A stretch of 64,000 nt of DNA from Trichomonas vaginalis G3. Lineage: Eukaryota; Parabasalia; Trichomonadida; Trichomonadidae. Each line of letters opens with the position of its first letter. Positions within the stretch are counted from its first letter, which is position 1. The translations under genes and the position numbers were made by a program. Location: assembly GCF_026262505.1 (NCBI RefSeq), contig NC_067203.1, positions 3,038,001 through 3,102,000 of the forward strand, read 5' to 3'. Positions 1-64,000 of the stretch are shown one piece after another. Under the pieces are notes generated by a model that was given only the letters and a program-made list of their open reading frames with translations, was not told the DNA's origin and ran no database searches.

Positions 1-1
1 T

Positions 2-1051
2 ATAACGGACTACCATGGATATTTAACACGAAGTGATGAAGTGAAGACGGAAGATGTTAATGAAAGAAGATATAAATACATTCGTGCTAAAGGTTATGAC
101 ATAAGCTGTACTGCACAGTATGACACGGGTAAAGCACCAGAAGCATTTAGTTATAACGATGAAATTTATGCCTCTACTTTCTCTGTTAAAGGTGTATTAG
201 TTGAACCAAGATTTACTTTGAGAGTTAAGTCAAAAATAACGTTTGAAGATGCTATTAAAAGTAAAGCTGACAAAGATGAACTCGAAGCAATGAACAAAGT
301 TTTGAAATCTCATAAACACAACATCTCCGATATAAATGAACTTCAAGCTACATTAGACAGTAAAGCCGACAAGAACCATACACATAAATCCTTCACTACT
401 GTTAGAGCAGACGACATAATATTGAACTATACCCTTGGTTCAAGTGCACCTTTAGAGAATCCAAGTACAAGCGTAAAAGATACACTAAACTCCTTAAATA
501 GTAAATGTATGAACATTGAAGGTCATGTCAGAAACTTTGAAACACATGAACTACCAGCAATGTTAGATAAAAAAGCAGACAAAACAGAGCTTCAAACATT
601 AAAGACTGAAATACTTCAAACATTATATCCTATAGGCTCTATTTATACGTCAATGAACTCAACAAATCCAGAAACAGTTCTGGGTTTTGGTACGTGGAAG
701 CAGATTGTAGATAAATTCTTATACTGTGCTAGATATTCAAAGCAAACAGGAGGTTCGAAGAAAATTAAAGAAGCAAACCTTCCACCGCACACTCATACAG
801 GAACTACAAACACAACAGGTAATCATTCACATTCAATAACAAAAAGAGGTTATACAAATCTTGCAGCAGGTTCGGATAGACAGGGAATGAATAGATATGA
901 TATTTCAACTGACCCAGTAGATTCAAACGCAGGTATTTTCTGTGGAACCACAGGAAATCATTCACACACTTTCACAACAAATCCAACGGGTTCGGGTGCA
1001 GATTACATGCCACCATTTGTGACTGTATTCGCATGGTACCGCGTTCAATGA
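2..1051 (+). CDS. Phage-tail-collar-like fibre protein (5' partial)
   Basis: The frame is open to the window edge, so the start is missing; the GTG at 41 is not a convincing start. The C-terminal part carries a tail-collar signature: PIGSIYTSMNSTNPE, then GFGTWKQIVDKF, then two clusters of the form GNHSHS/GNHSHT, ending MPPFVTVFAWYRVQ. The middle contains repeated segments (SKADKDELEA, SKADKNHTH, KKADKTELQ) typical of trimeric fibre stalks. In phages such proteins form receptor-binding fibres. In a Maverick a role in virion attachment is an inference. The gene ends 40 bp before the integrase. A decayed, inverted copy lies at 44100-45318. The fold assignment is fairly secure, the role less so. 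Confidence 0.75.
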   Translation: MTDYHGYLTRSDEVKTEDVNERRYKYIRAKGYDISCTAQYDTGKAPEAFSYNDEIYASTFSVKGVLVEPRFTLRVKSKITFEDAIKSKADKDELEAMNKVLKSHKHNISDINELQATLDSKADKNHTHKSFTTVRADDIILNYTLGSSAPLENPSTSVKDTLNSLNSKCMNIEGHVRNFETHELPAMLDKKADKTELQTLKTEILQTLYPIGSIYTSMNSTNPETVLGFGTWKQIVDKFLYCARYSKQTGGSKKIKEANLPPHTHTGTTNTTGNHSHSITKRGYTNLAAGSDRQGMNRYDISTDPVDSNAGIFCGTTGNHSHTFTTNPTGSGADYMPPFVTVFAWYRVQ

Positions 1052-1091
1052 ACGCGCTTGAGCCTAGAATAAAATCTTTAACTTTACATAA

Positions 1092-2177
1092 ATGAGCTTG
1101 AAAGAAGTATTCGAACAACATCCATGGAGGTCATTTAAGAAGTTCAATGAAGCAGCAAAAAGTTGGGGATTTACTAACAGAGCTGAAGTGAAAAAGTTCT
1201 TTGACAAAAATGTTGTACATCAAACAAAAATAAACCCTTACGACTACTTTTTACCAATTTACTCCAACACTCCTGACGCATACCAATTTGACACTCTCAT
1301 TCAAAGCAGAAAAGGAGGACATAAACCATTCCTCATCTTCATTAATGTTAACACTCGCAAAGCTTTTGCGTATATAATGAAAAATAAAGGAACTCGTGAA
1401 GTGTTAAGAGTTTTACAAAAGTTTGTAGCAGAACATAGCCCAAGTACTTTAACATCAGACCAGGATTCAGCATACCTCAGCAATGAAATCACAGAATTTC
1501 TCATTAAGCATAACATAACTCACTACACTACTGAAGACCATAACCATAACATACTCGGCATCATAAACCGCTTCATAAGGACTCTCAGAGATTTAAATCA
1601 AGAGCGAGACTTTACCGAAGAAACAATGAAACATTTTCTCGAAGTATATAATTCCTCAACACATTCTACAACAGGACATACACCAAATTCAATGACACAA
1701 CAACAAGAAGAAAAGTATATACAAAAGAAACGAAGCCAAACACAAAATATCAGAAATTCAACACAATTTACCCTCATTCCTGGTACAAAAGTTCGTGTAG
1801 TTCTTGACGACAAACCGTTGACAAAGAAACGTTTAAGGTTAAGTCGAAATTATTATATAGTAGACTCTACGCAAGGTAATGGATATCTTATAAAAGCTGC
1901 CGACGACTCTATTGCGTTTTATCCTCGTCATAAATTAGTCGAAAGTAGTAATGGCAAACTTGCTGAAACCATTGACGAAGCAAAGCGAGGAGTGGTTATT
2001 GAAATACTTGGTTATAACATAAACGATGACACTTATAAAGTAAGATATGAAGGAGGCGTTGAAGATGTTATACCATCTAAGAACTTGAGAGAGTCGAAGC
2101 CAACACATCTGGGACCATTAGAGCGGGAGTACTGGAAAGACAAAAATATGCCAGAAAGAATAAGAAAATTCTTCTAA
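1092..2177 (+). CDS. Maverick retroviral-type integrase
   Basis: A 361-aa rve-superfamily integrase, the enzyme that inserts Maverick DNA. The core has the first Asp at residue 67 (AYQFDTLIQ) and the second at 123 (TSDQDSAYLS). Exactly 35 residues later, where the catalytic Glu of the D,D35E triad is expected, residue 159 is Asn (ILGIINRFIR). This may be an inactivating change or a family substitution; only an alignment can tell. The C-terminal ~110 residues are basic with an SH3/chromo-like stretch (DDTYKVRYEGGVEDV). The start is preceded by ACATAAATG, matching the Maverick late-type leader. It is one of the few uninterrupted frames in this element. Confidence 0.9.
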   Translation: MSLKEVFEQHPWRSFKKFNEAAKSWGFTNRAEVKKFFDKNVVHQTKINPYDYFLPIYSNTPDAYQFDTLIQSRKGGHKPFLIFINVNTRKAFAYIMKNKGTREVLRVLQKFVAEHSPSTLTSDQDSAYLSNEITEFLIKHNITHYTTEDHNHNILGIINRFIRTLRDLNQERDFTEETMKHFLEVYNSSTHSTTGHTPNSMTQQQEEKYIQKKRSQTQNIRNSTQFTLIPGTKVRVVLDDKPLTKKRLRLSRNYYIVDSTQGNGYLIKAADDSIAFYPRHKLVESSNGKLAETIDEAKRGVVIEILGYNINDDTYKVRYEGGVEDVIPSKNLRESKPTHLGPLEREYWKDKNMPERIRKFF

Positions 2178-2259
2178 ACTTTTTCGTTGGATGTAAATCA
2201 GACATGAATGAGAACAGTCATGATATATATCATTAATGGTACCATTTATTTACACCAAA

Positions 2260-2349
2260 AATATATTTTAGGTGAAGAGGTGAGATTTCACCTGTTTTCT
2301 CCTGTTTTTTCACCCTCACCGCTTAGCGGCTCAGACCCTTTGGGTCTCG
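2260..2349. repeat. Intergenic hairpin module (GGTGA type) plus two short hairpins
   Basis: After the integrase stop, AGGTGAAGAGGTGAGA can pair with the following TTTCACCTGTTTTCTCC and TTTTTTCACCC stretch. Two small perfect stems follow: CCGCTTAGCGG and AGACCCTTTGGGTCT. The module recurs at 3379-3440, 14921-14970 and (inverted) 55221-55280. Likely roles are a terminator or replication/packaging hairpin; nothing in the sequence decides. Confidence 0.6.
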
Positions 2350-2376
2350 TGAATTTTCATGAATTTCCTTAAGATA

Positions 2377-2430
2377 GAAAAAATAAAGTTAGTTTTATTT
2401 TTATTTATTTTTTTATTTTGTATAAAAGAT
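2377..2430 (+). promoter_or_regulatory. Early-type Maverick leader
   Basis: A T-rich tract ending TTTTTTTATTTTGTATAAAA directly before ATG 2431. The same arrangement, with TTTTTATTTTGTATGTAA and then about ten bases, precedes ATG 3537 and ATG 4237; a related T-rich tract precedes the polymerase ATG at 5781. No host initiator TCAYTTTT is present. Shared position relative to four starts supports a promoter role. Confidence 0.6.
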
Positions 2431-3359
2431 ATGATTTCAACAATTGGCACAACAACAATTCAAACAACTACAGCACCAAACTCGCTAGTCATGAATCCTA
2501 CGTCAATGTTGGTAGAGATGAAAAGCTTTATTCCTTCTTCATATACTTTTGAGACAGAAATACAAAGAATTAAGCAAGAACTTTTAACAAGTAATTTAGA
2601 CTGTAGTGTGAAAGATGAAACAAATGAACAGTATCTTTATGACATGCAGGACATTATTGACCATTTACCCAAATTGCCTGAAATTCAGCAGCAAAAACTA
2701 ACTATTCATGAATTCGATGAAATAGAAGTGAAACCAACTGACTCAGTAGAAATAAAGAAGTTCATACGTAAAGTAAACTATGAGTTTCTAGGATATCATT
2801 GCAACCATAAAGTTATGGACAAAGATTGCGACATGGTATATAAGAACATCTCTGACATATATAAATCTGGGGAGTTTAAGACATACGACAACTTTGTTTC
2901 ATTAGTTGCTGAATGTGTATGGCAGATAAGAGATAAAGATAAAAGATGTAAAATATGGAATGGACAAATAAAACCAACAACTTTTGAGTTAAAGAAAACC
3001 ATTGACGCCTTAGTTGTTCTAGCAGGTCAAATTTCAATGTATAACGCAAAAATGAATCCGCAATGTTCAAAATGTAAAGCAGCAATGAGGAAATATAACT
3101 ACTCCGTCAAAGAGATAGAACGTATGAGAAAGGACTATGCTGACTTAAAGAAAGAAGTAGAAAACCAGCAGAAGATAAAATGGACATGTTAGCATTTCTG
3201 AACAAAAACTATCCAACAGCTGACGATTTCCTTCTATCTGACGTCAAGAAGAAGTATAAAGAAACTTTCGGCATTGTTAAAACTTTTGACATACTGACAG
3301 AAGAAATAGAAGCTACGAAATTGTTAGAATTTCAAATATACATCGTACAATTCATGTAA
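2431..3359 (+). pseudogene. Unrecognised Maverick accessory gene, frameshifted near its 3' end
   Basis: An open frame exists from 2359, but its first 24 codons are a translation of the T-rich leader, giving a false signal peptide; ATG 2431 fits the promoter spacing seen at the neighbouring genes. The 253-residue frame to 3192 is rich in charged residues and has a CxxC (PQCSKCKA) followed by a helical tail. A second 59-codon frame (3180-3359, beginning MDMLAFLNKNYPTADDF) overlaps it by 13 nt and looks like its continuation after a one-base shift; its last residues resemble the end of the KilA-N gene downstream. I recognise no family. It lies between integrase and the KilA-N pseudogenes. Confidence 0.5.
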
Positions 3360-3378
3360 AACGCTTATAAAATAAACT

Positions 3379-3440
3379 GGGGTGAAAAATTAGGTGAGAA
3401 AACAGGTGAAATCTCACCTCTTCACCTAAAATATATTTTT
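3379..3440. repeat. Intergenic hairpin module (GGTGA type)
   Basis: AGGTGAGAAAACAGGTGA is followed by its complement ATCTCACCTCTTCACCT and then TAAAATATATTTTT. It is the same architecture as at 2260, in the opposite orientation. Confidence 0.65.
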
Positions 3441-3479
3441 ATTGAATTCAACAACAAAAATAATGAATTTCATTAGTTA

Positions 3480-3536
3480 GAAAAATAACGCTAATTTTTT
3501 CTAAGAAAAATTTTTATTTTGTATGTAAGAACAGAA
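3480..3536 (+). promoter_or_regulatory. Early-type Maverick leader
   Basis: GCTAATTTTTTCTAAGAAAA, then TTTTTATTTTGTATGTAAGA, precedes ATG 3537. The GCTAATTTTTTC block also occurs before the polymerase start (about 5740). Confidence 0.6.
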
Positions 3537-4150
3537 ATGACAAACATTGAGTTTGAAACAGTTAGAAAGATAGACAATGACACCAAAGTGGTTAGAATAG
3601 GTGATTTAAACGTAAGATACTCAAAGAAATACAACAAATATTCTTTGTCAGACATTATATCTCCATCTGGAAAGAAAACAAACGACTGGGTTAGAAATGC
3701 TTCAACTCAGAAAATTTTGACAAGAAATCCTGAGCTTATGATATTCAGTAGCATTTCATGGAACAAGAGCATATCTTATAGACAAAAGTCTTATACCAAT
3801 AGTTTTGTTATGGTTAGACCCAGTTGTTGGATATAACTTCATAACATATGGTTCGTTCGACTCAGAACGTTGCAGTGAAGGCTTACTTTATATCGTTCAG
3901 AAACCGAAGGACTTCAACACAAAAAGATATAAGATAGGAAGGACATATAATATAACTCAAAGATATGACAGTACAGTCAAGTAGAGTCAAGGTTGTGTTT
4001 GTTAATGATATGAGAGCTGCTGAAACAGAACTGCTTGAAGTTTTTGAGAAAATGTATGGTGCTCCCATGAAAGGTAAAGAAAACGTTTGAAGTAGATGAG
4101 ATAGATAAAGCTATAAAATTATTGACGAAGTTGCTGAAAAATACATGTAA
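3537..4150 (+). pseudogene. KilA-N / T5orf172 (GIY-YIG-like) DNA-binding protein, decayed
   Basis: The N-terminal half (3537-3770) resembles a KilA-N DNA-binding domain (NVRYSKKYNKYSLSDIISPS, then DWVRNAST). After frameshifts, the region 3880-4080 encodes a T5orf172/MUG113-type segment (EGLLYIVQKPKDF, YKIGRTYNITQRYDS, VFVNDMRAAETELLE), a GIY-YIG-related module often fused to KilA-N in large DNA viruses. At least two shifts and an in-frame TAG break the frame. Start 3537 is chosen because the conserved leader ends there; an earlier ATG at 3519 lies inside that leader. In viruses such proteins are thought to act in regulation or DNA transactions. Confidence 0.65.
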
Positions 4151-4179
4151 AGCGCTTTATTTTTGGTCTTTTGTGAAAG

Positions 4180-4236
4180 TCAGAAAATAAAGTTAGTTTT
4201 ATTTATTATTTTTTTATTTTGTATGTAAAGACAGAT
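4180..4236 (+). promoter_or_regulatory. Early-type Maverick leader
   Basis: AAAATAAAGTTAGTTTTATT followed by TTTTTTTATTTTGTATGTAA and ATG 4237. It is nearly identical to the tracts before 2431 and 3537. Confidence 0.6.
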
Positions 4237-5066
4237 ATGTCAACAACAGAGAACACAACAACTGCTATCGTTCATGAAGCCATAAATGAAGAATATGAAT
4301 ACATACAGTATAACAAACAATTGAGACTCATTCGTTTCGGTCAAAGGACGATATGTACCAGATGCAAAGTATAATGAATGCTCTTCGTTCTACAAAGCAA
4401 GCATATCATTGGTTGTGAAAACCAACAGACAAGAGAACTTTAGAAGAATTTCCTCATATGATTGCTTCCCTCGGAAAACCGAGAGAAGAGATTCCGTACG
4501 AAAAATCGCAAGAATTTGGCACCTGGTTTGAAAGGTTATTATGTTCATAGACTTTTAGTAAATGCTGTAGCAATGTGGGCTTCACCTCGTTATGCTTGTT
4601 ATATTTTCATGATGTTAGATGAACTATATAAAGCAGAACGTGGAGAGATGGAAAAGAAACTTCAAGCAAAAGATGAAGTCATTGAATCCAAAGACAAAAG
4701 CATACAGAAAAGAATACCACGTTCAGTACCAAAAGAAAGGAAAAAAGCTATAAGATATTGATTTACGCTGAAGAGATGGAGAAAGAAGAAGATAAAGATA
4801 TGGTTATGTTGCATTTAGTCAGAAGAAACAACAAGAGCTTTTATGACCTTGCTAAGATTTACAAATCTGACAGAAATTGGTTCTATCGTGAAAACTTACC
4901 GATTTCAATGACACCGAATGAGCAAATAAAGGAAATTGTCAAAAATACTCTTCCTCAAACACACTATGACATCAAAGGTTGCACAATACTTACATTCAAA
5001 GAAGACTTAACATTACTGAAGGAAAAAATAACAGAATATTTCGATAACTTCAAAGAGGAAGAATGA
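4237..5066 (+). pseudogene. KilA-N / DUF3627-type protein, decayed
   Basis: The KilA-N core is clear in the middle (GLKGYYVHRLLVNAVAMW, then ASPRYACYIFMMLDELY). A short coiled segment (KKLQAKDEVIESKDKS) and a C-terminal region of DUF3627 type (4758-5066) follow. The 5' part (4237-4460) is broken by several shifts, and the 3' part shifts frame at 4758, where the apparent second start is only TTG. A 49-codon fragment of the same gene, with its 5' frame intact, is at 25907-26056. It is convergent with the gene at 5217-5690. Confidence 0.65.
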
Positions 5067-5106
5067 AGTTGTGATAACATTGACGATAACATTTATTTTT
5101 GCATTC

Positions 5107-5197
5107 AACCCATGCTGTTGTCAAAATGTCATGTTGTCATCATTTTTAAAAGAAGTTAATTAACCTGGTGACATGGTGACGTAGTGGCACCATCAGT
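5107..5197. repeat. Intergenic hairpin module (GTGAC/GTCA type)
   Basis: TGTCATGTTGTCATC upstream pairs with GGTGACATGGTGAC downstream, across AAGAAGTTAATTAACC. It sits between convergent genes, as a bidirectional terminator would. A near copy occurs at 25585-25662 in Maverick B. Confidence 0.6.
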
Positions 5198-5216
5198 TAT
5201 TCAAAAATAAATTTGC

Positions 5217-5690
5217 TTAAATGACGTCAGGGTCAATTTCTTCAACCATTTCACTTCCTTCGTCAATGTCAATAGAAGCTTCTTCAACCTTTGGTAAGAA
5301 TTTCTGTATAACATCTTTGTTCGTTATTGTCTTCAGAGATGAAGGATAATATTTCACAGATGTTTCATCCTTCTTATATTCTTTCTGTTCGGAAAGATTC
5401 ATAGCAATACTGAAGAAGTCAATGTTAGAGTTCTTTATGACAGTATAATGAGTATCTTTGACATTCATGAAGAAACCCTTTTGTTTCAAAACTACTGCTA
5501 ACTCTTGTGAAGTATAACGTTTGCGGTCAATGACGATAGCTAATGGTCTGACATACTGACCGAACTTAGATTCTTTCAAAAACTTCTTGTTAAAGATAAC
5601 ATTAACATTTGAAGCATTATTGAACTCATTCTTGATGGCATTAGCGAGAGCATTGTATGAAAAGAACTTGCAATCTTGCATGTGTTTCAT
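5217..5690 (-). CDS. Unrecognised 157-aa Maverick protein divergent from POLB
   Basis: An uninterrupted minus-strand frame between the KilA-N pseudogene and the polymerase, sharing a roughly 90-bp divergent intergenic region with POLB. Residues ~60-80 (RYTSQELAVVLKQKGF) could form a small helix-turn-helix; the C-terminus is acidic (EEASIDIDEGSEMVEEIDPD). I recognise no family. Position next to POLB makes a replication or regulatory role conceivable, for example as a terminal-protein candidate, but no sequence signature supports that. Confidence 0.6.
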   Translation of the reverse strand: MKHMQDCKFFSYNALANAIKNEFNNASNVNVIFNKKFLKESKFGQYVRPLAIVIDRKRYTSQELAVVLKQKGFFMNVKDTHYTVIKNSNIDFFSIAMNLSEQKEYKKDETSVKYYPSSLKTITNKDVIQKFLPKVEEASIDIDEGSEMVEEIDPDVI

Positions 5691-5780
5691 TAAAATAAAA
5701 AGTTCGAAATATTTTAAAACTAGCCTTAAAAAATCTAAGCTAATTTTTTCAAAAAATATTTTTTTTATTTCCTACTAAAG

Positions 5781-8700
5781 ATGTATCGGAAGTTGTCTAA
5801 GTTAGAACACTCGGAAATAAAACAACTTCTTACAGAAGCTAACATAGATGTTGCAAAACATTACGCGACAAACAAAAAAAGCACTCGCTGACATCCTCAA
5901 TGACTACAATGGTGAAATAACTTATGATAGAATTCATGAGTTCATAAATGCAAGAGCATTTCCTTTAAATGACGTTGCTATTGACTTATATCATAGACGT
6001 TCAGTACCTCATGAAGTAAGAAGAGAAATGTTTGACATAACAAATGCGAACGTTGGTCATACTCGTAAAGCTCTTTCGCATGATGTTCGTCAAGAGAAGT
6101 TTGACATAACAAATGCAAACGTTGGTGAAACACGAAAGAGAGACGACACACTGAAACAACAGAGAAGATAGATGTTTAAAAGTGCTATAGAACAAGTTCG
6201 CAAAGCTAATAATGTCATTCGTTCCATTGACGACAAACCAAAAGAAGGTGAGAGATGGTTAAAGAAAGATGAAGAGAATAGGAAGAGAAATGTGAAGTCA
6301 GGCAATAGACTCATTGACTTTAACATCGAAGCTTTAGATGAACCAAACAGAGACTACTTACACAAACATTTCGGTAAGGTTTTCATGAGACTCTTAGAGA
6401 AGATTAAAATAAACTCCCAACAAAGATGGATGGTATGTTATAAACTTGGTGGAAAGTATGAATGTTCTACGTTAAACCTCAATAATATTGGAACATTACT
6501 ACATCAGCTCTTGAAGGAGAACTTTATATCAGAGATAGAAGCAAATGCCGCGGGTATTGTTGAAATGCACTATGACTTCTTCTTGACAAACATAAAGAAT
6601 CTTACTGAAATAAAGATGTATGATTTAACAGAATATGAAGGCTTAACGATGTCAGATGTTAAGAAAGGAAAGCCACAGAAGCGACCATATAGAGATGAAA
6701 GCACACTGACAGAAAGACAGAAAAGATTATTGAACAGACTTAAACAAACAGGAGATAAACAAGATATAGATGACTTCTGGAATGAAATCCTTGGTGAAAA
6801 GAAGTTTTATAAGAAGAGAAGCGGTTAGTTCTGGAAGTATCTTTGCACATTACCTATAAATCTTGAACGCTACCAAATCTTCAATGAACTGAACAAAAGA
6901 ACTGCAGCACTTATGACAGAAGACAATTGTTTCGTTTATGCTTGCATTCAGGCTGGAGTAAATGAAGAAACTATTGACCACATGAGAGAAGTCATTCGTG
7001 TTAGAGACTTTCCTCAAAGTAAAGTACAAGAAATTTCTGACGCAACAGATATAGCATTTAATGTTACCATTGGTTATTTCAATGACTCAAGACATAATGA
7101 AATAAAGAGATACATACCAAAAGAATGTAAAACTGTTCGAACTATTGACTTACTTCTTGTTGAAGACCACTACATGCTAAATGAAAGACTTCCAATGACA
7201 ACATATTTCATTCGCAACTATATAGAAATCTTGAAGGAGTGTAGTGGAATGAACATTGAGAAACAGATGAAGATTTATACAAAGAGAGAAGATAAATATG
7301 TAGTTCGCATGGATAGAACTACACCGCTATGGGATGTTATGAAAACATTGTGGGAGTGCAAATATTTCGAACCTATTTCTTATGGAGAACTTTTCACATA
7401 TACGACTGACTTATATAAACAGAACCTTGCACCATTTAAAGATTTGACATATGCTCCAAAGTATTGTGTACAACTGAAGAAGAAAGCAGAGTCAAAAGAA
7501 GTAAATAAAGCTAAATGTAAGTTCATTCCTGAGCATGTTTTCTTTGCTGACTTTGAGTGTAGCACAGACGGCTTTCATAAAGCTTTTAACATCTGTTACG
7601 ACAGTGAAGATGGTTCAGTGAGTGAAAGCATTTGGGGTCAGAACTGTGCAACAGAATTTTTGGAACGACTTCCTGACAAGAGTTTAATATATTTCCATAA
7701 CCTCAGTTATGATATAAACTTCATCTTAAGACACATGACAGAAGTGAAAGGAACTCCCATCATTAAAGGTTCACGAACAATGCAAATAACTGGCTTATAT
7801 AAAGGAAGGGCAATTATTATAAAAGACTCTTACAGTGTTATAAATAAGAAGCTTAAACTATTTCCTGCTATGTTTAACTTACAAACAGGACCGAAAGAAG
7901 TATTTCCATATAACTACTACAGCAGTGTTTTGTTAGCAAATGACAACAGAACTGGTGTCATTTCTGAAGCATGTAAGTTTATCCGGGATGCAGATACATT
8001 TATGAAAAACATAGATTCCATCAAAGGTTGCAGAATAGATGAAAACCATTTCGACTTAGAAAAATATAGCACGTTTTACTGCAAACAAGATGTAAGAATT
8101 TTAAGAGAAGGTTTTGTTAAGTTCCGCAATGACATATTGAAAGAGTTTGATTTAAACGTTTATGACTACGTTAGTATTTGTTCTATTGCTAACAAATTAT
8201 TTGAGAACAGAGTATACTTCCCGAATGGAAATCTTTATGACCTCTCAAATAAACCAAGAGAATTTATTTCGAGATGCATTCAAGGTGGAAGATGTATGTT
8301 GTCAGATAACATGAAACAAAAGAGCGAAAAGAAACTCATTGCTGACTTCGACGCTGTTTCATTATATCCATCCGCTATAGCAAGACTTTATACTTTAGAA
8401 GGAATTCCAAAAGTATTGAAGGATGAGATGTTAAGTTCTGAATATTTGTTAAAGCATTTATTCGATGACGACCAAAAGGAACCCATTGGTGAAAAGTTTA
8501 TGTCTGGCTTCTTTGTTCTCATTAAGATAACAGAGATTGGAATACATAGACACTTTCCTTTAATAGTTTGTGTCCCTGAACTAAATCCAGAACTTAACGT
8601 TCCCAGAAGTTCAAACACTTGCTGTTTAATGTATGTTGACCATATAACATTACAAGACCTCATAAAATATCAAGGTGTCAAATGTGAAGTGTTGCAAGGA

Positions 8701-9605
8701 TACTATTACGATGGAAACAGAGATATTAGAATAAGAGATGAAGTAAAGAAGTTGTTTGAGTTAAGGTTAAAGTATAAGAAAGAAGGAAATCCTTTGCAAG
8801 AAAATATAAAGCTCATTCTGAACAGTATTTATGGCAAAACTATTCTATCTCCTATTGAGTCAAAAATAACCATAGTAAATGACAAAGATGCTATAAGATA
8901 TGCCATCAGAAACTACAACCATATAGTGAAGTTCGAAGGTTTGGATGGTTCAGATAAAACTATTTTCAAGCTAACGAAAAGCATTTGCAGACACTTTAAC
9001 TTCTGTCCACTTGTGTTAATATTCTATCTATGTCGAAGAGAATAATGTGTGAAGTATTCTGTACTGCTGAAGACTTAGGAATGGACATCTTTTATAGCGA
9101 TACGGACAGTATGCATCTCTACAATGAAGATATCCCTCGTTTAGCTGAAGAGTTTGAGAAACGTTATGGAAGAGTTCTCATTGGTAAAAACCTTGGTCAA
9201 TTTCATAGCGACTTTGCAGAAATCACAAAAGATAAACAAAGTTTAGCATACAAGTCAATATTTTGTGGAAAGAAGACCTACATAGACTTACTCACGAATG
9301 ATTTAAATGAAGTTGCATTTCACTGCAGAATGAAAGGCGTGAAGCAAGATGTTATTGCTTTAACCGCTAATGAAATGTTTCCTGACTCTGTTCAGTGTTT
9401 CTATGATGAAGATAAAGGTTTAATGGTTCCGCAAGGAACATATGACAAAGACTCTGAGTTCAGTTTAATGAAACTTTACAAAGCACTTTATGACGGTCAA
9501 GAGATTGGATTTGACTTATGTAAGTCATGTCAACCTTGCTTTGAAGAGAAGTTTAACTTCTCAATAACGACTAAAACAAGCTTTATTCGTAAGTTGAAGT
9601 TCTGA
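5781..9605 (+). pseudogene. POLB: Maverick protein-primed DNA polymerase B, multiply broken
   Basis: One long gene carrying two frameshifts and two in-frame TAG codons. Exonuclease motifs: DFEC at 7549, FHNLSYDINF at about 7690, YCKQDVRIL near 8080. Polymerase motifs: DFDAVSLYPSA at 8344, NSIYGK at 8821, YSDTDS near 9093, then KKTYID. Upstream (6913-7200), DNCFVYACIQAG and a later VEDHYML resemble the Cys and His motifs of an OTU-like domain reported at the N-terminus of some Maverick polymerases. Breaks are a shift at the A7 run near 5874, TAG at 6169 and 6826 (frame otherwise continuous) and a shift near 9003-9015 just before motif C. The N-terminal region contains FDITNANVG twice. Together about 1270 codons, a normal size. 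It would copy the element by protein-primed replication, but this copy cannot make an intact enzyme. Confidence 0.9.
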
Positions 9606-9775
9606 GGTCATTTATTTTTGTCAGCAATGAGGTCATGAATGAGGTCATGAATGAGGTCAGCAATGAGGTCATGAATGAGGTCATGAATGAGGTCAGCAAT
9701 GAGGTCATGAATGAGGTCAGCAATGAGATCATGAATGAGGTCATTTATTTTTGTCAGCAATGAGGTCATTCGTGA
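9606..9775. repeat. Tandem repeat, GAGGTCATGAAT / GAGGTCAGCAAT units
   Basis: About a dozen 12-bp units alternating GAGGTCATGAAT and GAGGTCAGCAAT, bounded on both sides by the phrase CATTTATTTTTGTCAGCAAT. It lies between the convergent ends of POLB and the penton candidate. It could be an iteron-like site, a terminator region or simple slippage. Confidence 0.8.
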
Positions 9776-9798
9776 TAAAAATAAAGCTAGCGTAGATT

Positions 9799-10656
9799 TT
9801 ACAATACTGCGATGGTAGAGTTTAAGAGTTGTGCTTCAATGTAGAGACAGTCCTTCCCATCTGGAGGCAAGAACACTGGGCAGTTATGGTCATGAGTGGA
9901 GAACATGTCTATCCAAAACTCACGATTGAAGCCAGTTAATTTATAGTATTTAGGGTTAGGAAGTGGTGAAGTTCTTGTATGACCAATGAACTCATTTTCA
10001 ACTCCCTTACTTAAGTTTGAATATAATATAGCTTGCTTTCTATCCCAAATGCCAGGTGTTACAATCTTTGAAAATTCATTTTTCCTCGGAAGCATTGCAT
10101 CATAATTGAAAACATTCTTGAAGTCTTCATTGGGTTCAGAGATTTGAAACCTTATACGTAATGGATTTTCTTTCTCTTTAGCTACTTCATTGAATGGTGA
10201 ATATATAACAAACTGACAGTCATGAGTTCCATCTTCATTTTCATTAAATTCATAATGAAAGTCTATAAGTTGTGGCTGACTACCTTCTTCTTTCAGTTGT
10301 GCAAGAAACTCACGTAAAGGCTGTAAAGTTTGTACTTCAATGTTGAACTTTTTCTCGAACATCTCATTAAATGAAATCATACATTGCAACAATGTTGTAT
10401 CGTCTTTAAAGTATTTGTATATGTGAATGTTTTGGGCGCTTAAAGACTGTTCGTCATTTTCTATCTCGACTTGAAGTATAAAGTCAACCTTTCTGAAAGC
10501 ACGTGTTATATACATAGATGTTATGCCAATGTACTTCTCTTCATTTATGTTCACAATCCAGTCTGTTGGAAACTTAAACGTTACTCTGTTCCCCTTTATT
10601 TTGACGTCAGGGTTTTCACTACTGAACGCAACAGTTAAAGGTATTTGTCTATACAT
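9799..10656 (-). CDS. Minor capsid (penton, single jelly-roll) candidate
   Basis: A 285-aa beta-rich protein encoded opposite to its neighbours. The pattern AILYSNLSKGVENEFIGHTR followed by a C-terminal FWIDMFSTHDHNCPVFLPPD and then YIEAQLL fits the penton-type proteins of Polintons, in which a 'YSN..GHTR' strand precedes the last strands of the jelly roll. Size (250-300 aa) and position near the major capsid gene agree. The leader reads TTTTTATCCGAATTAAATG, the late-type Maverick promoter. A structural search would be needed to confirm; the alternative is another virion protein. Confidence 0.55.
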   Translation of the reverse strand: MYRQIPLTVAFSSENPDVKIKGNRVTFKFPTDWIVNINEEKYIGITSMYITRAFRKVDFILQVEIENDEQSLSAQNIHIYKYFKDDTTLLQCMISFNEMFEKKFNIEVQTLQPLREFLAQLKEEGSQPQLIDFHYEFNENEDGTHDCQFVIYSPFNEVAKEKENPLRIRFQISEPNEDFKNVFNYDAMLPRKNEFSKIVTPGIWDRKQAILYSNLSKGVENEFIGHTRTSPLPNPKYYKLTGFNREFWIDMFSTHDHNCPVFLPPDGKDCLYIEAQLLNSTIAVL

Positions 10657-10952
10657 TTAATTCGGATAAAAATAAACCATTTACTCTTTCTTTGCTTCAA
10701 CTTCTTTAGCTTTTTGTTCTTCTTTGCTTTTGCTTCTTCTCTAGCTTTCTTCGCCAGCAAACGTGGGTTCTTTTGTCTTCCAGCAGCTAATGCAGCAAGT
10801 TGTTTTTCACTAAGTTTTCTCTTTGGTCTCTCTGGCTTTTGTTCTTGTTTTTGTTCCTTCAGTTCGGATAAAATTTGCTCGCGAATTTCTTTCTTCAATG
10901 CTTCAACATCTATGACCCCTTGGGTCTTGTCCATAGGGCTTGTCTGAGTCAT
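10635..10952 (-). CDS. Small lysine-rich protein (possible DNA-condensing virion protein)
   Basis: About 105 residues from ATG 10952 (MTQTSPMDKTQG). An acidic/Gln-rich helix is followed by a very basic tail (KKAREEAKAKKNKKLKK, then KQRKSK) after an RPKRKLSEKQLAALAAGRQK segment. Its 3' end overlaps the start of the penton candidate by 22 nt, so both are probably co-expressed. The composition resembles core proteins of DNA viruses that bind the genome, which is inference only. An in-frame ATG at 10973 would add seven residues. Confidence 0.55.
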   Translation of the reverse strand: MTQTSPMDKTQGVIDVEALKKEIREQILSELKEQKQEQKPERPKRKLSEKQLAALAAGRQKNPRLLAKKAREEAKAKKNKKLKKLKQRKSKWFIFIRIKCIDKYL

Positions 10953-10997
10953 TTGACTGCAGATAAAAAACAAAATTAAAACTTTAACCGATGTAAA

Positions 10998-11426
10998 ATG
11001 AGCTTGTCAAAATCAGAGCGAGAGTCTATTATATTAAATGACGCAAGAGGAATACAACATCCTTTCTATTACGTAAGTCAGAGTAAAGATGGTAAAATAT
11101 ACGTAAGAAAAAGAAAGGTCCCATTAGCGAATGCAGAAAGCGACAACATTAAGGTGCATGGCACCGAGGGCGAAGCCCATATAAAACCTTCTGTTCAAAC
11201 TGAGCCACCAAAAGAACCAGAAGAAAAGAAGCCAGATGTACTTTCAATAACGAACCAAGAGCTTATTGCAAAGTTCGTTAATTTCATTGAAAAACAAACC
11301 GAGTCAAAGAACCCTGACCCACCAGTGAAAGAAGTTGAGACAAAAGAGAATGTACAGTTCATTGAAAATGTCAAGAAACAACTTCCACCACGAATGCCAA
11401 GAAGAAGAGTGAGAATAATGAAGTAA
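10998..11426 (+). CDS. Unrecognised 142-aa Maverick protein
   Basis: Starts at GTAAAATG, divergent from the basic protein at 10952. The N-terminal 55 residues (GIQHPFYYVSQSKDGKIYVR) look folded. The remainder is Pro/Glu-rich linker, a short helix (NQELIAKFVNFIEKQTES) and a basic end (RMPRRRVRIMK). The N-terminal phrase DGKIYVRKRKVPL resembles DGRVQFRKIKQPL in the 78-aa proteins at 14669 and 30547, so a common small domain is possible. It is immediately upstream of the major capsid gene, so a virion role is plausible. No known family recognised. Confidence 0.6.
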   Translation: MSLSKSERESIILNDARGIQHPFYYVSQSKDGKIYVRKRKVPLANAESDNIKVHGTEGEAHIKPSVQTEPPKEPEEKKPDVLSITNQELIAKFVNFIEKQTESKNPDPPVKEVETKENVQFIENVKKQLPPRMPRRRVRIMK

Positions 11427-11453
11427 ATAGATATTTTTATCTGAAGTAAATAC

Positions 11454-14150
11454 ATGCAGAACGAACAGCTCAACGAATTTACTCCAGCAGAGCATATTCA
11501 TCAGATTCGCTCATATTTCGATATCATAGACAATGCAGTTCAAATTGGTGACACTAATAGAAAATATTCTGACGCAAAGATTCCATCACAACCTGGAACT
11601 GCTAAAGATAACACATGGGTAACATTCAATCTCTCACCTCCTGGTGAAAATATGTTGGACCTTTACAATACATTCATTACGTATAAAATGGAAGGTCAAT
11701 TTATTGTAGATAAAGAAATTGGTTCAGGTTCCAATAAAACAAACCCACCAGGATTTTGGATTGGTTTCGATGACGCTTTCTATGCAGTTGCTGGATATCA
11801 AATCCTTGCAAATGGTCGTATCGTATATTCTCAAGACAATGCAAGATAGGGTTGTTAAAAATATCAAAAATTAGCGTTTTGAAGACACCATGGTGTCTTA
11901 TAATTTTCCCTTCCTTATTGGCGTGTAGAAATAAATGCGCCAATAGATTGAAGAAGAAGAATTGTTTTTCTCTTAATGAACTTTAATCCTTTTGATATAA
12001 GAATATTAAAAACATTAATATAATTTCGATTTCGGAAATTAAATTTCCAAATTTTTTGGCGATTTCGGAAATAACAGGATCCCGCATCCAACACGCAACA
12101 ACAAAACACAAAACACACTTTTTGGTTCTTTCATCGTTTTAATCGTAATTTATGTAATACATGATTTGGATAAATTTTACAAAAATAGAACCTATATTAT
12201 ATTCTTTTCAAAGATTCTTGCAAATCATCAAAAATAATTGTATTTTAAAAAACGATCAAATTATCCTTTCATTATTTTAAACTTAAATTAGTTTTTATGA
12301 TTGACTAAAGCAATCATATTTATTCATCATTAAATAAACAACAAATAATATTTGAGAGTTATTTCAAAAAAAACACATTGAATTTATTAATTTGTCTCAA
12401 TTTCAGTATTATAAATTTTTATAATTTCAATATTTTGAAATACACTTTTTAATATTTCAATATTTATGATATTTCAATGTATTAAGTGGTCTCAAATTGA
12501 GCTTCTCAAATATAAGTTGGCCTATTCAAATAATAAAATTAAATAATATTTAAAATAATAAATAAAAGTGATTGAGGTCATAGCAAAACGGCTGTTTCAG
12601 TCATTAATTCTTAAAAATAAAAAGGGTAAAAACTAAATAAAATGGGTAAAATTCAATAGTGTCTGTGCTATCGTTCAATTTGAAGGTATCTTTTGAAACC
12701 GCAAGACACATTGAATTTTTGAATAGTGTATTATGGTTTGACAGACACCAATGAAAAAAATAAAATGATATTTATTTTAAATATATAAGATCCTTATATA
12801 AAATATAAATATTTTATCGTTTTATTTTCTTGTTTTAGAAATGTTTTTTATTGAAAAATCAATAAAACTAACTCCAAAATAAAATTTTTGATTTAAAGAC
12901 ACTATGATGACACCAGGCAAATCTTCCAAAACACCTATCGTCGGGAATCTAACAACCCTAACGCAAGAGAAGAAGCATATATAACTTCAAACTCACAAAC
13001 TACCGAACAAATAAAGAAAGTAGATGTTTTCTCAAAGACTCGACATGAAGATGTATGGAGTCATTCGGGAACATGCAGAACAGGACAAATTGTTAGTGGT
13101 CCAATTACAGCAGGAAAATCATTTGATTTTAAGCTTCGTTTAAGAATTCCAGTTAGAAGATTCCTTCCATTAGAAGCTATTCGATTTATTCCAGCTTTTG
13201 CAGGAAACATTCAGCTTAAAGTAAAGTTCAGTAGCGACGCCTTACAATGCATATCTATATCTGTAAATGATATCATTGCTTTCAATCCAACTCTTAAAGT
13301 TGCATTTGCTTCAGATTCAAATCCACCGACAAATAAATTTGTTCCATGGAATGAACCATTCACTATGATAACGAAGGCAGTAGAAGCTAGTGGAACAGTT
13401 ACTATTACAACTGTAACCCAGCAACTATTTCGAACAAAGATGGATTTTAATGAATGTTTTATTCATCCAAAGTCATTCTCTTTAGACCCTAACATTTATA
13501 CAGAACTTGTAGAACATTATACAAACGAGGCTTTATGTTTTCCTGTTAAAGTTATGGATTGGATTCCTATGGACGGTTCATTCTCAAAGAATACAGATAG
13601 TTCAAGTGCAACATTTACAGCAGCTTATACGCCTATTAATGTTAAAAGTATTTGGACACTATTTAGAAAGAAAGACAACTATTATGTTAATTTTGAGAAC
13701 CCTAAGTTTAAATATCTTCAGCTTTCCATGGGAGCTTATGGAAATATGCCTGCAGAACCTGAAAAATCATATGGACCTGTATTTTATGAAATGGTTGCGA
13801 ACGCTTGCAATACAAACAATGATATGATTGGACTTAATGAAGATGTTATGAGGTCATTGGTGGATGATGGTAGTGTGGAACATAAATGGGATAGCTATGA
13901 CAACACACATTTCTTATGTGGTTTTCCAACAGAAGTGGACTTTTGCTTCCAGCAAGGTCAAACATCTACTGCTCCAATAACATACAAATTGTCTGTTAAA
14001 GGACCTATTGAACTAGCAACTGAAAATGTACCAAAGCCACTTATTGGATTTATGAGGGATTGTTGCTTTGCCATTCAGGTGCGTGCTAATGGCATCCCCA
14101 TAATAAGATTAGATGACTATAACTTAGCTACGGACGACAGTGAGGAATAA
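11454..14150 (+). pseudogene. Major capsid protein (double jelly-roll), split by a transposon
   Basis: The 5' part (11454-11846) encodes residues 1-131, including NTWVTFNLSPPGEN and WIGFDDAFYAVAGYQILANG. The 3' part (12969-14150) continues with EEAYITSN and runs through RLRIPVRRFLPLEAIRFIP to LDDYNLATDDSEE. The two parts match the layout of Polinton major capsid proteins and together give about 525 codons. They are separated by a 1113-bp insertion (11847-12959) flanked by 9-bp direct repeats within the same Ala-Arg codons. An internal ATG at 13365 gives an apparent 261-aa ORF that is merely the C-terminal half. This copy cannot produce a capsid protein. Confidence 0.85.
11847..12959. mobile_element. 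Non-autonomous MULE-like element in the capsid gene
   Basis: Ends are TAGGGTTGTTA on the left and TAACAACCCT on the right; similarity of the two inverted ends continues imperfectly for about 50 bp (shared GTTTTG-AAGA). Flanks are the 9-bp repeats AATGCAAGA (11838-11846) and AACGCAAGA (12960-12968), differing at one base. A 9-bp duplication is typical of Mutator-like transposons, which are known in trichomonads. The interior is AT-rich with no coding frame. The single TSD mismatch suggests an old insertion. Confidence 0.8.
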
Positions 14151-14179
14151 AGGATGAACGTTTATTTTAAAGCTTATAA

Positions 14180-14620
14180 ATGAGTTCTTCATCAAGCTCT
14201 CGTGAACCTTCACCATCTGTGAAACAAACTTTACCAAACGATTATGGAGCACCTATTGAATATTTCTTACGAGCTGCACAATGGCAAAGAGCAGTCTCAC
14301 CAAGGTTAGGTGTTCCACCAGCTCCTGTCAAAAATAGCATTTGGTCAAGTCCTTATATAAGATATGGTCTCCCACTAGGTTTGCTAGCTACAGCAGGAGC
14401 AGTTATGATGTTGAAAAGAAATAAAGCAAATGTTGTAAATAATACTGAAGTAGCTGAAGTTAAACAAACTCCAACACCTTCACAAGCAAAACCTTCAATG
14501 ACTCCTGAACCTATGGAAGTACAAACTCCTGTTCAAAAGTCAACTCCTAAACCGACTCCAACATTTAAACCAGAACCTACTCCTCAAATAAATTGTAAAA
14601 CTCCTGCGTTTCCTTACTGA
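14180..14620 (+). CDS. Small membrane-anchored Maverick protein
   Basis: 146 aa, start TTATAAATG. A Ser-rich N-terminus and a short folded stretch precede one transmembrane helix around residues 57-75 (YGLPLGLLATAGAVMML), then a KRNK stop-transfer signal and a Pro/Thr/Lys-rich tail ending in INCKTPAFPY. The arrangement resembles minor virion membrane or structural proteins. It lies directly downstream of the capsid gene in the same orientation. Family not recognised. Confidence 0.6.
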   Translation: MSSSSSSREPSPSVKQTLPNDYGAPIEYFLRAAQWQRAVSPRLGVPPAPVKNSIWSSPYIRYGLPLGLLATAGAVMMLKRNKANVVNNTEVAEVKQTPTPSQAKPSMTPEPMEVQTPVQKSTPKPTPTFKPEPTPQINCKTPAFPY

Positions 14621-14668
14621 AAAAATAACGTTATTTTTATTTTATTTGAACATTTTATTTAGAGTAAA

Positions 14669-14905
14669 ATGACGACTAAAGTCACTGAAGCAATGAAACA
14701 AAAGTTTTTGGTAGAATACATTAAATCAGGAACTATTCCAGAAGGTTTTTACATTCATACTATGAAGGATGGTAGAGTTCAGTTTAGAAAGATAAAACAA
14801 CCATTAGATAGAGAAGGTATATTAAGGAAGATTAAACTTCATGAGGACAACATTGCTAAACTTAGGAAGAAGTTAGAAGAGTTGGAGAAAGGAAGAGAGT
14901 TATAA
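14669..14905 (+). CDS. Conserved 78-aa Maverick right-end protein
   Basis: Starts at GTAAAATG. An N-terminal region (GFYIHTMKDGRVQFRKIKQP) precedes a basic coiled-coil helix (HEDNIAKLRKKLEELEK). A nearly identical gene occupies the same place in Maverick B (30547-30789), differing at a few residues and at the C-terminus. Conservation between two otherwise different elements suggests purifying selection or recent exchange of the right end. Function unknown. Confidence 0.65.
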   Translation: MTTKVTEAMKQKFLVEYIKSGTIPEGFYIHTMKDGRVQFRKIKQPLDREGILRKIKLHEDNIAKLRKKLEELEKGREL

Positions 14906-14920
14906 AGCAATGAATTCAAC

Positions 14921-14970
14921 AGGGTGAAAAAACAGGTGAGATTTCACCACTTCACCTAAATTTATTTTTG
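14921..14970. repeat. Intergenic hairpin module (GGTGA type)
   Basis: AACAGGTGAGATTTCACCAC with a further CTTCACCT arm and a T-rich tail, between the two right-end genes. A copy in inverted orientation is in Maverick C (55221-55280). Confidence 0.6.
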
Positions 14971-15044
14971 TGCTATGTTTTCATACGTGTGAGGGTGGTG
15001 ATATCATTAATTTTTATTGTATTTTTTATTTTATTTTTATATAA

Positions 15045-15365
15045 ATGACGAAAACTATTGAGATAACAAACTACAACGGTCATGAGTTCAAGAATTTGTT
15101 CTTCGTTCCTCGTGAAAATACATTCTATCAGATACGAGGGAGAAAGGGTAAAGTTAGTTTGAGCGTTTATGACTACAAGCATAATGGAAAGTTTATACAA
15201 GCATATGATACAAACGGTAAGCGTGTTTCATTAGCTTTGTCAAAACTTACAGGTATAAACTATGACAGTGATTTTGACCTATATGAAGAAGAAAGTGAGT
15301 CAGAAGATTATGAGCTGTTATATGAAGCACAGCAATGGGAGGAGTTGCAATACTTTTGTAAGTGA
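15045..15365 (+). CDS. Conserved ~106-aa Maverick right-end protein
   Basis: Starts at ATATAAATG. The N-terminal ~70 residues (NLFFVPRENTFYQIRGR, then GKVSLSVYDYKHNGK) are shared with the 108-aa protein at 30837 and, more distantly, with the 94-aa protein at 54845. The C-terminus is acidic (DSDFDLYEEESESEDYELL, then WEELQYFCK). All three lie next to the Maverick terminus and read toward it. The compact beta-rich N-terminus could be a small DNA- or protein-binding domain; no family recognised. Confidence 0.65.
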   Translation: MTKTIEITNYNGHEFKNLFFVPRENTFYQIRGRKGKVSLSVYDYKHNGKFIQAYDTNGKRVSLALSKLTGINYDSDFDLYEEESESEDYELLYEAQQWEELQYFCK

Positions 15366-15568
15366 GAACGTTTATTTTTACATTAGTGAAGTCGTTTGTG
15401 AAAACATTAGTGATGTGAAGTGGTTGGTGGCTTTGTAAATATTTAAGGTTAAGTTAGTGTTGTCGTTTGTGTTGTAAAATATACGTTAACGGTTTCGTAA
15501 AGTGTCAAATTCACATATAATGGGTAAGGAGGCGCAGTGCCGCCGTACCCTTGATATGTATACTAACT
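15366..15568. repeat. Right terminal repeat of Maverick A
   Basis: Near-identical to 31164-31390 (Maverick B) and, inverted, to 54615-54840 (Maverick C). It contains GTTAGTGTTGTCGTTTGTG, GGGTAAGG..GCAGTGCCGCC..GTACCC (a self-complementary stretch) and the outer end GTATACTAACT. The partner left end is outside the window. Confidence 0.85.
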
Positions 15569-15706
15569 CACAACAATCACTGCGATTAGTACAATACCAA
15601 CAATTTTGGTTTTATCCCAACAACTCTTCTTTGCTACTCTTACTTCAGACCTTTCTGAAGCATCAGTGTTGAAAGGATTGTTTGGATCTTGAAATGGATT
15701 AGACAT
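15563..15706 (-). pseudogene. Small tail-anchored-type protein truncated by Maverick A
   Basis: A 47-codon frame beginning MSNPFQDPNNPFN with NPF motifs and ending in a hydrophobic stretch KIVGIVLIAVIVVS. The stop codon (TAG at 15563-15565) lies inside the Maverick terminal repeat, so the original 3' end was displaced by insertion. Two NPF motifs and a C-terminal hydrophobic helix are reminiscent of membrane-trafficking or tail-anchored proteins, but the identity is unknown. The leader is rich in TCATTT motifs, like the neighbouring element X genes. Confidence 0.5.
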
Positions 15707-15772
15707 TGAAAAATGAAATGAAAAAAGTGTAATGACCAACGGTTATTTTTAATAAAATGACACCATTTATTT

Positions 15773-16111
15773 TTAGTTATTTACTGAATGTGATACAAAA
15801 ATAAGTAATAACATCTCCTTTTTAGCTTGAAATTTCAATTCTTGAGATTTAATTTTTAATCTTGGTGTTAAAAGAGGTGTCGTGACTGGTGTCGTGAATG
15901 GTGTCATTAATGGTGTTATAGCAAACGTTTTCATTGGTGTTTTATGTGCTCTTCCACAATTTGTATCAGTACAACATTCATCATTACTATCTGCATGTCT
16001 GCAACGGTAATACCCACTCTTGCAACCAGGTTTATAACCATTTCCAACCCAATATTCCCCATTAGGATAAGGTTCACATTTAAAAATTAGAAAAAACAAT
16101 TCAAGACACAT
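15773..16111 (-). CDS. Cysteine-rich, probably secreted small protein
   Basis: 112 aa. A short hydrophobic N-terminus (MCLELFFLIFKC) may be a signal peptide. A Cys-rich module follows (CEPYPNG, KPGCKSGYYRCRHA, ECCTDTNCGR), then a Thr-Pro repeat (ITPLMTPFTTPVTTPLLTP) and a basic/hydrophobic end. The repeat in DNA is a run of GGTGTC(A/G)TGA units. The cysteine pattern suggests a disulphide-stabilised extracellular domain; I do not recognise it. Confidence 0.45.
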   Translation of the reverse strand: MCLELFFLIFKCEPYPNGEYWVGNGYKPGCKSGYYRCRHADSNDECCTDTNCGRAHKTPMKTFAITPLMTPFTTPVTTPLLTPRLKIKSQELKFQAKKEMLLLIFVSHSVNN

Positions 16112-16241
16112 TAGTGTGAAAGAACATATCGGTAGCGATTTTTTTCAGAGTGTTTATTCAATATTTGAGATCATGAACGATCTGTCACTTTTTTATAATT
16201 GAATTTGTTTATTCAAATTAGAAATGTCACTTTTCCCACTA

Positions 16242-16604
16242 ATGGAGAAGAGAAAGATCAAGAAGATAATAGTTGATGAAGGAACTGAATTCGAGAAGAT
16301 ATTCAACTTTGATGGTAATGGTTGGTTCACAACTATTACTGATAAAGATGGAGAACATTTCAGACCCAGAAAGGCACCAAGAAAACTTCAAGATCTGATT
16401 GAACCAATCAATCCAAACAAACCAATCAAACCAAAGAAGCCAAACAAACCAATCAAACAAAACAAACCAAAGCAAACATCGGAAACATCGGAAACATATC
16501 CTATACCAGAAGTCCATGAACCAGAGAGACTTTTGATACCAAGACCTGTGGATGATAAATATGATCCAGATAAGTTCTTCCCAAAAATACCTAAGTTAGA
16601 ATAA
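16242..16604 (+). CDS. Lys/Pro-repeat protein, unrecognised
   Basis: Start 16242 (MEKRKIKKIIVDEG) is preferred because TCACTTTT at 16226 is a good host-type initiator 16 nt upstream; an ATG at 16224 overlaps that initiator. The N-terminal 45 residues (FEKIFNFDGNGWFTTITDKDG) resemble small domains with a 'DGNG' turn, followed by a PNKPIKPKKPNKPIKQNKP repeat and an acidic end. The 3' end overlaps that of the convergent gene at 16596 by 9 bp. Confidence 0.5.
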   Translation: MEKRKIKKIIVDEGTEFEKIFNFDGNGWFTTITDKDGEHFRPRKAPRKLQDLIEPINPNKPIKPKKPNKPIKQNKPKQTSETSETYPIPEVHEPERLLIPRPVDDKYDPDKFFPKIPKLE

Positions 16605-17171
16605 AAACTCCTTTATATCTTTAGTATGATATAATAAGTCAATTAATAAGCTTTGTTCTCGTTCTGTTCTGGTGTTTTGTCTCCCTTTCATGGTCTCGCA
16701 AAGTAAGATCATGAACTTCTTCTTGAGATACTCAAAGAGCTGTGGTAAGTTATCATACTCTGGGTATGTGGGAAGCATGCCTACTATCGTAAGGGTTGTA
16801 TCAGCAAGGATTGGGGTAATATCTGAAAAATCTACCTCCGGAGTAGAATATGATGGTAAGTCTCTAACATGTATGTAATCATTGTATGATTGTCGCATAA
16901 GATTGAGTTTCTGAAGAACAATGATGAGACTTTGACTTTGTCGTTCAAGTTTGTTTAATGTTCTTTCCAAACTTCTGTAATAAACGTCAACCTCTGTAAG
17001 AGCTTTTAATTTTGCTTCAGTCTTAGAGATCTTTTCTTGAACTTCACCAAGTTTGATCTGAACTGAAGTTTTTGCTCCCATCATATTTTCATCAAGGTCA
17101 TTCTCTATGTCATCAATGATATCTTCCCATGGAGTCGATTTGTCATCATTGATCATCACGTGAACGCTCAT
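16596..17171 (-). CDS. Coiled-coil protein, unrecognised
   Basis: 191 aa. An acidic N-terminus is followed by a long helical region with heptad character (KLGEVQEKISKTEAKLKAL, then SLERTLNKLERQSQSLIIVL) and a folded C-terminal part (TPILADTTLTIVGMLPTYPE, then ERSQ-type helix). The initiator CGTCACTTTTTTGAA lies about 15 nt upstream of ATG. No family recognised. Confidence 0.55.
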   Translation of the reverse strand: MSVHVMINDDKSTPWEDIIDDIENDLDENMMGAKTSVQIKLGEVQEKISKTEAKLKALTEVDVYYRSLERTLNKLERQSQSLIIVLQKLNLMRQSYNDYIHVRDLPSYSTPEVDFSDITPILADTTLTIVGMLPTYPEYDNLPQLFEYLKKKFMILLCETMKGRQNTRTEREQSLLIDLLYHTKDIKEFLF

Positions 17172-17218
17172 GAAAAAAAATTCAAAAAAGTGACGTTTGT
17201 AAATGAATGTGTTTACTC

Positions 17219-17611
17219 TTAAGCTTCTTCTTTCTCAACTTGAAGATCTGTTGGATTTAATGTTCCATCACGTTCAACCAGAATGTTTTGTTCAGGTCTT
17301 TCAAGGAGTTGCCTGTAAATCGTAAAGGTTTCAACAAGACCTTGGTATGGTATCTTAAGATCTATGTTCACCCATGGGTGTTTCGTTAAGAAAGCAGCAA
17401 GTGTTTCACGCTTTGAGTCAAGGATGTCGCTTTTCTCTGTAAGACCTTCTTCAAAGCTTAAAATTACTCCTGCTGCAGCTTCAAGTCTTTGGATCTGGCG
17501 TCTTGAAACTTTTGTAAGTTGGATTGATCTATTGGTACTGAAGACTTGTAGGAGATAATTCGAAACAACTTCGTTGATCTCAAGCTGACAGATCGGATGA
17601 AGTTCAAACAT
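17219..17611 (-). CDS. Unrecognised 130-aa protein divergent from the 17935 gene
   Basis: True ATG at 17611 (MFELHPICQLEINEV); two upstream codons are open but begin with TTG. Predominantly helical and soluble. It faces away from a 30-bp minisatellite (17625-17920) that separates it from the divergent gene at 17935, so the repeat occupies their shared promoter. No family recognised. Confidence 0.5.
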   Translation of the reverse strand: MFELHPICQLEINEVVSNYLLQVFSTNRSIQLTKVSRRQIQRLEAAAGVILSFEEGLTEKSDILDSKRETLAAFLTKHPWVNIDLKIPYQGLVETFTIYRQLLERPEQNILVERDGTLNPTDLQVEKEEA

Positions 17612-17624
17612 GGACAATTAGTAC

Positions 17625-17920
17625 TGGTATTTATCGTTCCAGTACTTTACGTGTCAGTACAACTTGTGCCAGTACTTTACGTGTCAGTACAACTTGTGCC
17701 GGTACTTTATGTGCCAGTACTTTACGTGTCAGTACAACTTGTGCCAGTACTTTACGTGTCAGTACAACTTGTGCCGGTACTTTATGTGCCAGTACTTTAC
17801 GTGTCAGTACAACTTGTGCCAGTACTTTACGCGCCAAAGTATTCAAATTTGAGAGAAATGACACATCTTGTGCCAGTACTTTACGTGTCAGTACAAAATG
17901 TGCCGGTACTTAACGTTCTA
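17625..17920. repeat. 30-bp minisatellite in a divergent promoter
   Basis: About ten units built on GTACTTTACGTGTCAGTACA plus ACTTGTGCC(A/G), with shorter variants (GTACTTTATGTGCCA). Each unit contains the inverted motif GTAC..GTAC. The + strand frame across it gives a PVLYVSVQLV repeat that I regard as spurious. Confidence 0.8.
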
Positions 17921-17934
17921 AACCGTCGGACCAA

Positions 17935-18435
17935 ATGTCCCAAGACCAACTTGCGACACCAGCTCAAGCAGCACCGACACCAGACATGATGACAATGATG
18001 ATGCAAATGATGCAACAACAAACACAGCTTATGCAACAAATGCAACAGGAGAAACCTTTATGGAAACCTACAAAGAATCCTCAAGATCTTGAAGCAGGAC
18101 TCAATGCTCTCAGGAATGATTACAAGCGTGAACGTATGACCATGAAGAAAGGTGAAGAAGATTACGATCCGATCGAAGAAGACGAAATCAAGTCAACAGC
18201 TTCGACAAGAACACTACAAGCAGAGAGGGAACAAGACGACTTCCTCCCTAAGTCCCAAAGACTTTACGTTCTCGAGTTCTTTACAGTCCCAGCATTGAGA
18301 TCAATGCGCAATTGGAAAGGTCGTGTTCCAATGGGTTCCAACAGAAGAGAACTCCTCATGTCCGCCATACTTCTTGTTAAAACAAAGGCAGAACTTATGG
18401 ACTTCATTCTTTCATCATGCCCCGATGAAATCTAA
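17935..18435 (+). CDS. Met/Gln-rich coiled protein, unrecognised
   Basis: 166 aa. The N-terminus is low-complexity (MMTMMMQMMQQQTQLMQQMQ), the centre charged, and the C-terminal ~65 residues (RLYVLEFFTVPALRSMRNW, then RRELLMSAILLVKTKAELMD) look like a folded helical domain. It is more GC-rich and less AT-skewed than Maverick A genes. It does not match a family I know. Confidence 0.5.
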   Translation: MSQDQLATPAQAAPTPDMMTMMMQMMQQQTQLMQQMQQEKPLWKPTKNPQDLEAGLNALRNDYKRERMTMKKGEEDYDPIEEDEIKSTASTRTLQAEREQDDFLPKSQRLYVLEFFTVPALRSMRNWKGRVPMGSNRRELLMSAILLVKTKAELMDFILSSCPDEI

Positions 18436-18473
18436 GATCAGAGTAAAAAACTTACATTGATTAAAATTACTTT

Positions 18474-18662
18474 TTATTCATGACCTGCAAGACGTCTACG
18501 ATAGAAGTCAATGAGGGCATCGTAGATCTTGATCGTAGGATTGTGTTCGTCTCTGAGGACTTTAAGGTATTCTTTATATTCTTCAACATGTTGATAAGAA
18601 TAAACTAGAGCATCTTTGAGTTCTTCAAGTTCTTCTCTTTCTTTAGGTGTCATTGACTCCAT
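18474..18662 (-). CDS. Small helical protein, paralogue of the 18710 gene
   Basis: 62 aa (MESMTPKEREELEELKDAL...). Leader TTTTGTCACTTTTTATTTTG then TCTAATG. Aligned by eye with the next gene: (Y)QHVEEYKEYL, then IKIYDALIDFYRRRLAG here, against SSHVDAFRAYQDDL, then IQMLLDFFRGNLAQ there. The leaders also align, so this looks like a tandem duplication. Function unknown. Confidence 0.5.
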   Translation of the reverse strand: MESMTPKEREELEELKDALVYSYQHVEEYKEYLKVLRDEHNPTIKIYDALIDFYRRRLAGHE

Positions 18663-18709
18663 TAGACAAAATAAAAAGTGACAAAATTAAGTATTAATAA
18701 ATTAATTGT

Positions 18710-18916
18710 TTATTCTTTTTTCTCGTACTTCTGTGCAAGATTTCCTCGGAAGAAGTCAAGCAACATTTGGATCTTTCCAAGCTTTCGACCTTCTTTTACA
18801 AGATCATCTTGGTAAGCTCGGAATGCGTCAACGTGTGAGCTAGCGTAGAATGCAGCGACAACAACTTCTTCTGCACCTTCTTTGCTGGCAAGTGGCATGA
18901 ACTCAAATCCTTCCAT
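18710..18916 (-). CDS. Small helical protein, paralogue of the 18474 gene
   Basis: 68 aa from ATG 18916 (MEGFEFMPLASKEG). The frame is open to 19018, but 18916 matches the position of its paralogue's start, with leader TTTTGACAGTTTATTTACTC then TAATG, and leaves room for the divergent gene at 18987. Helical, with an 'AFYASSHVDAFRAY' segment. A third, weaker relative may be the protein at 19719. Confidence 0.5.
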   Translation of the reverse strand: MEGFEFMPLASKEGAEEVVVAAFYASSHVDAFRAYQDDLVKEGRKLGKIQMLLDFFRGNLAQKYEKKE

Positions 18917-18986
18917 TAGAGTAAATAAACTGTCAAAACCGTTCACTCTGACCACTTCACTTTTAATATCATCTGTTGAAGGGATA

Positions 18987-19166
18987 ATGAATTTGGTTAA
19001 GCAACTCAAATTAGACATTGAGACAGAGATAAAAGAACATAAATTTGACGCAAGGTCTTTGCGTAAATTGGAAGAATCAGTAAGTTATCTTGATGACATG
19101 ATGAATTCTCTTGATCAGATCAAACGTGGAACTGGTAGAAACATTAAAGAAAAAAAGAATGAATAA
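18987..19166 (+). CDS. Small helical protein
   Basis: 59 aa (MNLVKQLKLDIETEIKE...). Initiator TCACTTTTAATATC about 30 nt upstream. Amphipathic, highly charged, probably a short coiled coil (LRKLEESVSYLDDMMNSLDQ). Divergent from the 18916 gene with a 70-bp gap. Unrecognised. Confidence 0.45.
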   Translation: MNLVKQLKLDIETEIKEHKFDARSLRKLEESVSYLDDMMNSLDQIKRGTGRNIKEKKNE

Positions 19167-19183
19167 ATCATTAATTTTTTTAT

Positions 19184-19393
19184 TCAATTGTTTTTAAGTA
19201 AGTCTTGAGCATCATTTGCTGTTCTTAAGTATTGAATGTTAGTTTGACGATTCAATTGTCCGTGAAACTCACAGAAGAACAACATCATGAATAATAGAAG
19301 AATGAAAAGGTTAACACAAAAGAAAACAATGATTGCATTCGTGAGAAAGTTCATTGAGTTCTTTATGTAAGACATGTCCTCGTCGTAGCCCAT
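19184..19393 (-). CDS. Small single-pass membrane protein
   Basis: 69 aa from ATG 19393 (MGYDEDMSYIKNSMNFL), with one strongly hydrophobic helix (AIIVFFCVNLFILLLFMMLF). Start chosen from the initiator TGTCACTTTTTAGTTTTTTC just upstream; it forms a 28-bp divergent promoter with the gene at 19422. Unrecognised. Confidence 0.5.
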   Translation of the reverse strand: MGYDEDMSYIKNSMNFLTNAIIVFFCVNLFILLLFMMLFFCEFHGQLNRQTNIQYLRTANDAQDLLKNN

Positions 19394-19421
19394 TGAAAAA
19401 ACTAAAAAGTGACATTTTTTA
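19394..19421. promoter_or_regulatory. 28-bp bidirectional promoter with two host-type initiators
   Basis: Read on plus, GTGACATTTTTTA precedes ATG 19422; read on minus, TGTCACTTTTTAG precedes ATG 19393. The two initiators overlap back to back. This matches the trichomonad Inr (TCA followed by a pyrimidine and T/A). Confidence 0.65.
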
Positions 19422-19691
19422 ATGATGAACACTGACAAGACAAGATTTTGTGAGTTCGCAAATTTATTAGAACCCATGGAGAATTACACACCAGTCCAAG
19501 CAATGGAGAAATTCAATGAACTTTATGGTGATCGCAACAATCTTAGTTACTTTACTAAGCTTTTGAAGTACTTTATTCAATTCAATTGCGAAACCTCTCC
19601 TAATGAAGTTTTTGCTCATAATGAATTCCTTGAACTCATTTATCAGGAATTGAAATTGGCAATTCTAACAAACTTTAGACCAGAAGAATAA
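19422..19691 (+). CDS. Small protein, possible paralogue of the 20491 gene
   Basis: 89 aa (MNTDKTRFCEFANLLEPM...). Shares a pattern with 20491: an F.EF start, a central E(K/L)F(N/K)E(L/V)YG(D/N), a YF/YI-rich helix and a final helix of the type E(F)LELIYQEL. The initiator GACATTTTTTAATG abuts the start. Unrecognised family. Confidence 0.5.
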   Translation: MMNTDKTRFCEFANLLEPMENYTPVQAMEKFNELYGDRNNLSYFTKLLKYFIQFNCETSPNEVFAHNEFLELIYQELKLAILTNFRPEE

Positions 19692-19718
19692 AAAATTAAT
19701 TTAATAAAAATAACTTTT

Positions 19719-19913
19719 TTAGTTTGAGTCAATCATATGTCTCTGAATGAACCAATCAACAACGATTTCACCAATTTTTCTTTCAAATAAGTCACGAAAG
19801 TTCTTCATGGCATAATCGACAAATGCTTCATTGTTTTCTTTTGCATATTGCCAAGCAGCTTTTCTGAACGACTGTGCATCTTCAAAGTTTAGAACAGTTA
19901 ACTCTTCACTCAT
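19719..19913 (-). CDS. Small helical protein
   Basis: 64 aa from ATG 19913 (MSEELTVLNFEDAQSFRKA), preceded by GTCATTTCACTTTTTTC. It contains AWQYAKENNEAFVDYAMKNF and a WFIQRH end reminiscent of the 18474/18710 pair. The upstream in-frame ATG at 19976 is ignored because the initiator lies between. Divergent from 19960. Confidence 0.45.
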   Translation of the reverse strand: MSEELTVLNFEDAQSFRKAAWQYAKENNEAFVDYAMKNFRDLFERKIGEIVVDWFIQRHMIDSN

Positions 19914-19959
19914 GAAAAAAGTGAAATGACCACATGGTCTGACGGTGTCATTTTTAGTA

Positions 19960-20439
19960 ATGGATTTGGAATTCAATGTCTTTGCCCAACGTCGAGTCCT
20001 TGATCAACATGGTATTACCAAAGAAAAGTTCATTGAAGATGTTGATACCTTATTTGATTCACAAAATCAAGATCAAGATGTAATTGTTAGTCTACCTTAC
20101 TTGTTGATGGTCAAAGAAAAATTGATGAATTGTTTGAAATATCCTGAATCAGAAATTTTTCGAATGATCTATAATCAAAATTTTATGGGACATTGTTTCT
20201 CAGACATGCCATTAAAGGAGTTCCATGAAGAAATAGACAAGGCCATTGAGAAATACTTCTTCTCGCTTCCAAAAGAAGATGAGGTACCAAAAGAATCAGA
20301 AGAGGAATCAGAAGATGAACAAAAAGTTTCTTTCAAAGAAATCAATGAGAAACTTGATTCAATTCTGGAAGCCATTGCTGATCTTCAGGATGAAGTTTTC
20401 TTGATTGCCAAACATTTTAATCCAAACATAAACGAATAA
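19960..20439 (+). CDS. Acidic helical protein, unrecognised
   Basis: 159 aa (MDLEFNVFAQRRVLDQHG...). Initiator TGTCATTTTTAGTA then ATG. A folded N-terminal ~110 residues is followed by an acidic linker (PKESEEESEDEQK) and a coiled-coil end (FKEINEKLDSILEAIADLQD). The AT-rich 3' gap before 20491 holds a second initiator. Unrecognised. Confidence 0.55.
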   Translation: MDLEFNVFAQRRVLDQHGITKEKFIEDVDTLFDSQNQDQDVIVSLPYLLMVKEKLMNCLKYPESEIFRMIYNQNFMGHCFSDMPLKEFHEEIDKAIEKYFFSLPKEDEVPKESEEESEDEQKVSFKEINEKLDSILEAIADLQDEVFLIAKHFNPNINE

Positions 20440-20490
20440 AAACCTTATCGTTTACAAAACGTTATCGTTTTAAAAAAGTGTCATTTTTTA

Positions 20491-20772
20491 ATGAGCTTGG
20501 ACAAGTTTCATGAATTCTTTCAGTCATGGGTCACTAAGGAAACAGTCACAGTCGAAGAATTACAAAGTCATTTCAAAGAAGTATATGGCAATACTCCCCT
20601 TACTGATATGGAGAGCATCCGCTTATGGAATTACATTTCCTATTTGTGCAATAAATATCTTCACAAGGAATATGATTTCTTAAAGTTCGTGGAAGATTTC
20701 CAATACATTCTGGAACGAATGGATGAAGAAAAACAAAAACAAGGTCCTGGAATCACCTTAGTATTCTTATGA
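20491..20772 (+). CDS. Small protein, possible paralogue of the 19422 gene
   Basis: 93 aa (MSLDKFHEFFQSWVTKE...), initiator GTGTCATTTTTTA directly before ATG. Helical, with SHFKEVYGNTPL aligned to KFNELYGDRNNL of the 19422 product. Followed by a further identical initiator before 20821. Unrecognised. Confidence 0.5.
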   Translation: MSLDKFHEFFQSWVTKETVTVEELQSHFKEVYGNTPLTDMESIRLWNYISYLCNKYLHKEYDFLKFVEDFQYILERMDEEKQKQGPGITLVFL

Positions 20773-20820
20773 ATAAAAACCTTATCGTTTAAAAAAGTGT
20801 CATTTTTTAATTTGAATTAA

Positions 20821-21852
20821 ATGAGAACGAGTAAGAAAAAAATTCCATTTAGTAAATTAAAGAAAGTCTTTGATTCTTTAAAAGAAATTAAAGAAATTAA
20901 TGATGAATATTATTCTGACGATCAATCTTACAAACCTTCAAACAACTATTTGAAAAACTTAGCACTTTTCAAGGATATTTTGGATAAAGAATACACCGGC
21001 AAAGCAAAGAAAAACGAAATTCTTGACTTTTTGGTTGGATCAGAACCAAAACCTGAAATCGAAGAACCTCATGTTGACGTTAATGATACTGAAGCTGAAA
21101 TAGAGGAATTAATGAATATTCCTACAGCGCAGATACCATTAAAGAAGTCCCATGATGAAAGGTTCCAAGATTTTGTTCAAGAAGTTTCACAGAATTTATT
21201 GAACGGTGAATTTGATGAAAGTTTATCCAAAGAAGGTACAGAGTTTGTCAAAAGACATAAATTACAGTTCATGGATTCTAATCTTGATTGTATCGAACTG
21301 TTCCATCCATTAGATGAAGTCGCTTTCAAGAAAGTTCTTGCCAGTAATCACTACAAAAAGAATTCCAAAAATATTGAAGACAAAGGACTGTATACATTAT
21401 ACTACCTCAACAATGTTTCAGATGTAAAGCAGATCTTAGATTACTTAGATGATATTGCAACAAAAACGAAAGGAACATATAAGATCTTATGTGATTTTGG
21501 ATTTGTTACTGAAGATTCTGTTACCAAACAATATTCATTAACACCACCAAAAGAAGATGAAGTTAAACCTTCAATCCCATTCACGATCTCAAACATCAAA
21601 GACATGAACTCCTATAAACATTACGTTTATGCGAACATTTCTGAGAAGATGGAACAAACACACATGTCATCAAGAATGAAATATTGTGCAATCACAACAG
21701 CTTTGTTCAAAGTTATTCCTTTAAGAAAGTCTGGTGGCAAATTCCAAGCAAAAGGTTATGCATTCTTGAGCAAATTGAAATGCATCAGACATGTTGAAGA
21801 TGAAAAAAATTTATGCACATTTAATGCTTTATATTTTCTTTTAAAGGATTAA
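20821..21852 (+). pseudogene. N-terminal fragment of a second Maverick-type DNA polymerase (OTU-like region)
   Basis: 343 aa. The last 60 residues (CAITTALFKVIPLRKSGGKF, then HVEDEKNLCTFNALYFLL) contain a Cys motif like that seen at the start of OTU-like domains in trichomonad Maverick polymerases. The frame stops (TAA at 21850) immediately after, and the gene at 24182 appears to continue the same region. The frames of the two pieces would be in register across the TAA if the 2.3 kb between them were absent. The N-terminal 280 residues are charged and unrecognised. Initiator GTGTCATTTTTTAATTTG. The polymerase link rests on my memory of family sequence style, not a search. Confidence 0.45.
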
Positions 21853-23135
21853 AGTGTTATATTTTTATTTATTAAATACTGTTGTAGAGCAAGTTGGGTA
21901 TCCTCATAAATATTATCCAGTGTAATCAACCTATTTTGCAATAAATATACAATTGTTTTGAAATGATTGCATCTGCAAAATATTTCAACAGCTGTATATC
22001 CATGGTTGTCTCGTATCCAGAAATTTGCGCCTTTTTCTATAAGTTTGATTATATAATCATCAACAAGTTCTGGGTTTTGCTGGTTTGTGTCAATATAAGT
22101 TAAAGCGATTATAGGAAAAGCTCCATAATATCCCTGTACATTTGGATCAATGTTCAATTCGAAATAAAACTCTAAGATTTGATATAATAATGCTTCATAA
22201 TTCTTTTGTTCCATAATAGCATCTTCTAATAATCCATTTATGTCTTCTTCAAATGTTGGAAAGGTAGTTATTACATATTTGATCCAATCAATATCGCGTG
22301 ATTTAAATACCCAATGAAGGATTGAATTTACACGAGCGTCAAGTCTTGTTAACTTAGGAATTCCTTGATTGCATAACATCTTTGTTTCAGGAAAAATTAC
22401 ACACCATGGAAAGACAGGAAGCTTATGCTCATGTAATAAAAACACCGCTGCTAAATTATGACAAGTTTGAATGGAAAAGACATAATTAACTGGTTTAAAG
22501 TCTGGAAATTGATCCAGGTCCACACATTTTAGAAAAAATTCAAACAATTCGTGTTGATGTGTCTGAATCATAGTTTGAACACATTGTCCATCGAATCTAA
22601 TATTGTTCTTTAAAAATTCATTAATCATATCAAGATTTTTCCCCTTTACTACTTCTCGAAACAAAGATATATCCAACAATTCATTAAAATCTGGCATATT
22701 ATTCCTAATAAAATTAAATGTATTCACTGCACCAAATTTGCAGCAAGCTTTGAATGGTGTTATATATTTTTCACAAAAGTACAAACTAGCTGGTAATGGA
22801 TTGTCGACAATATATTTTTTAAATTCTTCAATATTATCATTAAGAAAGAACTTTTTGATCAGGTAGTTGCACTCAATATTTACAGGTGGATAAGCATCAA
22901 AATGTTCAAATAGGAAATTATATTTATCTACTGCTTTGAAATTGGTATCTAATAAAAGATAACCCTGATTATAAAAAAAGTTTTTCATATCTATATGATA
23001 TTTATTGACTAAAACATTCTTGATTTGATCGAGAAAAACATTCATATCTTCTTCTGGTGTAAGATTAAATAATTTCTCAAAGACATCAATATAATCTTTA
23101 TATGGTGCTGCGTATGGCAGTTCACTGAAATCCAT
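21849..23135 (-). CDS. DUF3447-type ankyrin-repeat protein
   Basis: 428 aa, uninterrupted. Ankyrin-like repeats are clearest at the C-terminus: LIEKGANFWIRDNHGYTAVE, then IFCRCNHFKTIVYLLQN; earlier helical pairs (TPFKACCKFGAVNTFNFI; HELFEFFLKC) fit degenerate repeats. Large families of such proteins exist in trichomonads and amoebae. Its stop overlaps the polymerase fragment's stop by 4 bp, and it is divergent from 23226. Probably a host-derived gene captured or inserted here. Confidence 0.65.
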   Translation of the reverse strand: MDFSELPYAAPYKDYIDVFEKLFNLTPEEDMNVFLDQIKNVLVNKYHIDMKNFFYNQGYLLLDTNFKAVDKYNFLFEHFDAYPPVNIECNYLIKKFFLNDNIEEFKKYIVDNPLPASLYFCEKYITPFKACCKFGAVNTFNFIRNNMPDFNELLDISLFREVVKGKNLDMINEFLKNNIRFDGQCVQTMIQTHQHELFEFFLKCVDLDQFPDFKPVNYVFSIQTCHNLAAVFLLHEHKLPVFPWCVIFPETKMLCNQGIPKLTRLDARVNSILHWVFKSRDIDWIKYVITTFPTFEEDINGLLEDAIMEQKNYEALLYQILEFYFELNIDPNVQGYYGAFPIIALTYIDTNQQNPELVDDYIIKLIEKGANFWIRDNHGYTAVEIFCRCNHFKTIVYLLQNRLITLDNIYEDTQLALQQYLINKNITL

Positions 23136-23225
23136 TTATTTAATCATAATTAAAAACTAAAAATAATTTATTTTTCTTTCTGAAGGAATTTGAGGGAAAA
23201 ATAATCGTCATTTTTCAGTTTTTTA

Positions 23226-24125
23226 ATGGCACGCACGAAGATGTTGGCAGCATTACAGAAGATGAAAGAGCAGGAACAGCGCGAGAAAGAGGAAGAAGAA
23301 AGGAGAAGAGAACAAGAGCAATGGTGGTCAGAGCAAGATGAAGAGGAAGAAGATCAGGATCAGAATCTGGAAACACCGATGGAACAAGGAACTACAGCAT
23401 AAATGATACAAGGAACTACTACACAAATGATACAAGGAACTACTACACAAATGATACAAGAAGATGATGTACAAAAGCAACTGGAACAAGCAAGATCAAA
23501 TCTCAATCGAGTCACTGAGGAATTGAAGAGAAGCCAGACACATATTAAGGAAACCCAAAGAGAAAACATTGCACTCTACGAAAAGATGAAAGCCCTGCTC
23601 AACGATCCAGAGATCAAAAGAAGAACTCAGGAACAAATCAAGAAAGACGAGAAAGAAGAAAGGAGACTTAAAGAAGAAGAACTAGAAGCGACGAAGAAAG
23701 AAGCTCAAATGCTCAGATCTGAACTAATCGCCAAAGACAATGAAATCAAGAAGATTATGAGGGAGTTAGAAGAAGCAAAGGCTCACACAGATCGAGGAAA
23801 CAAAAAGGCTTCCTTTTGGATCTCGGACAAAGGACAAAAGATCATCGCAGAGCTGAAATATTACGAAAACCATCAGGTTCCAGTCCCATATTGGAAATAC
23901 AGAAAGATGGTTCGTGAACTCTATCCCGAAGAACCACTGATGGAGTTTGAAACACCTGATGATGTCCTTTTAAGATTTTGCTTCACGGATTTGATCAATA
24001 CCTGGCGACACTCAAGAAGGTACAGAAATGAAACCAGTGCCGGAATCATTTTGGAAGACCTTCAGAGAATAATTTCCAGCCAAATCTGGAGTGAACAATA
24101 TAACGTTGACCACATATTCCATTAA
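23226..24125 (+). pseudogene. Coiled-coil protein with one in-frame TAA
   Basis: Starts at ATG 23226 after TCATTTTTCAGTTTTTTAAT. The first 58 codons (KMKEQEQREKEEEERRR) are followed by TAA (23400-23402), after which the same frame continues 240 codons. The TAA falls in a tandem 24-bp repeat (unit GTT TQMIQ) where the other copies have CAA, so it is a single C-to-T change. The rest is a long coiled coil (VTEELKRSQTHIKETQ...) and a folded C-terminus (PVPYWKYRKMVRELYPEEP, then SAGIILEDLQRIISS). If translation restarts at ATG 23403, the C-terminal 240 aa could still be made. Confidence 0.6.
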
Positions 24126-24181
24126 AAATTTCGACTAAAAACTTAATTTTACTAATCTTTACACTTTTTTCCGTTTATTAA

Positions 24182-24676
24182 ATGAATGACAATCAAATCA
24201 TTGCTGGAGGGAAGAAACTCTTTCAAGAATTTTATAATATTCCTGAAGGAGTTAACCCAGAAACCAGACAGAAATATGTGAATGAAGCCATTGATTCTTA
24301 TGAAGGATTTGACATCGCGAAAGAATCAGAAGCTCTATGCAGAAAGTTTAAAGTAAATATTGACTATTATTACTGTTCTCCTCAGGAAAAAGAAGATATA
24401 AATGTCGAAGATGTAGATTTTGAATTAGTTGAAGGTTACATCGTTGATCCGAACTACAAAACTCTCAACTTCTTGCTTACAAAGAACAAAGACGGGCAGC
24501 TACACACAGATGCAATAACAGATGTAGAGAGATTAGTAGGATTTAGAGTTTGTCCTTACTGCAAAGAAGAAGTTTACAGTCTAGTTGATGATCCAGATAG
24601 AAAGAACCAATCAAGATTTTATAAACATTGTGAGAAGTGCAAGATGAACGGTGGTAAGTTAATTCAAGATGTATAG
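24182..24676 (+). pseudogene. N-terminal fragment of Maverick-type polymerase with zinc-binding motif
   Basis: 164 aa. KLFQEFYNIPEGVNPETRQK and LCRKFKVNIDYYY are followed by HTDAITDVERLVGFRVCPYC and a second Cys/His pair (FYKHCEKCKMNGGK). This CxxC...HxxxC arrangement ahead of the exonuclease domain is what I recall from T. vaginalis Maverick polymerases. No exonuclease or polymerase motifs follow: the frame ends at 24676 and Maverick B sequence begins, so the gene is truncated. Leader CACTTTTTTCCG then TTATTAAATG. Confidence 0.5.
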
Positions 24677-24960
24677 AATGAAATGAAGGAAGAATGTGTA
24701 TATCTACCCCAAACATTATTTTAGTTAAAGTCCATCAAATATTTTTAGGATACTTTCACCAAATAATGTTTATATTAGATGAAACAGTAAAGTATTATAT
24801 CTATTAAATCGTCTATGATGTAAATTGTGTATAGAATGAAATGAAGGAAGAATGTGTATATCTAATGAAATCCTCCATGTTAGAAAACATGTTAGAAAAC
24901 ATGTTAGAAAACATGTTAGAAAAGGTGTTAGATCTAACATTCTAACATAAACATTATTTT
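24668..24960. repeat. Duplicated 40-bp segment and hairpin module (TGTTAGA type)
   Basis: GTATAGAATGAAATGAAGGA plus a further AGAATGTGTATATCTA occurs at 24670 and again at 24829. At 24877-24960, four ATGTTAGAAAAC-type units are followed by the complementary GATCTAACATTCTAACAT and a T-rich tail. Nothing coding. Confidence 0.7.
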
Positions 24961-24965
24961 TGGGT

Positions 24966-25580
24966 CATTTACACTCATTACGATGAAGAAGTCATGACAA
25001 AACATATACGTTTAGTTTCGATGAAATCATGACAAATCATTTACGATGAAGTCATGACAAAACATATACGATGAAATCATGACAAAACATATACGATGAA
25101 ATCATGACAAAACATATACGTTTAGTTTCGATGAAATCATGACAAAACATTTACGATGAAGTCATGACAAAACATATACGATGAAATCATGACAAAACAT
25201 TTACGATGAAGTCATGACAAAACATATACGATGAAATCATGACAAAACATATACGATGAAATCATGACAAAACATATACGAAGAAGTTTATACAAAGTGT
25301 TTACGTTTAGTTTCGATGAAGTCTTGACAAAGCATTTACGTTTAGTTTCGATGCAGTTTGACAAAGTGTTTACGACGAAGTCTTGACAAAGTCTTGACAA
25401 AGTGTTTATGTTTAGTTTCGATGAAGTCATGACAAAGTCATAACAAAACATTTACATTCATTACGATGAAGTTTTGACAAAGCATATACGAAGAAATCAT
25501 GACAAAGCATATACGATGAAGTCATGACAAAACATTTACGATGAAGTCATGACAAAGCATTAACGATGAAGTTTATTTCC
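24966..25580. repeat. Iteron-like array 1 (CATTTACGATGAAGTCATGACAAAA family)
   Basis: More than twenty copies of a ~27-bp unit, ACGATGAARTCATGACAAAA then CAT(A/T)T, some with an extra CGTTTAGTTTCG insert. It is too irregular to be a CRISPR (no conserved-repeat/unique-spacer alternation; the whole unit drifts). Adjacent to an SF3 helicase gene, it could be a replication origin. Confidence 0.85.
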
Positions 25581-25584
25581 TGGA

Positions 25585-25680
25585 CTGTTGTCTAAATGTC
25601 ATGTTGTCAGTAATTTTAAGAGAAGTTAATTAACCTGGTGACATGGTGACGTAGTGACACCTAAAACCATCTACCCTAAA
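25585..25680. repeat. Hairpin module (GTGAC type), copy of 5107-5197
   Basis: ATGTCATGTTGTCAG, AGAAGTTAATTAACC and GGTGACATGGTGACGTAG match the Maverick A module almost base for base, although the neighbouring genes differ. A CTACCCTAAACATTATTTTT tail follows. Confidence 0.65.
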
Positions 25681-25906
25681 CATTATTTTTGCTGAATTCA
25701 GCAACAAAATGAACGAGGTCAGGATGTATGCAAATACCTTTGAATTCATTCATAACGCCTTAGTAAGCTCATAAAATGTTTGTTTTGAGGTCGAGCCACT
25801 TTTGGCTTGACCGTATTCTTTCAACCAAAACTCAAGAATTTTCCTGCGTGAATTTTGTATAAAAAGCAACCGTCTGAATTCCGGCGATTGCTATATTCTT
25901 CACAAA
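25681..25906. other. Non-coding stretch with a GGTC-AGCC hairpin
   Basis: GGTCGAGCCACTTTTGGCTTGACC (25791-25814) folds into a 10-bp stem with one mismatch, followed by a T-rich run and the KilA-N start. No other signal is seen. Confidence 0.4.
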
Positions 25907-26056
25907 ATGCCTTATAATACTCTTCGTTCTACAAAGCAAGCATATCATTGGTTTGAAAACCAACAGACAAAAGAACTTTTAGAAGAATTTCCTCATATGA
26001 TTGCTTCCCTCGGAAAACCGAGAGAAGAGATTCCGTATGAAAATTCAAGAGGGTAG
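25907..26056 (+). pseudogene. KilA-N fragment (49 codons)
   Basis: PYNTLRSTKQAYHWFENQQT followed by ELLEEFPHMIASLGKPREE is nearly identical in DNA to 4378-4500 of Maverick A. It runs into the next hairpin module (26050-26110), whose TAG ends the frame. It is the N-terminal part of a KilA-N domain only; the rest is deleted. Confidence 0.65.
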
Positions 26057-26110
26057 AAAAGAGGGTAGAAATGAGGTTAGATCTACCCTTCTACCCTAAA
26101 ATATATTTTG
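26047..26110. repeat. Hairpin module (GGGTAGA type)
   Basis: Two AGGGTAGAA units, then GTTAGATCTACCCTTCTACC and TAAAATATATTTTGGG. It has the same architecture as the GGTGA modules with a different core word. Confidence 0.7.
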
Positions 26111-26112
26111 GG

Positions 26113-26500
26113 TCATTTACACTCATTACGATGAAGTCATGACAAAACATATACGTTCATTACGAAGAAGTCTTGACAAAGCATTTACGATGAAGTCATG
26201 ACAAAACATTTACGAAGAAGTTTTGACAAAACATATACGATGAAGTCATGACAAAACATATACGATGAAGTCATGACAAAGCATTTACGATGAAGTCATG
26301 ACAAAACATATACGTTTAAGTTCGACAAAGCATATACGATGAAGTCATGACAAAACATATACGATGAAGTCATGACAAAACATATACGAAGAAGTCATGA
26401 CAAAACATTTACGTTCATTACGATGAAGTTTTGACAAAGCATTTACGAAGAAGTTATGACAAAACATATACGAAGAAGTCATGACAAAACATTTACGTTA
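26113..26500. repeat. Iteron-like array 2
   Basis: About fourteen more units of the family at 24966-25580 (CGATGAAGTCATGACAAAAC then ATATA). Both arrays share the entry phrase GGGTCATTTACACTCATTAC after a hairpin module. Confidence 0.85.
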
Positions 26501-26567
26501 TACAGTAATGTTAGTCATGAATGTTTGTCCTACGTGTTGGCGTTAGTGTTGAAAAATAATGTTTGTC

Positions 26568-27272
26568 CTACATGAAGCCGTACAAGCGTTTGAATTTGTT
26601 TATGAATAAAATTACACTCTTGTTTTCTGTATCTATCATACAAACATAAGCAGCACCTGTTTTTGTAAAGTTTATATGAAGTTTTCGATAGTTAAGACCT
26701 GTATAATAATAGAATGCGTCCTCATTCTCAACATAGTAGTAGAAATCAAACGAATGCTTACCATAATCTGTTATTTCAACAGCTTCGTCAGATATTTCAT
26801 CAACGAACTCATAAACTATATCACCATACTTGCTTTTATTTCTATTGTTTTCAGATCTAGAACACCAACGAAGGTTTGAGATTCTGTTGTCCGTTCTATC
26901 ATGATTTATATGGTCTATTTCTTTCAAATTGTTTGGATTTTCAATCCACTGTTCTGCAATAATTCTATGCTTTAAGTACATTTTGTTGTTTAAACTAAGC
27001 ACAATATAACCATAATTATTTAAGCATTCACTCATAATATGTTTGTCTTTCTTTCGACGAATAGTAAAAGGATATGTCGTACAAATCTCATAATCTTCAT
27101 GATTTCTCAATGTTTCCCATTGAGTTTGTTCCCCACTAACGTTCTCATTGACGTCCTCAATATCTTCTTCCTCACTGAACTCGTCAATATTTTCACTAGC
27201 TCCTTCTGTAATGTTTTCATCGGCATTGTCATTGACTTCTTCTGTAATGTTAGATGTTGTTGTTTCGCTCAT
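26568..27272 (-). CDS. HNH endonuclease (NUMOD4 + HNH_3 type)
   Basis: 234 aa. A repetitive acidic N-terminus (residues 1-50) is followed by a NUMOD4-like segment (residues 51-100: WETLRNHEDYEICTTYPFTI, LNNYGYIVLSLNN). The HNH core is LKHRIIAEQW with His102, EIDHINHDRTDN with Asp120-His121, and NLRWCS with Asn133. The C-terminal ~85 residues are unrecognised and beta-rich. Such enzymes are free-standing homing endonucleases in phages and large DNA viruses. The gene is uninterrupted and sits between the iteron arrays and the helicase. A role in element spread or exclusion of rivals is inference. Confidence 0.85.
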   Translation of the reverse strand: MSETTTSNITEEVNDNADENITEGASENIDEFSEEEDIEDVNENVSGEQTQWETLRNHEDYEICTTYPFTIRRKKDKHIMSECLNNYGYIVLSLNNKMYLKHRIIAEQWIENPNNLKEIDHINHDRTDNRISNLRWCSRSENNRNKSKYGDIVYEFVDEISDEAVEITDYGKHSFDFYYYVENEDAFYYYTGLNYRKLHINFTKTGAAYVCMIDTENKSVILFINKFKRLYGFM

Positions 27273-27340
27273 GTTCTTTCACTAATGTTAAAAGTTATGT
27301 TGTACGAATTTTGAACAGAATTTAGAGCAGTTATGAAACA

Positions 27341-29398
27341 ATGAAGTACTTTTACGCTATTGAAAGGAACTATGAGGGTGAAGTACATGACAGCAATGAC
27401 AAAAGGAACTAATATCAAACCTAATGAAATCGCTCACGAGGACATAGAGCTTAACAAGTACTTTGTGGAGTATCTTATAAGTGAAGAGTATGTAAGACCT
27501 TACTTCATGTTTGACAGCATGAATGAGGATGTTATTTCATGGTTAAAGAATATAAGCAATGTTTTCGGTAAGTACGTCATAGATGACAAAGGTCTTGTTG
27601 TATTTTATGAGACAGCAATACGAACACAGGAACTAATGGATATTATGCACTCAACAGCAAAGAAAGGATTTAGTACTATTGGCATGAATGAACATTGCAG
27701 GAATGACATATACAACCTATGCTCACGAAAGCCTTACACAAAAGCAATACAAATGATAGAACATAAGTGTCTAAGGTCAGCAAATGAAATCATTACTGTC
27801 AGTGGTTATGAAAGAACTGTTAGCAAAGATGAGTGGAAACAGCTATTCATATTAAGGAAGGACGTTGCTGAACTAGTTAAACCTGTTGCACAAACATTGT
27901 TTCAGATAAGACCAGCAATGACTAAGAACCCTTTGACCTTAGTCAATGAGACCATAGAGGTTGAAGATAATGACATGAAAGAACTAGGAATGAATGAGAG
28001 AAGTTGTGAAGGATGTTTGAGTCAAAACACATGGTTCTTTAGAGCTGTTAAGAAACTTAGTAAAGAACGACAGAAATATTTTATAGAGAAGTATTGCAAA
28101 GGATGTGTAAATGAATTGTTTGAAATAGAACTTAGAGACACTTTCACACTAAAGGACTTGTGGAAAAATAAGTACATGAGTGAAGAAGGTATTGACATAG
28201 CTAGTGTTATAAATGACTTAAGAAGATGTGTTGTTGTTATTGACGGAGCACGTATGACATATCTAGTGAAAGATTATGATGGAATACGAGACACAACAAC
28301 ACTTGTGTCAGTAGATAGCAAGGAATTCAATAAGCTCATGAAGAGTGTTTATGTAGGACGTATTGAGGAGAAGGATGTGAACGCACTGATGATTTATGAA
28401 GCGGGTAAGAACAAGAACTATCTTATGAAGTCAGGCATGAGATTCTTTGACGAAAGAGATGACATTTACAGCTATATTTCAGAGGATATGAGTATGAGGT
28501 ACTGAATGAAGTAGATGAAAGCGTTATTGAAGGATATTTGAAACATGTTCACGATGTCATATGTAATGAGGATGAAGAGCTTTATGAGTATGTTTTGAAC
28601 TGGTTCGCCTACATCGTTCAAAATCCTTGTGGAAAGACTGGAACAGTACTTTTGTTAATAGGAAAGCAAGGAACTGGTAAGAATGTACTTAGTAATGTTC
28701 TATGCGAGCTCATTAGCAAGTACGCCAACAATAATATAACGGCAATAGAGAATGTGGTTGGTAGATTCAATGCTGCTATTGAGAACATGAAGCTCATCGT
28801 ATGCAATGAACTAAGCTCATGCGATACGTCTAAGGTCATGAACCACGACGCACTAAAGTCAATAGTAACAGAGACTCAGTTGGACTTAAATCAGAAGTGT
28901 CAGCCAGTAAGAAAGATAGAGAATGTTTGTAATATCATCATGATATCTAACAACTTCAACTCAGTAAAGATTGACAAAGACGACAGAAGATTTGTTGTCA
29001 TTGACGTAAGCAGCAGATACAAAGGAAATTACGAATATTTCTCAAATCTCATTGAAAGCTTTAATGAAGAGTTTTATTCAAACTTACTGACGTACTTCAT
29101 GAAGAAAGATTTAAGTGAATTTGATGTAAGGAAGATACCATTCACCAGGGCTAAACAAGAACTCATCGAAATGAACAAAACACCTTACCAAATGTTTTAC
29201 GAGGAGTTCTATGAAAAGTTTGTATCCGGATGGAATTGTACAGAGTGCTACAGAAGATATAAAGAATTTGCGAAGGAGAATGAATTCTTTGCATGTAGTT
29301 CAAATGTATTTGGTGGCAAGATGAGAGAATTTGTGAAGAGAAGTAGAAAGCGAGACGGTTCTGCAAGAAGTTATATTTACGAAGCAAGTATGATATAA
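27341..29398 (+). pseudogene. SF3 (D5-like) primase-helicase, frameshifted
   Basis: The C-terminal half (28510-29398) is a superfamily 3 helicase: Walker A GKQGTGKN at ~28662, Walker B MKLIVCNELSS, motif C NIIMISNNFNS, then DDRRFVVIDVSS. The N-terminal half (27360-28505) contains a possible C-rich patch (RSCEGCLSQN, KYCKGCVNE) and no motif I can name. Breaks: a probable shift near 27394 (ATG 27341 opens a frame, MKYFYAIERNYEGE, that fits as the natural start) and a one-base shift near 28480. Such helicases drive replication of virophages, transpovirons and some plasmids, and would act at an iteron-type origin. Confidence 0.8.
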
Positions 29399-29902
29399 GA
29401 AGGTCGTAGAAAGAAAGAAACAGTGAATTATGAGGAAGTGCTTGAAAAATTCATGGAGTACATGGGAAGCAATATAACATACAACAAAGACATATACAGT
29501 GAGTTTAAGTACTACTGTGAACAGCATGAGATTGAAGTAATGAGTAAAGGAGACTTTGAAACGCTTATGAAAGACAGTAAGGAGGTCGTTCATGAGAACA
29601 GTGTTGAAATAGTTCATGAGAACAGTGAGGAGGTCATACATGAATGCAATGATGAAATAGTTCACGATGTCGTTCGTGAAGAAGCCATTGCAACAAAGAA
29701 TGAGATAAAGGATTTCATAGAACTTAACAAGGAGGAGTTTAAAGAAGGCTATGAAGTGAAAAGATGTGAAGAAGATTTCTTGGCGTATTTGAAGAAAAAG
29801 AGACTAAAGCCAATGGCTCAAAATAAGTTTCAATCGATGTTTGAAAAGAAACGTTTGAGCTATGGTGGTGTAAGAAGCACATATTACTTTGTTAAGAAGT
29901 GA
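29399..29902 (+). pseudogene. Probable C-terminal extension of the helicase, separated by TAA
   Basis: The frame is continuous with the helicase across its TAA (29396-29398) and lacks an ATG near its beginning (the apparent start at 29423 is GTG). VLEKFMEYMGSNITYNKDIY followed by EFKYYCEQHE resembles the winged-helix-like stretch just upstream in the helicase (MFYEEFYEKF, then CYRRYKEFAKENEFF). A VHENS heptad-like repeat and a basic C-terminus follow. It is either a domain of a longer protein or a separate gene with a lost start. Confidence 0.5.
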
Positions 29903-30540
29903 GGACATTTATTTTTGTCGTTAGTGTTGGAGTTTGTGTTTGTTGTTAGTGTTTGTCATTTGTGCTGAAGTTAGTACTTGATGTTAGTGTTGGAGTTTGT
30001 GTTTGTTGTTAGTGAGAGAATAAATTAAATCATGAACTTTGCCATGGTCTCTGTCCCTAGTAGTTTTCATTAAGTTCTGGAAATAATGAAAGTCATAAAC
30101 TTTGCCATGGTCTCTGTCCCTAGTAGTTTTCATTATCTCACAGAGTTAATGAAAGTCATACTTTCTATCAGATGAAGCATGCAGATGAACATAATGAAAG
30201 TTAGTGAGTTTGCCACGAGTTATGAATAAAATATTGGCATATTAGATGAGATAGCTGATGAAACAGATGAAGATAAATTAAATCTTGGACTTTGCCACAC
30301 TCTGTCCCTAGTTCCTCAAAATCCTTGACAACGTTGCTTAGAAATTTTGGTTCAAAACCTCATCTGATTTTAATCTGTTATGCTACCTGTTAAGTTTCGC
30401 GAGATTATAAATGTCATGGAGTTATATAAAAAGGAGGGACAGCTAGGGACACTGGAAGTACTTGTAAGGCTATCTGTTAAGATTGCATGAAATACTAAAA
30501 AGTCATGAAATTCATTATCGCTGTGCTAGCTTCACCTTAG
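29903..30540. repeat. Repeat-rich non-coding stretch before the right-end cassette
   Basis: TTGTTAGTGTTGGAGTTTGT units (29930-30010) are followed by two copies of ACTTTGCCATGGTCTCTGTC plus CCTAGTAGTTTTCATT (30036, 30096) and a weaker third (30290). No coding frame is seen. Confidence 0.7.
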
Positions 30541-30546
30541 AGTAAA

Positions 30547-30789
30547 ATGACGACTAAAGTCACTGAAGCAATGAAACAAAAGTTTTTGGTAGAATACATT
30601 AAATCAGGAACTATTCCAGAAGGTTTTTACGTTCATACTATGAAGGATGGTAGAGTTCAGTTTAGAAAGATAAAGCAACCATTAGATAGAGAAGGAATTT
30701 TGAGAAAGATTAAACTTCATGAGGACAACATTGCTAAACTTAAGAAGAAGTTAGAAGAGTTGGAGAAAGCAGACGACAGTGAGGAATAA
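30547..30789 (+). CDS. Conserved ~80-aa Maverick right-end protein (copy of 14669)
   Basis: Identical in most residues to the Maverick A copy (GFYVHTMKDGRVQFRKIKQP; coiled-coil HEDNIAKLKKKLEELEK), but ends KADDSEE instead of KGREL. The last bases GACGACAGTGAGGAATAA are the same as the end of the Maverick A capsid gene (DDSEE), which suggests recombination between virion genes. Function unknown. Confidence 0.65.
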   Translation: MTTKVTEAMKQKFLVEYIKSGTIPEGFYVHTMKDGRVQFRKIKQPLDREGILRKIKLHEDNIAKLKKKLEELEKADDSEE

Positions 30790-30836
30790 AATATTTCATT
30801 AGTTTTATTTTTACTGAAAATTTTTATTTGGATGTA

Positions 30837-31163
30837 ATGACGAAAACTATTGAGATAACAAACTACAACGGTCATGAGTTCAGGAATTTGTTCTTCGTTC
30901 CTCGTGAAAATACATTCTATCAGATACGAGGGAGAAAGGGTAAAGTTAGTTTGAGCGTTTACGACAACAAACATAATGGGAGATATATAAAAGCAATAGA
31001 TACAAACGGTAAGCGTGTTTCATTAGCTTTGTCAAAACTTACATACATTTATTTTGACAGTGATTTTGACTCTGACGATTGGAGCGACAGCAGCGATACT
31101 GAAGAATATGAGCTGTTATGTGAAGCACAGCAATGGGAGGAGTTGCAATACTTTTGTAAATGA
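30837..31163 (+). CDS. Conserved 108-aa Maverick right-end protein (copy of 15045)
   Basis: Start at GGATGTAATG; an in-frame ATG at 30828 lies inside the leader. The N-terminal part matches the Maverick A copy closely (FRNLFFVPRENTFYQIRGR). The acidic middle differs (DSDFDSDDWSDSSDTEEYE), and the end WEELQYFCK is conserved. Reads toward the terminus at 31390. Confidence 0.65.
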   Translation: MTKTIEITNYNGHEFRNLFFVPRENTFYQIRGRKGKVSLSVYDNKHNGRYIKAIDTNGKRVSLALSKLTYIYFDSDFDSDDWSDSSDTEEYELLCEAQQWEELQYFCK

Positions 31164-31390
31164 GAACATTAGTGGGAACGTTAGTGAGAACGTTTATTTT
31201 TTCATTAGTGAAGTCGTTAGCGAAGTCGTTAGTGAGGTGAAGTGGTTGGCGGCTTTGTAAATATTTAAGGTTAAGTTAGTGTTGTCGTTTGTGTTGTAAA
31301 ATATACGTTAACGGTTTTGTAAAGTGTCAAACCGTTATGTTGGGTAAGGTGGAACGCAGTGCCGCCGTACCCAAGATATGTATACTAACT
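31164..31390. repeat. Right terminal repeat of Maverick B
   Basis: Same order of motifs as 15366-15568, ending GTATACTAACT at 31390; the flank then reads CAAGTTTACAAC, entirely different from Maverick A's flank. Confidence 0.85.
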
Positions 31391-32157
31391 CAAGTTTACA
31401 ACTAAGCTTGGCTTCTCACCATATTGTTGACATAAAACTTTATTATTATTTTGTACCAACTCAACAATGTGAGTTTATTCAATTCAATGATGTTCTTCCT
31501 GATTTCATTCATATGCAAGTATTTTATCTGAAAGGTGGTTTATATAATTTTATTTTCCACAATGAGGTACGTGGGAAAAATGAAATTATTGAATTCAACT
31601 GTCTCATTCAAGAACCGGCTCTTCAAAAGTTTTGTGATTTCATCACTATTTTATTCGTGGTCGAACCTAATTTACTATCAAAATTATCAATAACCGAAAA
31701 CTATCAAAAGCAAAATATTGCACAGAAGGGAATTTTAGCTGAGATTGAAGTACCTGAAAAAATTAGAATCATGGATGATGTTGACAATCGTGCCTTCTAT
31801 AAGCTTATTGATGATGAATTCAAGCGATGTGATTTTATGGGTCGTTTACTCACTGATGATGGACAATTTTATTTAGATGAAGATGGTAGACCAACAAATT
31901 ACATAGAATGGCGTGAAGAAAATCATGAATATATAAATCCGAAAACACTCCCCTTGCCAGAAACAAATATACCAACACGTGAAGCTGGAATGGAATTTCG
32001 ACAAAACATGATTGATGCATTTAATGCCGAAGTTGATCAGAATCTACATACTGATGAAGACATTCAAGCATGGAATGAAAAACTAGAGACTTCAACAAGG
32101 AATGAAGCATTTGAAAGTTGGGCAGGAAGACGATACGAACCAGAAAAAATAGTATAA
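31391..32157 (+). pseudogene. Unrecognised protein, 5' end removed by Maverick B
   Basis: The frame runs from inside the terminal repeat (31378) through host sequence to TAA 32155-32157, so the first codons are Maverick DNA and the true N-terminus is missing. About 255 residues remain: a beta-rich start (IKLYYYFVPTQQCEFIQFND), then an acidic helical C-terminus with LLTDDGQFYLDEDGRPTNYI. Style and composition recall element X genes, so this may be its continuation beyond Maverick B. No family recognised. Confidence 0.5.
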
Positions 32158-32920
32158 TTTTACCATCATAGTGTCAAAATTATAGAGTTTTCTTAACTTT
32201 TGCAAATTTCGTCACATAATATTTTTGGTCATTTTTGCGCAAAATTTATGAAGAAATGACCGTAAAATTAATGAAATTCATGAATTTTGCTTTAAAAAAC
32301 TCGTACCCTTTTATGAATTTTGCTTTAAAAAACTCATGAAATTTCGTGAGTTTTTAAGGTTTACAAATTTCGTCATCAGTTATTTTTGCCCATTTCTGAG
32401 TAAGGGGTTGTTAAGAAATAGGGGTTTTGTTCATGTGGTATCATGGGTTTTGCTTTAGAAAACTCATGAAGGTACTAAGAAATGACCAAAAATTAATAAA
32501 ATCATGAATTTTAAGCCGTTTTCTTCATTAATGTTATGAGTTTTTTAAGGTTTACAAATTTCGTCATAAAACCCGCAACATATACTACTCAAAAGGTTAT
32601 TAAGAGATTCTAGGGACCACATATGATCCATTTTTAACAGAAGTCCGAAGAATGCATTTTTTATCCGAACACAATTGTATTTTTACATTTATTTGTTGAA
32701 TAAAAAATTTAAGGCTATAATTTTGTGTAATAAAGCGTAGTGGTAATCTGACATCCAAATTGAGAGAAACTCATAGAATTGATCGTATGTGCTAATTCAA
32801 AAAGTTGACTTAGCACTACGCTTTTTCCGAAGCAGTTTAAACTTTAGAACAAATATATCATTATTTTTCTATAGTCTCAAAATTCCATTAAAATATTATA
32901 TAATTTATAAAACAAACAAA
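32158..32920. other. Non-coding, with short dispersed repeats and a 95-bp hairpin
   Basis: AAGGTTTACAAATTTCGTCA occurs at about 32359 and 32549; TGAATTTTGCTTTAAAAAAC twice (32281, 32315), with a further variant at 32440. At 32731-32825, TAAAGCGTAGTGGTAATCTG and CAGATTACC-type arms are inverted copies (right arm TTGACTTAGCACTACGCTTT). Probably remnants of small inverted-repeat elements. Confidence 0.5.
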
Positions 32921-33000
32921 CAAAAACTAAATATTATCCATATTCTCTAATCTTAGCTTCACGTATTTTGTGACGAATTTTTCCATTTCTTCTAGTGTAC
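32921..33000. repeat. 80-bp exact copy of the 3' end of the LRR gene
   Basis: CAAAAACTAAATATTATCCA through TTCTTCTAGTGTAC is identical to 34403-34482, which contains the last 25 codons of the gene at 34409. The two copies flank the inverted-repeat element 33001-34402. Confidence 0.9.
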
Positions 33001-33083
33001 GAGTGTGGTAGAATTTACGAAAAAGTGACACTAGAAAAGTGACACTTAACCTTAAATTTCCAAACACTATTTTTTGATTATAT

Positions 33084-33650
33084 TTTGTTATTTATATATT
33101 TATATATATATGTATATTTATATATGTATATATTTATATATGTATATATTTATATATGTATATATTTATATATGTATATATTTATATATGTATATATTTA
33201 TATATGTATATATTTATATATGTATATATTTATATATGTATATATTTATATATGTATATATTTATATATGTATATATTTATATATGTATATATTTATATA
33301 TGTATATATTTATATATGTATATATTTATATATGTATATATTTATATATGTATATATTTATATATGTATATATTTATATATGTATATATTTATATATGTA
33401 TATATTTATATATGTATATATTTATATATGTATATATTTATATATGTATATATTTATATATGTATATATTTATATATGTATATATTTATATATGTATATA
33501 TTTATATATGTATATATTTATATATGTATATATTTATATATGTATATATTTATATATGTATATATTTATATATGTATATATGTATATATTTATATATGTA
33601 TAATATTTATATATGTATATATTTATATATGTATATATTTATTATGTAAC
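33084..33650. repeat. 18-bp microsatellite, TATATATTTATATATGTA units
   Basis: About thirty near-perfect copies. All three frames on one strand are open and give IYMYIFIYV-type ORFs, which are artefacts. Confidence 0.9.
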
Positions 33651-33682
33651 TTATTTATGCTGTGTTGAGTATTGTTGAATTG

Positions 33683-34106
33683 GAAAACTGCTTCATGCTG
33701 CATTGAGTATTGTTGAATAATTTGAAGTAGTGGTTTTTGAAATCAGCACCCCTATGAGAGCGCTGGCGACCGAAACACCACTAGTAAGATTGTGTATTAG
33801 AAACTGCTTCATGCTGTGTTGAGTAAGCTTCGATGTCTTTGTAGGATAGCTTTCTGAGAGCGAAACAAGATAGTGTTGAAAAAAATTTTTGAAAATCTGA
33901 GAGACTGTGCAAGAGCCAACGACCAAAACGCTACCAGTAAGATACAGCAGTAGTAGCTGCTTCATGCTGCATTGAGTATTGTTGAATAATTTGAAGTAGT
34001 GGTTTTTGAAATCAGCACCCCTATGAGAGCGCTGGCGACCGAAACACCACTAGTAAGATTGTGTATTAGAAACTGCTTCATACTGTGTTGAGTAAGCTTC
34101 GATATC
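33683..34106. repeat. Two ~150-bp direct repeats
   Basis: 33683-33835 and 33955-34106 agree almost throughout (CTGCTTCATGCTGCATTGAG ... CACCACTAGTAAGATTGTGT), spaced about 272 bp. The sequence between them is a diverged third copy. Confidence 0.8.
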
Positions 34107-34408
34107 TTTATCAGACCACCTTTAAATTAACCACTCACATTCTCACTGTGGTCCATCTAAAATTTGTAAGCTTTATGACATAAAATTATATTATATGCAG
34201 GATCCCACCTATTACTTAATCTTTTTGGAATAAATGTTTTATAATATTTATCGATTGATTGTAATTTTTTGTATAAAAAAAGTTTTTTATTTATATTAAA
34301 AATATATTTTGTTAATGATATTATCTTATAATTTGTAAATAAATCTAGTAATAAAATAACTTTAATAGTTGGTGTCACTTTTTCGAAAATTCTGGTTTTT
34401 TCCAAAAA

Positions 34409-36198
34409 CTAAATATTATCCATATTCTCTAATCTTAGCTTCACGTATTTTGTGACGAATTTTTCCATTTCTTCTAGTGTACTTGTTTGGGTTGTTCTCA
34501 TCTTATAAAACTGTTGTCTTGCTTCTATTCTAAGATCATTTATTACCTCAGGGGTAACATTATATAAGCTTGCGTCAATTACATCATCGTCTACTTCCTC
34601 TTCATCATCTTGAGACATATATTCATCATCAGAATCTGGTTCAACTCCGATTAATTTGAAAAAGCTCACTTTTTTAAAAACCGGAGGGTCTGAATTTCCT
34701 TCGCTTTCATCATCAGTTTCAAATATTTCAGTTTTATGGGTGGTTTCTATAATTTTTGGTTTCCACTTTTTTTGCGGTATAAAATCGTCATTATGCAGCT
34801 TCTTCTTATGTTTGGTAGGTGGTGCAGCTTCAATAGTAAGTGTTCCAAATCCTAAAATTGTTTGATTGCGTTTTTCTGGCTCAGTTTTTGCTGCATTAGA
34901 ATCATATCTTGATGAACTGTCGCTATCCACAGCAAACACACGATTATCAGATGATCCTGCTAAAGGCAAGAGTGGTGGGGGCTTTTGGTGGATTGAATCT
35001 TCTTTTTTTGATAAGGAACTTTTTTTACGTTTAACTTTTCGTAATTTTTTCTTACTTTTCCCTTCTGAGGCTTTCTTTCTTATTATTCTCTTTTTTATTT
35101 TGTCGTATTGAAGTGATTTTTGTTCAGATTCGTTCAAAATTTCTTTGTCTTGATGACTTTGTTGAGAATATGAGGTTTCTAATGCAGGACTGGAGAGAGG
35201 AGGAGCTTCATATGATGATGGCTGATTTTCTATCTTGTTAAAACTGAGGGTCCCATTTGTAAGCTTATTTTCGTTGGTGGAATCGGTCATTGGCTTGATT
35301 GGTGGAGCTTGATAAGATTCATCATCTCCTTTTATTAATGACTTGGAGGAGAGATTAATTTGAGAAATTGGAGGAAGAATTTGGGAAAAATCAAAATATT
35401 TTAGATCTCTGTCATCAAATTTTCGATGATCATCATCATCACTAGAAAATACTAGGGTATCAACGACAACGGTATCATCATCAGAATCTATTGATTTGTT
35501 TGTATCATTTTTTGAACTCCAAAGTCTTGGAAGAGCTTCTGGTAGTTCAACTTGTGAATTATCTTCTGGATGAAAGGTTCCAATTGGTTCATTTTGAGTA
35601 ATTTGAAAGGGTTCTGAATTTGAACTGGTAGAATTTCTATTTTTGTAACTCCTATTGGAACTTCTCGGGTCTGCTCCAATATTTCAGGATCAACAGGTGT
35701 AATTTTATATGTATCACTTAGAGGGAGAATTTCTCCAGAAGTGACATGTTTTAAAACAAGGGGAATAGTTGAAACAATAATCCATCCCTGGAGTAGATAT
35801 GGCTTTAAATGGGATCTTGCTTCCCGGCCGGCAAGTTTATCGTTTTCATTCACTTGCTGGTTGTTGATTTGCATAATATTATCTCCAAATACAATAGTGC
35901 ACATCATTGCTAAGTATTCATAATCACTGAGCGGGCATGAAAGTGCGGATAAATTAGATAAAGAAGGTTGAGGTCGAACTCCAAGAAGTGAATCTATATT
36001 TGTATTATCTAATACTAATTTTGCGAGTGTTGGTATCGTTCTTAATGATTCTAGAGTTTTTAAAGGATTATTAGTTAAATTTAAAGTTATTAAGGTTGGG
36101 GATAAATCTAAGTCGGCTAATGTTGTTAAACCCTCATTACTATAATCTTGTAATAATAATCCTTTAGGAATTGGGCTTAGCCCATATCCTTTTTGCAT
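34409..36198 (-). CDS. Leucine-rich-repeat protein with acidic Ser-rich tail (one frameshift)
   Basis: The N-terminal part (36198 to ~35640) has several LRRs: LADLDLSPTLITLNLTNNP, LESLRTIPTLAKLVLDNTN, and an LRR-cap-like YEYLAMMCTIVFGDN. The frame then shifts by one base around 35640 (near a short A run) and continues through LFSS-DDDD and PPIKPM into an acidic/Ser region with Lys-rich motifs (KKRIIRKKASEGKSKKKLRK) and a helical end. The 293-residue open frame from 35290 is therefore an internal part. The shift may be a sequencing error or a real lesion. Probably a host cytoskeletal or nuclear protein; no function assigned. Confidence 0.6.
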
Positions 36199-36521
36199 TT
36201 GGTTTTGCCTGGGTTACCTTTTTTTGTCAAAAAAGTAATCAATAACTCTTTCCCTATATGAGTTTTGAAAAGTAATACACTAAGAGATTGTGAATTTTAT
36301 GTTTCAAAATTAACCAAACCAATAGTAATGAATTTATATCAATCAGGAACTTATACTATATAATGAACTTAGTAACGGCCAGTTCACGGATCTCATATTT
36401 CAACTAGAATTGTAAAATGTAGACAAACAAACTAAAACATGATTTAAATTCTAAATATGGAAGTGAATTCTTTTTGATTTGACTTATAAAAGATTGAACA
36501 ACAAAATAAACAAGGTTTTAA
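36199..36521. other. Non-coding 5' flank
   Basis: AT-rich, no frame or clear initiator for the LRR gene; it ends at the TTAA target of the next element (36518-36521). Confidence 0.5.
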
Positions 36522-39500
36522 GGGTGCCCTATAGACGATAGACCACCCTCAGAAAAGCACTTTTAAGGTTATTTCTGTTAAGCTTTTATCTCGTTCAAGA
36601 GAGAGATTTTTTGAACTTTACCATATCATAATGCTTAGTTATATTATGACCAATCTCTACGATTTTGAAGATTTAAATTACGTTGAGAATTCATCGATTT
36701 TGTGATTTTTTGATTTTTTTTCGAGTTTTTTTTGATTTTTTCAAAAAAAATAAAAAGAAAGAAAATAAGGAAGGCATATAGTGTTTTCATTAAAAACAAT
36801 TATTACAGTAAACAATGTCGCCAATTATTGGTTTTTTGAAATAATAAATTTGAAAAATGAAATATTGAGCATATATTCTACCCAATATCAATTGACTGAT
36901 TAAATACAATATATATCTTTGCTTTATTCACTTTGATTACTTTTGTATTAAAAAAACCGTAAAATTTGGCGGGATTTTAGCTCTTCCTATGGAGTATTCT
37001 ATCCAATCATGGAAGGATACACAATTGAAGAGATATTAATAACATATAAAGCTGATGACTGCCAAAAAGGGTCTATCATCGAACTGTTTATTCAAATAAG
37101 AAACCTTTTCGCATTTCATTAATCTAAACCAGCTTAATTCAAAACAAGATCATTCACAATCAAATGTTAAGGAAAAAACAATATTCAACGTCAAATTTAA
37201 GCCTGGAGTTCCGTATAGTGACGTTGTCAAGAATCTTCATACTTACATTTCTCTTATATCTGGTGCAGGATTTTCAAAACACATCGAATTGGCATCACTC
37301 CAAAACTTTCATTGCCCAACAGAAACTACATTACTTGCGCATCTAAAGAGCATATTGCCAGATCTTGAGAAAGTTGCAACAGCAAGTTGTGAAGCTAATA
37401 TACAAGAAATTCTTAAACATGATTCAGAATACAAATTTAATGTTTCATTAGAATGCGCATGGAGTTCTAAGCGCGATGCTTAACATGCCGTCATTACGCT
37501 TATAGATATAAATACAAACAAAATATTAGATTTTAGAAAAGTTTCAAGGCATCCAGAATTAATAAAATTCAAAAGTCCCAAAATTTTGGTTGAACCAAAA
37601 ATTTCACCAGGATTAATGGAAAGCTATGCATTACGTGATATGTTGAAATCTGATTTATGGAAAAAATAAAAGTTTTTGTTCAGATGGTGATGTTAAAGAT
37701 TCAACAATGATAGAGAATTCTGGTGTACAATTATCACATGTAAGAGATCCAAATCATGTGATAAAATCAGCATTTTCAAAAATTGTCACTAAATATCCTA
37801 AATTTGAAAAAATATTTAGGATCCTTTTTGCATGCCCAACATTAAAACAGAGCAAAAGGTTCAGAGATGGATGGGATTAATTAATAGATATCCAGGAGAA
37901 TCGCCAGAGCATATCGAAAAAAGAGAAATTATTACAAATATTGCTCCATTGTTTCTAAAAATCAGCAAACAATATCATACAAATTTCAACGAAGCTTTCA
38001 ATTCATTGAAAGCCCATTTAGTCCCAAAAAATCTTCGTTGGATTATTGGATTTCAGCCAGAATTTTTGTTTCTGTATTGGCGTATAAGTGAAGACAATTG
38101 GAAGACAAAACTAAGAAGATTAATGGGTATAGATGATTCTATTTTGATGAAGATATTTTACAAGTTATATTAAATTTCGAAAATAAATCCGATTATGACC
38201 ATATCAGAAGAACTTCGGAAAACTAGAGAAATCATAACAGATGCGTTCATTACATTCCAGATGAAATTGACCCAGAATTCGCTGACTTAGTTCCTCATAA
38301 ACCGTCAAAAGGTGGATCCAGATCCGAAAAAATTGAATACACTGACGATGAGGATCCGCCAGCGGATGAAGAACCGTCAGAATCTGAAAATCTTTCACTT
38401 CCAACAGATTATCCAAAATTCAACAAAAAATCTATATTTGGTTCCGATATCAAAGTACCACCAGATTGGAAAAGGTTTTCATTTTTCTTCAAGGCGAAGG
38501 AAATTCAGATGATCCTCAAGAATTCCAAAATTTATTATCCAAATTTAAACAAGATCTTTATAATACGTACTCGTCTTTAATTCGTATTAATGAAGAAAAC
38601 ATCTCGGCTGTTGCAGTTTACGATTCTCAGCAAGCAAAAGAAATTATGAATTCAGCTTTTACTGATTTTCATAACTTTGAGAAAATTAAGATAAACGCAA
38701 TCAATTATCTTAACGTCCTCAGCACAATCCACCATCTCTTGAAATGATAGCAGATTTTCATCCTGATTTGATACAACTTCCACAGACACTCAGAAAAACT
38801 CATGCTAAGCCTAAAAAACAAAAGCTTGGTATCAAGCTTGTAAAAAATCGGTTTTCTTGCCGTTATTGTTCAACTTATTACATTTCGACCATTAATGCAC
38901 AAACTATTTGACGAATTATTTCTCTAATCCCAATGAGCAACAGTTAATATACAAAGAATATTATCGCTCACAAATCGGAACTTTTCGGAAAATGCAGATG
39001 TTACTTATCTGTATCACCTGTACTCGAAACGGCAAAAGATACATCAAGCTGATCCAATTGATGCTTTCAAACAATTACAAGAATCGCTTGCATGTGAGCT
39101 AGGCAACTAGATCTTATTGATTATTTCAAAAAATTCTGCTGGGGATTTACAGATAAAATTGACATTCCTCTTGTTAATATAATAACGAACTTCAAGTTAC
39201 TCCTACTTTTTCAGATTATCTTTTTATTGATGTTGCTGGTTTTACGTTTCCATTGGATGATTACACATGGAATAACAATCCAGCTGTAAAATCCAAACTA
39301 GTAGCCATAATAACTTATCACAGTCGACAATATAATATTATTATTTTGGACGAAAACATCAATTCATGGATTCTCTTTTGTAATACCAAAATATCTTACA
39401 TTCGTGATGAGGAATTGGCGAATAATTTAAACAAAGGCGCATATAATACACCGAAATATTTGATTTTCGAAAAAATTTAGGTTTTTCAAAAATTAAATCT

Positions 39501-40003
39501 TTCATTTGTAATGTATGAATAAAATGTATGTATTTGATATAATTGATACATTCAAAATTTTTATTCTGAAAAAAAATAATAAACAATTTTTGGCTTTTGT
39601 GATCTGATAATCTGTAAGAATAAATACCGACAAATTTTATTAATATTCATCGTAAAAGTATTCGGCTCTTGATGTAAATAAGGAATATTTTTTTCAAAAG
39701 TTGCTTTTGAAGACTCTTTTATCAAGTAGCTGCATTTATTCATTGATAAGAAAGTATGCTGTACCAAAAATCGATAATTCACCACATTAACGGCCAATTT
39801 TGTTTTGCATTTCGACAAAAAAGCTCCTTTTATATAACATTACTGGGCGAAAATTAGAGTATCTACGATGACAAAACAAAATACATCAACTTGATTTTTT
39901 ACCGAGAAAAATGTTTTTGGAGGTACCAAAATAGGTCTCGAAAAGCATTGGTTTTATTTAAGGTTATTTTTTCTGAGGGGGAGCTATCGTCTATAGGGCA
40001 CCC
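36522..40003. mobile_element. TTAA-target DNA transposon (Kolobok-like), decayed
   Basis: Ends begin GGGTGCCCTATAGACGATAG on both sides; the next ~17 bases also match imperfectly (C-CCCTCAGAAAA). TTAA flanks each end (36518-36521, 40004-40007). TTAA target duplication is typical of Kolobok and piggyBac; the transposase remnant supports the former or a related group. Confidence 0.85.
37100..39480 (+). pseudogene. Decayed transposase of the TTAA element
   Basis: Fragments in shifting frames: an N-terminal KPGVPYSD-type stretch near 37200, ETTLLAHLKSILPDLEKVAT, VITLIDINTNKILDFRKVS (~37490), a DGDVKDSTMIE motif (~37685) with HVRDPNHVIKSAF, then a 113-codon frame (37832-38173) and acidic low-complexity sequence. 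The D...DGD pattern is what I would expect of a DDE transposase. At least six shifts or stops make it non-functional. Later fragments (39253-39480) may be a separate C-terminal or an unrelated relic. Confidence 0.6.
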
Positions 40004-40034
40004 TTAAAGAACAAGAAAACAAAAATCAAATATA

Positions 40035-41026
40035 TTAATTTATTTGTTTTTCAAATCTAACTGCTGGTTTATCTCGATTAGTTTTTAGCGTTGTATTATC
40101 AAGGGCTACACGTGTTCTGATCTTAAAAGGTGAATTGGTTGGGATAGTTAGCTTAGCCAGCTGTCCCATTGTATTTGCCCTTCTCACATATCGGACTTCC
40201 GGCATTCCAATTTTATTACCAGATGATCTACCTCTGATGTATTCTAACATATCAGCTGCAGAAATACGGTCAGCTGGCTCGAATTGCATTCCATTTTTTA
40301 CAATCCAACCAATAATCCCACTTGCTCTGATATTGATTTTAATACTTTTAGCTTTGATGTCACGTATAAATTGGGCCTCGCTTTCATATTCAAAAGGTAG
40401 ATAATGAGTTGCCATTATATGCATTGTAACAGAAAATGACCATATATCTGCTTTAGTACCATCATAATTTACATTACTTATAATTTCAGGAGCCATCAAT
40501 AGGTGTGTTCCGCAAATAGTATGAAGGTTGGTTGCGTTTTTTTTTTGCAGAAGCCAAAATCTATTAGCTTTGCATGAAATTCAGAATCGAACATAACGTT
40601 TGCGGGCTTGATGTCTCTATGTGAAATTCCCCTGGAGTGGAGATATTGCAAAGCTTCCAAAATCTCAATTGCTATTCTTATTTGATCAGATTGCCTGAAC
40701 AGATGATTACTATTAATCAGAAATTGCATATCACCATTCTCCATAAACTCCATCACAATCATGATGAAATCTTCAGTATAAACAATATCGTAGCATTTTG
40801 CAATGTTTGGATGATTTAATCGTGAGTATATTCTGAGTTCATTTTCAACATATTGTAACAAACCTAATTGCTGAGCTGATTTCCGTTCAATGCATTTAAT
40901 TGCGTATTTTTGATGTGTTTTACAGTTGCTAGCTAAGTAAACCGATGAGAACCCACCAGATCCAATTTGCTTTTCAAGAATATATTTGCCAATAGTTCTG
41001 CCTTGGGATGATGTACAGTGCTCCAT
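40035..41026 (-). CDS. Ser/Thr protein kinase, CAMK/AMPK-like
   Basis: About 330 aa. Gly loop GSGGFSSV (22-29), catalytic Lys in AIK (44), HRDIKPANV (136-), DFG (156-158), then CGTHLLMAPEII, an atypical activation-segment end, and DIWSFSVTMHIM. The frame breaks at a run of ten A (minus strand, about 40530-40539) right after the DFG; one base of length error would reconcile the two frames (41026-40496 and 40499-40035), so a sequencing error is as likely as a lesion. The C-terminal tail (LAKLTIPTNSPFKIRTR) is short, as in many trichomonad kinases. A host gene. Confidence 0.8.
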
Positions 41027-43068
41027 TAACGATAATTAATGTTTGAAACAATATTTTGTTCATATTCAAATTTTGTGAAGCTTCAAATACAAATATAACA
41101 ATATATCCTTAACACAATTGTTTCCATATCATAACCATTTATAAATAATAAAGTAATCATGGAATAATATAATTGAGATTGCAATCAAAAGTCATAGAAA
41201 ATTAAAAAAAAATCTTTGAATAAATAATTAGATAGAATTCGACAGAGCTAATTTTAATTCAAGGGTTGGCAGTATTCAATTCATATCATAAGATAGCCAA
41301 ACATACAACTATCCATTTCGTTTTTCTCGAAATGATTTGAGTCAGGCTTTTTAACAATTTAAATTCTCTCAAAAATAATTTGAATGGATTTTTACAAAAT
41401 AGTATACTTTAAAAATATTAAATATCTATGGATAATATTAATTAATTTTTGAATAAAACTCGATAATGTATTGAATTTCACTTTTCAAATAAGTTTATCG
41501 AGTTTATATTTATGGGAGTTGATTTATTATGTCTACCATGATAATTGTAAAATATTATTTATGCTATATGTTCTTAACATTCAATAATTATTTACATATA
41601 TATTATAAGATAAAAATAAAAGATATATTACAAATACCCAAATTTTGTTTTCCAATTTAAATTGGTTGCATCATAGCTACTTTTGAAAAGAAGCTTTCAA
41701 AATTACACTAAAAATAAATCATATTGAGATATCTATAGCAAACCTCCCAATTCTTCCACAGTATTTTAAATTTAAAATGTTAAATTCGCTATTTTAATAA
41801 CCATTGTAAGAAAATCCGAACATCTTTAGATTTTCTAATACCTAGTAAGTTCCATAATTTACAGGGACTTCATAGCAAAACTTTTATTCCAAGATGTGAT
41901 TTTTGCTTCGCGTCTGTCTCTCAAAATTTGAGGGAATTGAAAGGCTTACACGGGAAGAATATGATTTCAAGTTTATTTCAGGATCCATGTGACATATTCC
42001 TGATATTCATCCAAAACGGAATCGTGGATGAGCCAACTTTTTAGATTCAAGAGCAGAAATATGAACATCAAGGTATATCGGGTCTCGCACAGAGTAGGTA
42101 ATCTATGTCAATTCATAAATTAGAACAAAACGAAGTTAATACAATATTAGAACTAGATAATTTGACGTATAAGAGTTAGGTTCTATATTCTTTTTGCTTC
42201 TAGATTACTATGGAGTGCCTAAGATAGTTATTCTTTATATTGTTTTAAAAACTCTGTATTGCACGAAAACTCGGTTGACTTCACTTATCATAGCATTATA
42301 TAAAAACCATGAGAAAAATAATAGACAGAACAAAATTAAGAAATGATTAATTATAAGATACATTACAATACAACTTTGTTTTCCTTCATCTGGTATTGTT
42401 TATGATATAGCCCTCGAATATCACAAAATATAAACCAATTTTAATTAGATGAATTAAGTTAGGTAACTATTTTGTTTTATGTACTAATTAAATAACATCT
42501 GATTATATACATTTGAATCTTGGACTATAATATGCTTTCTAATAAACTGTGTCGTTCAGGTCAACAATTTTATAAATCGCTGATATTGTATATACAATTT
42601 TAATCAAACAAAATATAATTATAAAAATTATTTTTCTTCAATCAAAAACATCTTCTAATTTTTGAAAGCAATCACATTTAAGTAATATTTTAAATATTAA
42701 AGGCATATACATTCAGTAACTTATACTATATCAAATGAAAATATTTTAACCCAATCAAATACAATTATATTTAATCGATTATAAGTAGTCAAATCGAAAT
42801 GATATTCACTCGAATACCAAATAATATATATGCCTACATATATAACTAATATAATTGTATTTAACATAATATTATAAATAAATTAGATATATTGCGAAAA
42901 ATCAAATATTTTCATGATAAGTGAAGTCAACCGAGTTTTCGTGCAATACATTGTTTTAAAAACTCGATCCGTAGAGTTCATTGAAGACAAAAACATACGA
43001 AAGATGATGCCCTTATGCCAAAATATTGATATACACCAAAGAACTAATATTAGCTAGATAATGCATTT
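41027..43068. other. AT-rich intergenic DNA containing one MITE
   Basis: No supported frames. It contains the inverted-repeat element at 42257-42948; otherwise nothing is seen. Confidence 0.6.
42257..42948. mobile_element. 692-bp MITE with 35-bp perfect TIRs
   Basis: TATTGCACGAAAACTCGGTT (plus GACTTCACTTATCAT) at the left is exactly inverted at 42914-42948. A 16-bp direct repeat, ATTGTTTTAAAAACTC, flanks it at 42239-42254 and 42950-42965. The interior is AT-rich with no coding capacity. Confidence 0.8.
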
Positions 43069-43072
43069 TTAA

Positions 43073-43632
43073 GGGTGCACCCGTATGTACGTTTATTTGA
43101 GAGGAGGAGGATTACCCTCTCAATTTTGAGAGATTCGTTAGTTTATTTTCTCGATGAATATGCAATAAAATTTGATTTTTACCTTATCAATATACTTCAT
43201 ATAATATACACATGTTCATGTAAAAAACTTTTTTCCAAAATCCTCAGGAATAAGGGATTTTTGAATTTTAAGAATTTTTTTCGAATTTTTTCGAAAAAAA
43301 AATATTTTCAGAACAGCCTTAACGGCTAAGATTTAAGAACAATGTTAAGTATCAAAAAGAAAGGAGGTCTGATATAGACAACATATTCGTTGAAGGTTGA
43401 AAAAATCTCTAATATTTGAGCCCAAAATTTCAAATTTTAATTTTTTGAAAAAAAGAGCCACCCGTATGTACGTTTATTTGAGAGGAGGGGGATTATATTT
43501 TTGAAAGGGTGAAACATTATGAAATAGTTAATTATATAATAATATGTATTATTATAAAAAAGAAAAAATAAAGCACGTTAAAATTTCTTTCTTGATTTTT
43601 TACAAAATCTACTTAGAATTATGTAAAATATG
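43073..43632 (+). repeat. Left TIR of the TTAA element
   Basis: Inverted copy of 48282-48845, over 95% alike by eye. An 84-codon frame across it (43075-43329) is not considered real. Confidence 0.85.
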
Positions 43633-44053
43633 ACTAAATAATTATAAATTTCAAGTTAAATTTTAATTTTGATAAATAATTTAAATTTCAAAATATCAAG
43701 TTCAGTTCGACTATGTATGTAGTAATTCCTCAATAAAGTGCCAAAACCCTATTAAAATATATGAACATTTTCAACATTTTAATGTTTTTATTTAAAAATT
43801 TGATGGAATATGAGCTTCAAACAATTATTATGAAATAAAAATAATTAAATATATGTATTTTATTCGTATTACAACCGTAGTAAGTCGATTCTTCCTTTCT
43901 TCTAATGAGTTTTGAATTTGATTTCGAATTGTAAAGAGATTCAAAGGGAAAATACTAGCGGATAAAAACTACCTCCATGAAAGGGTCATAATGGACTCAA
44001 GTTATATTTTTTGATATTTTTTGCTTTTCGAGCCTAAATAGGTAGCCAAGATA

Positions 44054-44078
44054 NNNNNNNNNNNNNNNNNNNNNNNNN
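44054..44078. other. Assembly gap (25 N)
   Basis: A run of N marks an unsequenced join; continuity across it is not assured. Confidence 1.
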
Positions 44079-44099
44079 AAAACTTAACGTTGTCTTTAA

Positions 44100-45318
44100 C
44101 ATCATTCCTTTACCTTTTCATTGCTGACCAATCCCAATATCTATGCTTATGCCACCTGCTTAGATGTACTTAAATCTATGTATGTGACTGTGCGCAGAAA
44201 GTTTCACCTGAAATCGTTTTACATTCCACCTGTTTCCTTTGAAGAGTTTGCACAATACAAAACCTGTCGACTATTTGAGTCCAAGTTCCAAAACCCAGAA
44301 CTGTTTCTGGTCTGGTAGAGTTCATTGACGTATAAATAGAGCCTATAGATATAATGTTTGAAGTATTTCTGTCTTTATGTTGAAGCTCTGTTTTGTCTGC
44401 TTTCTTGTCATATAAATCTTGAGCAGTGAATTTAATATTATTTTCATCCTTCATGACATAAATCTTTACATCTAATGTTTTTCATCGTCGTTATGTCGTC
44501 ATCCGATGTTAAACCTTGTGGGAAGTTAGGAGGTTTACAATATATGCATCCCACCAGTTTCTTCAACCGTTCCTTCAATACTTTCTATAGCAACAGTTGT
44601 AAAACTTGTATGTGTATGTTCTTATCTGCTTTCTTCTCTAACTCATCGTTAACATAAGTTTTATCTGCTTTAAGGTCTAACATCCTGAAACCCATCTTGT
44701 ATCGGCTTTTAGTTTTTTAAAATCTTCGATGTCCATTCATGGTACCAGTCACCCTTTCTTTCATTTCGTTTTTTTCATCACATATTCTTATCTGCTTTCT
44801 TCTCAACATTACTAGCCACATATTCCTCATCCGCTTTCTTTTCAAGGCTGACGTTATAGTTTTATTTCAGAATAGAATGTGTATGAGTCTTTTTAGAAAT
44901 TTGTTTCAGCTCTTGGCCTTCACTTGACATTTTATTGTCAACATATGTTTGTCTGCTAGTTCAGGATGAGTATGTTTTTTGTTGCATAAGCTTTGTTAGC
45001 TCTTTCTTCTTCTTGCTATTGCATCGTCTACATATTCTTTGTCAGCTTTGTTGTCAACATCTGCTTTCAAAAGAAGTTCATTATAGGTTTCTCGTTTAAA
45101 GTTCCTTGTTTGGATTTATACGACAGTATGGTTCTTCTTGTCTTGAAACAGAAAATCATCTGTCATTGGTTTAATGTCAGTTTTAAGTTTCCTTCTTTCA
45201 AATGACTCAGATATCTTAGAATAGTTTGAAAAAGTTGTTGTGTTCTTATTTAGAGTTGGCTTCGCTATGAGTTGCGGTTGTTTGTATTTTCTCTCATAGA
45301 CGCTGTTTCATTTGACAT
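44100..45318 (-). pseudogene. Tail-collar fibre pseudogene (inverted relative of 2-1051)
   Basis: Reading leftwards from ATG 45318 (MSNETASMRENTNN), many short frames contain KADK-type stalk repeats, ending with IGSIYTSMNSTRPETVLGFG then TWTQIVDRF at 44290-44370. That matches the collar domain of the gene at 2-1051. Numerous shifts and stops. Divergent from the penton pseudogene at 45336 with an 18-bp gap. Confidence 0.65.
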
Positions 45319-45335
45319 TTTTATTCTAGATAAAT

Positions 45336-46179
45336 ATGCTTTCAATAGAAAAAGAAATTCAGGAGTTGCTACAACAAACCATTAGATGAACTTTTTACTA
45401 ATGTCGGTCAAAAGTTTGAGACAGAGACCGTAGCATGAAGGCTATCGTTTTGACTACCCGTTAAGATGGTTAAGAGACCCATCCGTCACAAAAGCTATTG
45501 CTTTCGTTAGAAATGAAGTTTTCAGAAGCCATACATGGTTTCCCATTTACAGTCGGTTTTGAAGTTCGATACTATAACAAAGAAAAACGTATGTATGAGA
45601 AATTTGAACAGGGAAAAACTTTTACAAGTGAATTTGCTTGTAAACTTAGAAACAACTCTTCAAGCTTTTCAAGAAAAAATAAACGACATCTATATCGAAT
45701 ATGCAAACCAGTATAACATTGACGAGGGAGAGTACCATCTCGATATTATTTATGACAGGAAAAATGCAACTGTTAAAATCAATAGAATAGAAGACCTTGG
45801 AGAAAACGTTTATATTTCTACAAAATATAACAACTTGGCATGGTATAGATTTATGAGGATGTTAAATCAGCCTGCAGAATATCCAGTACACCCGGACTTT
45901 TATGAAGTCGAAAACCCTAATGGAACATATGAAAATGTTTTCGACCCAGATGCTATTATCGTTCATGCTTCATTTTCTGGTGCACAAAACTCTTTCTTAT
46001 GCTTGGCAAATGACTTTTACGAAAAACCTACAAAGTTATACGAACCACCAAGTGGAAGTATTTCAGACTTTCAAGTATGGTTTACTACAGATGGAAGAAA
46101 AAGAATAATTCCATTATACCATGCGTTTTACTTAGAACTTAGTTTCATATACAACTACTATCGAACGGTAAAAATATAA
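45336..46179 (+). pseudogene. Minor capsid (penton-like) pseudogene of another Maverick subfamily
   Basis: The 3' 200 codons are intact: FDPDAIIVHASFSGAQNSF, then DFYEKPTKLYEPPSGSISDF, VWFTTDGRKRIIPLYHAFYL. The 5' 70 codons (MLSIEKEIQELLQQ onward) are broken by at least two shifts near 45390-45650. The pattern of a Y/F-rich strand, 'PPSGSISDFQVWFTTDG' and a hydrophobic C-terminal strand resembles the single jelly-roll penton. It is clearly different in sequence from the penton candidate at 9799. Confidence 0.5.
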
Positions 46180-46183
46180 TTTT

Positions 46184-46426
46184 TTAATACGGTTGAGGTG
46201 TTGGATTTGGTTGCCAACTAGACTGTGGTGCAGGTTCAGGCTGTTGTATAACAGGAGCTTGTTCTTCTGGTTCAGGGTCTTTAGGTATAATACCAACGAA
46301 CTGACCTACTCTTTTACCAATATTTTTGACACCGTTCCAAATTCCTCTTCCTACGGTTTTTATTCCATTCCATATACCTCTTCCAACATTTCGAAAGAAG
46401 TTTCCAATACTACTGAAGAAACCCAT
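46184..46426 (-). CDS. Small amphipathic virion-type protein
   Basis: 80 aa. The N-terminal half is an amphipathic repeat (VGRGIWNGIK, VGRGIWNGVK, IGKRVGQFVG) and the C-terminal half Pro/Gln-rich. An amphipathic basic helix followed by a Pro-rich tail is reminiscent of membrane-lytic minor proteins such as adenovirus VI, by analogy only. Start at GTAGTAAATG. Confidence 0.55.
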   Translation of the reverse strand: MGFFSSIGNFFRNVGRGIWNGIKTVGRGIWNGVKNIGKRVGQFVGIIPKDPEPEEQAPVIQQPEPAPQSSWQPNPTPQPY

Positions 46427-46443
46427 TTACTACGTGTAAAAAT

Positions 46444-46806
46444 CTAATGTCCGCCTAGTCTCTTACGTTTCCTGTTGAGTTCCATAGCATTCTTTAACTG
46501 GAGCTCATACATTCTGTTTCTCCTCTGGTAGAAAACATATTCTGGGTCAACTCCTGTGTTCGCGTCATCTGCATAAAGTTGTTTATATCCCACTTCAGGG
46601 TTTGTATAAAACTCTTTCCATCTCATATTTGCATACCATGGTGGCAAACCTAACGCAGCGTCATTTGACATGGCAGTTTGCATTTGTACATCTGTTGGCA
46701 CTTGACCATAGTTTGCCATTGCAGTTTGTATTCTAACTTCATTTGGAATATTCTCTGGGTTTGGTTGTCCAGGTTGCTGTGCATTTGCTAAGTTCTGTGC
46801 GTCCAT
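46444..46806 (-). CDS. Unrecognised 120-aa Maverick virion-type protein
   Basis: Gln/Asn/Pro-rich N-terminus containing a duplicated V(R/Q)(I/M)QTAM(A/S)N unit, then LPPWYANMRWKEFYTNPEVG and a basic C-terminus (NAMELNRKRKRLGGH). Late-type leader TTTTTATCTAATATTAAATG. It is in an operon-like series (47764, 46961, 46806, 46426), all on the minus strand with short gaps. Confidence 0.55.
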   Translation of the reverse strand: MDAQNLANAQQPGQPNPENIPNEVRIQTAMANYGQVPTDVQMQTAMSNDAALGLPPWYANMRWKEFYTNPEVGYKQLYADDANTGVDPEYVFYQRRNRMYELQLKNAMELNRKRKRLGGH

Positions 46807-46829
46807 TTAATATTAGATAAAAATATCTC

Positions 46830-46961
46830 TTACGAGTACATATACTGAACATTTGCAGGCATTGGTTCATCTTCATATTCTCTATATCTTTCTGCCACGT
46901 CAAAGAAATAAATGACACAATGGAAAAAACCTAAAACAAGTAGTCCTATTTCAAACCACAT
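46830..46961 (-). CDS. 43-aa single-pass membrane protein
   Basis: MWFEIGLLVLGFFHCVIYFF is a hydrophobic helix, followed by an acidic tail DVAERYREYEDEPMPANVQY. Start at AGTAAGTAAATG. It overlaps the 3' end of the methyltransferase by 16 bp. Confidence 0.45.
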   Translation of the reverse strand: MWFEIGLLVLGFFHCVIYFFDVAERYREYEDEPMPANVQYMYS

Positions 46962-47764
46962 TTACTTACTAGTAAAATTTCTTTGTTATGACACTTTCTC
47001 CGGTTTATAGGACCTCTCTCATATTCTATCTTGTCATATCTAAACTCATAGGCATGTATGTCCTCTAACCATCTCATAACGGTTTCCAAACCACTTTTAT
47101 CGGATGTAAAGTAAAAGCATGGATGGTTATGTAAAACGTCTAAAGTTTCTAAAGAGTCTCTCAAAGTCCAGTCTACTTGGTATTGAAAATCCCATGTGTT
47201 ATAGAACGGCGGGTCCACTATAAAGAAAATATTTTCCTTGTCTTTATATTTTTCATACAACTCTGTCCAATGACATCTCACAAACTCTATACCCTCAATA
47301 TATTTTTCTATGTCCTCTTTGAAAACATTTGTATAGTTAAGATATAAAACTTTTGACATAAGTGTTTCAATGTCATGAACTCTTATAGAACCACTATATA
47401 ATAGTCTAGCAGATATACTATCCCAGTCTATATATTCTGCTTTTTTCAAAACCTCTCTCACAATATTTTTGTTATCTAATGGTATACGTTCCATCTTACC
47501 TATAGGTATCTTTTCTTTTAACTCTTTCAATATATTGTTTGTGTCTGGAATATGTTTGAGACGGTCCATATAGTTGTCGAAGTCATTGCATATAATCTTT
47601 GAGTCTGGGAATATTGTATGGCACAAATGGGATATATAGAAACTTCCACCGAACAAATCTACAAATGTTAGACCATTCGGTAGTTTCTTAAGTTCTCTCA
47701 ATATAATATCTTTACATCTACTCTTATTTCCAAAGAACGGTAACGGTGGTTTTGTAAAATTCAT
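46946..47764 (-). CDS. DNA N6-adenine methyltransferase (D12/Dam class)
   Basis: 272 aa, intact. AdoMet-binding PFFGNKSR (residues 9-16) and FVDLFGGSF (34-42), with the catalytic DPPF (184-187, variant of DPPY) in FIVDPPFYNT. Length and order of motifs match the D12 class (motif X first). The start follows TTTTTATTATTATATATAAATG, the late-type leader. 6-methyladenine is reported as the main DNA base modification in T. vaginalis, and Maverick-borne enzymes are likely contributors. It could protect the element's DNA or modify host chromatin; the sequence does not decide. Confidence 0.9.
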   Translation of the reverse strand: MNFTKPPLPFFGNKSRCKDIILRELKKLPNGLTFVDLFGGSFYISHLCHTIFPDSKIICNDFDNYMDRLKHIPDTNNILKELKEKIPIGKMERIPLDNKNIVREVLKKAEYIDWDSISARLLYSGSIRVHDIETLMSKVLYLNYTNVFKEDIEKYIEGIEFVRCHWTELYEKYKDKENIFFIVDPPFYNTWDFQYQVDWTLRDSLETLDVLHNHPCFYFTSDKSGLETVMRWLEDIHAYEFRYDKIEYERGPINRRKCHNKEILLVSKCGLK

Positions 47765-48281
47765 TTATATATAATAATAAAAATGTTTTTACCCGAAAAG
47801 TGACAGAAAAGTGACAAAGCATGAAAACATATATAATTTGTGAAAAGCTCCTGGAAGACCCGTATATAAGAACTTCATTTATACTAAACATCTTCAGGGC
47901 TAGAAGGGGCGCAGCCCCTGGAAGCCCCACTACCTTTTTTTTTTTTTTTTCATATGGTTTTATGATAGATAAGCATTATATTCCCACTCATTATATTCGT
48001 AAATTTTGAGGTTTATCCTTCGCTTTTAAGATTATTGAATTTGATTTTTATATAAAATAGTTATATATTAGAAAATAATATGAGTTTATGTGATATTATT
48101 TTTCAGAAGATTTCATTCTATATGCCTATGAAAAGTACTCTCAAAACTAACTTTTCCTAATTATAATTAAATCTAGAATATTGTATTATGCTTAGTATTA
48201 TTTCATTTTTCTCATTTAATTTAGAATTTACAAATGTCAAAAAATTGAGAGCTGTCACTTTTGATGAATTTCTGTTTATTA
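47765..48281. other. Non-coding stretch between cargo and right TIR
   Basis: Contains GGGGCGCAGCCCC (47908-47920), an inverted repeat, and a run of 19 T (47937-47950). Nothing coding is seen. Confidence 0.5.
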
Positions 48282-48845
48282 CATATTTTGCATAATTCTA
48301 AGTAGATTTTGTAAAAAATCAAGAAAGAAAAATTTTAACGTGCTTTATTTTTTCTTTTTTATAATAATACATATTATTATATAATTAACATATTCATAAT
48401 GTTTCACCCTTTCAAAAATATAATCCTCCTCCTCTCAAATAAACGTACATACGGGTGGCCTCTTTTTTCAAAAAATTAAAATTTGAAATTTTGGGCTCAA
48501 ATATTAGAGATTTTTTCAACCTTCAACGATATATTTTGTCTATATCAGACCTCCTTTCTTTTTGATACTTAGCATTGTTCCTAAATCTTAGCCGTTAAGG
48601 CTGTTCTGAAAATATTTTTTTTTCGAAAAAATTCGAAAAAAAATTCTTAAAATTCAAAAATCCCTTAATTCCTGAGGATTTTGGAAAAAAGTTTTTACAT
48701 GAACATGTGTATATTATATGAAGTATATTGATAAGGTAAAAATCAAATTTTATTGCATATTCATCGAGAAAATAAACTAACGAATCCCTCAAAATTGAGA
48801 GGGTAATCCTCCTCCTCTCAAATAAACGTACATACGGGTGCACCC
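48282..48845 (-). repeat. Right TIR of the TTAA element
   Basis: Inverted copy of 43073-43632; its outer end lies 30 bp downstream of the MATE stop codon. Confidence 0.85.
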
Positions 48846-48875
48846 TTAACACAAATGAAGGTAAAAATATATGAA

Positions 48876-49408
48876 TTAAACTTGTGTTGCAGCTTTTGAT
48901 ACATTAGCGCTAGATTCACCATCATCTTTTGGTTCACTTTTTGCAAATTTAAATGCATTATAAAGTGTTGTAGAGCAAAAAGCTAGACCACGGACCAAAC
49001 CAAAAGAATCTGTGAGAGGATAACACCACATAAGGTGTACAGCGTCGTCCTTTTTGACATAGTACATTAATAACGAGAAGCAAGTAATTACTAGGAACTG
49101 GGATAAAATTGAGAGAATTGTAGCTAATCCACCCTTTTGGAAGGATTGAAGAATAGCTTGGCAATTGAATCGACCAAAAGCAAAACAGCCTAACGCGTTT
49201 CTGAATCTCATCATTGGTCCAGCCCATTTGAGATATCCATCGCTGGTGGAAAACATCATTGATAACTCACTAGGAATCGTCCATGTCAAAATTGTTGTTA
49301 ACGATCCCCACAGGAAATTGATCCAAAAGGCGTGTCCAATAAGCTTGAGCCATCTTGCATGTTTATTAGCACCATGAGAGTATGATGCAGCTGGAATAAT
49401 CTTATATA
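48876..49408 (-). pseudogene. MATE transporter, 3' part
   Basis: C-terminal 170-odd codons of a multidrug/toxin-extrusion (MATE) family antiporter: YKIIPAASYSHGANKHARW, several hydrophobic helices and an acidic C-terminal tail. It joins the 5' part at 52872-53836 once the 3.46-kb transposon is removed; with TATA as the target duplication the frames are in register. An ATG at 49436 lies inside the transposon end. Without its 5' half it cannot be expressed normally. Confidence 0.85.
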
Positions 49409-49415
49409 CGAAAAA

Positions 49416-49678
49416 GGAGATTTGACAGAATGTCAAATCTCCTCAAAAAGTGACAGTTTACATGGCAAACAATTGCGAGCAATTTTTAGCCATTTTGGCT
49501 GAGAACTAGGGTCTGCGAGGTACATAGATAGAATCAGTACCTCGCAGACTCTAGTTCTCTATATGGCGCCGAGAAATTTTCGTGAAATGCGACGACATTT
49601 CACCAAAATTTTCTCGACACCATAGGATGAATTGGAGGGTGTGAGATACTATTACATATAATAGTACTCACCCCCTCC
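49416..49678. repeat. Four consecutive hairpins at the transposon's left end
   Basis: (1) 49416-49442: GGAGATTTGACA, loop GAA, TGTCAAATCTCC. (2) 49501-49559: 23-bp stem GAGAACTAGGGTCTGCGAGG with one mismatch. (3) 49562-49624: stem of about 26 bp, TATGGCGCCGAGAAA against TTTTCTCGACACCATA. (4) 49634-49678: GGAGGGTGTGAG..CTATTA against TAATAG..CTCACCCCCTCC. AATTGCGAGCAATT at 49471 is a fifth small palindrome. Confidence 0.85.
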
Positions 49679-50384
49679 AAAACCTCGAAAATCTCAAAAT
49701 TTCCTGCAATTATCATCAACTTTGCATAGCACAATCGGCCAAAAATTCATTCAATTGTCCTTCTTCTCAATATTTCTTAACTCTTTCGATTTCTTTCAAA
49801 ATATCTTTCAATAATCTTTCAATGATAAATATTATACAAAAACGATTAGTATGAAACTTTTTTGCATTTTAAAAATATTTTATATTTCTGTTTTTATTTC
49901 AATTTTTATATTTTTATTTTCCTTTTTTTAGATGAAACTTATTTGTTTACCAATATTCCTTATTTTATAAAATTTTTCAATTGAATACTACAATAATTTT
50001 ATCTCTCCTTTATTAAATTTTCGATTTTTATGTTAATTCTAATTCTTTGCACTATTTCTTGTCTAAATCTTCTAAAATTTTTATTTTAATTTAATTTGAC
50101 ACATAATCATCCTTTTAATTTTCGATTCAAATCCTTATCCTCTTCATTATTTTTCAATAATTTTTTATCGTAATTTGTAAAATTCGTTCTTTTATAGCTG
50201 TTTAAATAATCCAAAACCATGATATTTATTATTGTTAATTATTCCTAATCATGTTTTTTCCATTAATTTTAATTTTTTATTTTCTGAACCATTTAAATTA
50301 ATTTTGTTAAGAATATTTTTTCAATATAGACTTCTGAAATAATTAAATTATTCTCAAATTCTCACAAATTATTTCATTTCAAAT
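49679..50384. other. AT-rich leader of the transposase gene
   Basis: T-rich, no frames. TCATTTCAAATTTGTTTAAA before ATG 50385 is a plausible initiator. Confidence 0.5.
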
Positions 50385-52790
50385 TTGTTTAAAATGAATT
50401 TGTACACCTTAGTTGATTCAGCTTGGCTTGAAACAGCTCTAGCACAGATTCAAAGGCGCACACCGTTAGCCATTGTTCTCACAAATGTTCCATTAGTCAA
50501 CAACACTATTCGTTCATCAATTAACAAGATAACATTTTACAAAGCTCTCTTATGTAATAGACTAATTACTATTGAAGAGTACTTACATCATACATACAAA
50601 CTTCAAGAGTTTACTACTTTCTACATTAAATATAATAATCGACTCTACGAGTGTTCATCCATTTTGAAACACAGAGATGACACTCTCCTTACCGATTATT
50701 TGATATTACAAAGTTCAAACGACTCTCGTATACAGGAAGAACCCTCATCAGCCAGCACTCCTCTACAACGCCAGCTTTCATCAGCCAGCACTACCAACTC
50801 TGTTCCACAGCAACAGCTCTCAACAGCCAACGCTCCTCTACAAAGCCCACTTTCTGCCAACACCCAGACACAACGCCAGCTCTCTGCCAACGCTCCTCTT
50901 CAACGCCAGCTTTCATTAGCCAGCAGTACCAACACTCCCACACAGCCACAACTCTCTGCCAGCACTCCCCCACAACTCCAGCTCTCGGCCAACTCTCTTC
51001 CACAGCAACAACTCTCTGCCAACACCCAGACACAACGCCAGCTCTCTGCCAACTCTCTTCCACAGCAACAACTCTCTGCCAACACCCAGACACAACGCCA
51101 GCTCTCTGCCAACTCTCTTCCACAGCAACAACTCTCTGCCAACACCCAGACACAACGCCAGCTCTCTGCCAACTCTCTTCCACAGCAACAACTCTCTGCC
51201 AACACCCAGACACAACGCCAGCTCTCTGCCAACTCTCTTCCACAGCAACAACTCTCTGCCAACACCCAGACACAACGCCAGCTCTCTGCCAACTCTCTTC
51301 CACAGCAACAACTCTCTGCCAATACTCCTCTTCAACGCCAGCTCTCTGCCAATACTCCTCTCCAACGCCGGCTCTCTGCCAATACTCCTCTCCAACGCCA
51401 GCTCTCTGCCAACACTCTTCCACAGCAACAACTCTCTGCCAACACTCCTCTTCCACAGCAACAACTCTCTGCCAACACCCCTCTTCAGCGCCAGCTATCT
51501 GCCAACACTTCGGCACAGCAACAACTCTCTGCCAACACCTTGGCACAGCAACAGCTCTCTGCCAATACTCAGCCTCAGCCTCACCCATCTGTGTCTATTC
51601 CCCTTAAGCGCGGGAGATCCAAAGTTAATGTACCAAAAGATCTTAAGGTAACTATTAGAAACCTAATTGAGCAGCATGGCCATCTTGGAATAATCTCCGC
51701 CTATAACCAAATAAATAAAGATATCGAATATGCCAAATCTCATTTTGAGGCATTTTTGGACATGAAGACGGGTATTGTTCCACAGCCAACGCCTACCCAA
51801 GCATGGTTCTCCGCTATTGAACGTTTTAAGCCCCTGAATCAAATTTCTTCCACAATTCCTTCCGGACTTATGATTGAAGAGTCTCCATTATCATTTCCAT
51901 CTGAGCTGAGGAACATTAAATATCTTACAAACCCTCTTCCACATCCCCCCTCAAGACATATGGTAGAAAGAGCTTTTAGAGAGCTAGGCTTGGCACGTCC
52001 AAGGGGACCCTATCGGCCAAAAGGAAAGACAAGATACTTAGCTGCCTTTCCTAACCAAATATGGCACGTTGATATCCACTTTCTTGGCAAAAAGAGAAGT
52101 CAGATTCTTTATGCTGTGATTGATGACTGCACAAGGCTCATCATAGAATGGCAGCATCTTTCGTCAAAACATGCTAGCCAAACAGTGAAAGTAATTAAGA
52201 GAGCAATAGCCCGTTATGGACCACCACATACAATTTGGTCCGATAATGGCGGCGAGAATAAAGGCGAGTTCCTAAAGGCTATGAGGGTTCGGGGGATCAA
52301 TAATGTATATATTGTCCCCCATTGCCCATACCAAAATGGGAAAATCGAGCGCTTGTGGCCTAACATAGAGAGCAGAGAGTTGTCATGGGCAAAGATTCAA
52401 CAATGAGTTGAGTACTATAATGCTAAACCTCATCTAGCATTACCAACTCATTATGTGAATGGAAAACAAATTCACTATAGCCCATCTGAAATGTGGAAGA
52501 AACTTCCAATTTGGAAGAGGGGAATACCGGCAAAATGGATTGTGGATGGAGTCTCTCAAGATTTTCTTCCAGGTTCACTTATGGCCAATGAGATGCCAGA
52601 GCTCCAAGGAATCGAAGAAGATGAATGGGAAAAAGAAGGCGAGGAAGTTGAAGAAGAAGAAAATAAGGCGAATCCGGTTGAAATAGAAGAAGATAGTAAT
52701 GAAGAAGAAGAATACGAAGTAAATTATGAAGAAGAATATCAAGAAGATTATGAAGACCCTTATGAAGAAGATTATGATGATTCATTTTAA
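50385..52790 (+). pseudogene. rve/integrase-core transposase with Gln-rich repeat, one in-frame TGA
   Basis: 802 codons in one frame, interrupted only by TGA at 52404-52406, in a position (IQQ-stop-VEYYNAK) where Trp is usual in such enzymes. N-terminal ~115 residues are folded. Residues ~120-400 are a QLSANTQTQRQLSANSLPQQ repeat. A helical DNA-binding-type region (VTIRNLIEQHGHLGIISAYN) follows. Catalytic Asp563 (HVDIHF), Asp620 (SDNGGENKG) and Glu655 (GKIERLW) form a D,D34E triad. The C-terminus is a very acidic tail (EEEYEVNYEEEYQEDYED). If TGA is not read through, the protein ends after Glu655 but lacks the rest. Confidence 0.8.
50740..51590. repeat. In-frame tandem repeat, 60-bp unit
   Basis: Five exact 60-bp copies from 50990 to 51300 (CACAGCAACAACTCTCTGCC onward), flanked by shorter 30-36-bp variants. 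Reverse-strand frames here (AESWRCVWVL) are shadows. Confidence 0.9.
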
Positions 52791-52871
52791 TATTACGAAT
52801 AAAATGTCACTTTTTCTATTTTTGACACGTAAAGTTGTCATTTTTCTGTCAAACTGTTTTTATCGTTTTCG

Positions 52872-53836
52872 TATATAACAATAACACCTTGGTTAATTGC
52901 AATGAAAACCGCATTTGTTAAGTATTGGAATCTAATTGTGACATTATAGCCGGCGAATCCATCATCAAATTGATCCTTGGGGAGAGATAAGCCAAGAAGC
53001 TTACGAACGACAATAGTCGGAACAAAATATGATAAGTTTGTAATAAGCTGAGAAAAGCCAACTTTGAGTGCTGGGAATGTATGAGGAGAGAATTTCTTAA
53101 ATAAATCACCTAACTGGGGCTTAACGGCAAATGCGCCTTTATAATACCACCCAAGAAGCATAAATGCAGGGAATAATTCGGAAAGAACAGTTGAAAGTGC
53201 TGCACCACGTACTCCAAGCTTGCCTAAAAGTAATAAAGCGGGATCAAATAATAAACCATTCAAAACAAATGATACAAGCTCCATGATTGCGAATATATGT
53301 GTCCTACCTTCGCCCTGAAAGAAGCCACCACAACATAAGAATAAACATGTAGCAATGGATCCGTATGAAAGTAGAGAAATATACTCGAAGCCAAATTCAA
53401 CAAGGCCTTCATCAGCACCAAACCATCTTGCTGCATGTTTGACTGTTGGAATAAGAATTGCTGGAACAATTAAAGAACAAATTATCGAACAGCGAATTAA
53501 ATCACTAAAAACTTGTCTGGTTTCCGATTCTTTTCTCTGGCCAAATAATTGCGAAGTTTTCGTTGATGCTGCTGTGCACATAAAGAATCCAAATGAACGG
53601 CCGATGTTATCAAAGCAATTATAAGTAGAAACGGCAGCCATACCACGATCTCCGCATGCTTTTGCAACCCAGATGGTGTCAATAATTGAGTATAAGGCGC
53701 CAACAACTTGAGAAACCATTGGACCCATGGATAAAAACAAAATTGTCTTGAGCGGTGGGCGGCCTGCTAATCTGTAGTGTTCCAGTTGCAAGTCTTTATC
53801 TTGTTTTTGACCTAATAAAGGTGTAGGATTTACCAT
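52872..53836 (-). pseudogene. MATE transporter, 5' part
   Basis: N-terminal ~320 codons of a MATE-family cation/drug antiporter: MVNPTPLLGQKQDKDLQLEH, LFLSMGPMVSQVVGALYSII, GFFQGEGRTHIFAIMELVSF. About eight hydrophobic helices remain before the transposon at 52871; the frame then runs 10 codons into it. The MITE at 53853-54370 begins 17 bp upstream of the ATG, so the original promoter may be displaced. TCAACAAATG at the start is a possible short initiator. Confidence 0.85.
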
Positions 53837-53852
53837 TTGTTGAATTAATTAA

Positions 53853-54370
53853 GGGTGGCTTCCGACCAAATTGTCACTTTTTACCCCAAGTGAGAAAATT
53901 TCGTAATTTATAACCAAGTTTTTTAAAATCTATATTTAATAAAGATTCTATTTTTCTTATTAAATTTCAAAAATGAGGGGGTTCGGAATCGTCCACAAAT
54001 TGCCGAAAGGGTTTTTGCCAGTTTTGAATCCGCTTATTTTTATCGACCAAAATTATAATAAATATAATTTTCGATAAGTATTCTACCCAAATGATTCTTC
54101 AAAAAAATATTTTTTGGATTTTATTCCGTAAAAAACGTTACATAAAACACCTAGAAAATTTCGAATTTTCCCTAAAAAATTCAGTGCAGGTCGATTGAAG
54201 AGATTTTTCAAAAATAATCATATCAGTAGATAGGGTATAATATAGAGGAGCTTTATGAATAACTCAAAATCCGGGAAACTCAATATTCAACGAGAAAAAC
54301 GCTTAACGAATCTCACTTTTGGTGTAAACATCACAAAAAATTGAGAGAGCTTTCTGGTCGGAAGCCTCCC
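53853..54370. mobile_element. 518-bp TTAA MITE in the MATE promoter
   Basis: GGGTGGCTTCCGACCA at the left is matched by TGGTCGGAAGCCTCCC at the right (one mismatch), with TTAA on each side (53849-53852, 54371-54374). The interior is AT-rich. The GGG termini and TTAA target match the elements at 36522 and 43073. Confidence 0.85.
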
Positions 54371-54614
54371 TTAATCTTATCAAAAATCGTTCAGCAATTC
54401 AATAATGTATTAATGTATATATTGTTACACAACTATCCCATCGTCAATAATAGATTTTCCTGTGATCCCAAATTGAAAGGATAAATGGATTAATTTCTAT
54501 GTTTTGCGGTTTCAAATTTCAATATTTAATCGTCGTTAAATTTTTTAACCCAATTTCAAAAAAATTATTATTGATTTAGCACCAGTATGTATAGGTTATA
54601 TTTGCATTCTTAAC

Positions 54615-55310
54615 AGTTAGTATACAAGTCATGGGTACGGAGGCACTGCGTTCCACTTTACCCAATACTTGTGAATTTAACACTTTACAAAACCGCTAAC
54701 GTATATTTTACAACACAAACACAAACACTAACTTAACCTTAAATATTTACAAAACCGCCAACCACTTCACTTCACTAACGAACTCACTAATGTAAAAAAT
54801 AAACGTTCTCACTATCGTTCTCACTAACGACTTCACTAATGTTCTCATAAATTTTCCTCAATATCTTCATCATCAGTGTTAACCCTATTGTAGTCATACT
54901 TGAAGCCATAAACTTTCTCTAACTTCTTAACGTACAATTTACATAACTTACCTTCGTCATCGTATGGTTTAATGATATAACTATTTCTATCTTTATACAC
55001 AGTCAATGAAAAGTCAACTGGTCTCGGATGTATTTGAAAGAACATGTTATGCTCAGGAAGGAAGAATAAATGTTTAAATGTATGTTTGTTATACTGTGGA
55101 ATTCGAATGAGTTGCTTTTGTTCTGTCATTTACATCCAAATAAAAATTTTCAGTAAAAATAAAATAAACTTAAAAATTAATGATATCACCACCCTCACAC
55201 GTATGAAAACATAGCACAAAAATAAATTTAGGTGAAGAGGTGAAATCTCACCTCTTTTCTCACCTCTTTTCTCACCCTGTTGAATTCATTGCTTTATAAC
55301 TCTCTTCCTT
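54615..55310 (-). mobile_element. Maverick C terminus (truncated)
   Basis: AGTTAGTATAC at 54615 opens a sequence that is the inverted equivalent of 14890-15568, including the conserved right-end gene (54845-55129) and the GGTGA hairpin module. Similarity to Maverick A stops at about 55310, inside the equivalent of the 78-aa gene (its last codons are replaced by a basic KKKPRKRV-type end). The rest of the element is missing. Confidence 0.8.
54845..55129 (-). CDS. Right-end Maverick protein, divergent relative of 15045
   Basis: 94 aa. HTFKHLFFLPEHNMFFQIHP and FSLTVYKDRNSYIIKPYDDE align with NLFFVPRENTFYQIRGR and VSLSVYDYKHNGK of the Maverick A/B proteins, with about 40% agreement by eye. The end is acidic. 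Leader TTTTTATTTGGATGTAAATG. Its survival in a truncated copy may be chance. Confidence 0.6.
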   Translation of the reverse strand: MTEQKQLIRIPQYNKHTFKHLFFLPEHNMFFQIHPRPVDFSLTVYKDRNSYIIKPYDDEGKLCKLYVKKLEKVYGFKYDYNRVNTDDEDIEENL

Positions 55311-55490
55311 GGTTTCTTTTTAGTTGCTTTCTTCACGTCGAGATATAAAAATTGCTCACATTTGCTCACATTTTGGCACTTTTTTGTACGTTTGTCAAAA
55401 AAATTGTGAGGAAGATCTCACAAAAATAGTCAAAATGTGAGCAAATTTTGAGAAGTGCTCACATTTTGACATACGATTATTTTCATACGT
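55221..55490. repeat. Two hairpin modules (GGTGA type and TGTGAG type)
   Basis: 55221-55280 is the inverted GGTGA module. 55346-55490 has GCTCACATTT repeats around a perfect TTGTGAGGAAGATCTCACAA (55404-55423), the same plan with another core word. Confidence 0.6.
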
Positions 55491-58400
55491 TTTTTTGATG
55501 AATTCTAATAAAACTTCATTACCACTTTCAGAACGAAGCGTAACTTTTCAGCACGTAACGCTCTATCATGTGTAGTGACATATTATTCAAAAAAACTCAG
55601 ATTGCTTATCTTATAATAACAATTTCATTAGAAAAAATGCACGATTTCACGCTAAAACTTTGAAGCAATTCTTAAATTCGGATAAAAAATCGATATGTAT
55701 TACACTTTAAACTTCAAAAAATGGTTCAAAATTTAGACTTAGTTTATCTTAACAATATAGCAGATTTTAAGCCGAACAAGTAGGAGTAATAAAGAAATAG
55801 CTCTTGAAAATAATTACAATTAGTAATATGTAAGTCAAAGTTCGAGTATTCTAATAAATAAACGTTCCGGATTTTCTTTACTACAAGAATCAATACTTAA
55901 TATATAGAAGCAACAGTAAAAACTTATTAGAGATTCAAAAAGAAAGTTGACTAAAGAGAATCTTTTTATATAAGTAATTTTATTTTTTTGAAATACGAGA
56001 TCGAATAAACATGTATTTTATTTTATTTTATTACTATAATAATACGTTTTACATAGTAAGAAAGTTTAGAGACTGAAATGAAATTAAAAATTGAGAAAAA
56101 ATAAAGCTTTTCTATAAAAATTCATATTAATATATAGTATAATATATTACAATTTATTGATAGTTGTGTTAGAAAAAAGGTACATTCACTATTTTTGACA
56201 AAATTTAAATTTTCATGGGGTTGTAAATCTTATAATAACTAGATGAATAAGGAATAAATCCAGTATATGTGCATCATTATATTAAACACTATATGTAAGG
56301 CTGGTGATTCTATTAACACTTATGAAGATCTATAGTATTTGAGCAGATAAATTTGATAATTTCCAAAACTCTTATATTTCAAAATTAAAGTGTGCGAATG
56401 CATTTAAATGAGAGCAAAAAGAGATTGATGCTGTTAAAACTATGTGTTAATTTGCAATTATTTCGCATCACAAGAACTACCCAGTAAATTCGGCTATCTT
56501 TCTTTGCAATTATTCTCCATTATACATATAATATAATGGTTAGGGTTTGAAGAAAAGTTACTAAAGAATTATTGACTTTTGAAATAATGCAGAATTTACT
56601 TGAAGAAATCATTAATTTATGAGTTCCAAATTGCTAAGCATGACGAAGGATCATTAAATTGCTACAATTAAATACACTTATTGCAGAATTAAGATTTTTG
56701 AAATTAAAAGTTTGAAATATTGCCTTTTTGAATAAAAATTTAAATTTTATTATATAATCAGATAATATCTTATAGAAATTAAAAGAAAATATTTTAAACC
56801 ATTCAAATATTTTGAATGTCTTATCAATTTAAAATATTAAAAATAGCTTGATTTATCATCATTAGTTGTTATCAAAGTTTTCTTCTTTTGATGAACAACA
56901 GTAAATGATTTGTTAATTACTTGTCTCCTTTTTCGCAGGAAAATCGAAAGTTATGATGATAATCTTGCTCTCAATTTTGAAACTCTCTGATTTACAAGTA
57001 AGCATTCCTTTGGAAAAGCAGTCCTATTCTGTTTCAAGATATTTTAAAGCCTCAATTTCATACAATGCGCAGATCTATTCGAAATTGCAAGAACTCTCAA
57101 GAAAAATGCAGCAGCAAGAGAAGATTCCATAGTTTCTAGCATCAAAAATTTACAACCTTAATACAACAGTTAAAGAGAAGCTCGAAAAGAAATATTAACC
57201 ATAAAGCTGGAAACCATTCGATATCTACTATTGGATCTAATAAAAAGTTAATTATAACATATTTAACATGCTATTTGTTGACTTTGTTCCATTATATTAC
57301 CATATATATCTTTTGAAATCTAAAATATTTTTACAATTTTAACCATGTATTGTTGAAACCATATATATCTTAGCTAAAGTATAGTTTATGAGTCTGTCAC
57401 CATCTAACGTATGAATTTTCAAAAATGTCAAATATTTCATTTTCTGTAGATTCAGCCATAATTTCACGTTGTTATACTATTCAACTATTATTTAATATTT
57501 TTATCGATTAAATATATGATGAGATGCTAGTTCTCCTGAAAATCGATTTTTAATCGCAATTTTAACTTTCCAAAAAAATTCAAAAATAAAAATCCCTCTC
57601 AATTTTCTAAGTTTATAACTCGCCAAATCTCTAGCAAATTTTTTTGGCCCGTATAAATATTGTTTGGCACTATATAGGATGCTATTTATCATATTTTCAT
57701 CCCATTTTACTGTTATCGCCTAGTGAATGTACCTTTGTTAGAAAAAATATACAACTAAAATGTCAGTTTTAAAAAATTTAAAAATTATATTAAAACAATA
57801 GTCATTGAGGATGGTTAATTGCAAAAACTCAAGAAACTATCATTATCTCTCTTTGCTTAACACATCTACAACTGGAAACATCATTCCAAATGTTGCATTC
57901 AAGAATCCTATTATTATTCTTTCTTTCAATCTTTTATATTTACTCTTTAAATTCTAATATAATATAAATTCTTCATTTCCTTTGTTTAAACTTTTTTCAT
58001 TTTAATACCATTTTATCAGATAGTAATTTTTGTTTTTCTCTGACCAAAAATCTTCTCAATTTAACTCCACCTTCACAAAAATTCATTGAGTTCTCTCAAA
58101 ATTCTTGTATTTTTGGTATACTTAAAGTATCATCTTCAAATATTTTTTGGAGAAAATTGACTTTGCATAATATCGTAATACTTTTTAAGGCAGATAGATT
58201 TACCGTAAGTTGAAGAACTTTTAATTTGAACAGAAATTATTCAACAAATATTCTTTTTATTTGATCAAGATACGTATACCAATATGATCTACTTGCTAGG
58301 GATATGTAGATCACGTTCAGAATTTGCCAAGTTTGGTGAATATCTATGGGATTAGGGACATCTATTTAATTTAAGAACTAAAAATTAGCATAGGCGTATT

Positions 58401-58687
58401 ATGCTGTTACTGAAATATATTTTGGATGTATAAATTTTTACTTAATACTCTTTTATTGTTATCTTTTTTAAAGATTTTTTATTATGAGCAAAAAATGGCA
58501 AGACAATAATATATTGTACATGCAATTTATTATTACTGAATAAATTTATCAATCAAATTTGATCACATACAATTTTTACAGATAAATACATTATCTCAAA
58601 AAATATCTATATATTAGTATATGTTACACGAAATGTAATAAAATGTATTACTTTGGTTTATCAATTTATAAATAAGAATGAAAATTT
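55491..58687. other. AT-rich non-coding DNA with one MITE
   Basis: Apart from the element at 56177-57735, no frame, RNA gene or initiator that I would defend. Confidence 0.6.
56177..57735. mobile_element. 1559-bp MULE-like MITE
   Basis: AAGGTACATTCACTA at the left and TAGTGAATGTACCTT at the right are perfect inverted repeats; TGTTAGAAAA flanks both ends (56167-56176, 57736-57745) as a 10-bp target duplication. The interior is non-coding. Confidence 0.8.
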
Positions 58688-58732
58688 GGAGAAAGGGACA
58701 GACTAGCCCATTGTCACTTTTTAATTTCGCAA

Positions 58733-59552
58733 ATGAACGCTTATGGAGTGGAGTTTTTGGGTAAATCTGATTTGCTTATAAATGAAATAAAATCAAAAGA
58801 AACCATATTGGCATTATATTATGCAAAAATAAATGATCTTACTTAGTACTTTTAAAGTTAATTTCAGAAAAAATTTGACACAATGGTATCCGGCACATAC
58901 AAGTGGTGTACAACCAAAATATAAGTTGGTTTAAACATATATTGCTATATCTCATGATCTTACTTAGTACTTTTAAAGTTAATTTCAGAAAAAATTTGAC
59001 ACAATGGTATCCGGCACATACAAGTGGTGTACAACCAAAATATAAGTTGGTTTAAACATATATTGCTATATCTCATGATCTTACTTAGTACTTTTAAAGT
59101 TAATTTCAGAAAAAATTTGACACAATGGTATCCGGCACATACAAGTGGTGTACAACCAAAATATAAGTTGGTTTAAACATATATTGCTATATCTCATGAT
59201 CTTACTTAGTACTTTTAAAGTTAATTTCAGAAAAAATTTGACACAATGGTATCCGGCACATACAAGTGGTGTACAACCAAATCTTCGACTCGATGAACTT
59301 GTCATCGAGTTATATTCCAGTGTTGTTCCTTCATTCCTGATTAAGTTGCAAATTAAAGGTCTGGATTCAGAGAGAAGTGTTAAAGTTATCAAAAAAGTCA
59401 CAAGAGATTTCGAAGAAATGACACAATTTAAAAAAGTCGAATGCATCAGTATGCTTGAAGCTGTTCAGAAAGGTCTGAAAAATGATACACTTGATCCCAA
59501 CATTGTTTACTCAACATTAAAAATATTATTGCAAAGAAAACATTTGATTTAA
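58733..59552 (+). pseudogene. Small unrecognised gene broken by 121-bp tandem repeats
   Basis: ATG 58733 follows initiator TTGTCACTTTTTAATTTCGC and opens MNAYGVEFLGKSDLLINEIK, which stops (TAG) at the beginning of the first repeat copy. The last copy is followed by an open 3' part (LRLDELVIELYSSVVPSFLI, then EEMTQFKKVECISMLEAVQK). Unit length 121 is not a multiple of three, so each copy changes frame. An apparent ORF from 59145 uses repeat sequence as its N-terminus. Family not recognised. Confidence 0.55.
58835..59285. repeat. 121-bp tandem repeat, 3.7 copies
   Basis: Units start at 58835, 58956, 59077 and 59198 (GATCTTACTTAGTACTTTTA); copies are almost identical, implying recent expansion or an assembly effect. 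Confidence 0.9.
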
Positions 59553-59764
59553 TAAACATTTAATTTATTATAATTAATTTTTTATTACAGTATAGTAAAA
59601 AATGCTATAAATAAATTATTATATTTTATTAAAATGTGACTTTTAATAGTAAGTGAATAAAATAAATCAGGAATTGAGAAAGAAATAAGGTTAATTAAAA
59701 TAATGAAAATTACAAGTTTAAGGTTAATGAAAAAGTGACAATGGGCGAGTTTGTCCCCCACTCC

Positions 59765-60414
59765 GAGTATCGCAGCTTTATTTAATAGCATATAAAATGA
59801 TGTGTTATATGTTTATTTGATACACATATTTTTGATCACAAATATCATACCAAATAATATGCAATTTTATAACAAATGTATTCCAATTTTCACAAATATG
59901 AGCTAAGTCTGTAAAATAGATCGATGAAAAGAGTATAAAACATAATTTTAGTCTATTTATTTTCATATTACAAGTTTCAAAACGCAAAGTTAAAATTGTA
60001 GTAGACACATGATATCTTTGAACTTGTTTGTACTAGGTGCATGATAATGTAAGCTTCAATTTTATACCAATATTGTAATTTGAATGATTTTTTTATTGAA
60101 TGTATTGATATACTATTCATTTTATGATATGAAACTGCTATACTACTTGCACTGAATTATATTATTGTGACATTTAAGAGATTTATTTTGATAATTCTGG
60201 ATGATTAAATAACTCAAGATTGTACATGCCGATTTTCTCCAAACTCAGAATTCTACATGTACATATTATGTATAGCCTGAAGCTGGAGTTTAAGGCCAAA
60301 ATTTTGGTTAGAAGCGAGTGTCCGTACTTTTTCTTTTTTTTTCGATAAAAAAGAAGAAATTCAAAAGAGACTGTTGCCGAAAATATAGTTGGGATTTGAA
60401 ATTCAAATCAATTT
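59765..60414. other. AT-rich intergenic region
   Basis: No coding or repeat signal beyond low-complexity sequence. Confidence 0.6.
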
Positions 60415-60423
60415 GTCACCTTT
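60415..60423 (+). promoter_or_regulatory. Host-type initiator of the coiled-coil gene
   Basis: GTCACCTTT ends directly before ATG 60424, giving a leader of a few bases, as usual in trichomonads. Confidence 0.65.
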
Positions 60424-63180
60424 ATGCAAGAAAAAAAAATCCGAATGAGTTTTTCGCAAGATACCTCAATAATACAAGATAAAAGTCAATTGCAGCAAAT
60501 CCTTGTTGAAACTCGGCAGACCCTTAGTGAAATTAGACAGCATGAACTTTTATTAAAAGATGAATTGGAATCCACAAAAACAAAACTCCGAATGACAGAA
60601 AGTCAATTACAAAATGCCCCACGATGGATGAGCGCAGATATTGAATCATCAAAAATACAGTTTTTAAAAGCAAGAAATAAAGTTGAGATCGAAGCATTGC
60701 AAACCAAGTTACTTGAAAAAGATAAAGAAATTGAAAAGCTAAAAAAGGAACTAATCCCAAGGTCATTTCCTTCTTTATTTATCCAAACAGCAATTAATTC
60801 TATAGAATTCTTTTCTCAAAATCAATACATATTGAAATACGCAAAAACAAATTCTCAGTTCTCAATTCTACTTCAAAAATTCCAGAATTTTTCATCGTCA
60901 AATTATTCAATAGATACGTTACTTCATGAAATTCAGAATCTAATTGAGTTACTTATTACTACATCAAATGAGACTTTCGAAAGTTTTGAGCATGAAGTTA
61001 TATTCGCAAATGAATCAACTCATGTTAATCAAATTAATCAAACAAATCAAATTAAGCAGCTTGAAACCGAACTTTCAGAAATGATGGCCAAAAATATGAA
61101 ATTACAAAATGAAATGTCAAATATCAGAAACGATTATTTATTCTTAACAAACAGATTACTTGGTTATAGCTCATCTCAAGCTGATTATAAAAAGATAAAT
61201 TCTTCTGTTGACAAATTATTACGATTTAAAGATGAAAATGATAAAATAAAACAAAGTATTGCTTTATTGCAAAAGCAGATTTTAGATTCCAGCCAAGAAA
61301 TATCAATTAATATAATTTTTGAACGGATTTTGGATAAGTTTAAAGAATATCAAAATGGCTACCGAAGGATATCTAAAGCATTTAATCTTCATGATTCAAA
61401 TACTAATGATTTAATAAATAAAATTCTCGAAAAGCACACGTCATTACAATTAGAGACATCAGAACTCTCGAAGACTTACGACAAATTAGCAAAATCTGCA
61501 AACTCAATGAGAGATCAAATTAAATTGTTACAAAACCAATTAAAAAATCGTGAAAAAGAAAGCATTATAGTACAATCAGAAGTTGAAAAGCAAATTACAA
61601 CCAAGCAGATGAAAATCGATACCCTCGAAAACAAATTATCCGATCTCCTTCAAAAATCAAACGAAATCAGAATAAATTTTGAACAAAGTCTCAGAGAAAT
61701 TGAAGATTCGAACAAATATGCAATTACAAGTCGAAAGGAAATCCTTGATCTCACAGAAGAAAACAAAAACCTCAAACATCAAATAGAATTAATGGAAACA
61801 AGGTTGAAATCCTATTCAACACAAAGTGATAAAATTTCATCTTACGAAAAGCAAATATCTGGATTGCAGCAAACAATAAATTCACTAACAAACCAAATTG
61901 AAATCCTTCAAAATACTAAAATTGAAAACAATTACAATGTTGAATTAAATTTGAAACGTGAAAACGAAGAACAAAAGGATAAAATTGCAAAAAATCAAAA
62001 GATTATTTCAGATATGAAGATCAAAATTCAAGACCTTAACATCAAAATTGGTCAATATGATAAAAATATCTCTGATTTGAAACAGAAATTATCAGAGCAA
62101 AAGAATGATTTTGAAAAATTACAAAGAGAAACTATTCACAAGTATCAAAATCTTATTATAGAATCCCAAAATAAAGAAAGTCAGAAGTACAAAATTGAAC
62201 TTGAAGCAGCTGCAGATGAAATGAAAGAATCTCAATCAATAATGAGGAAATTCGCAGAAAAGGTTGAAAAACAAAATAGAAAAATCAAGAATTTAAATCA
62301 AGTAATTGATCAAATGAAGAATGAATCATTCAATGAATCAAAAATAAATGGTGTCCTGAAGGAGAAAATAGAACAGCTCAATAAAGAAAAAAGAGAAGAT
62401 ATTCAAAATATTACCACATTGAAGCTTCAAAATTCCGAATTAAAGAAAAAACTAGAACTAAATGAAAGAAATGACACAAGTAAAGCAAATGAATTCATCT
62501 TAAAAGTAAAGTCACTAGAACTTGAACTTGAATCGATTAAAAATGAAAATAATTCCTACAAAATGACAATTGAGAACTACAAACCTAAATTAAATGATTA
62601 TGAAATCAAAAGTTTACATCAAAAAGTTATGGCACTCGAAACAGAGTTATCATTAGAAAGAAAGAAATTTACTTCACTTCAGACCCAGTTCTCATCTCTA
62701 TGCAAGGAAAATGAGAAAAATATTTTAATGATCAATGATTTAAAGAAAAAAATATCTAATTTCCAACAAGAAAGCAGCAGACTTTCTTTGTTTGAGCAAA
62801 ACATGAATGAAAAAGTTGAATCAATGCAGAAGAAATTAGAACTTGCAGAAGGCAACTTGTCCACTAGCGAAAAGGCCTTGGCAACACTCTCAGAGCTGGT
62901 TAAAACTGCAAAAATCGAATTAATTCGCTACAATAAATCTGAAATTGATGCAGAAAATTCTTTATCTAATCTTTTTGGAATTTTCGGAATTACCAATCAA
63001 AGAATTAAATCCTTGATTGTAAATAAACCAAATACAATTAATAAGAAACCGGTCAGAACCAGCCATGGAATAGCTGGGAACGCGTCTGATTTATTTGTCC
63101 GTCTAAATACCCTTTGCAACCAAGTGGAAAATGAAACTGAAAATATGAGTATAATTTTACAAAATTCAACTATTCAATAA
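60424..63180 (+). CDS. Long coiled-coil protein
   Basis: 918 aa, uninterrupted. Almost the whole length from residue ~20 has heptad character with many Lys/Glu/Gln/Asn (IEALQTKLLEKDKEIEKLKK; KQLETELSEMMAKNMKLQNE). Short interruptions occur near residues 110-190 (SFPSLFIQTAINSIEFFSQN), 290-320 and the C-terminal ~70 residues (SLSNLFGIFGITNQRIKSLI). Such proteins are usually cytoskeletal, centrosomal or Golgi tethers. No diagnostic domain (e.g. GRIP) is seen. A typical intact host gene. Confidence 0.85.
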   Translation: MQEKKIRMSFSQDTSIIQDKSQLQQILVETRQTLSEIRQHELLLKDELESTKTKLRMTESQLQNAPRWMSADIESSKIQFLKARNKVEIEALQTKLLEKDKEIEKLKKELIPRSFPSLFIQTAINSIEFFSQNQYILKYAKTNSQFSILLQKFQNFSSSNYSIDTLLHEIQNLIELLITTSNETFESFEHEVIFANESTHVNQINQTNQIKQLETELSEMMAKNMKLQNEMSNIRNDYLFLTNRLLGYSSSQADYKKINSSVDKLLRFKDENDKIKQSIALLQKQILDSSQEISINIIFERILDKFKEYQNGYRRISKAFNLHDSNTNDLINKILEKHTSLQLETSELSKTYDKLAKSANSMRDQIKLLQNQLKNREKESIIVQSEVEKQITTKQMKIDTLENKLSDLLQKSNEIRINFEQSLREIEDSNKYAITSRKEILDLTEENKNLKHQIELMETRLKSYSTQSDKISSYEKQISGLQQTINSLTNQIEILQNTKIENNYNVELNLKRENEEQKDKIAKNQKIISDMKIKIQDLNIKIGQYDKNISDLKQKLSEQKNDFEKLQRETIHKYQNLIIESQNKESQKYKIELEAAADEMKESQSIMRKFAEKVEKQNRKIKNLNQVIDQMKNESFNESKINGVLKEKIEQLNKEKREDIQNITTLKLQNSELKKKLELNERNDTSKANEFILKVKSLELELESIKNENNSYKMTIENYKPKLNDYEIKSLHQKVMALETELSLERKKFTSLQTQFSSLCKENEKNILMINDLKKKISNFQQESSRLSLFEQNMNEKVESMQKKLELAEGNLSTSEKALATLSELVKTAKIELIRYNKSEIDAENSLSNLFGIFGITNQRIKSLIVNKPNTINKKPVRTSHGIAGNASDLFVRLNTLCNQVENETENMSIILQNSTIQ

Positions 63181-63388
63181 AATGATTTATTTAGAGCTTA
63201 TGATCATTTCATGTATAAGTAATTTTTTTTGTTTTGAACCAAAGAGATAAATTTTTTAATGATAATATATATTGAATTTTGTTTTTTGAGATTTAATTAG
63301 AAACAAAAACGAAAATTGAATACAAAACATTCAAAATTTAACATTAACAGCGATAAATAAATAAATAAATAAAAATATAATAATAAAA

Positions 63389-63988
63389 TCAGCAACATGA
63401 TGACTTTTCTGCATGAACAAGTACATCTGTTGGCTCATTAACGTCCTTACTAATAATTTTTGTCAAGCATTTCTTGCCGATAAGATTCATTAAATCGTTG
63501 ATTTTATCTGGCTGATCTTTTGCACTCAACTCAATGAAATCAAATCCATGCTCAACTGCAAAGTTCAGACCAGTTTCTGTCGTAACCATTCTTTGTGATT
63601 CTAAATCTGATTTATTTGCAACTACAACAATCGTTGGCTGGGTTACACACTCTGTCGTAATACTATTGCACCATGAAGCAAGGCTTTTAAAAGATTGGAG
63701 ATTATCAACTGAATAAATTAGTACAATAAAATCTGTTTCTCGATAAAACATTGGAGTGAGTGATCGAAATCTTTCTTGTCCTGCGGTATCCCACATATTG
63801 AGCTTTATAAAGTAATCACCCATGTTTAAATTTTTAACAAGGAATGATGCCCCAACAGTGGGTACGGAATCAGGTGTGAAATAACCTGTATGCGCTTCTG
63901 AGACTATTGTTGTTTTCCCTACAGTTGAATCACCAAGAAACACGACTTTGAAACTAAATATTTTGTCTGTTGCTTGTTGATTTACCAT
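63389..63988 (-). CDS. Rab-family small GTPase
   Basis: 199 aa from ATG 63988 (MVNQQATDKIFSFKVVFLGD). P-loop GDSTVGKT (19-26), effector Thr44 in PTVGAS, WDTAGQE (66-72), NKSD (125-128), SAK (155-157) and a C-terminal Cys-Cys for prenylation. The motifs are complete, so a functional membrane-traffic GTPase is expected, closest in style to Rab5/Rab22-type sequences, though subfamily cannot be fixed by eye. The frame extends to the window edge, but with TTG rather than ATG. A host gene, facing the coiled-coil gene's 3' end across 208 bp. Confidence 0.95.
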   Translation of the reverse strand: MVNQQATDKIFSFKVVFLGDSTVGKTTIVSEAHTGYFTPDSVPTVGASFLVKNLNMGDYFIKLNMWDTAGQERFRSLTPMFYRETDFIVLIYSVDNLQSFKSLASWCNSITTECVTQPTIVVVANKSDLESQRMVTTETGLNFAVEHGFDFIELSAKDQPDKINDLMNLIGKKCLTKIISKDVNEPTDVLVHAEKSSCC

Positions 63989-64000
63989 TTGCGTTATCAA

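Follow-up and report, generated by a model that had tools for sequence, protein, structure and literature searches.

Palindromic word arrays that bracket DUF3839 genes in Trichomonas vaginalis Mavericks co-vary with nine C-terminal codons of the gene

Transposons of the En/Spm-type CACTA group carry subterminal repeats to which the element's own protein binds, and the ends of IS200/IS605 elements and the attC sites of integrons place hairpins near the edges of an element or cassette without target-site duplication. In geminiviruses, the gene for Rep adjoins repeated words of five to six bases to which Rep binds, and these words differ between close relatives; in the virus studied, the identity of these iterons was reportedly not essential for replication (PMC12548392). 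For the hairpins described below and their link to the protein family DUF3839, we found no published account in the open-access literature (preprints aside), and a text search returned two papers that mention DUF3839, neither of them on Trichomonas by title.

A sequence-only reading of the window (the whole stretch of 64,000 nucleotides analysed here) had proposed nine intergenic sites as one family of co-varying hairpins spread across Mavericks. The Maverick (Polinton) setting is borne out by a retroviral-type integrase and a DNA polymerase B, assigned to one element by their proximity. Six of the nine sites (2257, 3381, 14922, 24878, 26050 and 55218) belong to the family; the site at 25585 is half a hairpin, that at 5107 falls outside the family, and that at 55346 was rejected as an unrelated inverted repeat. 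The features are as follows.

1092..2177, + strand: Maverick integrase, left of the cassette (PF00665, E 1.3e-10)
2257..2315, - strand: GGTGA-type hairpin flanking DUF3839 at the 5' end, tail leftward and thus outward; one word copy mutated
2431..3192, + strand: DUF3839 (PF12943) gene copy
3381..3440, + strand: GGTGA-type hairpin flanking DUF3839 at the 3' end, tail rightward and thus outward
5107..5200, no strand assigned: GTGAC 8-mer repeat without tail, non-member, same repeat family as 25585..25694
6913..9045, + strand: Maverick DNA polymerase B (PF03175, E 1.2e-38)
14922..14969, + strand: GGTGA-type hairpin within the terminal region of a Maverick; its flank context is shared by 1204 genome copies in all
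24878..24961, + strand: TGTTAGA-type hairpin with five tandem words
25585..25694, + strand: half hairpin, the GTGAC 8-mer repeat family with one 3' word copy and a tail
26050..26109, + strand: GGGTAGA/GGTTAGA-type hairpin, inner arm partly uncompensated (GGTTAGA against TCTACCC)
55218..55278, - strand: Maverick-end GGTGA-type hairpin like 14922..14969, in a second Maverick copy

In the shared layout, a word is repeated in tandem every 12 nt, followed by two complementary copies at 8-nt spacing and by a TAAAATATATTTTT-like tail. The GTGAC sites (5107 and 25585) consist of 8-mers containing GTGAC, with about 30 nt between the arms. Structurally, the family hairpins are short DNA palindromes set in arrays, and they are real and abundant. 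Tails of the GGTGA type, searched genome-wide with up to 2 mismatches, number 5,155 (2611 + 2544) against 21 (11 + 10) in the reversed control, and TAGA-type arms number 4,467 (2242 + 2225) against none (0 + 0). A scan for the layout that specifies no word returned 16 matches, of which the window contributed 5, whereas 10 dinucleotide shuffles yielded 1-3 apiece; it covered the window and 20 evenly spaced 10-kb stretches (264,000 bases) unselected for hairpins, and it skips the copy at 2257-2315 because one word is mutated there. Over 341,692 bases, including loci fetched for their hairpins, the same scan gave 164 matches against 5, 3 and 4 in controls. The hairpins fit no known RNA family, with no match in the window at the Rfam gathering score, and a search of IMG/VR with one GGTGA-type pattern returned no relatives.

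As the sequence-only reading had noticed, both arms of a hairpin change together; in fact nearly always all word copies do (156 of 182 hairpins). Of the 181 family hairpins from the fetched loci, 161 have matching inner five-base arms (74 GGTGA, 53 TGTTA, 26 GGTTA and 8 GGGTA), a tally that began from 219 tails, 33 of them without a hairpin, and 186 parsed hairpins, from which 5 non-family ones were set aside. Among the 20 with non-matching arms, 14 are chimeric, 5 carry a point change and 1 a deletion; uncompensated arms are mostly recombinants between two word types. A second listing of about 100 hairpins, counted by eye, held 14 with mismatched arms. The interpretation first placed on this co-variation, selection on the stem and not on the sequence, does not stand: pairing frequently fails at the sixth position (GGTGAA against CTCACC in 37 of 186 parsed hairpins), no G-U intermediates of the five-base core occur among the parsed hairpins, and the words recur as whole blocks. 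The stem is not the main thing conserved, and the words are kept as sequence. Two observations had been named in advance as telling against that interpretation, namely arms that differ without compensation, which do occur in about one hairpin in ten (20/181), and stems explained by local tandem duplication alone. Duplication does build the arrays, but it is insufficient on its own because arrays about 1 kb apart, flanking an unlinked gene body, agree with each other.

The gene between the first two arrays belongs to DUF3839 (Pfam E 9.9e-146, 484 bits against a cut-off of 22), and its frame is broken near the C-terminus, where tblastn shifts to another frame after about position 3162. The genome holds 3365 candidate DUF3839 places, and all 150 that were scored exceeded the cut-off. 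A homologue search found 282 proteins; the 120 listed are all named T. vaginalis, and 110 of the 111 among them that show the C-terminal end belong to one of three types, up to single changes. No relatives were found in IMG/VR. No other Pfam domain, and hence no transposase domain, exceeded the cut-off in the four proteins scanned; the top hit in PHROGs (P0001, E 0.0012) is a family without an assigned function, and hits in PDB were weak, at E 0.31 or higher. AlphaFold gave a poor model, with a mean pLDDT of 41.7 and values of about 26-38 over the C-terminal 50 residues, and a winged-helix fold is at most weakly suggested by it.

Hairpins bracket this gene with their tails pointing away from it. 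After five weak in-gene matches (3 mismatches) were dropped, 42 DUF3839 loci gave 138 outward tails, none inward and none inside the gene; without L007, which overlaps L006 and was removed from the counts, 41 loci gave 133. Copies fetched by DUF3839 place (L041-L072) had hairpins in 32 of 32 cases, and on both sides in 29, with the qualification that the tail search had already listed a hairpin near L041 and one near L051. The word is mostly identical on both sides. The arrays are tandem duplications, some of which include the 3' end of the gene (e.g. C1:4286210, 4286344, 4286478). Beside the hairpin at 24878..24961 we looked for DUF3839 and found none.

Alignments of the window's cassette with 20 other loci start at 2253-2257 in 7, at 2248 in one and further inside in 12. 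Directly after the tail begin some ten kinds of sequence (grouped by eye), unevenly diverse, with forms of xxTGAATTC making up a large share. Both edges could be read in 37 of the 50 copies examined, and none of these 37 has a target-site duplication; the edge was set at the outermost hairpin of the sequence fetched and may differ from the true edge. We found no clean empty site; one locus (L009) keeps the left neighbour of L001 and L003 without DUF3839, and its junction is not clean, and the window's third Maverick terminal region lacks the hairpin but has different surroundings. Two features of a DDE-type DNA transposon were looked for and not found, target-site duplication in these copies and a transposase domain in the four proteins scanned.

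Each hairpin had been suggested as possibly specific to its own Maverick lineage. The word follows the DUF3839 gene instead, and the window alone has three word types. Each of the three C-terminal types goes with its own word: NIHxTIH with GGTGA, RIHNVYH with GGTTAGA/GGGTAGA, and NHRNIYH with TGTTAGA. The C-terminal type agrees with the 5' word in 44 of 48 copies (43/47 without L007; 39/43 after copies within 2% DNA difference were dropped) and with the 3' word in 46 of 47 (45/46 without L007). Information on the 5' word is 0.43 at the 5' end of the gene, falls to 0.03-0.08 mid gene and rises again to 0.46 at the 3' end, so that the link is not plain linkage. Within the last 21 codons, codons 8-16 carry 0.5-1.12 bits (of 1.51) and the other twelve at most 0.24 (47 loci). 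The word thus co-varies with a nine-codon block and not with the gene body. A tree of the gene body shows 12 changes of C-terminal type and 17 of the 5' word. Of 6 supported independent pairs for type a, 5.7 on average were concordant and none opposite (median p 0.03); types b and c gave 2.6 of 3 and 3.0 of 4, with 0.2 opposite in c, and have too few pairs. Genome-wide, type a with any TAAA downstream numbers 793, and type c with its matched word 344; these two totals carry no test by themselves.

We consider it probable, from these sequence comparisons, that the DUF3839 protein binds DNA, with its own palindromes as the sites it recognises, and that the gene and its arrays form a cassette shuffled among Mavericks. 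The nine C-terminal residues would read the five- to seven-base word; the arrays on both sides would be the targets, bound as duplex or as extruded hairpin; and the cassette would be exchanged with the T-run of the tail as its outer edge. The palindromes at Maverick ends may be further targets of the same protein. The joint change of word and C-terminus looks like natural lock-and-key DNA recognition, present in many copies in one genome. A bolder version, to which we give somewhat less than even weight, is a self-bracketing Polinton cassette of switchable specificity, encoding a protein family of its own. New specificities would arise in it through joint swaps of block and arrays, with free recombination in the remainder of the gene, and the cassette would move without target-site duplication.

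The association could also arise with no recognition at all, if the inverted arrays were kept alike by tandem duplication and by gene conversion between them, and the block merely accompanied the adjacent 3' array. The origin of the arrays in duplications, some carrying the 3' end of the gene, suits this account, as do the chimeric hairpins (14/181) and the four exceptions to the 5' agreement (L005, L032, L034 and L047), all of which match the adjacent 3' word wholly or in part, and not the 5' word. Codons between block and 3' hairpin, moreover, vary too little to exclude linkage, which is tested weakly there. Just upstream of the block, however, the variable codons carry little association (at most 0.33 bits over 47 codons, mostly under 0.2); some type a and b copies have an identical stretch between block and word; and the block differs mainly by amino-acid changes whereas neighbouring codons vary mostly silently. 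We regard this account as improbable. It is unlikely, though less so, that word binding is real and the arrays are operators or replication iterons serving the Maverick and not the ends of a mobile cassette. Geminivirus Rep and its iterons pair in a similar way (PMC12548392), and many of the 1204 Maverick-end hairpin copies stand in -/+ pairs about 20 kb apart; against this, one Maverick terminal region of the window, the third (30.5-31.4 kb), lacks the hairpin, and the TGTTAGA word is absent from the roughly 93 of the 1204 copies inspected.

A role at the RNA level, with the hairpin marking 3' ends or polyadenylation sites as in Mimivirus, seems to us more doubtful still. It would draw on the position of the 3' array, which starts some 10 nt or less from the stop codon of DUF3839 wherever the sequence was inspected, and on RNA folds that beat shuffles at all six member sites (z -1.8 to -4.4; the hairpin at 3381..3440 folds at -18.0 kcal/mol, z -3.3). 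Mimivirus is described as polyadenylating at palindromes unconserved in sequence (PMC4402537). The 5' arrays, however, lie upstream of the gene with their tails on the opposite strand and not downstream of genes on the coding strand, which makes the terminator role once suggested for these hairpins unlikely for them. The words are conserved beyond the needs of a stem, two or three word copies stand opposite two complements, and the tie to nine protein residues would be left unexplained.

Recognition of the words by DUF3839, which we prefer, would provide a first functional handle on this family, and the three protein types set against three DNA words would form a natural code that is directly testable in vitro. 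It would also help to explain the richness of palindrome arrays in the intergenic DNA of Mavericks in this genome, and the exchange of gene cassettes among thousands of Polinton copies.

Like En/Spm-type CACTA elements, the cassette repeats one short motif many times at each end, with the gene in between; unlike them, it shows target-site duplications in 0 of 37 copies, no transposase domain was found in it, and its putative specificity differs within one family. With IS200/IS605 ends and attC sites it shares hairpins near its edges and the lack of target-site duplication, but each end has several hairpins and no known recombinase domain was found in DUF3839. The Mimivirus polyadenylation hairpins (PMC4402537) likewise lie between the genes of a virus-like element and are palindromes whose sequence varies, whereas here there are three conserved word types, an outward bracket and a tie to a protein block. 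As in the geminiviruses, short repeated words adjoin the gene of a binding protein, here a putative one. In DUF3839, word and C-terminal type co-vary at the level of sequence (44/48). No relation of DUF3839 to Rep was detected in Pfam, PHROGs or PDB, and the DUF3839 words differ in that they flank the gene on either side as inverted palindromic arrays, and do so across thousands of copies of a double-stranded DNA element.

The intergenic hairpin family that the sequence-only reading had placed across the Mavericks (represented in the window by integrase and DNA polymerase B genes) is real, with matches far above shuffled or control counts both in sampled sequence that includes the window and genome-wide. 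Its members share a grammar: words every 12 nt (as a rule two or three copies; five at 24878), a short centre, two complementary words 8 nt apart, and then a tail, typically TAAAATATATTTTT. In the most regular hairpins the centre is a perfect palindrome (e.g., AGGTGAGATCTCACCT, AGGTTAGATCTAACCT, ATGTTAGATCTAACAT), and the words differ by single steps (AGGTGAGA, AGGTTAGA, AGGGTAGA, ATGTTAGA). A word-free scan for this grammar, run on the window plus 20 stretches taken at even intervals, gave 16 matches vs. 1-3 per shuffle (10 shuffles); with loci fetched for hairpins included, it gave 164 vs. 5, 3 and 4 in controls. Three hairpin patterns, searched across 180.85 Mb in 86 contigs, yielded 5,155, 4,467 and 5,930 matches against 21, 0 and 0 in the control.

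Hairpins flank the DUF3839 gene of the window (2431-3192, + strand), with their tails directed away from it:

2257-2315, hairpin 5' of DUF3839, tail to the left
3381-3440, hairpin 3' of DUF3839, tail to the right

Across 42 DUF3839 loci, 20 of them chosen for hairpins, 138 hairpins pointed outward and none inward once five weak in-gene matches (3 mismatches) had been removed; stretches L006 and L007 overlap, and without L007 the outward count is 133 in 41 loci. Both flanks carried hairpins in 38 of the 42. Copies fetched by gene place had at least one hairpin in 32/32 cases and both flanks in 29/32, a sample including two stretches (L041, L051) for which a nearby hairpin was already listed by the earlier pattern search. 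In the one-sided copies, the second side was unrecognised (L046, L061) or outside the fetched stretch (L051). Arrays were all of one word class in 45 of 53 loci. Judged by match coordinates, some brackets, such as C1:2081015/2081149, are too narrow for DUF3839.

Within hairpins, a single word class (GGTTAGA and GGGTAGA pooled) was kept throughout in 156/182. The earlier proposal that the arms change together held for the inner five bases of 161/181 hairpins, tallied from the locus table; by eye, the inner arms were unmatched in 14 of approximately 100 genome-pattern matches listed. The uncompensated remainder are mostly chimeras between word classes, as expected from recombination within a palindrome. 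The corollary of that proposal, selection on the stem and not the sequence, did not stand. Base six of the arm frequently lacks a partner, and no G-U intermediates appeared in the five-base core among parsed locus hairpins; what is conserved is therefore the word rather than the longest stem.

Some sites had been misassigned to the family. Those at 5107 and 25585 are GTGAC 8-mer repeats whose complementary arms lie far apart, a third family (5107-5200, 25585-25670, and approximately 4935 in fetched stretch L013); one copy adjoins a gene (5217-5690) with a weak, under-cut-off DUF4108 match, and the two are perhaps a parallel gene-palindrome pair. The site at 55346 is an unrelated strong inverted repeat (55345-55490; perfect 15 bp arms with TGCTCACATTTTGAC). 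Tandem G+C-rich palindromes form a second family (L013:5000-5350; window 25850-25905); by eye, their arms vary and mostly do so in step, while the AAAAGC...GGTATATTCTTCAC context around them is fixed. We also observed GATGAAGTCATGACAAAACATTTAC-like 25-mer tandem repeats (24960-25560, 26105-26500) after the hairpins at 24933 and 26082, a tandem repeat of 3.7 identical 121 bp copies (58833-59281), and a long array of A+T 16-mers (33086-33658).

The C-terminal residues of DUF3839 fall into three types, NIHxTIH (a), RIHNVYH (b) and NHRNIYH (c), which up to single changes cover 110 of the 111 proteins showing this end among 120 database proteins listed. Type agreed with the nearest 5' word in 44/48 copies (43/47 without L007) and with the nearest 3' word in 46/47 (45/46). 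The gene body is mosaic: it says little about the 5' word at mid-gene (0.03-0.08 bits), and the value climbs back to 0.46 in the final twelfth. When the last 61 codons were scored singly in 47 loci, the signal lay in codons 8-16 of the final 21 (0.5-1.12 bits out of 1.51); no other codon exceeded 0.33, and most were below 0.2. From this block to the 3' hairpin information is low; variation there is also small, so linkage is excluded weakly, and the stretch is identical in some type a and type b copies. On the gene-body tree, which is a rough control because no single tree describes a mosaic gene, there were 12 changes of C-terminal type and 17 of the 5' word. The word followed type a in 5.7 of six supported independent pairs on average, with 0 opposite (median p 0.03); types b and c offered too few pairs (in c, 0.2 on average opposite). 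Within the RIHNVYH type, in a small number of copies, RIS leans to GGGTAGA and RVS to GGTTAGA.

We propose that the DUF3839 C-terminus would bind the word as its DNA recognition element, the protein probably sitting on the palindrome as a dimer. The predicted structure hints at a helical C-terminus and, after it, two strands, as a winged helix could have, but at a pLDDT of approximately 26-38 it is no more than a hint. Reading the gene and its arrays as a cassette depends on taking the tail as the edge. Immediately beyond it start some ten kinds of sequence, xxTGAATTC forms being a large share; when the window copy was aligned to 20 other loci, the match started at 2253-2257 for 7, at 2248 for 1 and further inside for 12. 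Neighbouring genes vary among copies, and target-site duplications were found in 0/37.

The palindrome also occupies a fixed place in the Maverick terminal region, with 1,204 genome matches having that flank, many forming -/+ pairs approximately 20 kb apart by eye. In the approximately 93 copies examined the word was mostly GGTGA, sometimes GGTTAGA-class or chimeric, and never TGTTAGA. The genes flanking the hairpin place differ among copies, and of three terminal regions in the window the third (30537-31392) is without a hairpin. The Maverick-end palindrome may be another site for the DUF3839 protein to bind, or it may have been left behind by an earlier cassette.

As for known systems, the 5' arrays of DUF3839 do not obey the Mimivirus hairpin rule; the 3' arrays may have a second role in transcript ends. 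DUF3839 and its palindromes would work much like Rep proteins with iterons, or like transposon subterminal sites, but no test made here placed them in either class.
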